NCBI RefSeq assembly: GCF_963675165.1
Contig: NC_087392.1
Span: forward strand, 5,083,942-5,147,941
Direction of reading: 5' to 3'
Length of the DNA: 64,000 nucleotides
Source of the DNA: Halichondria panicea
Taxonomy: Eukaryota; Porifera; Demospongiae; Suberitida; Halichondriidae
Shown: positions 1 through 64,000 of the stretch, one piece after another
Numbering within the stretch: position 1 is the stretch's first letter
Layout of the letters: every line of letters starts with the position of its first letter
Made by a program: the position numbers and the translations under genes
The notes under the pieces: generated by a model
Database searches by the model: none
Told to the model about the DNA's origin: nothing
Seen by the model: only the letters and a program-made list of their open reading frames with translations

Positions 1-299
1 CATACGACTCTTGAGGTCAATTAGAGTAGCGTTATTTCTGCTAGAATTCTATTTGTTTTTTTGCTTTTAAAATTGCATGCCAAGTGACAAATAGGCCTTT
101 CATATATAGAGCTACAAAATACATACAAAATAAAATTGGCTTCAGTTATAATTATATGGGCACTCAGAGATGCAGTACTCAAAAGCGCATCAATAAAAAC
201 ATAATTAGCTGATGATGATGATCAATGCAATTAACTACATGATTGTGTAGATGGATTGACATGGTACTATGATTGAAAATTAATGAGTGTTAGATAAAG

Positions 300-3200
300 T
301 CATTCTTCTCTTAGCAGGGCGGTTGGATTAGAGCACTTGCAAAACTTCACAACTCTCTTCAGTAGTCCACGCACGAAGCCAGCAAACTGTCATGGAAAAA
401 ACAATAGTCAATAACTTCTTGGCTTGGGCTCTATACTTGTTTGCTAACACTATATAGTTGGAGTTATCTCCCCATATAATTATATACAATCGAAGAAGAG
501 TTCCATAGACTATATAATGGCTATAGATGTTAATGAGTACTACAGTGTTCACCTCTGCCCCAATGGAGCCACTGTCCCCAGAGTCCATCAGGTGAGGGGA
601 GGGGCTCACGTTCAACACGGAGTAACCTGCATCAATAATCAATACAGCGTACCCTTCTCTACAGAGCTCAAACTAGAGAGCTATATACTATACTATATAG
701 AAATGACCATGTTCTTGTAACGAGTATCTAACATTCATATGGACTTTTTGATACAATGACTTGGAGACTCTTTCAACTGCCATAACTTGAATTCCGTTCA
801 TTGATTTTCTTAAAAAGCTAAATAATGGTGTCATCAAAATTCACATCTGGGAGATGAAATCAACAATTTTGGCCTAACAGATCTATAGCCCATGGTCCTA
901 GGCCGAAAAAGGACTCCACCTTTAAACACATCATTTGAAAGGTACGTTGAAAGGTACGTATTTCTTAAATATTTTGAAATTGCATCAATATCATACTAAC
1001 ATTGGCTGTTGAAACAACACCCACTACCCCCCCCCCTGTTTAAGCCATAACTTAAATGCCATGTATTCAACTGATCTACAATACAGCGTATAAAGTCTCA
1101 CCGAAACGACCCACCAAGCACTCCTCATAAAACAGTACAGCCAACAGAGCATCGTCTTGTGTAGCCTGTACATGGGGAAATCGTAATTTACTCTATTATA
1201 ACTTTAGAAAATGCTTGTCACAAATGGTGCAATCTGATTGCAATTGGTTACTTGGAGGTCCTTTATTTCTCATAAGCCCCGTTTACAACAACACCTAATC
1301 CGGGTCGAATCCGGATTGAATCCGGGTCAGATTTTTCTGAGTAGTGGGCATAGTAAAATGACCACTAATTTCATTTGCGCAAACATTGGACTGATAGGAA
1401 GCTACAGGCTTACTCTAGAAACACCCACGAACATGTACAACACCTCAGAATTAGCCCTTTGTGCTTACTCATAGCTAAACCGCTTCTGACACAATCTGAA
1501 CCACCTCCAAAGGTGGGTTGGCTAATCCGGATTAGAACCCGGATAAGGGCTGTTTACACGAACGCGGTTAGGTTTAATCCGGATTCCAACCCGGATTAAA
1601 GGCCTTGTGTAAACGGGGCTATAGAGACCTCTCAGTCATTCAGAGGTCTTCTATGGAGGTCCATTATATGTTCACTACATGCATTTAACTTTTTACATGA
1701 TACATACAATCATACATGGAATGCTTCGCAACATCTATTTTATACAAGTACACACATGAACAGTTTATGTTGAAGTCATAGTAACGATGATGCAGTGCAT
1801 CATTAAAAACTAATTTTTAAAAGTCTTTGTGTTCTGCAGTGCCGCTTTGTAGCTTTAATCTCACTCTTGCAGCTACCAATAGCTAGTGCTCTAGTGCAGA
1901 GCTAACTACTAAGTAGAATAGCAAGTTTCTAACCATTTTTGCTATGCAAGAGACGGAAACATGACAAATTGCCTTCAGTGTGAGTTTTTTTTATGTAGAC
2001 TAGCCAGAGCAAAGCTTTAATGTTGCTTGAGGTTTGTAGAAAACAGAGTCTTCTTTGTGTTAATAATAGCTTAGCTTGCTTAGCACTATTCTAAATCAGT
2101 TATAGGCCTCGTCCAACGTCACTATGGAGTTTTGAGACCCTTAGCTATAGGCCCTTAGTAGCACCCTCGCTACGCTCGAGATGCTACAGCCTCGGGCCTT
2201 CGGGTCTTAAAACCCCATAGAGACCTTGGACTCAGCCTATAACTATTATGTATAGGTAGCTTACCGTTTTTCTAAGTCTCAGCTTAGCATGGGACAGTGC
2301 CATAGCCTTCCTGTACACAGTGAGAGCAACAAAAGATAATCCCCTTTTCACCTCACTTGAAATGCATAGTCAACCTGTACACCAGTCTGCACACTTAAGG
2401 TAAATTTAGAATAGCATTTCTGCTTAAATTCAAGCGAGTGAAAGGGTCATACAATATATAGCAACCACATGCAATCATCTCACATAGTATCCAGTGCTGT
2501 GTTGGGCATATCTGACCCTCGAACTCTCCGACTGCCAACATAGAAACTCTCGAGAAGGGACTCTGCACTCTCCTCTAATATTGGCTCTATCGTGGTCGCC
2601 CTGAAAACCAGCTCGGTGATGATGTCGGGTGATAAGAGTGGTAGGGTAGAGTATCCCATAGCTGTGTCGAGTGTGTGTCTGGTGATGGTAGCAGAGAGGC
2701 TGTCCTCGTAACAAGGGGTGGGGTCACATGATAACACTAGACCAAGGCGACTGCATGTACATGTATATGCATGTATATCGGGTGTATGGATTAGGTATTC
2801 ATGCGAATAACAACAGTTGACTTACTCAAACAATGACTTGCTTATTGTGCTTGCCTCCTACAATAAAGAGAAAAGTAAACATCGATCGGTACAAGATAAA
2901 ATCCCACAGTTAAGCTGCTGTATCAGCGTGTACAACAGTGCTACCGCTAAGGGGAGCGAAGGAATTGGTATTTAAAGTACCCAAAACCTACACTCTCAAA
3001 GCATGTATACCAATACACCTACACAGTTTGGAGGAGCAAAACCTTCCCTATATTATATTGGACCTCATTATGTCTCTTATAGATAAAAGGGCAGCTACAG
3101 ACAATATAGCGAGTTAGTTGTTCAGTTAGAGAACTGAGACAAACAGTAATCATAGTGTAGATCAGAAACTCAGAAACAGTAGTGATTGTATATTTTTAGC

Positions 3201-4717
3201 ATTTGTAACAGAAAAGTGAATTGGGAGTGTGTTGAATAAACTAATAACAATTATTAGTTTCAAGTTTACTATCAATCATGCTATAATTATACATTTCCCA
3301 AAATCAGCAGTGGCTTATATAAGAGACTGCCTGTAATGCTTATAATTATATACATTGGACCCCCATCAAGAAGTTACTACAATACAAACAAGATGAAACT
3401 GGTTGTTGGATTATCCCTCCTCTTGTGTGTGGCTGCGGCTGTTGGTCAGCCACCAAAGTTTTCACCAATTATGGAGTGCTATAATTCTGCAGCTAAAGAT
3501 TTCATCAAGATAGATCCAATTTGTTTTGTTGAGACAGCTAGAGTATTGAGTAAAACTCAGAAACATGTGTAGTGATTGTATTAATTTTTGAAAAATAAAC
3601 GTTATGAATTGGGGTTGTACGTGCATGTGTTTGATAAACTAGTTTGTACATTACTATAATACTATACATTTCCCCAAATCCATCATGCAGTGACTTATAT
3701 AATAGACTACACTACACTAACTGTGATTGCTTAAAAAATTGGACCCCATCAAGAAATTGAAACAGTGATCGATTCTATTTTCCCAAAATCAGCAGTGTAT
3801 GGCTTAATTATACAAAAACTCCTCTTAAAAAAAACTCATCTAACTGTGAATATTGCAAGCTGCGCTGTGCTAATGCCTGCTTTGCATGCTCAAAAATTAT
3901 TAGAGTCGGTTATAGAAGAGGTAATAAATTAATGTTTGCATTCATTTTGCAATTGTTGACATGAACGAATTGCATTATTAATAGAAAATGAGCTGAAGTC
4001 AAGGATTGATGAATGATTTATGAGAATGAAAGCACCGCGGGTGCTGATGCCTCAGTGGAGGTGGAGGTGACAAAGCTACTAAGCTAGGTCACCAAGAATA
4101 AACAAGGCCAGTACTGCATTGCAAGCGATGTTTATACATTATTCAGAAGTGTGAAAACATGCAGAGCTGTGACTTGCATATATACACCTTGCAACATCTC
4201 GTCCAGTCAAAGTGGACTGTAGATATCCTACTTGCAATCATGAATGGTTCTCAAGATTAATTAAATTACAGAAAAGCTGCTGTGTCATGATCAGTCTGTA
4301 CAATAGTGCTGCTAACGCTAAGTTAGGTATGAAGAAACCCTTAAAGTACCCAAAACCTGCACTCTCAGAGCATGTACTAATACACCTACAAAGTTTGGAG
4401 GAGCAAAGCCTTCATTTTGGACCTCATCTTGGAGCAAAAGGCCACCAGCTACGGACATAATTATAGCTATGGTTAGTTGTATAGCTGAGACAAACAAATA
4501 ATCATAGTGTAGTCTAGATCAAGACTCAGAAACACGTGTATTTTGTACTCCAACCTTTATCACTACCACCCTTATTAAATTGTATACCCAGTATGTATAC
4601 TTACAGTGTGTCTGGTGATCCCCCAGAGGGCACAGCTGAAGGGCAGGGAGATGGCTTGTAACTCGGACACTCCCAGTCTCTTGGGCACACTCACTTCAAC
4701 GTAACCACTCTCTAAAC
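300..4717 (-). CDS. MCMDC2-like gene, C-terminal exons (copy A, 5' part missing)
   Basis: Six minus-strand exons with consistent phase: 4605-4717, 2484-2750, 2265-2310, 1102-1165, 553-626 and 300-386 (stop TGA). Exon 4605-4717 reads VPKRLGVSELQAISLPF. Exon 2484-2750 reads RLGLVLSCDPTPCYED and later FYVGSRRVRGSD. It then splices to KAMALSHAKLRLRKT, to ATQDDALLAVLFYEECLVGR and to FGYSVLNVSPSPH. MCM family proteins have the arginine-finger (SRFDL-like), SRRVRG and SHAKLRLR/EDA-L-FEE segments in this order, and the pattern fits MCM domain-containing protein 2, a meiotic-recombination MCM paralogue. A short exon between 4605 and 2750 is needed by phase and was not found. A secreted-protein relic on the other strand lies in that intron. 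Exons further 5' are absent because a PC exon-1 fragment follows at 5138, so this copy is probably non-functional despite clean exons. Confidence 0.72.
1275..1620. mobile_element. MITE with AGCCCCG termini and 3-bp ATA duplication
   Basis: Ends are inverted copies: AGCCCCGTTTACA on the left and TGTAAACGGGGCT on the right. Both continue into imperfect inverted AATCCGGGT/AATCCGGAT blocks. ATA flanks both sides (1272-1274 and 1621-1623). It sits in an intron of the MCMDC2-like copy A and is absent from copy D at the matching place (near 57070). The 3-bp A/T duplication suggests a PIF/Harbinger-type non-autonomous element, which is an inference. Confidence 0.75.
2097..2244. mobile_element. Fold-back MITE, about 148 bp
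   Basis: Imperfect inverted repeat: AGTTATAGGCCTCGTCC at the left and GGACTCAGCCTATAACT at the right, continuing into GGAGTTTTGAGACCC and its near-complement. The centre is GC-rich (CTCGCTACGCTCGAG). It lies in the intron just 3' of exon 2265-2310 of the MCMDC2-like copy A. Copy D lacks it. Confidence 0.65.
2905..3390 (+). promoter_or_regulatory. TATA-type promoter unit of secreted-protein copy A
   Basis: About 480 bp closely matching the sequence in front of the secreted-protein gene at 59471 and again at 60140-60605. It contains AGCTGCTGTATCAGCGTG near its start and CTTATATAAGAGACTG at about 3315. That TATA box is followed about 75 bp later by the ATG at 3393. The unit recurs before each secreted-protein copy, which supports its role as the core promoter. 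A partial copy is also at 4270-4545. Confidence 0.55.
3393..4260 (+). pseudogene. Decayed copy of small secreted Cys-rich protein
   Basis: Exon 1 starts at ATG 3393 and reads MKLVVGLSLLLCVAAAVGQ, then PPKFSPIMECYNSAAKD. It is near-identical to the gene at 59471 up to VETARV. At about 3547 it breaks and joins promoter-like sequence, giving a premature stop at 3570-3572. Exon 2 is missing. An exon-3 relic at about 4091-4250 (TKNKQGQYC) has lost most conserved cysteines. This copy looks like the product of an unequal deletion between tandem genes. A truncated 59-aa secreted peptide from exon 1 alone is possible but unsupported. Confidence 0.7.
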
Positions 4718-4924
4718 CTGTGGAACGGCAGGGGAGGGATAATTATAATACTGTGTAATACTGTCTAAAATACATACATTTATGGGGGGGGGTCATAATT
4801 ATAGTATAATACTAGTGGAAAGATACACTCACTTTCGTTGCATTTAAAATACTGTCTGCAACAAAGTATTCGTGCTTTCGGTAAATAACTGTGAGCTGGC
4901 TAAGGCTATATAGAGTCACTTTCA

Positions 4925-5137
4925 AATAATTATTGTTTTATTGTCTAAGCTTTTCATCGCTAAATGCGAATCTTCAGGACAAAAATAATAAAAACAATTG
5001 TGACTTTATAGACAAATGAACACCTGACATGTGATACCCAGACATCAAACCAGACATCAAACCAGACAATCAAACAGGTTATACTAGTATTTTACTATAG
5101 AGCTACCTAGTCAACGTGCTTAGACAATAAAACAATA
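4925..5137. mobile_element. MITE ending in AATAATTATTGTTTTATTG
   Basis: Left end AATAATTATTGTTTTATTG then TCTAAGC. Right end GCTTAGA then CAATAAAACAATAATT, an inverted copy of about 25 bp. It abuts the PC exon-1 fragment at 5138 exactly where the normal exon text begins to match, so it may mark the break that separated this fragment from its 5' half. Confidence 0.55.
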
Positions 5138-5440
5138 ATTACACTGACACCTGGGTGGTACAGCTGCTGCTACCACAATCACAGCGCACACTTGAAGCTC
5201 ACACACTTGCAGCAAAACACGGTCTTATCAATCAGGGACAGGTACGTGGAGTAGATCTATTTGCTATCGGAGTGTACAATGTATATACTTATGAGTGTCC
5301 ACTTATTGCTAGATCTATTACACAGCACACTCAGCCGGGGTGTACACTAAGTATTCGATTTTAGGCGACCCCTCATGCAAAGTAGGGGGATGTAGCATGA
5401 CAGCTGCATTGACTTTGTGACATCTGAAGTTTTTAAAACT
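5138..5440 (+). pseudogene. PC exon-1 3' fragment plus start of intron 1
   Basis: From 5138 the sequence matches PC exon 1 from [17 protein letters not shown] onward, then the donor GTACGTGG and about 180 bp of intron 1. The initiator and signal peptide are missing. The exon part carries QRTLEA as in PC1, while the intron matches PC2, PC3 and PC5 (ATTTGCTATCGGAGTG), so the fragment is itself mosaic. No further PC exon follows before PC1. Confidence 0.85.
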
Positions 5441-5936
5441 GGGTAAATGAGCAAGTTCCCTTGTGCTAATGCCTCTCGGCACTTACCCACTATAACAATT
5501 CGTTGTTGTTCTATTAATCACCACAAACCCACCACCTTATGTTTCCATGGAAACATTTTTGAGTATGCTGTAGCTTGGTCATTCACCTACACATTGGTAT
5601 CATCACAATTTCTTAGAAATGTTCCAATCGAAAGATATTTACATTTAAGTACAGCTACTCACAAATTTGTGGTAATCTACTCTCTAAGCTGGATGCACTG
5701 TATATATACATTACATATATGTAATGAACAGTGTGTGTTCTCCTACCAGCACAGCACAAAATATAACTTGATAATGCTTCTGTACATGTACAAGCATCAG
5801 TCAGCTAGTTTAGTTCACAAAAATTGCATTGGCACATTACAATCGTTACCATGTATACGCATTGTGGTTTAGGGTAGAAATGGTAAAGTGTTTTCTACTA
5901 CAGTGATTAAATCCCCTCCCCCCTCTTTTGTACAGG

Positions 5937-6076
5937 TGGTGGTTGAGGCTGCGGTGGTAGTGAGCGGCACTGACCAATGGAAAGACTTGGAGGATGACGA
6001 AGAGGAGGAGGGGCTTATCGAGGAGACGGACTCAGAAGGGGGCGTGGTCTCAAGCTCTGAATACGAGGATGACTAA
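5937..6076 (+). CDS. Acidic-tail terminal exon of an unidentified gene
   Basis: After a pyrimidine-rich tract and TTTGTACAG, an open stretch reads VVVEAAVVVSGTDQW, then a strongly acidic tail (KDLEDDEEEEGLIEE) ending SSEYEDD and stop TAA at 6074-6076. A near-identical copy lies at 34962-35101; the differences preserve the frame (one Val to Ala). I do not recognise the protein. Acidic C-termini of this kind occur in many nuclear proteins and chaperones. In copy 2 a possible preceding exon is visible at 34685-34727. Here that upstream sequence is absent because the duplicated block begins near 5697, so this copy is probably an orphan terminal exon. Confidence 0.45.
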
Positions 6077-6367
6077 ATTATCACATGTATACATACATAC
6101 CAGCTATACAATTATAGATTCAATTATTCTTTGTTTGTATAATTATTTCTATTTCATGTTGCATATAAAGTGATGTCATTAAAATCATAGATAGAACAGT
6201 AAGTTTCCTTTTCAAAATGTACGTACTAGCAGGACTTATAGATATTCATGCACTCCTGATAGCACCGTGCATGCATGGGTGCTGAAGCCTCGTCACTGAC
6301 TGTATTCCAATAATCAAACAAACGATGTTTGTCCCAGTGGTATTCACGCCTAAATCGTTCCCTGTAT

Positions 6368-6846
6368 GCATAATACACTTGTCAATCTAATGCCTCACCT
6401 CCCCCATACCGGGGATAGGTGGGGATTAGACCAATCACCTGATCTAATACCCCTACCTTTGGGCATGTTAATCCCCTGGTAGCCCTAGTACAACATGGGG
6501 GTGATGTGGGGATTAGACCTGTATCACACTCTAGCGAGAAGATAAACAGATTATTTGAAGTATAAATATTGACAGCTATACTCCTATAGAGCTAGTGAAG
6601 TCAAGAATGCAGAGATTGCTCAGGATCAATAAACTGTAAACTTTGCTCTCACTGTACTCCAGCATGTGTTGGAAGGAAGAGTGTGGCACACATCATGTGA
6701 TCTTTAATTGACCTTTGACCCAATGCATGCATCAGGTGATCTGTCTAATTCCCCTAGGTAGGGGAGCAACTTCAAGTCTAATCCCCAACTAATCCCCATT
6801 TATCCCCGTAGGGGGGAGGTGGGGCATTACTTTGACGAGTGCATAA
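6368..6846. mobile_element. GGGGATTAG-rich MITE (copy 1)
   Basis: Inverted ends TGCATAATACACTTGTCAA and the near-complement TTTGACGAGTGCATAA. Both continue inward into ACCTCCCCC and GGGGATTAGA motifs repeated in both orientations. It lies in the block duplicated at 35392-35880, so it inserted before the segmental duplication. Confidence 0.7.
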
Positions 6847-6856
6847 TTATATTAGT

Positions 6857-6908
6857 CTCGAATACCCGCCTCAACCTAAAAGCTTTTAGGTTGAGGCGGG
6901 TATTCGAG
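6857..6908. repeat. Perfect 52-bp palindrome
   Basis: Two 26-nt arms with no spacer. Arm start CTCGAATACCCGCCTCAACC, centre AAAAGCTTTT. The paralogous copy at 35891-35942 has the same palindrome with two arm mismatches. It could extrude a cruciform or form an RNA hairpin. No coding or RNA-gene signature was seen. Confidence 0.9.
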
Positions 6909-7864
6909 CCTATAATTATATAGATAATGTATCCTGGCCAGAATTCAAAGTTCTAAGTAGCTAATAGTTATTTTCAATCTTCAATCTCAATTCAGCATAA
7001 TTATATCCCTGGTAAACGGAGGCTAGGGCTACCAAAATTAATATGCAAAATTATTCACCTATTCTTCATCAGCCTATATTTTAATAACTTAGTATTCAGT
7101 GCATGCGTTCTTTCGCTGCTGAAATAATAAAAAACAACATCACTGTGATGTTTGACATTAAATTTGCATGCAGGAATTGTGCTATTTCTCAACATTGAAC
7201 CACGGACATTTTGTCTGAGAGGCTCTCGAGCCAACATTTGCACCCACGAACATTTCCCGCTATAGCTATGCGGTAATTGTTTGCAAAGCAAACCATGCAG
7301 TCATTGCTGAAACAGCTTGCTGTAAAGACAACCGACTCTTCCCCTGATAATCAATAGATCAACGCAGTTATAAAAGCATAATATGAGTAGACTTGCTGGC
7401 CAGTCCGACATGACATCCACAAGGGAAGGGGGGTTGTTTTATTTCAGCAGTGAAAGAACAAACCTATAGCACACAAAAATGCGGCTTATTAAAGTTAATT
7501 TCAATCAAGCTTCATACTGTACCTCCACTAGGCCTGCATGAGGCAAATATTCCGAATAATTTTGTGAACAATAAGTGCAAATTAAAACATTGTGTGAAAA
7601 AATGGAGAAGAGTAGGGTTGGCAAAAAGTTCGCAAACAAGATTGTGGGTTGGTATAGTCTTTGCATCATTAGTCTTCAGGCCATCCTTACACCTTCTCCT
7701 AGCACACATTCATTCAACCCCATGCAGTGAGTGGGTTGTCAATAGTGTGGGAAAGAATGTTAATGAGATTCATCACATGCATGGGCATCGTATAAAATTG
7801 TTCTTGTATAGCATGATCTAGTGAGTGTGCATGATCCAACTTTTTTGAACAACCAATTGCAAGC

Positions 7865-10800
7865 ATGCCGTTTGATCTTCTGCAAAGAATGAAACATGTG
7901 CTGACATTGGCTGCTATAGTTTCAGTCACATCAGCATCAACCAGGAGCAGGACAGCACTGTTTGACCAGTCTGTTCCCACTGAGCAATACACTGACACCT
8001 GGGTGGTACAGCTGCTGCTACCGCAATCACAGCGCACACTTGAAGCTCACACACTTGCAGCAAAACACGGTCTTATCAATCAGGGACAGGTACGTGGAGT
8101 AGATCTAAGAGTGTATATGCATTTTATTTACTTATGAGTGTCCACTTATTAATTGCTAGATCTGCATGTTACACAGCACACTCAGGGTGTACTTTAATTA
8201 TTCAATGTTAGGCGACCCCTCGTGCAAAGTAGGGGGATGTAGCATGACAGCTGCGTTGACTCTCATTAATATTGACATCTGAAGTTCAACACAATTTTTC
8301 AACCTCCAAAGCTTCATTAAAAAGTGTCCCTTAAAACTGGGTAAATGAGCAAGCTGCGCTCAAGAGAACGTGGCTATAGAAGCCAATATAGAAGCTGTTA
8401 CAATGCAACCGAGTAGTTACAACTGGAATAGATAGAGAGACATGCATGCACACAGACAACACAGTCAGCTTTACTGTATCCCTCATGCGTAGGGCTGTGC
8501 CAAATATTCACAGATTATTTATTCTCGCTTCATCAGCCTATTATTCAACTTCATCAGCCTATTATTAACACCTATTATTCATTATTCTACATATACAGCA
8601 GTGAAATAACACACCTATAGCATAAAAAAATGGGATTTAAGTCGTTACTTTTAATTTCAGCAGCGAAAGAACACACCTATAGCATAAAAAAATGTGGATT
8701 TAAGTCCATTTCAGCAGCAAAAGAACACACCTATATATGTACAGCACAAAAAATTAATATTGATTGCAAAATTAGCCATGTGAATGTGGGCGTGTTCTGA
8801 GCTTAAGGCGTTTCTAAAACAGCTTCAAGAAGAACAATTTCATCTCACTCTGGCACTTAGTCTTTTAGTAGTAGTTTTGTGGTACCCTTCAACCGTATAC
8901 TAGTTTCCTAAAAAAGCCTCACAGTCTTGCATATACAGTAGAGGGGTCAACATTGAGATTTTCAGCTATTGTTTTGTAAAATAACCCAAGGTCACACCTC
9001 TGGTGTATCATCCTCCTCCTCCACCTTATGTCCTTACTGTAAGCCTTAGATTTTGAAATGTCTATTGAACACATCCTTTTAAGCTCATCAACAAGACAAC
9101 ATCACAAATTCCTCCTTGCCTGTAAGCAGCCTGTGGTTTACTATGCGATACCAGCTTGTTGCAAAGGTGCATACATGTAAAAGCACTGTACATATAATTA
9201 CATGCAGGAATGAATGGGTGAGTGTAAAAGCTGGAAGCGGAATGGAATGGAATATGAAACGGAATATGGAACGGAATATGGAATGAGAAATTTAGTAATA
9301 AAAAGAGAGCTGCTGATGGTGCTCTGTATTTTTTTTATTTTTTAGTGTAGTATGACTTAAATAGTGTTACAGAAGCCTTTTTTTATAGACAGCTAATTTT
9401 AGAAGACTATTAATTAATTTTTATGAGGACTAGACTACTCAGTAGCTAGCAACATTAAAAAATTCTGCACATATACGTGTCTACCCTTTGCGAAGTAATT
9501 ATGCTGTGCGTGAAGTGTATATAGCTGTAGAACACTCCAAAGCTACACCTTTCTTCTATCTGCATGCCTGCAAATTATGACCCTTGGTGAAACTTTAAAA
9601 CAATTTGTGCATGTTGAAGAGACACACTGACCATCTTTTATACATGGAGAAATTATTTTCAAAGCGCTAGATCATCTTGGTATCATTTTGCTTAAACTCT
9701 ACTCTATTAATTTTGATTAAGCTGTAAAGACACTTCGCACTTGAATATCCATTGCAAATCCGACATGCTCAATTAATCCAAAAGATAGCATGCTGGCTGT
9801 ATTATTAAATCATCACATGACACCCTATTTTGAAAGAGGATCAACAACTTGCACACACTGTTATACAGTGGCAGTTTCTTTGCCCTATATAGCTATATAC
9901 ACTTCAACTCCACTTTGTTTAATTTGGGCACAGCATAAAAGTATTTAAGTCATACTACACTAAAAAAATACAGAGCACCATCAGCAGCTCTCTAGTTCTT
10001 TTTATTACTAAGTTTATCATTCCATATTCCGTTCCATATTCCATTCCATTCCGCATTCCAGCTTTTACACTCACCCGGAAAGAATATTCTGTATACCATT
10101 GCTAAACTACAAGTCATATGTCGTGATATATATGTTACTCCATTGAACTCCCTTGTATTTCGCACAGTGTGTCTATTAATTACTGTATTTACTTGATTAA
10201 ACGCCCTCCTTGAATAAACGCCCATCTTGTTTAAACGCCCAGGGTAAAAGCTCTGTCTTTGTCAATAAACGCCCATGTATGGGCGTGGCACTGTGGGTGG
10301 AGCTGAAATAGAACGTGGAACCCAGTTGCAAGCATGGCAGCATAGACTTTTTATGATGCATTGATGGCAGAGAGAGAGATACCGACACAGAGGGCACTCC
10401 TATGACTTAAATTTAAGCTGAGACAGCAGCCCAAGAAGAGCACAATAACTGCTGCTGTGCAAGATTTTTGGAGTAGACATAACAATAAACGCCCTCCTGG
10501 ATTAAACGCCCTCCTCGTTTAAACGCCCTTCTCGTTTAAACGCCCTCCTCGTTTAAATGCCTCCTCTAAAGACTTCGATCCGAAATAAACGCCCGGGCGT
10601 TTAATCAAATAAATACAGTATTATTATTCACTTTAAAAAGGTGCACCAGATACCTTTAAAGTGTTCCTGTTCTCTTTACACTGCAGGTAGGCAACCTTGA
10701 GGACTACTTTGCATTCAAGTTACCTGAAACTGATCAAAGGGGAAATCTACACTTGACTGGTACTGGTCAGAAAAATCTCATTTCACAAGCACTTTCGAAT

Positions 10801-13800
10801 GAGCCAAACGTAAAAAAAACAACTATATTATGTATACTATACATGTTCAAGTAACTATATATACATGCATTATGTAAATAGGGTAATAGATATGTTGTCT
10901 TCCTTGATTTAGGTGGGCTCTGTACAGCAGCAAATAGCAAGAAAAAGATACAAGAAAGACTACAGTTATCCAAGCGATCCAAATTTCAGCAAACAATGGT
11001 CTTTGGTGAGATATGTTCTTTTGCTAATGCCAGGCACTTTTGCATCATAATAATTATACACACATACTCTATACATGCAGTAAGCAGACTAATTATGCAT
11101 AGTACTCTTATTGATTTTGCTTGTACATGACCTCCATAGACAATATACAGAGATTTGGGTGTGTATACTTAATGGCTTCGGGTGAGGGGTTATTCATGCA
11201 TTCCAGGTTAACCATGCATGCATTCCTAATACTCCTCCCCATGCAGGTCAACCGTGGTCAAACTGATGGTAGAAAGGGGCTAGACATTAACGTGGAGCCT
11301 GTCTGGCTGCAAGGAATTACTGGGAGTGGTGTGGTTGTGTCTATCATGGATAATGGTGGGTTTGTTGGTATATAGCATCTGGGGATAATGATATATATAG
11401 GCTCTAACAACCCAGTGTCAGTTGGGAAAAGATGTACGTTTCAATAATATACGAGTTTGAACCACTATAATTTATATGTAATAGTTGTGCCATGGTATCA
11501 AGGGTGTGTTGGATTTGTACTACCGAGGGCAGTTTTATGTATTGCCTGAGGGCGCAGCCCGAATGAGGTTAGCAAACACAATACACATGCACGCAGATAT
11601 AGGTAGCTTGTACTATGAATACTATTGATTAGAACCAATTAGAAGCTGTTAATCCAACTAGGTCCTGGCTCTTTTTTCTGCCTATTATGCTTTTGAGTAC
11701 TGCCCCAAATTCAGTCTATTATGCTTGTCGAAAAAACCCCATTATGCCCAATATTATTTAGTAGTTAGTACATGTAGTAACAAAAAAATTTTCTTTTGTT
11801 GTATTGTACATTTGAAACTGAAGATTCAAATCTGTTATATATTATTATAGTGTTCTTAAAAGAGAGGGTCCTTAAAGGGTGGAGGGTGGGCTTTAGGCTG
11901 ACCACAGCCATGTACCCTAGGGTATATGAATGTACATGCACCTAGCAGGGTACATGGGATTTGTACCCTAGAGTACCCTGAGAGTTTCAATGGATATTCC
12001 TTAGTGTCAAGAGCACATCATGGTACAAATATACATATACCCGGCACGCGTGCATACCGCGACATTAACTGATTCTTGAGTTTGTTAGGGCAATAATACC
12101 AACATTTCTTCTGTATATGTATTAGTTATTACATGTATGGCTATGAATTGGCCTGGTAGTAGATTATGGTCAAGCTAGGGCTTTTAAGCCCGAGATCATT
12201 TCATCTATACTGCAATGCAGTCTGCATAATTATACTGAGGTTCCGTTTAGCTTACATAGTTCAGTGTGCCTAAGGCCCTTATACTTTCGGGTAATAGATC
12301 TAGATATTTTGCGTTGGGATTGCAGAATCCAAGAACATCTATAATTATAGGTATTAATTACACTGACTATAATTATAGACAAAATTACCACAAGAATTCC
12401 CCATGGCAGGATTTTCCATTAGCTCAGGCATACACAAGTGAGGTGGGTAGTGTAATAGGAGCTCTCACAACTGTGCCAGAATACTGTCATGCATGCATGT
12501 TTGTGCTGTAGTAGTCTCATTGGCAGCTAGTGATATCATTAATTTCTCTCACACATGCAGGATTGGAGATAACACACCCTGACATTTCTCCGAACTACGT
12601 AAGTTTTCTTGTCAGTGTAGTATTGTCACAACAACACTATACTGACAGAGAAATGCCCGTGTGGGAATGTTGTGATTTTTTAAGACAATTGTGGCTATTG
12701 ATACATTATTGCCAAGCCTGTTTATTTGGCTATTATGAAAGCATACTGAAATAACGTCCGCGTATAATTGTTGTGTAAACACATTTTCAGGATTCCAACG
12801 CTAGTTGGGACTTTGCACAAGGTGATAGTGACCCCACTCCTACCACATACCATGGTGATGAGCCAGACAGACATGGAACCAGCTGTGGAGGAGAGATTGC
12901 CATGGCAAAAAATAACAATCACTGTGGAGTAGGGGTGGCCTATAACTCCAATCTTGGCTGTAAGTATTGTAGACATGCATGTATTAAATTAAGGCTGAAA
13001 GTTGTTTTTAGTTTAAATACACTATTTTTTATATAGTCAACAAAAACTTGTAAATCCTGACATTGCACTTGGGGAGCCATTCATTAATCTCGACCTCCCA
13101 CAGAAGTCATGCTGATTGCATAAGACAATATACATGCAGACATGTTGGCTCCTGCTAGACGAGTATTTTGATTGGGTCTTTTTGCATGCTTTACAATTAT
13201 TGGTCTCTTTCTCTTGACTTGTATACAGGTCTCAAGATTGACTATGCTAGCATGACGGACTCCATTGAAGCAAGTTCTCTTGGCTATAAAAACAACTATA
13301 TCCAAGTTTACAGCAACAGTTGGGGACCAAATGACAAAGGTTTCATTGTAGAAAAACCAGGAATACTGCTTGAAAATGCATTAATAAATGCAGTCAAAAA
13401 GGTAATTATGCCTCGGTGCACATGCGGAAGCGAGATATACGGTAGTGTGTTTGTGGGTGTGTCTGTGTGCGTCTGTATAGACTACTACAACTGCTCAATG
13501 ATCAATGAAGTGCAAGGAAGAGTTTCTATAGGCTATAGATTTTAATTCGTCGATTTGCAAAATAATGCTTAGTTCTCAAGTTATGCCTAGTTTTGCTTAC
13601 TTGGAATGCTATTCAGCCTTTTTAGAAGAGTATCTTGTCCATGGAGTGTTGGGTCTCTACTTAGTAGTTAGCTCTGCACTAGAACGCTAGCTATTGGTAG
13701 CTGCAACAGTGAGAAGAGAGCTGCACTGCTGATGCAGCCATTAATTTTAGACTTGGACTTTTGATCAATCCGTTGAATGATATTTGTCGAGCAATGGAAA

Positions 13801-16800
13801 GGGTAGCATAATAGGCTGCTAGGCCTCTTAAGGGTGCTCCCCGAAACAAAAACAAAAACACAAAATAAAAACACTCGCTAGAAATGAGAGGTCAATAAAG
13901 TATAAATAATAGTTAGACACTGTTTAGGAAGTTTCTACATGATTTAGAAGCCCAAAGGGCTGGTTGTAGCATCCCGAACACAGTGAGGGTTTTACTAGCG
14001 CTGAGGACTTCTAAATCATGTGGAAATGTCCTAAATAGTGTCTAAGCATTTTAGATCATAGCAACCATGAGTATTTAGCCAATCAGATTTGAATATTCTT
14101 ATCTAATCTTTGCTACATGATTTTTCTAAGTGAAGTACATGATTTTCTAAGTAAGTACATGATTTTCTAAGTTGGATAGAACACTTCCTTTAGCCAATCT
14201 CATTGCAGCTAAGGTGTGACTGGAGCGCTACATTAAAACTGTTGAGAGACTACTACATATAGGCCTACAACAGTGCTAGGTAGACAGTTCCACAGAAAAC
14301 AACTATTTACAAAAAAAGAATATCTGTAACTCTAGCATGCTTACAAAGTAATGCGTATTTGAGTGATCTTTTAGGATGGACGTTGGGGTATAAAAATTTT
14401 TAACCCGACGATCATTACCCACTCTTAGAGTTTCCCTGCGATTCTGGATTCCGCCTGCATGCAACAAAATTAATTAATGCAAAAATGTTCATCATGGCAT
14501 AATGTGCGTATAAAAGCTATTAGTATAGCTTTACGTTATGTAGATTTGACACCTCCATCAGCACCCGCGGTGCTTTCATTTATTTAGCACTCACACCAAA
14601 TAGTCCTACTCTGTTTATAGGGTCGTGATGGGAAGGGCTCCATTTTCGTGTGGGCTGCTGGGAATGGTGGATGGAACTATGATTCTTGTGCTGCTGATGG
14701 CTATTCTTCCAGCATCTACACTATTGCAGTAGGGTCAGCAGATCAAACTGCTGGTCAAGCAAGCTACGATGAACAGTGTGCTGGAAAAATGGTCGTCACT
14801 TATTCATTCAACTCAAGAACATTCTCAGAAGATGGCTCTTATGACCCTTACGACCAAATTGTGAGTAATATTATTATATTCATTAGACTATAAGTGCAAC
14901 ATATAATTATATGCAGTACACCACGACTCTGAATGGGGAATGTACAGACGACTTTACTGGCACTAGTGCTTCTGCACCTCTAGTATCAGGAGTCATCACT
15001 CTGGCACTGCAGGCAAAGTGTGTATATACTCCTTTGCATTTTTTTCCCCCCATTTTTTTTAATAATAATACACACACTCAGTATAGTTCAATGTACAGTG
15101 TAATAATTATGCTAGTTAGTTCAATGTTCAAGGATCAGTGGTCTGTTATCAGTGACTCACTGATCACTAAATCGATTGGGAGGGAAGTTGCTTTTGAGGT
15201 CTTGCCTGCAGTTGAACGAGCTCCTCTGATGGCTTGGATTGAAGATATTAGGAGTGAAAACGAGAGGCGGCATCTCAGCCAATTCATTGTGGAGGTATAG
15301 GGTTGGTCCCATTTTGCGGCCAGGAGGGTGGCAAGACGCTTGTAAGTGGATGTTGAAGCGGGGCCAAGGCCTCCTGTTGATGATATCATGAGTGGTGTGA
15401 AGGAAGAGTGCTCTATTTCTTGGATTCGACTTTCATAAGCACATTTCTTTACCATTTCGTGTTTTCTGTAGGGGTTGGTCTGTCTGTTTGAGGCTGCATG
15501 GGGGTTAAAGACGCGCATGTCAAAGTAGGTGCGTTCGAAGCGTCCTCCCCATAGCCCATTTGCGGCAATGTCTAGGCGAGCTCCTTCTGTGATGTTTGCT
15601 TTTGCATGGAATAAGTTCCTTTCAGAAAATACGGCTATAATTATGGTCAATAATTGCATGATTTGATAAAAGAGTAGTTCTACATGTTAGCTAGCTACAT
15701 ATTTTATCATGCTATAACTAGTGGCTTCAAATGCATGTGATTTTGTAGCCATGAGCTGACGTGGAGAGATGTGCAGTACTTGCTAGTTTACACATCCAAT
15801 ACTGACCCTCTCATTGATGGGGAATGGACGATGAACAGGGCAGGGCGTAAAATCAGTCACAAGTTTGGCTTTGGAGCTATTGACGCTGAGGCATTTGTAA
15901 CTCGAGCCAGAAATTGGATCACTGTTCCTCCACAGATTTCCCAGACCTTGACAAGCCGCCAAACCTCTGGGTAAGCCTGTACATACCTATAGTAAACCGA
16001 TTTTTGCGGGCTGATAAGTGTGCAGCAATAAAGGGAAATAATTATACTCACTATAATTATTTTATGCACTTTCACATTTAGAAATGCTCGCTTTGGACAA
16101 CCTCTTACAATGCAATTTATAGTATCGAACACGACCTCAGGCATTCAGTTCCTGGAGCATGTGGTTTTGACGGCTTCATTAAGAATAGAATATGTACGAA
16201 AATACAAAGTCACGGACTATTATACGTTCATTAAGTATGAAGCCATAGATGGAGCTTCAGTGAAACGCTGGTTACAAGACCCTCATCCTCGCAGGGGGGA
16301 CATCATGATTGAACTCACTTCACCACAGGGAACAACTTCAACTCTTCTTCCATACAGAAATTATGATTTTGTCAATTCTGACGATGAAGGATATGCTTAC
16401 CACCTTTGGCCCTTCATGTCTGTTCACTATTGGGGGGAGAATCCGGTCGGAACTTGGACAATGACTGTTACGTTCAAGTCTTCCAGTGGTTATGTTAGTG
16501 TGTCTGATATGGACCTTGCACTTTATGGTACGTCCAGTACACCTCAAGCTGTAGCAAATATTCCGATGGTGTGTGACGAAGCATGTGCTAGAGGTTGCTA
16601 TGGAGATGGTCCCAATGCGTGCGATGTGTGCAAAGATTTTCGTATTGTATCTACGCTGGAATGTGTCACTACTTGCCCAAATAATACATATGTATACAGG
16701 GGATCGTACTGCAATGGTACCAAAACAGATTCTGTAGTTACTAATGCTATTGGTACTACTTCAATGGGTGATGACATAACAGTATCGGAATCAAGTTCTA

Positions 16801-17033
16801 TAGTTACTAATGCTATTGGTACTACTTCAATGGGTGACGACATAACAGCATCGGAATCAAATGCTATTGCTATTGGTACTTCAATGGGGCTGGTCGGTCT
16901 GTTTATCCTAGTGTGTATAGTGGTCACATGCATTGTGGTATGCTTGTGTGAAAAGAAGAAGAATGAACAGGGAAATCGACAAAGATATCGTGTACTTCAG
17001 TCGGTGGATGACACTTCATCTTTTCCTGTATAA
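7865..17033 (+). CDS. PC1: furin/kexin-like proprotein convertase, 814 aa
   Basis: Eleven exons: 7865-8089, 10687-10809, 10913-11005, 11247-11355, 12561-12598, 12791-12959, 13229-13401, 14621-14860, 14917-15017, 15749-15970, 16082-17033. All junctions are GT-AG and phases close to 815 codons. The signal peptide may start at Met9 ([17 protein letters not shown]). The S8 prodomain ends in RKR (128). Catalytic residues are Asp182 (SIMDNG), His224 (DRHGT), Asn325 (AAGNGG) and Ser407 (GTSASAP), with furin-like spacing. The P domain carries RGD (569-571). A Cys-rich repeat, Ser/Thr stalk, TM (about 760-787) and 27-aa tail with YRVL follow. Furin-family enzymes cleave secretory precursors after basic residues in the Golgi and endosomes. 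Odd points: Asn instead of Asp after the catalytic Asp, and a stalk holding a 66-bp tandem duplication. Confidence 0.92.
9216..10076. mobile_element. Long-TIR Mutator-like element in PC1 intron 1
   Basis: About 145-bp inverted ends: GGGTGAGTGTAAAAGCTGG at the left and CCAGCTTTTACACTCACCC at the right. They contain GGAATGGAATATGG arrays and the shared AGCTGCTGATGGTGCTCTG. Flanks are GGAATGAAT (9207-9215) and GGAAAGAAT (10077-10085), a 9-bp duplication with one mismatch. PC2 intron 1 holds the empty site (near 21825). Nine-bp duplications with long TIRs starting GGG fit Mutator-like elements. No transposase is inside. Confidence 0.8.
10181..10620. mobile_element. MITE with AAACGCCC repeats
   Basis: Inverted ends TACTGTATTTACTTGATTAA and the near-complement TTAATCAAATAAATACAGTA. 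The interior has about ten degenerate copies of TTTAAACGCCCTCCTCG or AATAAACGCCC, mostly at both ends. It sits in PC1 intron 1 and is absent from the introns of PC2, PC3 and PC5. Confidence 0.75.
11906..12025. repeat. Dispersed GGGTACATGGGATT repeat
   Basis: A roughly 110-bp unit with short inverted GTACCCT/AGGGTAC motifs followed by TGAGAGTTTCAATGGATATT. Copies recur at about 20340-20450 and 47805-47905 in the PC2 and PC5 upstream spacers. Here it lies in PC1 intron 4. Confidence 0.55.
13913..14045. mobile_element. Fold-back MITE TTAGACACTGTTTAGGA (copy 1)
   Basis: Arms TTAGACACTGTTTAGGAAG and the near-complement CTAAATAGTGTCTAA enclose a centre with AGAAGCCCAAAGGGCT. Similarity to the copy at 41696-41827 extends another 160 bp on the right (TTTAGCCAATC), so the full element may reach about 14205. 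It lies in PC1 intron 7; the other copy is in PC3 intron 10. Confidence 0.75.
16731..16862 (+). repeat. 66-bp tandem duplication in PC1 stalk
   Basis: Two adjacent in-frame units encode [20 protein letters not shown] and a near-copy with ITASE, between the Cys-rich repeat and the TM segment. The relic at 44117-44968 has one unit. PC2, PC3 and PC5 have a different stalk (VAIAVGTSMG after a KNIT- or SSNSL-type segment). Confidence 0.85.
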
Positions 17034-17536
17034 TAATAATAGATTGGACTATAAAATGTACAGACTCTATATACGCAGAACTATGAACCTAGCTTCCATT
17101 TATGATTTAGATTAGAGTGTCCAAATTCAAAGCATTCCTTGAAGAAAAATTAATGGTCAAAAGCAAACCCCTCCTCCATTCGTTTATAATCAGGGACTCT
17201 TTCAGTCATGTACACAACTTAATTGAGATGCTCTTTGGTTTAATTCTATACACTTGAGGTCAATTAGAGTAGCGTTATTTCTGCTTTTTGGTTTTTGCTT
17301 TTAAAATTGCATGCCAGGACAAAATTAATAGGCTTTTAAAATAAAATTGGCTCCAGTTATATCAAAAATCGATTGAGATGACACGCAGTACTCAAAAACA
17401 CATCAATAAAAACGAAAATAAAAAATCTAGCTGATCAACTTATAATTGGACTGACAGCATGTATGGTATACAGGTATAATTGTGATTGATTTGATCTATG
17501 AAAATAGAGTGTTAGATAATAAGTCACAAGATAATT

Positions 17537-18932
17537 TTTTTTTTTTTTTTTAATAATTCAGCATTTATAGCATAGGATAACACAATTAGCTAGTATAGCT
17601 AGATGTAAAGTGTATCCTAAACAGAAAATATTTAAACACACTGACAGTAACAATATCTTCTATATTGTACTTACTAACAAGTTTATTCCATAAAGTTACA
17701 GCGTGTGGGAAGAATGAGTATTGGTACATTGATGTTCGAGATCTAATTGGTACCGAGGAGAGACCATTAACTGAGCGGCTATTGTAGACAATCTCTCTTC
17801 TTTCAACCGGTGGGTTGGGAAAGTCTATCATGTCATGTAAAATTTTGTACAAGTGGCACATTCTTGCAGCTACTCTTCTTGTCTCCAGACTTGTAAGGCC
17901 AGATGCTGACAGCAGTTCTTCCTGCTTTAGATCCAACTGACCCAGACACACTCTCATGGCAAATCTCTGTACTTTTTCCAGGTTTTCTATATCACTTCTA
18001 TAGTGGGGACTCCATACTTCTGAAGCATATTCCATATGTGGCCTCACAAAGCTTTTATATAGTTTTAAGAGAGTGGATGGAGATGCATTGGTTGAGAACA
18101 ATTAGTTTTCTTGTTTTGTTACAAATGGTAGTAATATGAGGGTGCCAGGAGAGATCATCAGATAATGTGAGACCCAGATATTTGTAATTTGGAACTTGTT
18201 GCAGCAAGGTTCCATTTAAGTGTAGAGCTGGAGGCAACAATGAGCGAGAGGTCTTTTTGGAGACGAACATAAACTTGCATTTTGTCACATTGAATTGAAG
18301 TAGCCTAGAGTTCATGAAGGTCGAAAACAGCATTTACATCATTTTGAAGTAGCATGTAGTCATTATTAGACTTGATGACTCTATACAGGGCCATATCATC
18401 GGCAAACATGTTGAGGTTGCTGTCCTGTGAAATAACTTCTGTTACTATAGGTTGATATAAGAGATGAATAGTAGGGGGCCTAAGACCGAGCCTTGAGGAA
18501 CTCCAGAAAGGACTGGTAGACTAGCTAAGAACATCCGTCTATTCCAACAAATTGCTCTCTGTCCAGTAGATAACTTTTCATCCACTTAATAATGTACTCA
18601 TTGACGTGCATATACTGAAGGTGCTTCAAAAGAGCAACATGTGGGACGGAGTCAAAAGCTTTTTTGACATCAAAAAATACAATACAGACCTCATATCCCC
18701 CGTCGACAGCCCTGCTCCAGTCATCAATCACTTGAATGAGAGCTGACACAGTTGAACGTGATGACATAAAGCCCCATTGCCTTGGGGAAATTGGTGAATG
18801 TAATTTCATGTGCTCCTCCAGTAGTGCTTTCACGTGTTTTTCCAGGGTCTAGCTTACAACTGGTAGTATTGATATTGGCCGGTAGTTGTTGACAAGTGAT
18901 GGATCACCACTCTTGGGTACGGGAACAACTCG
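17537..18932 (-). mobile_element. 5'-truncated non-LTR retrotransposon (Jockey/CR1-like RT)
   Basis: Minus-strand reverse transcriptase fragments in order: WGFMSSRSTVSALI and DVKKAFDSVPH (18833-18525), GVPQGSVLGPLLF (about 18500), the FADD box FADDMALYRV (about 18408-18380), NYKYLGLTLSDDLSWH (18333-18055) and the C-terminal LYKSFVRPHMEYASEVWSP (18101-17586). Reading frames are broken between blocks. A poly-T run at 17537-17551 is the poly(A) tail. TAATT flanks both sides (17532-17536 and 18933-18937), and the same site without insertion is at 46396-46405. There is no 5' endonuclease part, so it is a dead 1.4-kb truncated copy inserted at the edge of MCMDC2-like remnant B. Confidence 0.9.
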
Positions 18933-18939
18933 TAATTAT

Positions 18940-19934
18940 TCTTCTCTGAGCAGCGGTTGGGTTAGAGCACTTGCATAACTCCACAACTCTCTTCAGTAGT
19001 CCACGCATGAAACCAGCAAACTATCATGGGAATAAATATAATTCTTGGCTTGCATGGGCTTTACCGGTTTGCTAACACTATAATAATTATAGTTGGAGTC
19101 TTTATGCAATTATACAAGCCGACCACAGTTCTATTAATGCTTTCTAGATTATGAGTATATATACACCTCTGCCCCAAATGGAGCCACTGTCCCCGGAGTC
19201 CATCAGGTGAGGGAAGGGGCTCACGCTCAACACAGAGTAACCTGTATATCAAAATAGCGTATACCCTTCCTTCCACAGAGCTCAAACTAGAGAGCTTTAT
19301 ATATAATTATACTATAGAAATGACCATGTTTTTGTAATGAGTATATCTAACATTTATAATTATGCATGTATGTTTTCAGGAATGCACTCCTGACGTTTGT
19401 AATCAATGGTTCGGGGACTCTTTCAGTTGCCATAACTTAATGATTTTTTGAAAGAGACCTTTTAAATGGTGTCAAACAAAGTTCACATTTGGGATTACTA
19501 ATATTGGCCTGATAGATCTAGATCTTATATAGCCCATGCATGGTCCAAGGCCGAAAAATGACAAAATTAATTATAACCCCCACCAAATTTTGGATTTAAA
19601 CACGTATCATGAAAGGTAAGTATTTTAAGATTTTGAAATAGTATCAATATTTTAATACTAAAGTTATGGCTGTTAAAACTACACCCTCCTGCATGTTTAA
19701 ACCATAACTTAAATCCCATGCATGTATTCTGTATTCAACTGATCTACAATACAGCGTATAAAATCTCACTGAAACAGCCCACCAAGCACTCCTCATAAAA
19801 CAGTACAGCCAACAGAGCATCGTCTTGTATAGCCTGCACATGGGGAAAATCATATCTACATGTAATATAACAGTACGTACTGTATAGGTAGCTTACTAAA
19901 TCTCAGCTTAGCATGGGACAGTGCCATAGCCTTC
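18940..19934 (-). pseudogene. MCMDC2-like remnant B
   Basis: Minus-strand exons equivalent to the last four of copy A: 19897-19934, 19770-19833, 19167-19241 and about 18940-19020. It is broken by an 8-nt loss in the KLRLRKT exon, one extra base in the SGDSGSIGAE exon and a 2-nt loss near the C-terminus next to the retrotransposon. The large exon with SRRVRGSD is absent, and spacer leading to PC2 follows instead. Confidence 0.8.
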
Positions 19935-20469
19935 CTGTAGTATACGCAGAGATCTCAAGAAAAGGGATTGTTAAAACTTTCCTCTCACTTGAAATGCACA
20001 TAAATAAATCATACTGCATGTATAACAACGTATAACTGTACAAGTAATAGTTGTACCATGGGTTGTGATGCATGCATCATGCCATATATACTGAGCACTG
20101 GATTGCTTTGATCTGCCCACTCACTGGGCAACAAGTATTGCTGTTATCCAACCCATTTACAACTGAGTAGTAGTAAACACTCTTTGTCACTTTGATCCCT
20201 GCCATGCATGCATGTGCACATTTTGTGTGGGTGTGCTTGCACTTAACAAACCACATCTACAACTTCACACAACCCAGTTCCAATGTGGTCCGGTAGTTTT
20301 GATTGGATACTGAAGAATAATCTTCACAATGTGATCCTGCATGACCACAGCCTATGTACGCACCCTAGCAGGGTACATGGGATTGTACCCTGGAGTATCC
20401 TGAGAGTTTCAATGGATATTCCTTAGTGTCAGAGCACATCATGGTACAGACCATACTATAAACTATACT

Positions 20470-20615
20470 CAGAGGCCGAGGAGGTACGACAGGCAAGGTG
20501 CAGCTCAGTAATTATCCTCCCACACACCGCCCATGTCATATGTTTTTGCTGAGAGTAATCTAATCTCAGAGGCTAATTGCTTGAGCTGCACCGCGCCTGT
20601 CAGACTTCCTCAGAG
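20470..20615. mobile_element. MITE ending GAGGAGGTACGACAGGC (copy 1)
   Basis: The left side GAGGAGGTACGACAGGC then GGTGCAGCTCA is inverted at the right as TGAGCTGCACCGCGCCTGTC. It is upstream of PC2. Close copies are at 47931-48064 (upstream of PC5) and 32132-32262, with a fragment at about 51033-51075. Confidence 0.7.
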
Positions 20616-20770
20616 AGGTCAATTTAGAGTACATTCACGGCTTCAAAAAGTTCCCCGTGCAGTTGTCAATAGCATGCAGTAGTGAAAGAATGTTAATGAG
20701 TTCATCACCTGGGCCCAGTTCTGCTGCAAATGAGTAGCTACGAGTGTGAATGATCTGAACAACCCCAAGC

Positions 20771-23700
20771 ATGCCGTTTGATCTTCTTCAAAGAATGAAA
20801 CATGTGCTGACATGGGCTGCTATAGTTTCAGTCACATCAGCATCAACCAGGAGCAGGACAGCACTGTTTGATCAGTCTGTTCCCACTGAGCAATACACTG
20901 ACACCTGGGTGGTACAGCTGCTGCTACCACAATCACAGCTCACACTTGAAGCTCACACACTTGCGGCAAAACATGGTCTTATCAATCAGGGACAGGTACG
21001 TGGAGTAGATCTATTTGCTATCGGAGTGTACAATGTATATGCACTTATGAGTGTCCACTTATTGCTAGATCTATTACACAGCACACTCAGCCGGGGTGTA
21101 CTTTAAGTATTCGATTTTAGGCGACCCCTCATGCAAAGTAGGGGGATGTAGCATGACAGCTGCATTGACTTTGTGACATCTGAAACTGGGTAAATGAGCA
21201 AGTTCCCTTGTGCTAATGCCTCTCGGCATGTTTGCTTCGCTCAAAAAGTATAGAGTGTTACAATGTTATGTTACAAAATAAATTGAACATCCACACATTA
21301 ATCAAGAGTCACGGTTATAGAAGGGGAGCATAAAAAGGACGGAATGTTAAAAAGGGGCCTGGGCTTGAATGCGCATGCGCAGAAAAAGGGGTGCGTCTGC
21401 AAAAGGTTAAAGTTCGCAATGGCTGCTGCAGCTTCTGGCAGCACAGCTTGCAGCTCTTTTCTGACTCTCGTAGCTAACAAATGATACAGGCAACGCTTTA
21501 GTGCAAGGCTAACTCACAACTTAATTCAATAGAAACTTGTGCGAGCAGATGATGCTAGGAACGGTTCTGAAAAGACGGCAACAGCCTTCACACTAAGTGA
21601 AAATAGCCATAACTATTATGGAGAACAAAGCTTAGTTAGCAAATCCACAAATCAAAATAAGAGAACGTGGCTAGAAAGAAGCTGTTAGTTTTTGGTGCAT
21701 GCAACCGTTGAGCAGTTACAGGTGGAACAGACAACTTTACCGTATCCTTTGTGCGGAATAATTAGTTTTTTGCATTCTTGTAATACTGAGTGGCATGTGT
21801 TGTTACATATACTGATTACATGCAGGAATAAATATTCTGTACCATGCATTGCTAAGCTACAAGTTATGTTACTCCATTGTTCGCACAGTGTGTCTATTAA
21901 AAGATAATTGTTGTGTTACATGCATGCAGGAATGAATATTCTGCATGTAAGCTACAAGTCATATATTTATGTACTCCATTGAACTCCCTTGTTTTCGCAC
22001 AGTGTTTATTAAATGGTTAACCTCACTTTCCAGCTGTCTAGCTACATTGTATCCAAAAAGGTGCACCAGATACCTTTAAAGTGTTCCTGTTCTCTTTACA
22101 CTGCAGGTAGGCAACCTTGATGACTACTTCGCATTCAAGTTACCTGAAACTGATCAAAGGGGAAATCTACACTTGACTGGTACTGGTCAGAAAAATCACA
22201 TTTCACAAGCACTTTCGAATGAGCCAAACGTAAAAAACAACAACTATATATAAACTAATGTTCAAGTCACTCATGTATATTATGTAATTTTATGTATCGA
22301 TATTCATAATAGATATGTTGTCTTCCTTGATTTAGGTGGGCTCTGTACAGCAGCAAATAGCAAGAAAAAGATTCAAGAAAGACTACAGTTATCCAAGCGA
22401 TCCAAATTTCAGCAAACAATGGTCTTTGGTGAGATGTTAGCATATATATAGATCACATGCATGCACACACTCAATACAATAATATACATGCAGTGAGCAG
22501 ACTGATCAGTTTAATTATGCCGATAATAATTATAGTACGCTTAATTGTACATAGTGTCCATAGACCTTATTATTCTACAGAGATTGGGGTGTGTATACTT
22601 AAGGGCTTCGGGGGATTATTCATGCATTCCTAATACACCCAGGTGGTCAACCCCATACACTCCTATATAACACTCCCAGGTCAACCGTGGTCAAACTAGC
22701 GGTAGAAAGGGGCTGGATATTAACGTGGAGCCTGTCTGGCTGCAAGGAATCACTGGGAGTGGTGTGGTCGTATCTATCATGGATGATGGTGGGTTGGAAG
22801 CATCTGGGGATATAAGCTCTAACAGGGTCAGGAAGATGTGTCAATGATATACGAGTCACGTTGAACCGCTTATAATTATATATATGTATTATTTAAGAAG
22901 TATACCAGGCGCGCTTGCACGCCGCGACATTAACTGATCATTCTTGAGTTTGTTAGTGCAATAATACCAACATTTCTTCTGTATGATGTTATTACATGGC
23001 TATAATTATAATAGTCGGACACTGTTCCCATGTAGTTCCCCAGTCTCACGAATCAGATCTTATCAACTGTAGTGTATTGGCCTGATAGTAAGTAGATTGT
23101 GCATGGAGATCATTTCTACTACATTGTACAAGGTCCTGCATTATCTACTACAAAGCAGTCTGCATAATTATACTGAGGTTCCGTTTAGCTTGCGTAGATC
23201 AGTGCATGTGCCTAAGGCTTTTGGGTAATTATATCTAATAGGTATTCTGCACGATGTAGGTTGGAACATCTAGGTATTAATTACACTGACAGACATAATT
23301 ACTACAAGAAGTCCCCATGGCAGGATGTCCCATTAGCTTAGGCATGATACTGTTTACACAAGTGAGGTGGATAGTGAAATAGGAGCTCCCAGAATGCTGT
23401 CATGTTTGTGCTGCAATCGCATTGTCAGTGATATTAAGTTTTCTCACATGCACATGCAGGTTTGGAGATAACACACCCTGACATTTCTCCGAACTACGTA
23501 AGTTTTCTTGTCAGTGTAGTATTGTCACAACAACACTACACTGACAGAGTAACGCCGTGTGGGAATGTTGTGGTTTTAAAATACACATTCATTTGGCAAG
23601 CCTTAAATCAGGTGGTGTTTATTCGGCTATATTATAATAATATGAAAGCATACTGAAACAACGTGTATACATATAATTTTTGTTTTCAGGATTTTAATGC

Positions 23701-26700
23701 TAGTTGGGACTTTGCACACGACGATAATGACCCCACGCCTACCAAATACTATGGTGATGAGCCAGACAGACATGGAACCAGCTGTGGAGGAGAGATTGCC
23801 ATGGCAAAAGATAACAATCAGTGTGGAGTGGGGGTGGCCTATAACTCCAATCTTGGCTGTAAGTATTGTACCCCAGAGGAGGTACGACATCCGCGTGTCC
23901 TAAAGACCCACATTCCTTATTATATCCGGGTCAAAGTTCAATAGCACATCAACTGAAGTGATGCTCATAGCAACTCCAGGCATCCCCTGAAGATTTTGAA
24001 ACTGAAACGATGGTTGATTAAGCTAATTTAGCTATAACCTAGATCAAACAGTGCACGAATCACACTCTTGGCAGCTAAAAATAGCGCAGTGCTTGTGTTT
24101 GGCAGGTATACCGGTAACACGCAATTGAACTTTGACCTAAGGAATGTGAGTCTAAAACACTTCCTTTAACACGCGGATGTCGTACCTCCTCTGATTGTAC
24201 CTATTCTTAAAATTGATATATATGATCATACAACTGTCCCTGAATTTGACTACATAATTATAGAGTCAGGAGTACATTAAGAACTATACTCCTGATACAG
24301 TGTTGATGATTGTACACGTGCTAGACGAGGTGTACACTAAAGGATATCTAAGAGCAGCTGTATAGACATGCATGCATGAGTAACTTTAAATGAAGGTTAC
24401 TGAAAGTTGTTGTTTTTGTTTTTACGTTAAATACAGTACATAATTATGATTATTTACCCGTGGCGCAATACTTTAGTAGTTGGTAAGTTTGTCTGTCTTT
24501 CGTTCTGTGTAATCTACTCACCTGAATGTGATAGCACTGTGCTTATACCATGGATAGCCTCAACACAACACAGTAGTAGTTTTAAACGTGGCAGATTTTG
24601 ATGGTTAAAAAACTTCGATTAAAAGCGAGCAAAAGCTAAGAAGCTTGAACCTGCATGTTGGCCTAGATGTACACGTGGCTTTGACTCGAGGCTGCTACAC
24701 TAAACCCCAAATTAAGGCCAATTTATAGGGTTTGCACTTCAGTGCTCTATTGTAACAATTTTTACTGTGGTTTTGACTCGAGGCTGCTACACTAAACCCC
24801 AAATTAACACCAATTTAGGGTTTGCACTTCAGTGCTCTATTGTAACTATTTTTTACTGTGGTCCAATGAGCAACCCCGGCCTCCCACAGAAGTCATGCTG
24901 ATTGCATAAGACAATATATACTACACAGGGGCAGATCCAGGGGTGATTTTGAGGGGCTGAAGCCCCCCCTTTTGAAAAACTACCATGTGTTGTAGTCTGA
25001 CTCTACAACAATTTTGCCACCAATTATGCATCTGTAGACTCACTTGAAATCACTTGAGAGATGCTAGACAACAGCTACTAGGAGTATAAAGGATCTAGGG
25101 TAGCTAGCTGGACGTACCTAGCTAGCTAGCTAGCTGTACGTACGTACGTACATCTGATCAGTACAGTATCACCATAGTATTAAAAGTAAGTGCAGAGGTC
25201 AACGTATTCTACTCATTAATATGAAAGTTCAAAGGTCAAATCTTGCAAAAAAAATCGCCTCTGGCGAGGCTGCCCTCTTACAGGGCTTCGCCCCTTTCTA
25301 GCTAGCCCCCCCTTTTGTTTTTCCTGGATCCGCCCCTGCTACATGCACATAATTTGTATGCTTCACAATTAATTGGTCTTATATACACAGGTCTCAAGGT
25401 TGACCTTGCTAGCGTGACAGACTCCATTGAAGCAAGTTCTCTTGGCTATAAAAACAACTACATCCAAGTTTACAGCAACAGTTGGGGACCAAGTGACAAG
25501 GGTTTCGTGGTAGAAAAACCAGGAATACTGCTTGAAAATGCGTTAAAAAATGCAGTCAAAAAGGTAATTTATTTAGCACTCACACACCAAATAATGTATA
25601 TAGTGTCTGACTCTGTCTATAGGGTCGTGATGGGAAGGGCTCCATTTTCGTGTGGGCTGCTGGGAATGGTGGATGGAACTATGATTCTTGTGCTGCTGAT
25701 GGCTATTCTTCCAGCATCTACACTATTGCAGTAGGGTCAGCAGATCAAACTGCTGGTCAAGCAAGCTATGATGAACAGTGTGCTGGAAAGATGGCCGTCA
25801 CTTATTCATTCAACTCAAGAACATTCTCAGACGATGGCTCTTATGACCCTTTCGACCAAATTGTGAGTAATAATGATATCATAGACTATATAAGTGCATA
25901 ACTGTACCATATAACTATGCAGTACACCACGACTCTGAATGGGGAATGTACAGACGACTTTACTGGCACTAGTGCTTCTGCACCTCTAGTATCAGGAGTC
26001 ATCACTCTGGCACTACAGGCAAAGTGTGTTACCTTACTACTCTTTTGCATGCATGCATGGAAGAAAATACGGCTATGGCAATAATTGGTTTGATATAGAG
26101 TAGTTTGAAAACACACATGCACATGCTACATATTTATCATGCTCTATAGTGGCTTCAAATGCATGATTTTGTATAGCCATGAACTGACGTGGAGAGATGT
26201 GCAGTATTTGCTAGTTTACACATCCAACACTGACCCTCTCACTGATGGGGAATGGACAGTGAATGGAGCAGGGCGTAAAATCAGTCTCAAGTTTGGCTTT
26301 GGAGCTATTGACGCTGAAGCATTTGTAACTCGAGCCAGAAATTGGACTACTGTTCCTCCACAGATTTCCCAGACCTTGACAAGCCACCAAACCTACGGGT
26401 AAGCCTATACGTACCTATAGTATGCCAGGGGGCTGATAAGTGTGCCGCAAGCAATAATTATACTCACTGTTTTATGCACTTTCACATTTAGAAGTGCTCG
26501 CTTTGGACAACCTCTTACAATGCAATTTACAGTATCGAACACGACTTCAGGCGTTCACTTCCTGGAGCACGTGGTTTTGACAGCTTCATTAAGAATAGAA
26601 TATGTACGAAGATACACAATCACGGACTATTATGCGTTCATTAAGTATGAAGCCATAGATGAAGCTTCGGTGAAACGCTGGTTACTAGACCCTCATCCTC

Positions 26701-27386
26701 GCAGGGGGGACATCATGATTGAACTCACTTCACCACAGGGAACAACTTCAACTCTTCTTCCATACAGAAATTATGATTTTGTCAATTCTGATGATGAAGG
26801 ATATGCTTACTACCTTTGGCCCTTCATGTCTGTTCACTATTGGGGGGAGAATCCGGTCGGAACCTGGACAATGACTGTTACGTTCAAGTCTTCCAGTGGT
26901 TATGTTAGTGTATCAAATATGGACCTTGCACTTTATGGTACGTCCACTACACCTCAAGCTGTAGCAAATATTCCGATGGTGTGTGACGAAGCATGTGCTA
27001 GAGGTTGCTATGGAGATGGTCCCAATGCGTGCGATGTGTGCAAAGATTTTCGTATTGTATCTACGCTGGAATGTGTCACTACTTGCCCAAATAATACATA
27101 TGTATACAAGGGATCGTACTGCAATGGTACCAAAACATTATTACCTTTTGTTGCTATTACTAATAGTACTTCTAAAAACATAACGGTATCGGCATCAAAT
27201 TCTTTAGTAAATGTTGCTATTGCTGTTGGTACTTCAATGGGGCTGGTCGGACTTCTTGTCCTAGTGTGTATAGTGGTCACATGCATTGCGGTATACCTGT
27301 GGATAAAGAAGAAGAATGAACGGGGAAATCGACTAAGATATCATGTGCTTCAGTCGGAGGATGACACTTCATCTGTTCCTGTATAA
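20771..27386 (+). CDS. PC2: furin/kexin-like proprotein convertase, 795 aa
   Basis: Exons 20771-20995, 22107-22229, 22336-22428, 22680-22788, 23460-23497, 23690-23858, 25391-25563, 25623-25862, 25923-26023, 26177-26398 and 26492-27386, with the same phases as PC1 and 796 codons including stop. Prodomain cleavage motif is IARKRFKK. Catalytic motifs are SIMDDG, DRHGT, AAGNGG and GTSASAP; unlike PC1 it keeps the furin-type Asp-Asp pair. The P domain has RRGD, followed by a Cys-rich repeat ([13 protein letters not shown]), an Asn-rich stalk with potential N-glycosylation sites (NSTSKNIT), TM and a tail with RYHVLQS. It is expected to be a type I membrane protease of the secretory pathway. Intron 6 contains two hAT-like MITEs. 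No disabling change was seen. Confidence 0.93.
21360..21484 (+). promoter_or_regulatory. NRF1-like site followed by a short ORF, PC2 intron 1
   Basis: ATGCGCATGCGCAG (about 21370) matches the palindromic NRF1 consensus. About 45 bp later an ATG (21419) opens [21 protein letters not shown] and stop. The same arrangement is in PC5 intron 1 (about 48828, ATG 48873). PC3 has the site changed by one base (GCGCATGCAC, about 37398). PC1 lacks it. It could be an alternative promoter or the captured 5' end of another gene. Function is inferred. Confidence 0.35.
23873..24193. mobile_element. hAT-like MITE in PC2 intron 6 with 8-bp duplication
   Basis: Ends CAGAGGAGGTACGACATCCG and the complement CGGATGTCGTACCTCCTCTG. 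ATTGTACC is present at 23865-23872 and again at 24194-24201. The uninterrupted paralogous sequence at about 43240 shows one copy. An 8-bp duplication plus a CAGAG terminus fits the hAT superfamily. The outer end resembles the MITE at 20470. Confidence 0.85.
24926..25338. mobile_element. hAT-like MITE, CAGGGGCAGATCCAGG ends
   Basis: Left CAGGGGCAGATCCAGG and right CCTGGATCCGCCCCTG are inverted and are followed inward by CCCCCCCTTTTG-type runs. CTACA flanks both sides. It is just upstream of PC2 exon 7 and is absent from PC3 and PC5. This terminus type is common in animal hAT MITEs. Confidence 0.85.
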
Positions 27387-27713
27387 GATTGGACTAAACA
27401 TTTTACAGACTTTATACGCGTATTTTTAAAGAACTAATTAATGTATAATCCTTCCATGTATATAATTTAGAGTACCCAAATTCAAGATAGATATGTGATT
27501 TCGTGGCTGATTTTAAAAAAACATGTTGAAAAAAAAAATTAATGGTCAAAATAAAGTACAAAGCATAAAAATGGATTTATACATGCACCCTCGAGGAGAG
27601 ATTGCCATGGCAAAAGATAACAATCAGTGTGGAGTGGGGGTAGCCTATATAACTCTAATCTTGGCTGTAAGTATTGTACTCATCCTTAAAATTGATACAA
27701 CTGTCCCTAAATT

Positions 27714-28498
27714 TGTCTTATCTGGAAATGGATCCAGCGAAAGAAAGTCTGTGATCTTCTTTAGTGTAGAAACAGGTTGCAGTGCCATTTTTTCAGTTTT
27801 TATTGTTCTTTTGGCCAAAATTGCATCCACTTCTGAATGTGTATGTGGTAAACTCCACTGCCCAGCCACATACTTAATTGTTTAAAGTCAGTCCGAACTT
27901 TATTGACACACTCATAGATTGAATTGTTCCTAACGCATTGTTGAAACTCGTTTACAGCTTTTTGAATGTGTTTTTCAAAATAAAGTGCAGGATCCTGTTT
28001 TTTATCAATAGGCCACTCACGATTCATGAAAAGATGATGTGAATATGCTCTAGGAACAGGATCTCGCATTAGCACAATAATCTTTGCTTGGGGTAGTACC
28101 CTGGATATCACTGCTGGAAAAGCACAATAGTCCTCGTGATTAATATGAAAGCCTGAATCATGGAGATTGACCATCATTGCCTGTGAAGCATCGTACGTTA
28201 CGAGAGAACCGCCAACTTTTCTCCCACTAATCTCTGAGGATGGATACAGGAAAGTTGATAGATATCTTGCAGCAATGACATGCATATACTTCTTGCTAGC
28301 CGGTGGGGAAACTGGTAGCTTGTGCCACCATTGAGGCTCTTTGATGTCCGGCTTTATTATCTGAGGATGCTGGGACAGTGTTGAATGAAGGGTTGTCGTT
28401 CCACTCTTTGGTATACAAGGCAATAAAAAATAAGGTAGACACTGGAGTGTTTGATTTCCTTGTGTTGGAGTCTCAAAGAGCTCCTTATATGTAGCCAT
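27714..28498 (-). pseudogene. CHST15-like sulfotransferase, frameshifted
   Basis: Intronless minus-strand frame from ATG 28498. The 5'-PSB motif is PKSGTTTLHSTLSQHPQI, followed by KEPQWWHKLP. The 3'-PB region is IIVLMRDPVPRAYSHHLF. Then come WMQFWPKEQ and a stop at 27800. The expected continuation, LQPVSTLKKITDFLSLDPF, lies in another frame (27780-27715), so a small indel near 27798 breaks the gene. The motifs fit PAPS-dependent Golgi carbohydrate sulfotransferases; the KEPxWW segment points to the CHST15 (GalNAc4S-6ST) group. It sits inside PC relic a. Lack of introns suggests a retrocopy or an intron-poor native gene, but no poly(A) trace was identified. Confidence 0.75.
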
Positions 28499-28589
28499 GG
28501 TATATCAGATTGAGAAATAGTACCATTTTTGTTTTTGTAAGCTGGTAACTTTTCTTTAGAAACTTAAAAACTGTGTCACTTATTGTAAC

Positions 28590-28872
28590 ATTAGAGTACT
28601 CTTGTAGTCGGAGAGGTAGTCTTTTGGTACAATCTCCCAAAATGTTTCCAAGAAAAGAGCAGCCTTTTTAGCGATACTTGTAATGTTGTGTTTATTTTGC
28701 TCCAGTACATTTGGTGACACTCCCATTGCGAAACTGCATCTCTTCATGTCTTCAGAAATGGTCTCCTCGAGTGATACTTTTACGAGAGGTTGGACATTAG
28801 GAATTATTGTAGTTGTGAGATTCGAGTGAAGATAAACATGATCTTTGTCACAAACAGTGCAATAATACTGTT
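28590..28872 (-). CDS. Open stretch upstream of the sulfotransferase
   Basis: A minus-strand frame without stops reads CTVCDKDHVYLHSNLTTT near 28870, later ETISEDMKRCSFAMGVSP and FLETFWEIVPKDYLSDY. Composition looks protein-like. It ends about 90 bp before the sulfotransferase ATG, with a stop between them, and could be the preceding exon or N-terminal region of that gene. I do not recognise it on its own. Confidence 0.35.
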
Positions 28873-29550
28873 CTCTCGTTTCTTTAATACGAATGTGGTC
28901 TTATCAAGCTTATAAAAACACAACCTGTAATAGTAGCCACTGATGCAGCTAAGGCCAGGAATAACTTTATATACCTCGTCATTTAAGATCGATGTGTAGA
29001 TCTACTTAGATGCTAGCTTGTCACAAATGGTGCAATAATCTAGTATTGAATAGATGCATGTGATTAACTGGTATATACCTGCATTAGTGCATGGTATTCA
29101 AGTGTTTGTTATGCATGCACAAACTAATTGTATTATAACAGTTCTTATTGCTTCTACCATAACCACAAGTACATGATCTAAAGCCAAATTTGGGGTCTTA
29201 GTGTACAACTTGTCGATTATTTGGGCGTGGCCCGACTTTCCATTAAGAAAGGAGGTCAGATAATGTCAGGATTTGTCTTGCTGCTGCTTAATATCCATCC
29301 CAACCCACTATAACTGTTTATTGCATTTTTATTGCATCATACACATTGCATTCTTGTGGTTCCTTTACTGCTATATACTGCCATCGCCACCGCCACATCA
29401 CCACCCAGGGCCGGGTCATAACTCAGTGACACTAGAAAGGTAGTAGCATAGTTACTCTGATCATGAGCAATGAGCCAGAAACTAAGATTTAGTCACACAC
29501 TTCCAGTTGTTGCTGCACTTCCCTTTGTTTCTTTGACTCCTGTCCTAATG
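28873..29550. other. Spacer without recognised genes
   Basis: AT-rich sequence between the sulfotransferase relic and the 40-bp-arm inverted repeat. No long frame, repeat end or RNA-like feature could be supported. Confidence 0.5.
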
Positions 29551-29641
29551 TAGCCTCGATCCCAGGCCGAGTTTTCGCTTTTATAACGGTTAGGTTTGCT
29601 TACCGTTATAAAAGCGAAAACTCGGCCTGGGATCGAGGCTA
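29551..29641. repeat. Perfect inverted repeat, 40-bp arms, 11-bp loop
   Basis: Left arm begins TAGCCTCGATCCCAGGCCGA; the right arm is its exact complement, ending TCGGCCTGGGATCGAGGCTA. The spacer is TAGGTTTGCTT. Perfect pairing over 40 bp suggests a very young fold-back element or active hairpin correction. No clear target duplication was identified. Confidence 0.95.
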
Positions 29642-30523
29642 GCCTAACTCTTTCCTTGGCAATCTGTTGTAGAAATTACAACAATGGGTAACGAATCGTT
29701 ATGATGAATTAGATGAAGTTGTATGTGAGCTCCTCCCTGACAAACAAACTGTAGTCTAGGTAACGGCCTTATCAGTCAAGTAGGCTAAAAATCTGTGTCC
29801 TTTGATGTAAGCTTTGATGTCTCTTTGTGCATATGTAGTTATAAAAAAAAAAATGAAACCTTTGACTAGCTAGGAAGAGTAGCAGCAGTAGTAGTAGGAA
29901 GAGTAGCAGTAGTAGTAGTAGCAGTGCAAGCAGGACTAGACTAGATTAAAAAGTTGGTGGAAAGAATAACTGACCGTTTGGACGTCACCTGGCTGCCAGA
30001 CTTTCATCTGGACTCTTCCCCCTGAGTAGCTGGCCTTTCTCTAAGCCACAAAACTGAGCAAGAAGCTGAAGAAGCAGCTAGACAGAGACCTGTACCTAGC
30101 CTTGAGAATTGGGAGGCGTGGCTCAACTAGTTAGCCCAGCCCAGAGGAATTGTTACCGTGGGTACTGAACAACCGTAGAAGTAGGGCTACCCCTGGCTTT
30201 ACTGAATTAACTAGCTGTGTCTGCTGTCTAGTTGGACCAGATTTAGCTAGATAATGAGGTAGAGAATAGTTGAGCGGTGCTGTGTGTAGCTTGAACTGTA
30301 CTGGCTGGCAAGAATCTAGTAAGCACCCTATGCACTGATAACTTGTCAGAATGGAGGGTATGTTCTAGGGATCTGGACAGCTGTACATCCAAAGGAGCCA
30401 GGGAGTGCCAATCATCTTCTCCCAGTCTCTGACACACTAAACAAAAGGAGCTAGAACTGGGAGTCCCAGCTAGAATTGCTAGCCGGATCTAGACTAATAG
30501 AATGACATGGAGGCGTGGTGAGG
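29642..30523. other. Spacer with AGT/AGC microsatellite
   Basis: Contains an imperfect trinucleotide tract (AGTAGTAGTAGCAG) at about 29877-29931 and an A10 run near 29844. The rest has no supported gene. Confidence 0.5.
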
Positions 30524-31869
30524 CCGGTGTCATAAAATTTTGGGCCCCCCCCATGTTTAGGCCCCCCCGGGCCTAGAATTTTAAAATTTTGGGCCCCCCG
30601 GGCCTAGAATGTTAACATTTTAGGCCCCCCAGGGGGTCCAATCTGTTAAAATTCTAGGCCTCCCACTGTGAGATTAGGCCCCCCTCTTTTCTGCACGATA
30701 GAACCATAGATAAACGAACAGAAATCTTTATCTATGATAGAACGAAGTCAAAGAATTATGGTAAGGTTAGCTCTATTAGTTACAAAGCATCAAAGAGACT
30801 GCATGCATGCAAAGACTCTGTATCAAAGTAGCAAAATTGTTTGCATTATTATTCTATCATGGAATTCAAAGTGAAGGAAGATTTACCTTTCAAGTTACTC
30901 TAGCCTCGAGTTACTCATACCTATAAGAGCTTTGATGCAGCTCTGCAATGTTGGATCTGCCTGTAAGACAATCGATGTTGTGCATAGCTATCGCCATATT
31001 TGTAACTTTTTTGTGCTTACTTTCTCAGCCAAATTTCAAGACAAAACATGGCGGCGTTATCCCCAAGCGGCTGGTCGCCAAAGGAGGCAAAATTTTGTGA
31101 ATTCACAATAATTATAAAGTATAAAGCACACAATTTTCAGTGCAAAGACAACAATACATATCTTCCTCCATGTTTTCCTACATAGAAAATGTAAATTGTT
31201 GTGGGGATGCTCCAATAGCATCACTGGCTCAGCTCTCAAGTAATGTGGAATCATAGATATAGAAGTCAAGAGAGAAACTGTTGTATCTATAGTGGAATCA
31301 CAGTACATGTACATGCAAACAAGTGAGCCCGCCCACTTATTACAAGGGCGCTTCTCTCATATGCCCTTGCTATATAAACTAAGTTTCTTGTGTAAAGCTG
31401 TTTTTGTTCATTGTTTGAAGATTATAGCATGCAGTAGTGTCAGGCTTGATAAGCCTTTTGGAGCTTAGTAACCCAGCTCAGAAGCAGCAACCTTAAAATC
31501 CGGGATATCTGAGGTGAATAGCAGTTTCCTTTCGGGACAAGGGTAATCTTGGACAGTCCTGACAAATTCGGGACAGTTGGCACCTATGTGCTTCGTGCTG
31601 CATATGACATGGTGCAGTGTGATGGCTGTGAGACCAGTGGTACTACTGTACATGCATGAAATGTGTGTGTGTGAGGAGAGCTGAATTCAGTAACTGGCAC
31701 TGCATGCATAGACTGTGAAGACTATAGAAGACTGTATTGGTGTATTTTGAGAATGCACTGTCACATAATGTTACCGCTGTTGCGCTGTTAATGGGGGGCC
31801 TAAAATGTTAAAATTCTAGGCCCGGGGGGGGCCCAATCTCATGGGGGGCCTAAAATTTTATGACACCGG
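30524..31869. mobile_element. 1.35-kb element with GGCCCCCC-rich inverted ends
   Basis: Left CCGGTGTCATAAAATTTTGG and right AAATTTTATGACACCGG are inverted. Both flanks carry arrays of GGCCCCCC alternating with CTAGAATTTTAA-like text in mirror orientation (30540-30690 and 31795-31860). The interior has no recognisable transposase, so it is non-autonomous. It lies in the accessory insertion. Confidence 0.8.
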
Positions 31870-32131
31870 ATCCACACTAATTGATCGACCTAAAGACGCT
31901 CCTGTTCCAGATTTCACGAATGGCAAGGAAAGGGCTAATGTAGCAGTTATAGTAATGATCGTTCTAAACTATTACCAGTATATGATTCATAGACTAACAT
32001 TTACAACTCAGGAGACGTAATACAAGAGAGATAAACGCTCAATAATGCAAGAATGAGCATTTACTGTAGGAATTGGAGGTTAAAAAGAAAATTAGAAGAC
32101 TAATTAACAATCGTGACCAACCTCCTCTAAA

Positions 32132-32262
32132 CAGAGGAGGGGTACGACAGGTACGTGCAGTGCACTAATTATCCGCCCACGCTGTGTGTTATTGCTGAGT
32201 GTAATCAGAGGCTAATTGTTTGAGCTGTACTGCGCCTGTCGTACTTTCCCTGCATGTCCTCT
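32132..32262. mobile_element. MITE ending GAGGAGGTACGACAGGC (copy 2, diverged)
   Basis: ACAGAGGAGGGGTACGACAG at the left; CTGCGCCTGTCGTAC at the right. It shares the centre (AATTATCCGCCCACGC, AGAGGCTAATTG) with copies at 20470 and 47931. Confidence 0.65.
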
Positions 32263-32814
32263 AACTCTTAACACGGCAGCTGGCCAGTCCCTTTCTCCCC
32301 AAGAGAAAGGAATCGAGTGGTTTCCAGTTTAGGGCCCCCGCCCTAAAACGCTAGCGATTTGGGAGGTCCTATTGCACTAGCGCTCATAGTGATAGGGCCT
32401 CCTTAGAGAGGAGTCTATTCTGAGCAGTATAGAGTTAAGCCTGTGCAACAGTAATCAGGAAGGTTGAGTTGAAAATCAATACTATATAATGGTATTATAT
32501 GTTGATCAATTCAGAATCAGTATAATTATGCTTGTGTGTTTGTTCTTTTAGTGCTGCAGTAACTTAGTTATCAAATATTTTTCCTTGGTCACTGAGGAAA
32601 CATGAGTAGGGAAGCCATAATAATATGTGCAAATACCTTCGTTACAGGGTGCATGCATGGTAACACAAAGAACCGTTGTCAGCACTGCCACATACAATGA
32701 TACATTCATCACCAAGCATAAAACGTTGGCTAGATCTATATAGCTACTGACAAGAGTCCAAAATAAAAGAGAGGGCCAGAGTATCGAACGAAGACTTGCC
32801 TTGCCAGGGGCGTA

Positions 32815-33015
32815 GCCAGGGGGTGATAGGGGTGCTGTATGCAAATAAAAGATTGGACCGTGCCCAATTAGGCATACAAGTTAATTATGACGTCATTAAT
32901 AAGAGGTGTGGCTTCCAATCAACAATATTTTGGTGCGCAGCTAAAAATCGGGTGCTTTGCGCCCTCTTTCATTTATTGTATACTCCCTTCACCCAAAATC
33001 CTGGCTACGTCCCTG
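32815..33015. mobile_element. hAT-like MITE, CAGGGGCGTAGCCAGG ends
   Basis: CAGGGGCGTAGCCAGG at the left is inverted as CCTGGCTACGTCCCTG at the right, flanked on both sides by CTTGC. It inserted about 20 bp in front of the surviving PC tail fragment. Confidence 0.85.
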
Positions 33016-33036
33016 CTTGCATGAGCAATATACTGC

Positions 33037-33190
33037 ACTCAATGGGGTCGCTAATCGGATGCTTGTCCTAGTGTGTATAATGGTCACATGCATTGCGGTA
33101 TATAATACTTGTGTGAAAAGAAGAAGAATGAACGAGAAATTCGACTAAAATATCACGTACTTCAGTCTGAGGATGACACTTATCTGTATA
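33037..33190 (+). pseudogene. PC exon-11 3' fragment (TM and tail)
   Basis: Matches the PC TM and cytoplasmic-tail coding region, including TGGTCACATGCATTGCGGTA and GAAGAAGAATGAACG, with several small indels that break the frame. This is the right-hand end of PC relic a. Confidence 0.85.
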
Positions 33191-33530
33191 ATATAAATAT
33201 TTTACAGACTCTATACACATATTTTAATGTACCGGTAAACCTTATGATCAAAATTCAAGCAAATTTTGCATTCCTTGTCTAATTGATGAACAAAATAATG
33301 GTCAAAAGTAAAGTACACGCACAAAAGTATAATTACACACCCCTCTGCCCCGTATATAGTGGATCGTAAGAAGAGAGAGTTAGTCTGTCCACCGCAGAGG
33401 ATTGTAGGCCTCAAGGAAACATTCTCAGTAAGATACACCCTCTTCACATAATACCCTAAGGAAAAAGAATTGCATCATGATTTGACCTCTCCAAAAAGAG
33501 TTGTGTCCTGATTTTTCTTAACAACCCCCC

Positions 33531-33532
<2 letters not shown>

Positions 33533-33606
<74 letters not shown>
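33533..33606. repeat. (CA)n microsatellite
   Basis: About 37 uninterrupted AC/CA units. An A/T-rich (AATAAA)-like tract follows at about 33710-33760. Confidence 0.97.
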
Positions 33607-33608
<2 letters not shown>

Positions 33609-34660
33609 TGGTATCTAACTAATGTCTGGAGATAATTCTAAGAACCAAAATATTTTGCATTTCCCAATAGAAAACCAACTCATTCACACACACATTAGCT
33701 ATCTTATAAAAAATAATAATAATAATAAAAAATAAAAAATAAATAAAAAAAATTTGTTAACAAAAATTAATGCCGAATGACCAAAATACCAAAAAAATAT
33801 TTAGTGGTCGAAAAGTGTGGGCATGGTTTATGGCTTCTCTCAACCAGCTACCAATACAATCACAAAGAACACGACACCCCAGCCCCTGCAGTTTTACACA
33901 GTATCCACATGATAAAGAGCATCACAACAATAAAATAGCTAAAATAAAGGATCATGTGATCCCAAAAAGCACATGGAAAACTTAAAATGGCGCAGAAACA
34001 ATCAACTGTGCAGTAAGCAAACGAATATGGTGCATACCACTAGCATTCTAGAGTGTATAATTGAAGCCTAAACAGCATACTTAGTAATTGTACACATTAT
34101 TCCTCCAACAATTCTAAACCTCTATATATAACTGAGACAATAATTATTAGCTATATATAGATAGTTTTCATTTTTTGTTCTTTTACTTTTTAAGTCACAA
34201 TAGCATAACATTGTAACTAGTTACAATGATGTACTATAATGTGGCTGTTATTAAAATATGCAACTGGGAATGTGCTAGACGTGTGGGGAGAGTTGGCGCG
34301 CCTCCAAAGATCTTTAACCCACCGTTTCCGATTCAAGGTCGGACATCTAGCTACCCCCGGTTGCTATTCCAATGTGTTTAACTCTAACTACTGCTCTAAG
34401 GTGTTTAGCTATAATACGAATATTTCTTCTCAGCATTAAAAAGACACAGCATAATTAAGTTAAACTAATGTTGTTAGCGCTACATTTACAAATAACATAT
34501 GATATGTATATATTCTACGAACTGAAAATCAGCATCTTCCTGTTTGAGAAATTTGAATTTTTGAAATATAGAGTCAGCAAGGTCTCAGTGGACAGATATA
34601 CACCCAACTTTTATTTTTTATTTCAATCTCTCAAACACACACACCTCTAGACTGACCTTC
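33607..34660. other. Spacer before the duplicated PC3 block
   Basis: AT-rich with microsatellite-like stretches. Short frames occur, for example 34239-34439, but none has a splice context or motif I can support. Confidence 0.5.
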
Positions 34661-34684
34661 AATTTGCTGCCCCCCGAGAACCAG

Positions 34685-35101
34685 GGTAGATCTATACATT
34701 GCGCTCTCCTTCCAACAAGAAATCAAAGTGAGTCTCAATTTATATGTAATGAACAGTGTGTGTTCTCCTACCAGCACAGCACAAAATATAACTTGATAAT
34801 GCTTCTGTACATGTACAAGCATCAGTCAGCTAGTTTAGTTCACAAAAATTGCATTGGCACATTACAATCGTTACCATGTATACGCATTGTGGTTTAGGGT
34901 AGAAATGGTAAAGTGTTTTCTACTACAGTGATTAAATCCCCTCCCCCCTCTTTTGTACAGGTGGTGGTTGAGGCTGCGGTGGTAGTGAGCGGCACTGACC
35001 AATGGAAGGACTTGGAGGATGACGAAGAGGAGGAGGGGCTTATCGAGGAGACGGACTCAGAAGGGGGCGCGGTCTCAAGCTCTGAATACGAGGATGACTA
35101 A
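34685..35101 (+). CDS. Acidic-tail gene, last two exons (copy 2)
   Basis: The terminal exon 34962-35101 equals 5937-6076 apart from a few substitutions and ends SSEYEDD then TAA. A candidate upstream exon at 34685-34727 (after CCAG, before GTGAGT) reads VDLYIALSFQQEIK in the phase needed to join VVVEAAVVVSG. This is the better copy because it may retain the native junction. The protein is not recognised; the long Asp/Glu run suggests a nuclear or chaperone-type tail. The block to its right is shared with the PC1 upstream region. Confidence 0.4.
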
Positions 35102-35391
35102 ATTATCACATGTATACATACATACCAGCTATACAATTATAGATTCAATTATTCTTTGTTTGTATAATTATTTCCATTTCATGTTGCATATAAAGTGATG
35201 TCATTAAAATCATAGATAGAACAGTAAGTTTCCTTTTCAAAATGTACGTACTAGCAGGACTTATAGATATTCATGCACTCCTGATAGCACCGTGCATGCA
35301 TGGGTGCTGAAGCCTCGTCACTGACTGTATTCCAATAATCAAACAAACGATGTTTGTCCCAGTGGTATTCACGCCTAAATCGTTCCCTGTA

Positions 35392-35880
35392 TGCATAATA
35401 CACTTGTCAATCTAATGCCTCACCTCCCCCATACCGGGGATAGGTGGGGATTAGACCAATCACCTGATCTAATACCCCTACCTTTGGGCATGTTATTTGG
35501 TCTAATCCCCTGGTAGCCCTAGTACAACATGGGGGTGATGTGGGGATTAGACCTGTATCACACTCTAGCGAGAAGATAAACAGATTATTTGAAGTATAAA
35601 TATTGACAGCTATACTCCTATAGAGCTAGTGAAGTCAAGAATGCAGAGATTGCTCAGGATCAATAAACTGTAAACTTTGCTCTCACTGTACTCCGGCATG
35701 TGTTGGAAGGAAGAGTGTGGCACACATCATGTGATCTTTAATTGACCTTTGACCCAATGCATGCATCAGGTGATCTGTCTAATTCCCCTAGGTAGGGGAG
35801 CAACTTCAAGTCTAATCCCCATCTAATCCCCATTTATCCCCGTAGGGGGGAGGTGGGGCATTACTTTGACGAGTGCATAA
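35392..35880. mobile_element. GGGGATTAG-rich MITE (copy 2)
   Basis: Same element and position as 6368-6846 within the duplicated block. It keeps about 9 bp (TTTGGTCTA) missing from copy 1 after GGGCATGTTA. Confidence 0.7.
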
Positions 35881-35890
35881 TTATATTAGT

Positions 35891-35942
35891 CTCGAATACC
35901 CGCCTCAAGCTAAAAGCTTTTAGGTTGAGGCGGGTATGCGAG
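35891..35942. repeat. 52-bp palindrome, second copy with two mismatches
   Basis: Counterpart of 6857-6908. The differences are AAGC for AACC in the left arm and TATGCG for TATTCG in the right arm, so perfect pairing is lost or not yet restored. Confidence 0.85.
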
Positions 35943-38641
35943 ACTATAATTATATAGATAATGTATCCTGGCCAGAATTCAAAGTTCTAAGTAGCTAATA
36001 GTTATTTTCAATCTTTAATCTCAATTCAGCATAATTATATCCCTGGTAAACGGAGGCTAGGGCTACCAAAATTAATATGCAAAATTGTTCACCTATTCTT
36101 CATCAGCCTATAATTTAATAACTTAGTATTCAGTGCATGCGTTCTTTCGCTGCTGAAATAATAAAAAACAACATCACTGTGATGTTTGACATTAAATTTG
36201 CATGCAGGAATTGTGCTATTTCTTCTGCTGAAACAGCTTGCTGTAAAGACAACCGACTCTTCCCCTGATAATCAATAGATCAACGCAGTTATAAAAGCAT
36301 AATATGAGTAGACTCGCTGGCCAGTCCGACATGACATCCACAAGGGAAGGGTTGTTTTATTTCAGCAGTGAAAAAACAAACCTATAGCACACAAAAATGC
36401 GGTTTATTAAAGTTAATTTCAATCAAGCTTCATACTGTACCTCCACTAGGCCTGCATGAGGCAAATATTCCGAATAATTTTGTGAACAACAAGTGCAAAT
36501 TAAAACATTGTGTGAAAAAATGGAGAAGAGTAGGGTTGGCAAAAAGTTCGCAAACAAGATTGTGGGTTGGTATAGTCTTTGCATAGATCATCACATTAGT
36601 CTTCAGGCCATCCTTACACCTTCTCCTAGCACACATTCATTCAACCCCATGCAGTGAGTGGGTTGTCAATAGTGTGGGAAAGAATGTTAATGAGATTCAT
36701 CACATGCATGGGCATCGTATAAAATTGTTCTTGTATAGCATGATCTAGTGAGTGTGCATGATCCAACTTTTTTGAACAACCAATTGCAAGCATGCCGTTT
36801 GATCTTCTGCAAAGAATGAAACATGTGCTGACATGGGCTGCTATAGTTTCAGTCACATCAGCATCAACCAGGAGCAGGACAGCACTGTTTGATCAGTCTG
36901 TTCCCACTGAGCAATACACAGACACCTGGGTGGTACAGCTGCTGCTACCACAATCACAGCTCACACTTGAAGCTCACACACTTGCGGCAAAACATGGTCT
37001 TATCAATCAGGGACAGGTACGTGGAGTAGATCTATTTGCTATCGGAGTGTACAATGTATATGCACTTATGAGTGTCCACTTATTGCTAGATCTATTACAC
37101 AGCACACTCAGGGTGTACTTTAAGTATTCGATTTTAGGCGACCCCTCATGCAAAGTAGGGGGATGTAGCATGACAGCTGCATTGACTTTGTGACATCTGA
37201 AGTTTTTAAAACTGGGTAAATGAGCAAGTTCCCTTGTGCTAATGCCTCTCGGCATGTTTGCTTCGCTCAAAAAGTATAGAGTGTTACAATGTTATGTTAC
37301 GAAATAAATTGAACTTCCACACATTAATCAAGAGTCACGGTTATAGAAGGATAAAAAGGACGGAATGTTAAAAAGAGGCCTGCGTGGGCTTGAATGCGCA
37401 TGCACAGAAAAAGGGGTGCGTCTGCAAAAGGTTAAAGTTCGCAATGGCTGCTGCAGCTTCTGGCAGCACAGCTTGCAGCTCTTTTCTGATTCTCATAGCT
37501 AACAAATGATACAGGCAACGCTTTAGTGCAAGGCTAACTCACAACTTGAATAGAAACTTGTGCGAGCAGATGATGCTAGGAACGGTTCTGAAGAGACTGC
37601 AACAGCGTTCACACTAAGTGAAAATAGCCATAACTATTATGGAGAACAAAGCTTAGTTAGCAAATCCACAAATCAAAATAAGAGAACGTGGCTAGAAAGA
37701 AGCTGTTAGTTTTTGGTGCATGCAACCGTTGAGCAGTTACAGGTGGAACAGACAACTTTACCGTATCCTTTGTGCGGAATAATTAGTTTTTTGCATTCTT
37801 GTAATACTGAGTGGCATGTGTTGTTACATATACTGATTACATGCAGGAATAAATATTCTGTATCATGCATTGCTAAGCTACAAGTCATGTTACTCCATTG
37901 TTCGCACAGTGTGTCTATTAAAAGATAATTGTTGTGTTACATGCATGCAGCAATGAATATTCTGTAAGCTACAAGTCATATATTTATGTACTCCATTGAA
38001 CTCCCTTGTTTTCGCACAGTGTTTATTAAATGGTTAACCTCACTTTTCTGTCTAGCTACATTGATCCAAAAAGGTGCACCAGATACCTTTAAAGTGTTCC
38101 TGTTCTCTTTACACTGTAGGTAGGCAACCTTGATGACTACTTCGCATTCAAGTTACCTGAAACTGATCAAAGGGGAAATCTACACTTGACTGGTGGTCAG
38201 AAAAATCACATTTCACAAGCACTTTCGAATGAGCCAAATGTAAAAAAACAACAACTATATAAACTAATGTTCAAGTCACTCATGTTCATTATTTTGTCTT
38301 CCTTGATTTAGGTGGGCTCTGTACAGCAACAAATAGCAAGAAAAAGATTCAAGAAAGACTACAGTTATCCAAGCGATCCAAATTTCAGCAAACAATGGTC
38401 TTTGGTGAGATGTTTGCATATATACACATGTATGCACATGCACACACTCAATACAATAGTATACGCAGTGAGCAGACTGATCAGTTTAATTATGCTGATA
38501 ATATAGTACTCTTAATTGCTTAATTGTACATATTGTCCATAGACCTTATTATTTTACAGAGATTGAGGTGTGTATACTTAACGGCTTCGGGGGATTATTC
38601 TAATACTCCCATAGGAGGTCAACCCCATACATTCCAAATCT

Positions 38642-38772
38642 TGTATAGCGCGAAATTTTCGAGGCACTTATGTTTCGTGGAATGGTTCTAAATGCATTCG
38701 TTTGCATTTTCGCGGATTATTTTTCGTGTAGGATTGCTAACCCACGAAACAGTGACAATTTCGCGCTATACA
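38642..38772. mobile_element. MITE, TGTATAGCGCGAAATT ends
   Basis: TGTATAGCGCGAAATT at the left is inverted at the right as AATTTCGCGCTATACA, in PC3 intron 3. PC2 and PC5 lack it; they have the short GGTGTGTATACTTAAGGGC stretch instead. The interior is rich in TTCGTGG and TTCGCG. Confidence 0.85.
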
Positions 38773-41695
38773 GTATACGGAGAGTTGGGTGTGTATACGG
38801 GGGATTATCCATACATTCCTAATACACCCAGGAGGTCGACCCCATACATTCCTATATAATACTCCTAGGTCAACCGTGGTCAAACTAGCGGTAGAAAGGG
38901 GCTGGACATTAACGTGGAGCCTGTCTGGCTGCAAGGAATCACTGGGAGTGGTGTGATTGTGTCTATCATGGATGATGGTGAGTTGGAAGCATCTGGGGAT
39001 AGTATTATATAGGCTCTAACAACCCAAGGTCAGGAAAATGTGGCAATGATATACGATTGAACCGCTTATATATATACATGTATTATGTAAGAAGTATTAC
39101 CAGGCGCGCGACTGATTCTTGAGTGCAATAATACCAACATTTTTTTATTACATGCCATGGTTATAGTTAGACACTGTTCCCATGTAGTTCCCTAGTCTCA
39201 TGAATCAGATCTTATCAACTAGTGCGTCTATAAGATATTGGCCTGGTAGTAGATTGTGGTCAAGGGCCTTGATCATTTCTACTACATTGTACAAGTCCTG
39301 CATTATCTACTACAAAGCAGTCTGCATAATTATACTGAGGTTCCATTTAGCTTGCGTAGTTCAGTGTTCCTAAGGCCATTATACTTAATTTCGGGTAATT
39401 TTATTATCTAGTAGGTATTTTGCATGTATGCAGGTTGGATTGCAGATTCCAGGAACATCTATAATTATTAGGTATTGCTTACACCAATAGTAGTCTTATC
39501 TACTCTTGCTATAATTTAGCAAAAAGTCCCCATTAGCTCAGGCATACAACTGTTTACACAAGTGAACTGATGTGGATAGTGAAATAGGACCTCTCACAAC
39601 TGTGCCAGAATGCTGTCATGCATGCATGTTTGTGCTGTAGTAGTCTCATTGCCAGCTAGTGATATTAAGTTCTCTCACACATGCAGGATTGGAGATAACA
39701 CACCCTGACATTTCTCCGAACTACGTAAGTTTTCTTGTCAGTGTAGTGCATGTGGTCACAACAAAACTACACTAACAGAGAAATGCCCGTGTGGGAATGT
39801 TGTGTAAATATTGGTGTTTAAGACAATGGTTGCTATTGAAATACAATACATATTGGCAAGCCTTAAATCAGGTGGTGTTTACATTATGAAAGCATACTGA
39901 AATAACATCTACATATTTTTATTTTAAGGATTCCAACGCTAGTTGGGACTTTGCACAAGGCGATAGTGACCCCACTCCTACCACATACTCTGGTGATGAG
40001 CCAGACAGTCATGGAACTAGCTGTGGAGGAGAGATTGCCATGGCAAAAGATAACAATCAGTGTGGTGTAGGGGTGGCCTTTAACTCCAATCTTGGCTGTA
40101 AGTCCATTCTTAAATTGATATAATTATACAACTGTCCCTGAGTTTGACTACATACAGTGTATAGACATGCATATGAATTAAGGTTACTGAAAGTTGTTGT
40201 TTTTGTTTTTACATTTATAATTATTTACCCGAGGCGCGCCACGGGTAAATACTTTAGTAGTTGGTAAGTTTGTCTGTTTTTCGTTCTGTGTGTTCTACTC
40301 ACCTGAATGTGTATGCTTATACCATGGATAGCCTCAACACAACCCAGTAGTTTTAAATTTGGAAGAGTTTGATGGTAAAAAGCTTCGATTAAAAGCGAGC
40401 AAAGCTAAGAAGCTCAGAAGCTTGAACCTGCATATTGGCCTAGATGTACACGTGGCTTTGACTCGAGGCTGCCATGCTAAACCCCAAATTAACGTCAATT
40501 TAGGGATTGAATTCAGTGCTCTATTGTAACTATTTTTACTATATAGTCAACATAAATCCTGACATTGATCCACTTGGGCAGGCCATGCACATGCACTTTC
40601 AATGAGCAAAAGACAATAGTCTATACATGCACAATTTGTACGCTTCACGTCTCTCTCTCTCTCTTGTCTATACACAGGTCTCAAGGTTGACCTTGCTAGC
40701 GTGACAGACTCCATTGAAGCAAGTTCTCTTGGCTATAAAAACAACTATATCCAAGTTTACAGCAACAGTTGGGACCAAGTGACAAGGGTTTCATTGTAGA
40801 AAAACCAGGAATACTGCTTGAAAATGCATTAAAAAATGCAGTCAAAAGGGTAATTTATTTAGCACTCACACACGAAATGTGTATACAGTGTCTGACTCTG
40901 TCTAGGGTCGTGATGGGAAGGGCTCCATTTTCGTGTGGGCTTCTGGGAATGGTGGATGGAACTATGATTCTTGTGCTGCTGATGGCTACTCATCCAGCAT
41001 CTACACTATTGCAGTAGGGTCAGCAGATCAAACCGCTGGTCAAGCAAGCTACGATGAACAGTGTGCTGGAAAGATGGCCGTCACTTATTCATTCAACTCA
41101 AGAACATTCTCAGACGATGGCTCTTATGACCCTTTCGACCAAATTGTGAGTAATAATAACATAATTACAAGTACGTAACTGTACCATATAATTATGCAGT
41201 ACACCACGACTCTGAATGGGGAATGTACGGACGGCTTTACTGGCACTAGTGCTTCTGCACCTCTAGTATCAGGAGTCATCACTCTGGCACTGCAGGCAAA
41301 GTGTGTTACCTTACTACTCCTTTGCATGCATGCATGCATGGAAATATTGATAGAAAATACGGCTATGGCTGATAATTGGTTTGATATAGAAAACACACAT
41401 GCATGCTATATTTATCATGCTCTAGTGTTCAAATGCATGATTTTGTAGCCATGAACTGACGTGGAGAGATGTGCAGTACTTGCTAGTTTACACATCCAAC
41501 ACTGACCCTCTCACTGATGGGGAATGGACGATGAACGGGGCAGGGCGTAAAATCAGTCACAAGTTTGGCTTTGGAGCTATTGACGCTGAGGCATTTGTAA
41601 CTCGATCCAGAAATTGGATTACTGTTCCTCCACAGATTTCCCAGACCTTGACAAGCCACCAAACCTATGGGTAAGCCTACATACCTATATAATAG

Positions 41696-41827
41696 TTAGA
41701 CACTGTTTAGGAAGTTTCTACATGATTTAGAAGCCCAAAGGGCTGGTTTTAGTATCCCGAACGCAGTGAAGGTTCTACTAGCCCTGAGGACTTCTAAATC
41801 ATGTGGAAACTTCCTAAACAGTGTCTA
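41696..41827. mobile_element. Fold-back MITE TTAGACACTGTTTAGGA (copy 2)
   Basis: Arms TTAGACACTGTTTAGGAAG and CTTCCTAAACAGTGTCTAA are perfectly complementary over 19 bp, closer to intact than the copy at 13913. Similarity to that copy continues to about 41965. It lies in PC3 intron 10. Confidence 0.85.
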
Positions 41828-43160
41828 AGCATTTTAGATCATAGCAACCATGAGTATTTAGCCAATCAGATTTGAATGTTCTTATCTAATCTTTGCTACA
41901 TGATTTTCTAAGTGAAGTACATGATTTTCTAAGTTGGATAGAACACTTCCTTTAGCCAATCAAATTACAGTATTTATGGCAAACATGATCTAAAGTATAC
42001 CATTTTTGTGGGCTGATAAGTGTGCAGCAAGCAATAATTATTATAACTGTTTTATGCACTTTCACATTTAGAAGTGCTCGCTTTGGACAACCTTTTACAA
42101 TGCAATTTACAGTACCGAACACGGCCTCAGGTGTTCACTTCCTGGAGCACGTGGTTTTGACGGCTTCATTAAGAATAGAATATGTACGAAGATACACAAT
42201 CACGGACTATTATACGTTCATTACGTATGAAGCCATAGATGACGCTTCAGTGAAACGCTGGTTGCTAGACCCTCATCCTCGCAGGGGGGACATCATGATT
42301 GAACTCACTTCACCACAGGGAACAACTTCAACTCTTCTTCCATACAGAAATTATGATTTTGTCAATTCTGACGATGAAGGATATGCTTACCACCTTTGGC
42401 CCTTCATGTCTGTTCACTATTGGGGGGAGAATCCAGTCGGAACCTGGACAATGACTGTTACGTTCAAGTCTTCCAGTGGTTATGTTAGCGTGTCTGATGT
42501 GGACCTTGCACTTTATGGCACGTCCAGTACACCTCAAGCTGTAGCAAATATTCCGATGGTGTGTGACGAAGCATGTGCTAGAGGTTGCTATGGAGACGGT
42601 CCCAATGCGTGCGATGTGTGCAAAGATTTTCGTATTGTATCTACGCTGGAATGTGTCACTACTTGCCCGAATAATATGCTTGTATACAGGGGATCGTACT
42701 GCAATGGTACCAAAACAGTATTACCTTTAGTTGCTATTACTTCTAAAAACATAACGGTATCTTCAAATTCTTTAGTAAATGTTGCTATTGCTGTTGGTAC
42801 TTCAATGGGGCTGGTCGGACTTCTTGTCCTAGTGTGTATGGTGGTCACATGCATTGCGGTATACATGTGGAGAAAGAAGAAGAATGAACAGGGAAATCGA
42901 CTAAGATATCATGTGCTTCAATCGAAGGATGACACTTCATCTGTTCCTGTATAAGATTGGACTAAACATTTTACAGACTTTATACGTGTAGAACTAATTA
43001 ATGTATAATCCTTCCATGCATTTATATGATTTAGAGTACCTAAATTCAAGATAGATATGTGATTTCGTGCCTAATTTTAAAAAGAACATGTTGAGAAGAA
43101 AAAAATTAATGGTCAAATTAAAGTACAAAGTATAAAATGGATTTATATACATGCACCCTC

Positions 43161-44968
43161 GAGGAGAGATTGCCATGGCAAAAGATAACAATCAGTGTGG
43201 AGTGGGGGTGGCCTATATAACTCCAATCTTGGCTGTAAGTATTGTACCCATCCTTAAAATTGATTCAACTGTCCCTAAATTTGACTGTACAGTATAGACA
43301 TGCATGCATGAGTGCATGTACCGTATAGCGGGTAATTTTCGGGGGACAAAATATTCGTGGTTCAGCAATATTGAGACATTTCGTGGGTAATATTTTCGTG
43401 GTTGCTGCTTGCAATGTAGGTAAAGGTAGGCAAGGTCGCTTCATTTGTGGGTAAAATATTCGTGGTCAGACCTTCAACCACGAATACCACGAATATTTTC
43501 CCCACGAAAATTACCGCTATATACACTAAAAGTACGTTTAAACACTATTTTTACTATATAATTATGGTCAACATAAACTGACGTTGATCCACTTGGGCAG
43601 GCCATGCACTTTCAATGAGCAATCTGGCCTCCCACAAAATTCATAAGACTATGTATATATATACATGCACACATGTTGGCTCGTGCTAGACTGCAGGGTC
43701 TTTTGCATGCATGCATGCTCAATTAATTGGTCTCTCTCTCTTTTGTATACACAGGTCTTAAGGTTGACCTTGCTAGCGTGACAGACTCCATTGAAGCAAG
43801 TTCTCTTACACTGTCAACTAAAAGTGTGCATGCATGCAATACACGATATTTTAGTGTGCTTAGCACACTTCATTTTTTACAATATAGCTATAAAAACAAC
43901 TGTATCCAAGTTTAATACACAGCAGCAGTTTGGGACCAGGTGACAAGGGTTCCATTGCCAGAAATTGGATCACTGTTCCTCCACAGATTTCCCAGACCTT
44001 GACAAGCCGCCAAACCTACGGGTAAGCCTATACGTACCCGATTTTTGTGGGCTGATAAGTGTGCAGCAATAAAGCAATGATTATACTCACTATTTTATTC
44101 ACTTTCACATTTAGAAGTAGTGCTCGCTTTGGACAACCTCTTACAATGCAATTTATAGTATCGAACACGACCTCAGGCATTCAGTTCCTGGAGCATGTGG
44201 TTTTTACGGCTTCAGAATATGTACGAAGATACACAATCACGGACTATTATAGGTTCATTAGGTATGAAGCCACAGATGGAGCTTCAGTGAAACGCTGGTT
44301 ACAAGACCCTCACCTTCGCAGGGGGGACATCATGATTGAGCTCATTTCACCACAGGGAACAACTTCAACTCTTCTTCCATATGATTTTGTCAATTCTGAC
44401 GATGAAGGATATGCTTACCACCTTTGGCCCTTCATGTCTGTTCACTATTGGGGGGAGAATCCGGTCGGAACCTGGACAATGACTGTTACGTTCAAGTCTT
44501 CCAGTGGTTATATTAGTGTGTTTAATGTGGACCTTGCACTCACGTCCATGCAGTACACCTCAAGCTGTAGCAAATATTCCTCAGGTGTGACAAAGCATGT
44601 GCTAGAGGTTGCTATGGAGACGGTCCCAATGCGTGTGATGTGTGCAAAGATTTCGTATTGTATCTACGCTGGAATGTGTCACTACTTAATATGTTTGTAT
44701 ACAGGGGATCGTACTGCAATGGTATACCAAAACAGATTCTGTAGTTACTAATGCTATTGGTACTACTTTAATGGGTGACGACATAACAGCATCGGAATCA
44801 AGCTATCGGCACTTCAATGAGACTGCTTGGACTGCTTGCCCTAATTGTGTGTATAGTGGTCACATGCATTGTGGTATACAAGTGGAGAAAGAAAAAGAAT
44901 GAACGATGAATTCGACTAAGATATCACGTGCTTCAGTCGGTGGATGACACTTCATCTTTTCCTGTATA
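43161..44968 (+). pseudogene. PC relic b, truncated and rearranged
   Basis: Partial exon 6 (43161-43235, with the CCTATATAACTC insertion) is fused to the PC3 3' flank. Exon 7 begins at about 43756 but is interrupted by an insertion (43808-43886), carries a stop, and then joins the last part of exon 10 (about 43958-44021). Exon 11 is at 44117-44968 with a lost RNY segment, deletions and several frameshifts in the Cys-rich repeat. The stalk text ([19 protein letters not shown]) matches PC1 rather than PC2 or PC3. Exons 1-5, 8 and 9 are absent. Confidence 0.88.
43318..43524. mobile_element. MITE, TATAGCGGGTAATTTTCG ends
   Basis: ACCGTATAGCGGGTAATTTT at the left; AAAATTACCGCTATAT at the right. 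Repeated TATTCGTGG and CCACGAATA inside. It lies in the intron-6 relic of PC relic b and resembles 38642-38772 in design. Confidence 0.75.
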
Positions 44969-44983
44969 ATAGGACTATAAAAT

Positions 44984-45851
44984 ATGGTGGCCCTGAGCGC
45001 TACTCTAGTTGGTAGTTCATACTTGATAGTTCAAATGCGTAGTTGGTAGTTCGCAGTTGCTACTTGATAGTTCAAATGCGTAGTTGGTAGTTCGCAGTTG
45101 CTACTTGATAGTTCAAACACGTAGTTGGCAGTTGGCAGTTGGGAGTTGGCAGTTGGCAGTTGGGAGTTGGCAGTTGGGAGTTGGTAGTTGGTAGTTGGGA
45201 GTTGGAAGTTGGCAGTTCGTAACCTTTAAACTTTGCAACAATAATTAGCCTGCTTTTAAATTATGATACTGGCACAGATATCTAGCTGGCCTAAGACAGC
45301 AATATTAAATCTTATATGTACACATCTAGGTAGGGAGATCATTTCAAGTCTAATCCTCATGTACCAGATCCCAGCAGGGAGGGGGGAATTATAGAAACAG
45401 GTTTTGCATGGCACTTTTAGATTCTATTGAGGCTATTTAAAGTTATGGTTAAAAGATTAGAGGCAGTGCAAAGATATATCTATGTACAACATTTGCTAAC
45501 TGCAAAGTTTAAAGGTCACGAGCTATATACCAACTGCCAACTCCCAACTGCGAACTACCAACTACCAACTGCCAACTGCCAACTACCAACTACCAACTGC
45601 CAACTGCGAACTACAACTGCCAACTCCCAACTGCGAACTACCAACTACCAACTGCCAACTGCCAACTACCAACTACCAACTGCCAACTGCGAACTACAAC
45701 TGCCAACTCCCAACTGCGAACTACCAACTACCAACTGCCAACTGCCAACTACCAACTACCAACTGCCAACTGCCAACTACCAACTGCCAACTGCGAACTC
45801 CCAACTGCCAACTGCCAACTACCAACTGGAGTAGCACTCAGGGCCACCGTA
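44984..45851. mobile_element. Fold-back element of TTGGYAGT tandem repeats
   Basis: Ends TGGTGGCCCTGAGCGCTACT and AGTAGCACTCAGGGCCACC are inverted. The left arm holds tandem AGTTGGCAGTTGG and AGTTGGTAGTTCG units; the right arm (about 45528-45832) holds the complementary CCAACTGCCAACT array. ATAAAA-type sequence flanks both sides. The uninterrupted site is seen after PC1 (17050, GGACTATAAAATGTACAG). The frame at 45427-45834 is a by-product of the 7-bp periodicity. Confidence 0.88.
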
Positions 45852-46398
45852 ATAAAATGTACAGACTCTACGCAGAACTATAAACCTAGCTTCCATTTAT
45901 GATTTAGATTAGAGTGTCCAAATTCAAAGCATTCCTTGAAGAAAAATTAATGGTCAAAAGTATATAATTATTAAAGTGACACAAAGTATAAAAATGGAAC
46001 TAAACCCCTCCCCCATTCGTTTATAACCAGGGAATCAGTCTTTCATGCAGTCATGTACTCAACTTAATTGAGGTGCTCTTTGGTTTAATTCTATATACAC
46101 TTGAGGTCAATTAGAGTAGCGTTATTTCTGCTTTTTGGTTTTTGCTTTTAAAATTGTATGCCAGGACAAAATTAATAGGCTTTTAAAAGAGCTACAAAAT
46201 AAAATTGGCTTCAGTTATATCAAAAATCGATTGAGATGACACGCAGTACTCAAAAACGCATCAATAAAAACGAAAATAAAAAATCTAGCTGATCAACTTA
46301 TAATTGGACTGACAGCATGTATGGTATACAGGTATAATTGTGATTGATTTGATCTATGAAAATAGAGTGTTACACGTAGATAATAAGTCACAAGATAA

Positions 46399-47370
46399 TT
46401 ATTCTTCTCTGAGCAGGGCGGTTGGGTTAGAGCACTTGCATAACTCCACAACTCTCTTCAGTAGTCCACGCATGAAGCCAGCAAACCATCATGGAAATAA
46501 ATATAATTCTTGGCTTGCATGGGTTTTACCGGTTTGCTAACACTATAATATAGTTGGAGTCTTTATGCAATTATACAAGTCGACCACAGTTCTATAATGC
46601 TTTCTAGATTATGAGTATATATACACCTCTGCCCCAATGAAGCCACTGTCCCCGGAGTCCATCAGGTGAGGGAAGGGGCTCACGTTCAACACAGAGTAAC
46701 CTGTATCAAAATAGCGTAATATACCCTTCCTTCCACAGAGCTCAAACTAGAGAGCTTTATATATATACTATAGAAATGACCATTTTTTTGTAATGAGTAT
46801 ATCAACATTTATAATTATGCATGGACGTTTTCAGGAATGCACTCCTGACGCTTGTAATCAATGGTTCGGGGACTCTTTCAGTTGCCATAACTTAATAAAG
46901 AGACCTTTTAAATGGTGTCAAACAAAGTTCACATTTGGGATTACTAATATTGGCCTGATAGATCTAGATCTTATAGCCCATGGTCCAAGGCCGAAAAATG
47001 ACAAAATTAATTATAACCCCCACCAAATTTTGGATTTAAACACGTATCATGAAAGGTAAGTATTTTAAGATTTTGAAATAGTATCAATATTTTAATACTA
47101 AAGTTATGGCTGTTAAAACTACACCCTCCTGTGTGTTTAAACCATAACTTAAATCCCATGCATGTATTCTGTATTCAACTGATCTACAATACAGCGTATA
47201 AAGTCTCACTGAAACGGCCCACCAAGCACTCCTCATAAAACAGTACAGCCAACAGAGCATCGTCTTGTATAGCCTGCACATGGGGAAAATCATATCTACA
47301 TGTAATATAACAGTACTGTATAGGTAGCTTACTAAGTCTCAGCTTAGCATGGGACAGTGCCATAGCCTTC
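46399..47370 (-). pseudogene. MCMDC2-like remnant C
   Basis: Minus-strand exon equivalents 47333-47370, 47210-47273, 46627-46700 and 46399-46485 (stop TAA). It shares with remnant B the 8-nt loss in the first of these. Its last exon has GG in place of the acceptor AG (CATGATGG before TTTGCTGG). The SRRVRGSD exon is missing. The last-exon frame is otherwise intact and preserves the empty site of the retrotransposon seen in remnant B. Confidence 0.8.
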
Positions 47371-47930
47371 CTGTAGTATACACAGAGAGATCAAGAAAAG
47401 GGATTATTAAAACTTTCCTCTCACTTGAAATGCACATAAATAAACCATACTGCATGTATAACAACGTATAACTGTACAAGTAATAGTTGTACCATGGGTT
47501 GTGATGCATCATGCCATATACTGAGCACTGGATTGCTTTGATCTGCCCACTCACTGGGCAACAAGTATTGCTGTTATCCAACCCATTTACAACTGAGTAG
47601 TAGTAGTAAACACTCTTTGATCCTGCCATGCACACATTTTGTGTGGGTGTGCTTGCACTTAACAAACCACATCTACAACTTCACACAACCCAGTTCCAAT
47701 GTGGTCCGGTAGTTTTGATTGGATACTGAAGAATAATCTTCACAATGTGATCCTAGTGTCACAGTAGTGATCTATAAAAAAGCTAACCCTGCATGACTAC
47801 AGCCAATGTACGCACCCTAGCAGGGTACATGCATGGATTGTACCCTGGAGTATCCTGAGAGTTTCAATGGATATTCCTTAGTGTCAGAGCACATCATGGT
47901 ACACCATACTATAAACTATACTCAGAGGAG

Positions 47931-48064
47931 GTAGTCTACGTACAGGCGCGGTGCAGCTCAGTAATTATCCGCCCACGCACCGCCCATGTCATATGTTTGC
48001 TGAGACTCTGAGATCAGAGGCTAATTGCTTGAGCTGCACCGCGCCTGTCGGACCTCCTCAGAGA
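47931..48064. mobile_element. MITE ending GAGGAGGT (copy 3)
   Basis: Counterpart of 20470-20615 upstream of PC5, with the inner arms GGCGCGGTGCAGCTCA and TGAGCTGCACCGCGCC fully complementary. The shared position shows insertion before the PC2/PC5 unit duplicated. Confidence 0.75.
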
Positions 48065-48215
48065 GGTCAATTTAGAGTACATTCACGGCTTCTAAAAGTT
48101 CCCCGTGCAGTTGTCTGAAAGAATGTTAATGAATTCATCACCTGGGCCATGGGCCCAGTACAGTTCTGCTGCAAATGAGTAGCTACGAGTGTGAATGATC
48201 TGAACAACCCCAGGC

Positions 48216-51200
48216 ATGCCGTTTGATTTTCTGCAAAGAATGAAACATGTGCTGACATGGGCTGCTATAGTTTCAGTCACATCAGCATCAACCAGGAGCA
48301 GGACAGCACTGTTTGACGAGTCTGTTCCCACTGAGCAATACACTGACACCTGGGTGGTACAGCTGCTGCTACCGCAATCACAGCTCACACTTGAAGCTCA
48401 CACACTTGCAGCAAAACATGGTCTTATCAACCAGGGACAGGTACGTGGAGTAGATCTATTTGCTATCGGAGTGTACAATGTATATGCACTTATGAGTGTC
48501 CACTTATTGCTAGATTTATTACACAGCACACTCAGCCGGGGTGTACTTTAAGTATTCGATTTTAGGCGACCCCTCATGCAAAGTAGGGGGATGTAGCATG
48601 ACAACTGCATTGACTTTGTGACACCTGAAGTTTTTAAAACTGGGTAAATGAGCAGGTTCCCTTGTGCTAATGCCTCTCGGCATGTTTGCTTCGCTCAAAA
48701 AGTATAGATTGTTACAATGTTATGTTACGAAATAAATTGAACTTCCACACATTAATCAAGAGTCACAGTTATAGAAGGGGAGCATAAAAAGGACGGAATG
48801 TTAAAAAGGGGCCTGGGCTTGAATGCGCATGCGCAGAAAAAGGGGTGCGTCTGCAAAAGGTTAAAGTTCGCAATGGCTGCTGCAGCTTCTGGCAGCACAG
48901 CTTGCAGCTCTTTTCTGACTCTCGTAGCTAACAAATGATACAGGCAACGCTTTAGTGTAAGGCTAACTCACAACTTAAATAGAAACTTGTGCGAGCAGAT
49001 GATGCTAGGAACGGTTCTGAAGAGACTGCAACAGCCTTCACACTAGCCATTATGGACAACAAAGCTTAGTTAGCAAATCCACAAATCAAAATAAGAGAAC
49101 GTGGCTAGAAAGAAGCTGGTAGTTTTTGGTGCATACAACCGTTGAGCAGTTACAGGTGGAACAGACAACTTTATATACCGTATCCTTTGTGCGGAATAAT
49201 TAGTTTTTTGCATTCTTGTAATACTGAGTGGCATGTGTTGTTACATATACTGATTACATGCAGGAATAAATATTCTGTACCATGCATTGCTAAGCTACAA
49301 GTTATGTTACTCCATTGTTCACACAGTGTGTCTATTAAAAGATAATTGTTGTGTTACATGCATGCAGCAATGAATATTCTGTAAGCTACAAGTCATATAT
49401 TTATGTACTCCATTGAGCTCCCTTGTATTTCGCACAGTGTTTATTTAATGGTTAACCTCACTTCCTGTCTAGCTAGATTGTATCCAAAAAGGTGCACCAG
49501 ATAGATACCTTTAAAGTGTTCCTGTTCTCTTTACACTGTAGGTAGGCAACCTTGATGACTACTTCGCATTCAAGTTACCTGAAACCGATCAAAGGGGAAA
49601 TCTACACTTGACTGGTACTGGTCAGAAAAATCACATTTCACAAGCACTTTCAAATGAGCCAAACGTAAAAAACAACAACTAATGTCTAGTCACTCATGTA
49701 TTATGTATGGTTATTCATTATTTTGTCTTCCTTGATTTAGGTGGGCTCTGTACAGCAGCAAATAGCAAGAAAAAGATTCAAGAAAGACTACAGTTATCCA
49801 AGCGATCCAAATTTCAGCAAACAATGGTCTTTGGTGAGATGTTAGCATATATATAGATCACATGCATGCACACACTCAATACAATTAATAGTATACATGC
49901 AGTGAGCAGACTGATCAGTTTAATTATGCCGATAATAATTATAGTACGCTTAATTGTACATAGTGTCCATAGACCTTATTATTCTACAGAGATTGGGGTG
50001 TGTATACTTAAGGGCTTTGGGGGATTATTCATGCATTCCTAATACACCCAGGTGGTCAACCCCATACACTCCTATATAACACTCCCAGGTCAACCGTGGT
50101 CAAACTAGCGGTAGAAAGGGGCTGGATATTAACGTGGAGCCTGTCTGGCTGCAAGGAATCACTGGGAGTGGTGTGGTCGTGTCTATCATGGATGATGGTG
50201 GGTTGATAGCATCTGGGGATAGTAATATATAGGCTCTAACAACCCAAGGTCAGGAAAATGTGGCAATGCATGATATACGAGTTTGAACCGCTTATATATA
50301 TACATGTATTATTTAAGAAGTATACCAGGCGCGCGACTGATTCTTGAGTGCAATAATACCAACATGTATGATGTTATTACATGGTTATGTATTAGTTAAT
50401 GTACAGTGTAGAGGGGTTTATGACAGTAAGACACTGTTTCCATGTAGTTCCCTAGTCTCATGAATCAGATCTTATCAACTAAATAATTATTGGCGTGGTA
50501 GTAGATTGTGGTCAAGGGCCTTGATCATTTATACTATACATTGTACAAGGTGCGCTGCCTGCATTGTCTACTACAAAGCAGTCTGCATAATTATACTGTG
50601 GTTCCGTTTAGCTTGCGTAGTTCAGTGTGCCTAAGGCTTTTGGGTAATTATATCTAATAGGTATTCTGCACGATGTAGGTTGAATTGCAGATTCCTGGAA
50701 CATCTATAATTATTAGGTATTGCTAGAATTCCCCATGGCAGGATGTCCTGTTAGCTCAGGCATACAACTGTTTACACAAGTGAACTGATGTGGATAGTGA
50801 AATAGGAGCTCTCACAACTAGGTCTTGCCCAATTATGCTCAAAATGTTGCCTATTAGTCAAGTCTCCAAGTCTCATGCATTGTACCAATTAGTTTTTACC
50901 TAATTTCTTTAATTTATTACCTAATTTTATTGAGTCTCAATAAAAATCATCAACGAGAATTATACTGCAACATCAACATAATCTTTTAAGGAACTATATA
51001 TTGGTGAAAGAAATCTTAGATAATTATTGCCAAAGGCTAATTGCTTGAGCTGCACGCCTGTCGTACCTCCTCTGCACGTGGACCATGTGCTCAGAAGTGT
51101 AAAGGTCAACTATTAGCATTACTCATGCTATTGAGGCTTAGTGCTTCTATAAATACTTTCTACCAAAATTTGGTAAAATAGGCTAACTATTAGGCTGGCA

Positions 51201-54200
51201 TAATGCTCAATGCTCCACGCACCTATTAGTCTCAAAATTATGCTAGCATAAATTGGGCAAGGCCTAGAATGCTGTCATGTTTGTGCTGTAGTAGTCTCAT
51301 TGCCAGCCAGTGATATTAAGTTTTCTCTCACATGCAGGATTGGAGATAACACACCCTGACATTTCTCCGAACTACGTAAGAAATGCCGCGTGGGAATATT
51401 GTGGTTTTTAAAACAATGGTTGCTATTCAGTAAAATACACATTCATTTGGCAATCCTTAAATCAGGTGGTGTTTATTTGGCCATTCTAATAATAATTTGA
51501 AAGCATACTAAAATAACGTCTACGTCTAATTTTTGTTTTCAGGATTCCACTGCTAGTTGGGACTTTGCACAAGGTGATAGTGACCCCACTCCTACCACAT
51601 ACTATGGTGATGAGCCAGACAGACATGGAACCAGCTGTGGAGGAGAGATTGCCATGGCAAAAGATAACAATCAGTGTGGAGTGGGGGTGGCCTATAACTC
51701 CAATCTTGGCTGTAAGTATTGTTACCCATGCATTCTTAATCATGCAACTGTCCCTATACAGTATGCATGAGTGCATGTATTTTAAGATTACTGAAAGTTG
51801 TTTTACAGTATTATTGGGGCGAGCCCTGAGGTTCGTCCCATGCATAGTAGCGACGATACTGCAGGAGAGCTCAGCGACCGGATATCTGTCTGGTGTCTGC
51901 ATGTCTGCATGTCTGTCTCTCAGTTTAAGTTTTTAGCATGACGATTGCTGTATTTTAGCGTGACGATTGCTAACGATCATTTGTATTACAAGCAATTACA
52001 TGAGCAAGGCATTAATATTCTTGGATGAAACTGATACAGCTCAGCAAATAAGGCAATGAGGGCCAGGCAATGGCGTTTCCTATGTGCTAGCAAGGCTAAG
52101 GGAAGTTTGACAACAAGTAGGAGCTAATGAGACAGAAGCTCGTCTGTCGTCAAAAGGTTCGAATTAAAGGGAAGAGAGAATTGCAGTTAGAGAGACCTTT
52201 AGGAAACAGCAAGTGATTACTACTCACTACAACTTCTCTTCTCTAAGGGAGGCTCGCCCCACACAATGCTCTCAGCATTCCCCTAGTAATTATTAGCCCG
52301 AGGCGCGGCATGTATGGGTTATAGTAGTCGATCAGTCTGTCTGTCGTTCTGTGTATTTTGAGTCTGTTCACCTGGGTGCGATAGTGCTGTGTTTCTACCA
52401 TGGACAGCCTCAACACAACACGATAGTAGTTTTAAATTTGGCAGTTAAAGCTTCGATTAAAAAGCAAGTAAGAAGCTCAGAAGCGTAATTGAACCTGTTG
52501 GGCCTAGATGTAACACGTGGCTTTGACTTTAGGCTATAGCCACACTAAACCCTAAAGTAACGCCAATCTTACTCTATTGTAAATATTTTTACTTTGTTCT
52601 GACATATTGATCCACTTGGGCAGGCCATGCACTTTCAATGAGCAACCCCGGCCTCCCACAGAAGTCATGCTGATTGAATAAGACAATATACGTACATGCA
52701 CACAGTTTGCACGCTTCACAAAATTAATTGGTCTCTCTCTCTCTCTCTCTCTCTCTCTTGTCTATACACAGGTCTCAAGGTTGACTTTACTAGCATGACA
52801 GACTCCATTGAAGCAAGTTCTCTTGGCTATAAAAACAACTATATCCAAGTTTACAGCAACAGTTGGGGACCAAATGACAAGGGTTTCATTGTAGAAAAAC
52901 CAGGAATACTGCTTGAAAATGCATTAAAAAATGCAGTCAAAAGGGTAATTTATTTAGCACTTACACACCAAATAATGTGTATAGAATGTCTGACTCTGTC
53001 TATAGGGTCGTGATGGGAAGGGCTCCATTTTTGTGTGGGCTGCTGGGAATGGTGGATGGAACTATGATTCTTGTGCTGCTGATGGCTATTCTTCCAGCAT
53101 CTACACTATTGCAGTGGGGTCAGCAGATCAAACCGCTGGTCAAGCAGGCTATGATGAACAGTGTGCTGGAAAGATGGCCGTCACTTATTCATTCAACTCA
53201 AGAACATTCTCAGACGATGGCTCTTATGACCCTTTCGACCAAATTGTGAGTAATAATAACATAATTACAAGTGCGTAACTGTAACATATAATTATGCAGT
53301 ACACCACGACTCTGAATGGGGAATGTACAGACGACTTTACTGGCACTAGTGCTTCTGCACCTCTAGTATCAGGAGTCATCACTCTGGCACTGCAGGCAAA
53401 GTGTGTTACCTTACTACTCCTTTGCATGCATGCATGGAATATTGATAGAAAATACGGCTATGGCTGATAATTGGCTTGATATAGAAAACACACATGCATG
53501 CTATATTTATCAGGCTCTAGTGTTCAAATGCATGATTTTGTAGCCATGAACTGACGTGGAGAGATGTGCAGTACTTGCTAGTTTACACATCCAACACTGA
53601 CCCTCTCACTGATGGGGAATGGACGATGAACGGGGCAGGGCGTAAAATCAGTCACAAGTTTGGCTTTGGAGCTATTGACGCTGAGGCATTTGTAACTCGA
53701 GCCAGACATTGGATTACTGTTCCTCCACAGATTTCCCAGACCTTGACAAGCCACCAAACCTATGGGTAAGTACGTACCTATAGTATACCAGTTTTGGGGG
53801 GCTGATAAGTGTGCCGCAAGATTATAACTATTTTATGCATTTTCACATTTATATAGAAGTGCTCGCTTTGGACAACCTCTTACGATGCAATTTACGGTAC
53901 TGAACATGGCCTCAGGTGTTCACTTCCTGGAGCACGTGGTTTTGACGGCTTCATTAAGAATAGAATATGTACGAAGATACACAATCGCGGACTATTCTAC
54001 ATTCATTAAGTATGAAGCCACAGATGGATCTTCGGTGAAACGCTGGTTACTAGACCCTCATCCTCGCAGGGGGGACATCATGATTGAACTCACTTCACCA
54101 CAGGGAACAACTTCAACTCTTCTTCCATACAGAAATTATGATTTTGTCAATTCTGACGATGAAGGATATGCTTACCACCTTTGGCCCTTCATGTCTGTTC

Positions 54201-54694
54201 ACTATTGGGGGGAGAATCCGGTCGGAACTTGGACAATGACTGTTACGTTCAAGTCTTCCAGTGGTTATGTTAGTGTGTCTGATATGGACTTTGCACTTTA
54301 TGGCACGTCCAGTACACCTCAAGCTGTAGCAAATATTCCTCAGGTGTGTGACAAAGCATGTGCTAGAGGTTGCTATGGAGATGGTCCCAATGCGTGTGAT
54401 GTGTGCAAAGATTTTCGTATTGTATCTACGCTTGAATGTGTCACTACTTGCCCAAATAATACACTTGTATACAGGGGATCGTACTGCAATAGCACCAAAA
54501 CAGTATCATCGAATTCTTTAGTTGCTACTGCTGTTGGTACTTCAATGGGGCTGGTTGGACTGCTTGTCCTAGTGTGTATAGTGGTCACATGCATTGCGGT
54601 ATACCTGTGGATAAAGAAGAAGAATGATCGAGGAAATCGACTAAGATATCATGTGCTTCAGTCGGTGGATGGCACTTCATCTGTTCCTGTATAA
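48216..54694 (+). CDS. PC5: furin/kexin-like proprotein convertase, 776 aa
   Basis: Exons 48216-48440, 49542-49664, 49741-49833, 50089-50197, 51338-51375, 51543-51711, 52772-52944, 53006-53245, 53300-53400, 53544-53765 and 53857-54694, giving 777 codons with stop. Motifs: signal [17 protein letters not shown], prodomain [37 protein letters not shown]-domain RRGD and WTMTVTF, Cys-rich [13 protein letters not shown], the shortest stalk of the intact set, TM ([19 protein letters not shown]) and tail RYHVLQS. It is a presumed type I membrane convertase of the secretory route. Introns 4 and 6 hold MITEs absent from PC2, and the intron-6 acceptor is preceded by a (CT)12-like tract. All key residues are present. 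Confidence 0.93.
50818..51270. mobile_element. MITE, CTAGGTCTTGCCCAATTATG ends, with nested fragment
   Basis: Left CTAGGTCTTGCCCAATTATG and right CATAAATTGGGCAAGGCCTA are imperfect complements. A piece of the GAGGAGGTACGACAGG family (about 51033-51075) is nested inside. It lies in PC5 intron 4. A related, partial version is in PC1 intron 4 at about 11658-11760. Confidence 0.7.
51815..52260. mobile_element. MITE, GGGGCGAGCC ends, PC5 intron 6
   Basis: TTGGGGCGAGCC at the left and GGCTCGCCCC at the right. The interior carries CTGCATGTCTGCATGTCTGT tandem text. PC2 and PC3 lack it at this position. The next sequence (52285-52540) is an older intronic repeat shared with 24460-24850 and 40220-40540. 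Confidence 0.65.
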
Positions 54695-55458
54695 TAATAA
54701 TAGATTGGACTACAGACTTCATACGCGTATTTTACATAAAGAACTAATTCCTTCCATTTAGAGTGTCAAAATTCAAGGGATAATTATAGATATGTGATTC
54801 CTTGCCTTGAAAAAATTAGTGGTAAAAATCAAGTATACAAAAAGTATAATAAAAATGGATTTACACCCTTTTTGTATAATCGATGATTCAGCTATAGGGA
54901 CTCTTTCAGCCGTACACTGCTTATTTGAGGTAGTGCATGCATGCTGCATGCATGCTCTTTCTATATTATTATGCCTCGGTGCGCATGCGCAAGCGAGGTA
55001 TACGGAGTGTGTTTGTGTGTTAAGCTAGCTTACCTCCATTATAATTATATACATAGCACAATATCTCCTCAGGCCTTACGCTATACCCAAGCCTTGCCCT
55101 TAAGATTGGGTTAACCAACCCAAACCCCAGTCTCTTGAGGTCAATTATAGAGTAGCATTAGTTCTGCTAGATCTAGATCGAATTCTATTTGCTTTTTTGC
55201 TTGCATGCCAAATGACAAATAGGCCTTTCATAGAGCTACAAAATACATACAAAATAAAATTGGCTTCAGTATAATTATGGGCACTCAAAGTCAAATGAGA
55301 TGACAGTACTTAAAAACGCATCAATGAAAACATGATTAAAAAATCTAGCTGATGGATGATCAATACATGTATAGATGGATGGATTGACTGCATGTTAACA
55401 AGGACACGGTATTACACTAGTAATAATGATTGATTTGATGAAATAGAGTGATAGACAT

Positions 55459-57610
55459 TCATTCTTCTCTTAGCAGGGCGGTTGGGTTAGAGCACTTGCA
55501 AAACTCCACAACTCTCTTCAGTAGTCCACGCATGAAGCCAGCAAACTGTCATGGGAAAAACAAATTATAATAACTTCTTGGCTTGGGCTCTACTTGTTTG
55601 CTAACACTATAGTACTGAAGTCACAATAATACAAACCGACCACAATTCTATAATAATTCTTTCTAGGTACACATGTATAAGTATAGTGTTCACCTCTGCC
55701 CCAATGGAGCCACTGTCCCCAGAGTCCATCAGGTGAGGGGAGGGGCTCACGTTCAACACAGAGTAACCTGTACGCAAAATATAGCAACTAGAGCACTAAA
55801 GTGCAAACCCTCGGCTGGTGACATGATTATAAAGAAACCAGAAGACTGCATATAGTGATGTTGTTATCATCATGCATGACTTGCACAGCAACTCAGGAGC
55901 AATAAAACTAAACCAGACTGGAGGCATGCTGAAACATTTGAGAACAGGTAGTAGTACTATAGATATATGCACTGTGGATTAGGATCACAGCAAAGAAGCC
56001 TGGAGTCTCAGAGAAGTATGGCTCCAGGTCCTGCATGGATCCCAGTCAGCTAAAGCAAGCTTTCTACTTTGGGGACCCTGTTCCATTCTTCCTGATATAT
56101 ACAGCTTTCTACTTTAGTGACCCTGTTCCATTGTTTCTGGACCGGGTACAGGATCACTTCAGTTATAAGTAACGCATGTGCAAGTTCTGTTGAAGCTACA
56201 TTTTGCTCGCTTTTATTAGACAACGAAGCTTTAACACCGAAAGCTGCCACTATTAGAAGTACTGACTTGTTGTGTGGAGGCTACCCATGCTGTAAACGCA
56301 GTGCTAGAGCATCCAGGTAAGCAGACCCAGTCACAAGCTTCTTAGCTTTTGCTCGTTTTTATTTGACAACGAAGGTTTAATTAATTAACATGAAATTCTG
56401 TCACTATTAAAATTAATAACTTGTTGTATGAAGGCTATCCATGCTGTAAACGCAGTGCTGTGGCATCCAGGTGAGTAGATTCACCTGTCACAAACAAACA
56501 AACAAACCAAACGACTACTATAACCCGTGGCCGCCCACGCGCCTCGGGTTAATAATCAATAACAGCGTACCCTTCCTTAACCTTCTATACAGAGCTCAAA
56601 CTAGAGAGCTATACTATATAGAAATGACCATGTTCTTGTAACGAGTATCTAACGTTTATTTTGACTTTTTGATACAATGACTTGGAGACTCTTTCAACTG
56701 CCATAACTTGCATTCCGTTCATTGATTTACTTAAAAAGCTATATAATGGTGTCATCAAAATTCACATTTGGGAGATGAAATCAACAATTTTGGCCTAACA
56801 GATCTTATAGCCCATTGGTCCTAGGCCGAAAAAGGACCCCACCTTTAAACACATCATTTGAAAGGTACGTATTTCCCAATATCATACTAACATTGGCTGT
56901 TGAAACTACACCCACTACCCCCCCCTGTTTAAGCCATAACTTAAATGCCATGTATTCAACTGCAACTACAGCGTATAACATATCTCACCGAAACGGCCCA
57001 CCAAGCACTCCTCATAAAACAGTACAGCCAACAGAGCATCGTCTTGTGTAGCCTGCACATGGGGAAATCGTAATTTACTCTATTATAACTGTATAGGTTC
57101 TAATATAGGTAGCTTACCGTTTTTCTAAGTCTCAGCTTAGCATGGGACAGTGCCATAGCCTTCCTGTACACAGAGAGAGCAACAAAAGAGATATTATAAT
57201 CCCCTTTTCACCTCACTTGAAATGCATAGTCAACCTGTACACCAGTCTGCACACTTAAGGTAAATTTAGAATAGCATTTCTGCTTAAATTAAAGCGGGTG
57301 AAAGGGTCGTACAATATATAGCAACCACATGCAATCATCTCACATAGTATCCAGTGCTGTGTTGGGCATATCTGACCCTCGAACTCTCCGACTGCCAACA
57401 TAGAAACTCTCGAGAAGGGACTCTGCACTCTCCTCTAGCATCGGCTCCATTGTGGTCGCCCTGGAAACCAGCTCGGTGATGATGTCGGATGATAAGAGTG
57501 GTAGGGCAGTGTATCCCATAGCTGTGTCGAGTACGTGTCTGGTGATGGTAGCAGAGAGGCTGTCCTCGTAACAAGGGGTGGGGTCACATGATAACACTAG
57601 ACCAAGGCGA
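55459..57610 (-). CDS. MCMDC2-like gene, C-terminal exons (copy D)
   Basis: Minus-strand exons 57344-57610, 57118-57163, 56989-57052, 55694-55767 and 55459-55545 match copy A in length and phase without disabling changes. They encode RLGLVLSCDPTPCYED, FYVGSRRVRGSD, MALSHAKLRLRKT, ATQDDALLAVLFYEE, GYSVLNVSPSPH and a basic C-terminus (FAGFMRGLLKRVVEF) ending LREE. MCMDC2 is an MCM-fold protein acting in meiotic recombination in vertebrates; that role here is inference. Upstream exons would lie right of 57610, but the next 3 kb holds the secreted-protein gene and then a transposon, so the 5' part is either outside the window or lost. The 55.8-56.55 kb intron contains a repeat with paired AGCATCCAGGT units. 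Confidence 0.72.
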
Positions 57611-57760
57611 CTGTATATGCATGTATATTGGGTGCATGGATTAGGTATTCATGCGATAACAACAGTTGACTTACTCAAACAATGACTTGCTTATTGTGCT
57701 TGCCTCCTACAATAGAGAGAAAAGTAAACAACATCGGTACAAGATAAAATCCCACAGTTA

Positions 57761-58994
57761 CACTGTAAAAAGAGATGTGCCATTATAGCACGCGTGTAGC
57801 GTGTTACACATGTGCCAAACTGCTTAAAGTGTGTTATTTACCCTCTAGAAAGGTTTATCACAGTTAAAAGTATGTCATTTTGACCCATTGAATGAAACGA
57901 CCCATTACACATGTGTCGTTTCTTATGTACATTACATATAAACATGATTGTTACAAGTGATAACACAATCACTTGTAAAAATCATACTTCATATGTCCCT
58001 GGCAACAAATGTGACATAGCAACGAGTGAGACTGTTTAAATGGTAGCTAGCTAGTTAGTTCAACCAAGTATAGTACAGTACAGTCGAGACAACTGTTCAC
58101 TTCAAAGAATTGAACTGCTGGAACCACCCTCAACTCTGAAACTACCCAGTTTTTCAGTGGTAGGTTTATATTCTCTATTAAAAAGACTATTAATATGTAA
58201 TTATTGCAGAATTGATAGACTCTACTTGTTTTTTTGGCTGATGAGTCAGTAATTCTCCTTTCTCAACAATGGCAGACTCCTTCGATTGTGATAGTGTACG
58301 AAACAGAGGGCTCAAAGGTACGTTTCCTATCAATTTTAATTTGTTATACTGAGCTATTAATACATACAAGTTTTACCACCACAACACATACACACATTGG
58401 ATTTGTATACTATTATTCTACATGTAGGCCCTCTTAACTATCCTCAAACTGCTCTAACATTAATTTTTGCGGTCTGTTTCTTTTTTCTAGCCGTTGTCAA
58501 GGCATTTACACAAATTTGAGTACTATTATTGTAGCTTATCAGCATAATTATTCTTCTGCAGGTATAGGCCTTCCTAACCACCCTCCAAGTGAGCTAGCTG
58601 TCTGAATCTTAATACTGGTCCGAAATAGGTATGTAATTTCATACAATGCGTTCACAACTTATAATATTTTTTTCACCATTATTTTAGGTGTGAAGTACTA
58701 GTACAAGTTCAAAGGACTAAAGGACTGTATAGTAAACACTTATAATGGAATGGATGCATGCATGCAAGTTTTGCAAACACTTCTGTTTCATTTTCAGTTA
58801 CTATAGACTCGTCATTATTGTTTATTATTGAAATGGCGTTAATTGGAATGATTAATAACACATGCCAAAATGACCCGCTAGAAGTGGGTCAAATCGACAC
58901 ACCTTCAATTTGACATACGTGTAGCATGTCATTTGGAGGGACAATCAAATGACACGCGTGTCAGTGTTGAAACAACCCACTTGTTTTTACAGTG
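57761..58994. mobile_element. 1.2-kb element, CACTGTAAAAA ends, TA target
   Basis: Left CACTGTAAAAAGAGATG and right CTTGTTTTTACAGTG are inverted, flanked by TA on each side. The empty site CCCACAGTTAAGCTGC is preserved at 2910. The interior has mirrored tracts around CACGCGTGT and GTGGGTC but no transposase. A short frame at 58269 (MADSFDCDSVRNRGLK) ending at a GTACGT donor might be captured host sequence. TA duplication suggests Tc1/mariner-type mobilisation. Confidence 0.85.
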
Positions 58995-59470
58995 TAAGCT
59001 GCTGTATCAGCGTGTACAACAGTGCTACCGCTAAGATGGGAGCGAAGGAATTGGTATTTAAAGTACTCACAACCTACACTCTCAAAGCATGTACCAATAC
59101 ACCTACACAGTTTGGAGGAGCAAAACCTTCCCTATATATTGGACCTCATTATGTCTCTCATAGATAAAAGGGCAGCTACGGACAATATAGCGAGTTAGTT
59201 GTTCAGTTAGAGAACTGAGACAAACGGTAATCATATAGTGTAGATCAGAAACTCAGAAACAGTAGTGATTGTATATTTTTAGCATTTTGTAACAGAAAAG
59301 TGAATTGAGAGTGTGTTGAATAAACTAATAACAATTATTAGTTTCAAGTTTACAATATATCAATCATGCTATATACATTTCCCAAAATCAGCAGTGGCTT
59401 ATATAAGAGACTGCCTGTAATGCTTATATACATTGGACCCCCATCAAGAAGTTACTACAATACAAACAAG
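58995..59470 (+). promoter_or_regulatory. TATA promoter unit of the secreted-protein gene
   Basis: Same unit as 2905-3390, with CTTATATAAGAGACTG at about 59398 some 70 bp before ATG 59471. Another copy at 60140-60605 has GACTTATATAAGAGACT but is followed by the large transposon instead of a gene, so a third tandem gene was probably interrupted. Confidence 0.55.
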
Positions 59471-60032
59471 ATGAAACTAGTTGTTGGATTATCCCTCCTC
59501 TTGTGTGTGGCTGCTGCTGTTGGTCAGCCACCAAAGCTTTCACCAATTATGGAGTGCTATAATTCTGCAGCTAAAGATTTCATCAAGACAGATCCAATTT
59601 GTTTCGTTGAGACAGCTAGAGTATTTAAGATGAACGTAAGCTACTACTATGCATTGTATGTGGTTACAAGACATGTCAAGTAATGCATCACATGACAACC
59701 CTACAGTTTGGCAGTGATGAGTATCTAAAGAGAATGTGCAAGGCTGAAGAATGTGCTCGGAAAGTTGACAGCTACCTGACTGCCCAATGTGGTTACTCCC
59801 TTCTCAAAGATAGTAGGATATATATATGTATAATTAACTATTGTTAACCTTAAACTAACACACAGTTTGCACCAAGAATGAGCAAGGCCAGTACTGCTAT
59901 TTAAGAGATGTTTCTATGAAACTTTCTGAGGAAATTAGGCCACTTCTGAAGACTTGTGAAAACAAAGACTGTAGAGAAGATCCTACTTGCAACAATGCTT
60001 GGAAAAAGGTGATGTGTTTCATTGGTACACTG
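59471..60032 (+). CDS. Small secreted Cys-rich protein
   Basis: Exons 59471-59635, 59707-59812 and 59866-60008 or through to a stop at about 60030. The signal peptide MKLVVGLSLLLCVAAAVGQ is cleaved probably after VGQ. The mature part has about ten cysteines in a spaced pattern (MECYNSAAKD, DPICFVETAR, RMCKAEECARK, AQCGYSLL, CTKNEQGQYCYLRD, LKTCENKDCRED, PTCNNAW). Phases 0/1/0 fit. Size is about 140-147 aa. I do not recognise the family; the pattern suggests a disulphide-rich extracellular helical protein. If exon 3 is not spliced further, the stop lies in CACTGTAA, the end motif of the element at 57761. A decayed paralogue is at 3393. Confidence 0.7.
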
Positions 60033-60707
60033 TAAAAAATGATTGAAAAAAAGTGCGGTGGACACACTAAAACCGTCGCATATAGCACGCTTTTTTGTAT
60101 ACATGCATGCAAGATTATTTATAAAGTGCACAATTAATCCCACAGTTAAGCTGCTGTGTCGGCATGTATCGCACTTCTAGCATTAAGTTTGGTGGTGGGG
60201 ACCCCCTTCAAGTGCACCCATCCTGCACTAGCATTCTCAGTACATGTACCAATGTACCCTTGGGCTTTGGAAGATCAACGCCTTCATTTTTGGACCTTAT
60301 TATGGCTCTCATGGAGGAGTGATGGGACAGCTATACAGACAATTATAACTACATGCAGCTAGTTGTTAGAGAGCTGAGACAAACAGTAATTATAGGTAGC
60401 CTAGATCAAAACTCAGAAACATGTGTAGTGATTGTATTGTTAGTATTAATTTTTGAAAAATAAACGTTATGAATTGGGGTTGTACGTGCATGTGTTTGAT
60501 AAACTATAAACTTAATTAGTTTGTACATTACTATATAATACTATACATTTCCCCAAATCAGCAGTGACTTATATAAGAGACTACACTAACTGTAAATTAT
60601 TGCTTATACAATAGGGCGTATGCATTACTACAATTCCTATTATTAGACTTCCGGTCGAAGGGACAGGGCGTTAACTAGAACACATTTTTGTAACAAATCT
60701 AATGTAA

Positions 60708-62182
60708 ATGGTTCGTTTTTGCTGTGTTACAAACTGCTCTAATAGGTCTGATAGAGAGTCTCACCTTTCCTATTTTGGACTACCTCTAAAGAATAAGTCT
60801 TTACTCAAGAAGTGGATTCACGTTGTTTGTCGAAAGAATCTGTTGATCAACAGCAACACCAAAGTCTGCAGTGAACACTTTGTCAACGCACATGGCAGGC
60901 GTCTCTACTCAGATGAGGTCCCCAGTTTGCTTCTACCAGTAATTGTAAGGGCTCAGAAGGCTAGAAAGGAACCAAGAGAGCGCAGTTTACTCCTACAAAA
61001 AGAAGGCTTAGATGAATTGGAATTGGAAGAAAAAAATGTGTCAACACAAACGGAAGAGGTTGACGTTGAAGTACCTGGTGAGCTGTTAAGAATGAAAAAA
61101 AATGGTTGCTAAGCTGGAAGCCAAAGTACATGAACTAGATACAAAAATGAATCGGCAACTATTTCGGTTTTCTTCGATCAAAGATGATGATGTGAAGGTA
61201 GCGTTCTATACTGGGTTTCCTATACGTCTTCATGTCTTAAAGCATTCTTTCAGTTTCTTGAACTAGCAGCTAGTGACTTAATCTATTCTAAGAAACAAGA
61301 AGAAAATCATGTTCGAACAGGAGAAGAAACTAAGCGCTATCGTCCAAGATCATTACCACCCATAGAAGAGATGTTTTTGACATTAGTTCGTCTTCGCCTT
61401 GGACTGCTAGAGCAAGATCTTGCTGATCGCTTCAGTGTATCTTAATCTACTGTTAGTAGAATTACTTGCACATGGATCAATTTCCTCTACTTGAAACTAA
61501 AACAAATTCCTATGTGGCCTTCAAGAAACCTTGTGAGAGCAAATATGCCAAAACAATTTAAAGAACAGTACCCTACAACACGAGTAATCATTGATGCTAC
61601 TGAAATATATATCGAACAACCTCAGAAACCTTGTGAGAGCAAATATGCCAAAACAATTTAAAGAACAGTACCCTACAACACGACTAATCATTGATGCTAC
61701 TAAAATATATATCGAACAACCTCACCTACCTGAACTGCAACAGATGACTTTCTTTAATTACAAGAATGATAACATGTTTAAGGTTTTAGTTGAGATCTCT
61801 CCTGACGGAGCAATTACTTTTGTCTCGCCTTTGTTTCCTGGAAGTATTTCTGATAAGGCATTAACGAGGGAGAGTGGAATATTGGACTTGTTAGATAGTG
61901 GAGATTCAGTAATGGTAGATCAAGGAAGACCTTCTGTTGAGGGGTGTACGTCTTAACATTCCACCATTTCTTAGAGGAAAAAAGCAACTTTCAGAGAAAG
62001 AACTAGTAGTTACTTGACGCATAGCATCTTTGAGAATTCATGTGGAACGTGCCATGGAGAGAATCAAGAATTTTCACATTTTTGACAAGAGTTTACCTGT
62101 ATCTTTAACTGACATTGCAAATAGAATTTTTGTGTGTGTTGTGCTCTATCTAATTTTCAGCCACCTTTACTTAAAAAAATGA
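60708..62182 (+). pseudogene. THAP-domain DDE_4-type transposase, disabled
   Basis: The THAP zinc finger starts at ATG 60708: MVRFCCVTNCSNRSD, KKWIHVVCRK, CSEHF (C2CH pattern). A poly-A frameshift near 61096 follows. Then come a coiled segment (KLEAKVHELDTKM), FLELAASDLIYSKKQ, the helix-turn-helix region LRLGLLEQDLADRFSVS with an in-frame stop TAA at 61441-61443, and STVSRITCTWINFL. The DDE core has IIDATKIYIEQP (first Asp), SVMVDQG (second Asp) and HVERAMERIKNF (third acidic residue). A tandem duplication of about 100 bp (61525-61724) disrupts the core, and another stop is at about 62016. DDE_Tnp_4 transposases cut and paste the element; this copy cannot be functional. Confidence 0.85.
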
Positions 62183-62312
62183 TTTGATCATTAATTTTCA
62201 TTACACTGTTTAAAACATGCACGGTATTAAACATTGATGGAAAGTAGAATAAGAAACAGAAACAAAATTAGATGTACTGCATGTACACTAATTATAGTCG
62301 CAACAGCATTGA

Positions 62313-63775
62313 TCATAAGTAATAACTAGGTTTATGTTGTGAGTCAATTAATTCTGGTAGAATATGATCAAAAAAGTATGTGTCTAACTTTGGAATAAAT
62401 TCCTCTTGCCAATGCTCATCAGGTGATATCCGTTCAACAACAACACCTTTTGAGGTATAAACACAAAAGTCACACCACTGGGCAGTATATATATCGTGTA
62501 ACATAGAGCTGTAGCTGGACTTGGTGGTTAGTACGAGTGATTCCTTTTAAGAGATGGTATACCATTCACAAATTGTAAGTAAAACCGCTTCTCTTTACAC
62601 ATTTCCAATCGTTTTATCTGCCATACTGTAGGGACATTTGAATTCCGCAATACCAGTAGGAGTACAATCAATTGACAGATCAAAAACCCAAGCATCAGGG
62701 GACGCACCTAGCCAACATTTGTCACTATCAACAACAAACCCTGCTTTCTTCGTGTGTAAGCCTACATGGTCATTACTTCGCATGTATTCTCATACTCAAT
62801 GTGAGCGTTTTCCTCGTGATCTGTTCCCCACCGAATCGCTTTCGGAATGTGCACGAAGGGCTTGTAGTAAATCGTACACTGAAGAAGTGCTGGTGTCTTT
62901 TTTTACTTGTTGAAGGATGCGTCCACATTTAGACCCGGTTATTCGGCTCTGTCTTTCGGCAATCCATAAAGTGCTAGAACTTTGATCTCTAGTTTTCATT
63001 TCTAAATCTTCCTGCTGTTTCTTACTAACAGAGAGCTTGTCTAAAATGTCTTCTGCGGTTACTCTCTCAATGACAAACACTTTTGGAACATCAGCAGAAT
63101 CACAAAATGTGACACTATCATCACACAATCTCACAGAACCAGACTTCAAACAGTACGTGTGGTCATTAGCAATTTTGTCAAACGATGGAACAAGTAAATT
63201 TAGAAGAGCACATGGTTTGTTGATGCATAGCAACTCACAACGAAGAGCTTTCAGTGCCACCTTATCAACTTCACGAGTGTGTTGTGGTCGTGGATCATAA
63301 ACCATTTGTGAACCCTTTCCACGAATCTTTGAAGGTAACAGTTCACGCCGACGATCACCTAACTTTTCGACAGGAATTGGATGCACTTTTCGACCACAAG
63401 CCACTGCTGTAGTTGGTCTGTACAGGTAAGACTTTCAGGTGCATCTTTAATTCTGAAAAAATCGGCCAGTGCGTACGAGAGTGCCCCAATATGCTTACAG
63501 CTTCCACAAGGTCCACAACCAGCAGGACAACCACACTCAGCACTCAACATGTCATAGTTGTTCCTATTTAAGCACATACAAACACAATACAGTCGATCCT
63601 TCCTCATCTCAGGTAAACACTTTGATTTTAGATACACTTTGTCAGCTATAGTAGCTACTTCAATGTCTTGAACGTGTCCACATCTAAATAAATTCTCCGC
63701 TGACTTACTAAAGTCTCCAGCTGGTAGAGAGTCCTTTAGACAACGTGTCACAAAATACGACATGATTGTGCTCAT
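62313..63775 (-). pseudogene. YqaJ-type nuclease with SWIM-like finger, frameshifted
   Basis: Minus strand, from ATG 63775. A SWIM-like Cys/His cluster reads CGCPAGCGPCGSCKHIGALS (about 63538-63479). A frameshift near 63404 leads to KVHPIPVEKLGDRRREL. The YqaJ N-terminal signature is SRITGSKCGRIL, and after another frameshift (near 62800) the nuclease core is CWLGASPDAW and GIAEFKCPYS (Asp and Glu-x-Lys catalytic motif). More breaks follow before FCVYTSKGVVVERI and EEFIPKLDTYFFDHILPELI. YqaJ-family exonuclease domains accompany the transposase in ISL2EU transposons. At least three frameshifts make it a relic. Confidence 0.85.
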
Positions 63776-63845
63776 AGTGAACCGTGGATCCGTTGAAGAT
63801 CCATGATCATCTAAGTATAGGATAGACTACACCTAAGAGTAGATC

Positions 63846-63935
63846 ATGCGTCTATGTAACCTCCGCGGTTGCGGTTAGCCCGAGGCGCAAAGCCGAGGGA
63901 ATCTAACCGTAACCAAGGCGGTTACTAAGACGCAT
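63846..63935. repeat. Fold-back repeat ATGCGTCT...AGACGCAT
   Basis: Imperfect inverted arms (ATGCGTCTATGTAACC and GGTTACTAAGACGCAT) around a GC-rich loop GCCCGAGGCGCAAAGCC. It could be a nested MITE or the subterminal hairpin of the surrounding transposon. Confidence 0.7.
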
Positions 63936-64000
63936 ATTCTACGAGTGGGTGTGGTCTATCTAACTTGGACTTCAGTGCGCATGCGCGAGGCGTGGTTATA

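Follow-up and report, generated by a model that had tools for sequence, protein, structure and literature searches.

In animals, proprotein convertases bring a large number of secreted signals, receptors and matrix proteins to maturity. Among solved relatives, furin (PCSK3) gave the best match to the genes that we describe here from the sponge Halichondria panicea (phmmer E ~1e-113), with which it shares a pro-domain, an S8 domain, a P domain with RRGD, a putative membrane span and a putative tail with tyrosine and acidic motifs. These genes differ from furin in having one furin-type stretch (found by Pfam in PC1), in a proline that aligns with furin D191 in the copies on contig C16 (which carries the array), and in a predicted pro-domain site whose last two residues are KK, or KN in PCa, instead of KR. 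Kexin (Kex2), which is membrane anchored, was the second-best kind of solved relative (E ~1e-87); it too has S8 and P domains, but the array genes have a furin-type repeat and match kexin more weakly than furin.

Convertase gene counts are seven in mammals, three in Drosophila and six in the sponge Amphimedon queenslandica (PMC6850559). Amphimedon and H. panicea are alike in that one sponge holds several paralogues, but Amphimedon has six full-triad convertases from 12 initial hits (PMC6850559), compared with 11 unbroken 11-exon genes here. Its NPC-A to NPC-D are likewise transmembrane convertases apart from furin and PC7, three of these four are minimally expressed, and an RGD motif in the P domain occurs in some members of both sets (PMC6850559). 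By description, the array genes seem to resemble these “novel PCs”, and section 9 of the Amphimedon paper describes neither a tandem array nor alternating flanks nor chimeras (PMC6850559).

In Ephydatia muelleri, the duplicates in tandem clusters likewise keep an identical intron-exon structure and are ascribed to slippage and unequal crossing-over; the families named in the passages on them are integrins, an actin and a leukotriene receptor, whereas the array here consists of convertases, and the words protease and peptidase are absent from the main text of that paper (PMC7385117). The copying of genes in tandem with their exon structure conserved is already known from sponges. Among the matches listed from open-access titles and abstract openings, none concerned convertases in a tandem array or a convertase with a GPI anchor, and nothing of use on alternating arrays was found in the open-access literature.

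Layout and contents of the array

The array of proprotein convertase genes spans ~76 kb, has 11 exons per gene and is made of three repeats, each a ~28 kb two-gene block. Type I genes start every 28.9-29.2 kb and type II genes every 27.4 kb, and the arrangement of the middle block departs from that of blocks 1 and 3. The window (the whole 64,000-nucleotide stretch of DNA that was analysed) holds three intact genes (PC1, PC2 and PC5), one frameshifted gene (PC3), one relic and three fragments; just upstream of it lie two further intact genes with open frames (PCa, C16:5062557-5068268; PCb, C16:5077310-5083629) and, between the two, a second relic (relic A). The first-pass annotation had described three intact genes, a frameshifted gene, an exon-1 fragment and two relics; we recovered these in the window, except that we count one relic there and not two. 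It was also right about tandem duplication, but the array is longer than it proposed and the repeat unit is a two-gene block.

All array features placed in the window below are on the + strand. PC1 (7865-17033), which was modelled by hand, is an intact 11-exon convertase of 814 aa, with exons 1-6 at 7865-8089, 10687-10809, 10913-11005, 11247-11355, 12561-12598 and 12791-12959, and exons 7-11 at 13229-13401, 14621-14860, 14917-15017, 15749-15970 and 16082-17033. Its exons were transferred to the other copies by tblastn. PC2 (20771-27386, 795 aa) and PC5 (48216-54694, 776 aa) are also intact 11-exon convertases, and the three reading frames are open over all 814, 795 and 776 codons. PC3 (36792-42954) keeps 11 exons and their splice sites, but its exon 7 (40678-40849) is shifted in frame by one base within a G run; the end of this exon was set one base away from the predicted place so as to give GT..AG, and the other exons are open, each in its own frame. 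The intron positions are common to the copies, as had been claimed, with GT..AG at the predicted places in six array genes and one dispersed copy. Blastn matches among copies (E printed as 0.0, up to 4.6 kb including introns) are far beyond chance; they do run through introns, as the first-pass annotation held, but blocks that span introns are only ~75-93% alike.

The fragments and the relic come from different parts of the gene. The exon-1 fragment (5140-5241) is the 3′ part of exon 1 and belongs to a duplicated junction; all 34 aligned aa match the end of PC1 exon 1 (100% identity), and its region has 95.3-96.5% DNA identity to PC2, PC3 and PC5 over 344 columns. An exon-6 scrap (27595-27648) follows PC2 at a position that matches the start of relic B after PC3, and 26430-27718 is collinear with 42010-43286 around these features (93.5%). 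A 3′ tail fragment (33039-33187) is the end of exon 11, with the membrane span and tail and a broken frame, and a similar fragment lies ~3.6 kb before PCa (C16:5058843-5058986). Relic B (43163-44966) has a broken frame and holds pieces of exons 6 and 7, followed by the last part of exon 10 and by exon 11.

The 900-base 5′ flanks alternate I-II-I-II-I-II along the array, with identities (gaps not counted) of 95-99% within a class and 48-50% between classes. With gaps not counted, the type I flank of PC1 (6965-7864) is 96.0% identical to PCa, 98.9% to PC3 and ~49% to PCb, PC2 and PC5; over longer BLAST stretches with gaps counted, it is 89.8% identical to PCa and 93.5-98.7% to PC3. PC3 has the other type I flank of the window (35892-36791), and farther up from this gene 34741-36223 is 98.65% identical to 5716-7189 (1483 columns). 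The type II flank of PC2 (19871-20770) is 95.0% identical to PCb, 95.4% to PC5 and 48-50% to type I with gaps not counted (91.9% in BLAST with gaps counted), and that of PC5 (47316-48215) is 99.3% identical to PCb and 95.4% to PC2 with gaps not counted (in BLAST with gaps counted, 2906 columns are 97.0% identical to PCb). Type I flanks have a TATA-like box near the ATG and type II flanks do not; the two types may give different expression.

Other features of the window were recorded as well. A dispersed repeat with further copies elsewhere in the genome sits in the PC2 5′ flank (~20140-20448), and an Rfam scan of the window gave zero matches. A gene for a small secreted protein is duplicated at both window ends (ATG near 3393 and 59471); its product was considered as a convertase substrate and rejected, with no convincing processing site found by eye.

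Protein anatomy and relatives elsewhere in the genome

The domain order is pro-domain, S8, P domain, one furin-type repeat, hydrophobic anchor and short tail. In PC1, the S8 pro-domain (PF16470, 53.5 bits), S8 (PF00082, 160 bits), the P domain (PF01483, 58 bits, residues 565-632, with a second stretch matched in furin) and Furin-like all exceed the Pfam cut-off. All 13 models in the alignment, a set without PC3 and the relics, have the catalytic D, H and S and the oxyanion N, and the basic stretch before the mature start reads RKR-F/Y-KK in the aligned C16 genes, with KN for KK in PCa. A putative signal peptide, a single hydrophobic span near the C terminus and a polar tail were read by eye from the translations. 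All five intact array copies have Y-x-V-L in the tail and three of the five have S-E-D-D, motifs which we take to point to a late secretory or endosomal location.

Judged from these features, each enzyme would be made as a zymogen that cleaves its own pro-domain at the basic stretch. Once mature, the enzyme would be anchored in the late secretory or endosomal pathway through a single membrane span with a short tail, and would there cleave secretory precursors C-terminal to basic residues. The Pfam domains, the phmmer matches and the anchor seen in the translations all agree with the first-pass reading of these genes as membrane-anchored convertases. Its furin-type label did not hold: since PC1 has one Furin-like stretch and a gene with many furin-type repeats sits elsewhere (C7:1816-1823 kb, repeats counted by eye), the array genes are not furins in the strict sense, and the C7 gene fits furin better than they do.

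In total, 11 genes of the 11-exon type, array and dispersed copies together, could be modelled without a break. Six related loci lie on C4, most of which end in a GPI-like stretch without a tail, while a putative membrane span with a tail is found in the C16, C9 and C7 genes. There are two additional convertase genes with partial models, a furin-like one on C7 and another on C5; the final splice models of the other paralogues exclude C7b. The convertase genes of this genome mostly derive from two local expansions.

Selection and exchange between copies

The array genes are under purifying selection. Across 15 pairs of six array genes, including the PC1, PC2 and PC5 comparison that had been proposed as a check, dS is 0.075-0.106 and omega is 0.24-0.59, and the description of the expansion as “young” holds in relative terms only. 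For the whole coding sequence of the five intact genes plus the C9 gene, omega = 1 fits worse (2 x delta lnL 44.6); the codon models were compared by log-likelihood only, with the {1.0} setting taken to fix omega alone.

Different segments of the genes have conflicting histories. PC1 looks chimeric, with a type I 5′ end and a relic-type 3′ end: its exon 11 groups with the two relics (bootstrap 100), which are 98.6% identical to each other in this exon, and its 3′ flank matches relic A at 97.3% (376 columns). The immediate 3′ flank of relic B is a minisatellite and is unlike that of PC1 (41%). PC2 also looks chimeric, with a type II 5′ end and a 3′ end and 3′ flank closest to type I genes; its 3′ flank is 85.7% identical to that of PC3 (405 columns), and the PCa 3′ flank is just 62-66% identical to those of PC2 and PC3. 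The AU test rejected a PC2+PCa grouping in segments A and B (p at most 1.6e-4) and a PC2+PC5 grouping in exons 10-11 (p 0.018), the latter rejected by AU alone (KH 0.09, SH 0.10), and it rejected none of three constraints in exons 7-9. In a Sawyer-type run test, 14 of 15 pairs fell below 0.05 after correction (PCb-PC1 gave 0.12), but this test ignores the clustering of variable sites and has supporting weight only. The suggestion of ongoing homogenisation gains support, as exchange between copies, from the conflicting segment histories and the chimeric appearance of PC1 and PC2.

Competing explanations and a possible history

It is possible, although we do not think it probable, that the array reflects neutral turnover of copy number, in a genome that readily duplicates genes in tandem, with redundant copies of which one or two would suffice. 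Decay is visible in the fragments, the relics and the PC3 frameshift, E. muelleri has many tandem clusters with identical intron-exon structure (PMC7385117), and the minimal expression of three of the four Amphimedon novel PCs points the same way (PMC6850559), but five array copies have open frames, intact triads and pairwise omega below 1.

More doubtful is that the copies have been retuned at the substrate cleft to form a convertase repertoire. Equivalents of furin D154, D258 and D306, which we take to be acidic pocket residues for basic P1/P2, are all present in PCb, PC2, PC5 and the C9 gene, but N stands in place of D154 in PC1 and of D258 in PCa (D in the other 12 of 13 models in each case). 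Both changes are copy-specific within the array, two among 58 such replacements, and because each gene is without one pocket aspartate, PC1 and PCa may have weak or changed activity. In exon 7, which forms part of the cleft, pairwise-summed pN/pS is 0.81 and omega = 1 is not rejected, but the ratio does not exceed 1, and relaxed constraint or early loss of function would fit equally. PC1 has a marginal excess of replacements (Fisher p 0.057), whereas PCb has a deficit of them (p 0.0099, with no correction for the five tests). The neofunctionalisation that had been suggested is only hinted at, by two pocket changes and exon 7.

An assembly artefact, i.e., allelic haplotypes or falsely duplicated contigs placed end to end where there are really one or two genes, is very improbable: blocks 1 and 3 are alike in parts (relic start region 97.3%, 520 columns; relic end to the PCb/PC5 5′ end 97.0%, 2906 columns), but their genes differ more (PCa-PC3 segments 90.4-95.8%, dS 0.099; PCb-PC5 93.4-95.4%, dS 0.080), the middle block differs in arrangement, there are zero N in the window and in four adjoining stretches, and the dS range within one contig, the alternating unrelated 5′ flanks of neighbouring genes and the two chimeric-looking copies with their conflicting segment histories all argue against it.

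We consider it highly probable that these genes form a tandem array of type I membrane-anchored convertases, specific to this lineage, which grew stepwise and has since seen exchange between its copies. A tandem gene duplication may have come first and would have put the second gene behind another upstream region. Two live genes and a third, now a relic in the outer blocks, would then have been copied together to give three blocks of ~28 kb each, and unequal crossing-over and gene conversion would have mixed the copies since then.

The array is a clear natural example of blocks that were duplicated in tandem and then exchanged sequence, and because near-identical enzymes stand behind two unrelated upstream regions, promoter and protein effects could be separated in it. 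The usual animal convertase set is small, so 11 unbroken genes of one type, with two other convertase genes besides, lead one to ask what in this animal calls for processing on such a scale. One reading, which we regard as unlikely, is a recombining repertoire drawn from one ancestral convertase, combining alternating upstream classes, changes of S1/S2 pocket aspartates, and tailed versus GPI-like anchors. If that were true, precursors in this animal would be processed by copies of a single enzyme that differ in expression, location and specificity.

Three two-gene blocks

The assembly carrying the window comprises 131 Mb in 39 contigs, and window position v corresponds to position 5083941 + v of contig C16, with zero and negative values lying upstream of the window. 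Wnt domains gave 10 matches in this assembly, representing roughly four genes, and 0 in 14 control genomes, so that we treat it as an animal genome. We built the PC1 exon model by hand (814 codons in 11 exons, stop-free) and then transferred its exons to the other copies across 94 kb. The first-pass annotation had described three intact convertase genes and a frameshifted one, and the exon carry-over bears this out: PC1, PC2 and PC5 are intact, and PC3 has a one-base frameshift in exon 7. The PC1 exons also carried over to two intact upstream genes, PCa (-21384 to -15673) and PCb (-6631 to -312). The 94 kb examined additionally hold relic A upstream of the window (-14874 to -9015), relic B within it (43163-44966) and small convertase fragments. 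Predicted introns have GT..AG ends in all six array genes and in the copy on contig C9.

We compared the 900 bases before each ATG over aligned columns, not counting gaps. Identity is 95-99% among PCa, PC1 and PC3 (type I) and likewise 95-99% among PCb, PC2 and PC5 (type II), versus 48-50% between types, roughly what unrelated sequences give. The principal BLAST blocks within each type, gaps included, reach 86-99%. Likeness between types is confined to approximately the 110 bases directly upstream of the ATG; by eye, type I has a GTATAAAA stretch near the ATG which type II lacks. When about 750 bases of each flank were searched against the genome (40 of 136 and of 799 candidates scored), long matches came from the array only, the type I match before PC3 being interrupted by a gap of about 115 bases, and each query also matched a short dispersed repeat. 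The type II upstream region holds a dispersed repeat (about 20140-20448) that is matched on many contigs.

Gene starts are regularly spaced, at 29.2 and 28.9 kb for type I and 27.4 and 27.4 kb for type II. Given this spacing and the alternating flanks, the array therefore consists of three two-gene blocks. Block duplication would yield such alternation as a matter of course, and the pattern alone is no proof of regulatory design. Some of the type II upstream region resembles, at about 70-81%, stretches downstream of PCb and PC5, a likeness to be expected where an older tandem duplication was joined. The blocks could instead be a false duplication in the assembly, and the stretches common to blocks 1 and 3 (97-99%) are by themselves compatible with this, but the genes of those blocks are just 90-96% alike by segment, and such an artefact is unlikely.

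Exchange between copies

Trees of gene segments conflict between array copies. In the exon 11 tree, PC1 clusters with both relics at bootstrap 100. The two flanks of PC1 match different copies, the 3' flank showing 97.3% identity to that of relic A and the 5' flank 98.9% to that of PC3. The immediate 3' flank of relic B is minisatellite and does not match that of PC1 (41%); past it, 45852-46406 resembles 17051-17542 at 85%. The minisatellite (45006-45851) comprises two mutually inverted arrays of 7/28-base, CCAACTG-type units. On its 5' side PC2 carries a type II flank, yet its 3' flank is nearest to that of PC3 (85.7%), with a weaker match to PCa (62%).

Constraint tests covered segments A and B, exons 7-9 and exons 10-11. 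Grouping PC2 with PCa was rejected in segments A and B (AU p 1.6e-4 or less). In exons 10-11, AU rejected PC2 with PC5 (p 0.018), whereas KH (0.09) and SH (0.10) did not; in exons 7-9 AU rejected none of three constraints. From these sequence comparisons, unequal crossing-over together with conversion would best explain the conflicting segment histories and mixed flanks.

Divergence and protein features

The dN/dS comparison proposed in the first-pass annotation was made for all 15 pairs of the six array genes, PC3 being entered without exon 7, and gave omega 0.24-0.59 with dS 0.075-0.106; dS between array genes and C9 is 0.18-0.21. When all pairs of the five intact genes are summed, exon 7 has a pN/pS of 0.81 and exon 8 of 0.14, and in both exon 5 and exon 9 the ratio is 0; exon 3 shows 16 replacements with 0 silent changes, on too few sites to interpret. 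Tests against omega = 1 used the five intact genes and C9, on a tree that is only approximate because the copies recombine. Twice the log-likelihood gain was 44.6 over the whole coding sequence. By partition, exons 4, 5, 6, 8 and 9 gave 33.0, followed by exons 1-3 (12.2), exon 10 (10.2) and exon 11 (9.8), and exon 7 gave just 0.4.

Pfam places an S8 pro-domain (residues 45-130), Peptidase_S8 (173-466), a P domain (565-632) and one Furin-like stretch (660-712) in PC1. Among solved structures PC1 comes closest to furin (E about 1e-113), then to kexin (E about 1e-87). Near the C terminus, array genes have, by eye, a hydrophobic span and then a polar tail, in which Y-x-V-L occurs in 5/5 intact genes and S-E-D-D in 3/5. 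Catalytic residues are retained in all 13 aligned models (PC3 and the relics left out). Two changes are copy-specific in the array: among the aligned models, only PC1 has N at the furin D154 site and only PCa at the D258 site (numbering from alignment to furin), both of which we take to be pocket residues.

Neighbours and other convertase genes

Between PC2 and PC3 lies a sulfotransferase-like open frame (27800-28504, - strand; PF13469, PF00685). Downstream of PC1 are LINE reverse transcriptase-like pieces, identified by eye (17589-18848, - strand); a Pfam scan of the piece at 17586-18101 gave no match. At 60708-61956 (+ strand), frames for a THAP domain and a DDE transposase, accompanied by a 100-base tandem repeat, are probably what is left of a DNA transposon. 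Both window ends hold a copy of a gene for a small, secreted-looking protein (starts about 3393 and 59471); the copies match at 94% identity over about 1.3 kb, split into two pieces.

A genome-wide P-domain search gave 20 matches: eight in the array (two being relics), six on C4, two each on C7 and C5, and one each on C9 and C14. The adjoining C5 matches look like one gene, and the C14 match sits in one very long reading frame. Where they could be resolved, the models of C9, C7a (one C7 locus) and six C4 loci keep to the 11-exon plan. An uninterrupted frame was obtained for six of the eight, namely C9, C7a and four on C4; together with the five array genes this gives 11 unbroken models. Of the other two, C4a3 stops early, with no exon 2 found, and the C4b1 model is unresolved at the first exons and the exon 10/11 junction. 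By eye, C7a has no furin-type repeat, and the C7 furin-like gene has many cysteine repeats in an 815-codon frame. PC2 exon 11 as a DNA query matched 12 places: the eight copies in the array, the C9 gene, two tail fragments and, on C7, one short match.

The C4 loci form two clusters of three in opposite orientations (2384-2414 and 2524-2544 kb), with dS 0.15-0.21 among the four unbroken genes. Five of the six finish in a hydrophobic stretch without a tail, preceded in two loci by Ser/Thr-rich repeats; by eye, this end looks like a GPI signal. Their pro-domain site reads KK-M/I-V-KK, without arginine. In contrast to the exon-split convertases, about ten S8 subtilase domains are each nearly whole in one open frame (e.g., C8:6960858, C3:273133, C1:10969161, C2:1365524).

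For Amphimedon, Hammond et al. 2019 (PMC6850559) report furin, PC7 and four novel PCs. The Ephydatia genome paper (PMC7385117) describes many gene clusters of tandem duplicates with identical intron-exon structure, and the convertase array is thus an already known kind of expansion. What is unusual in it is the detail of its block structure.
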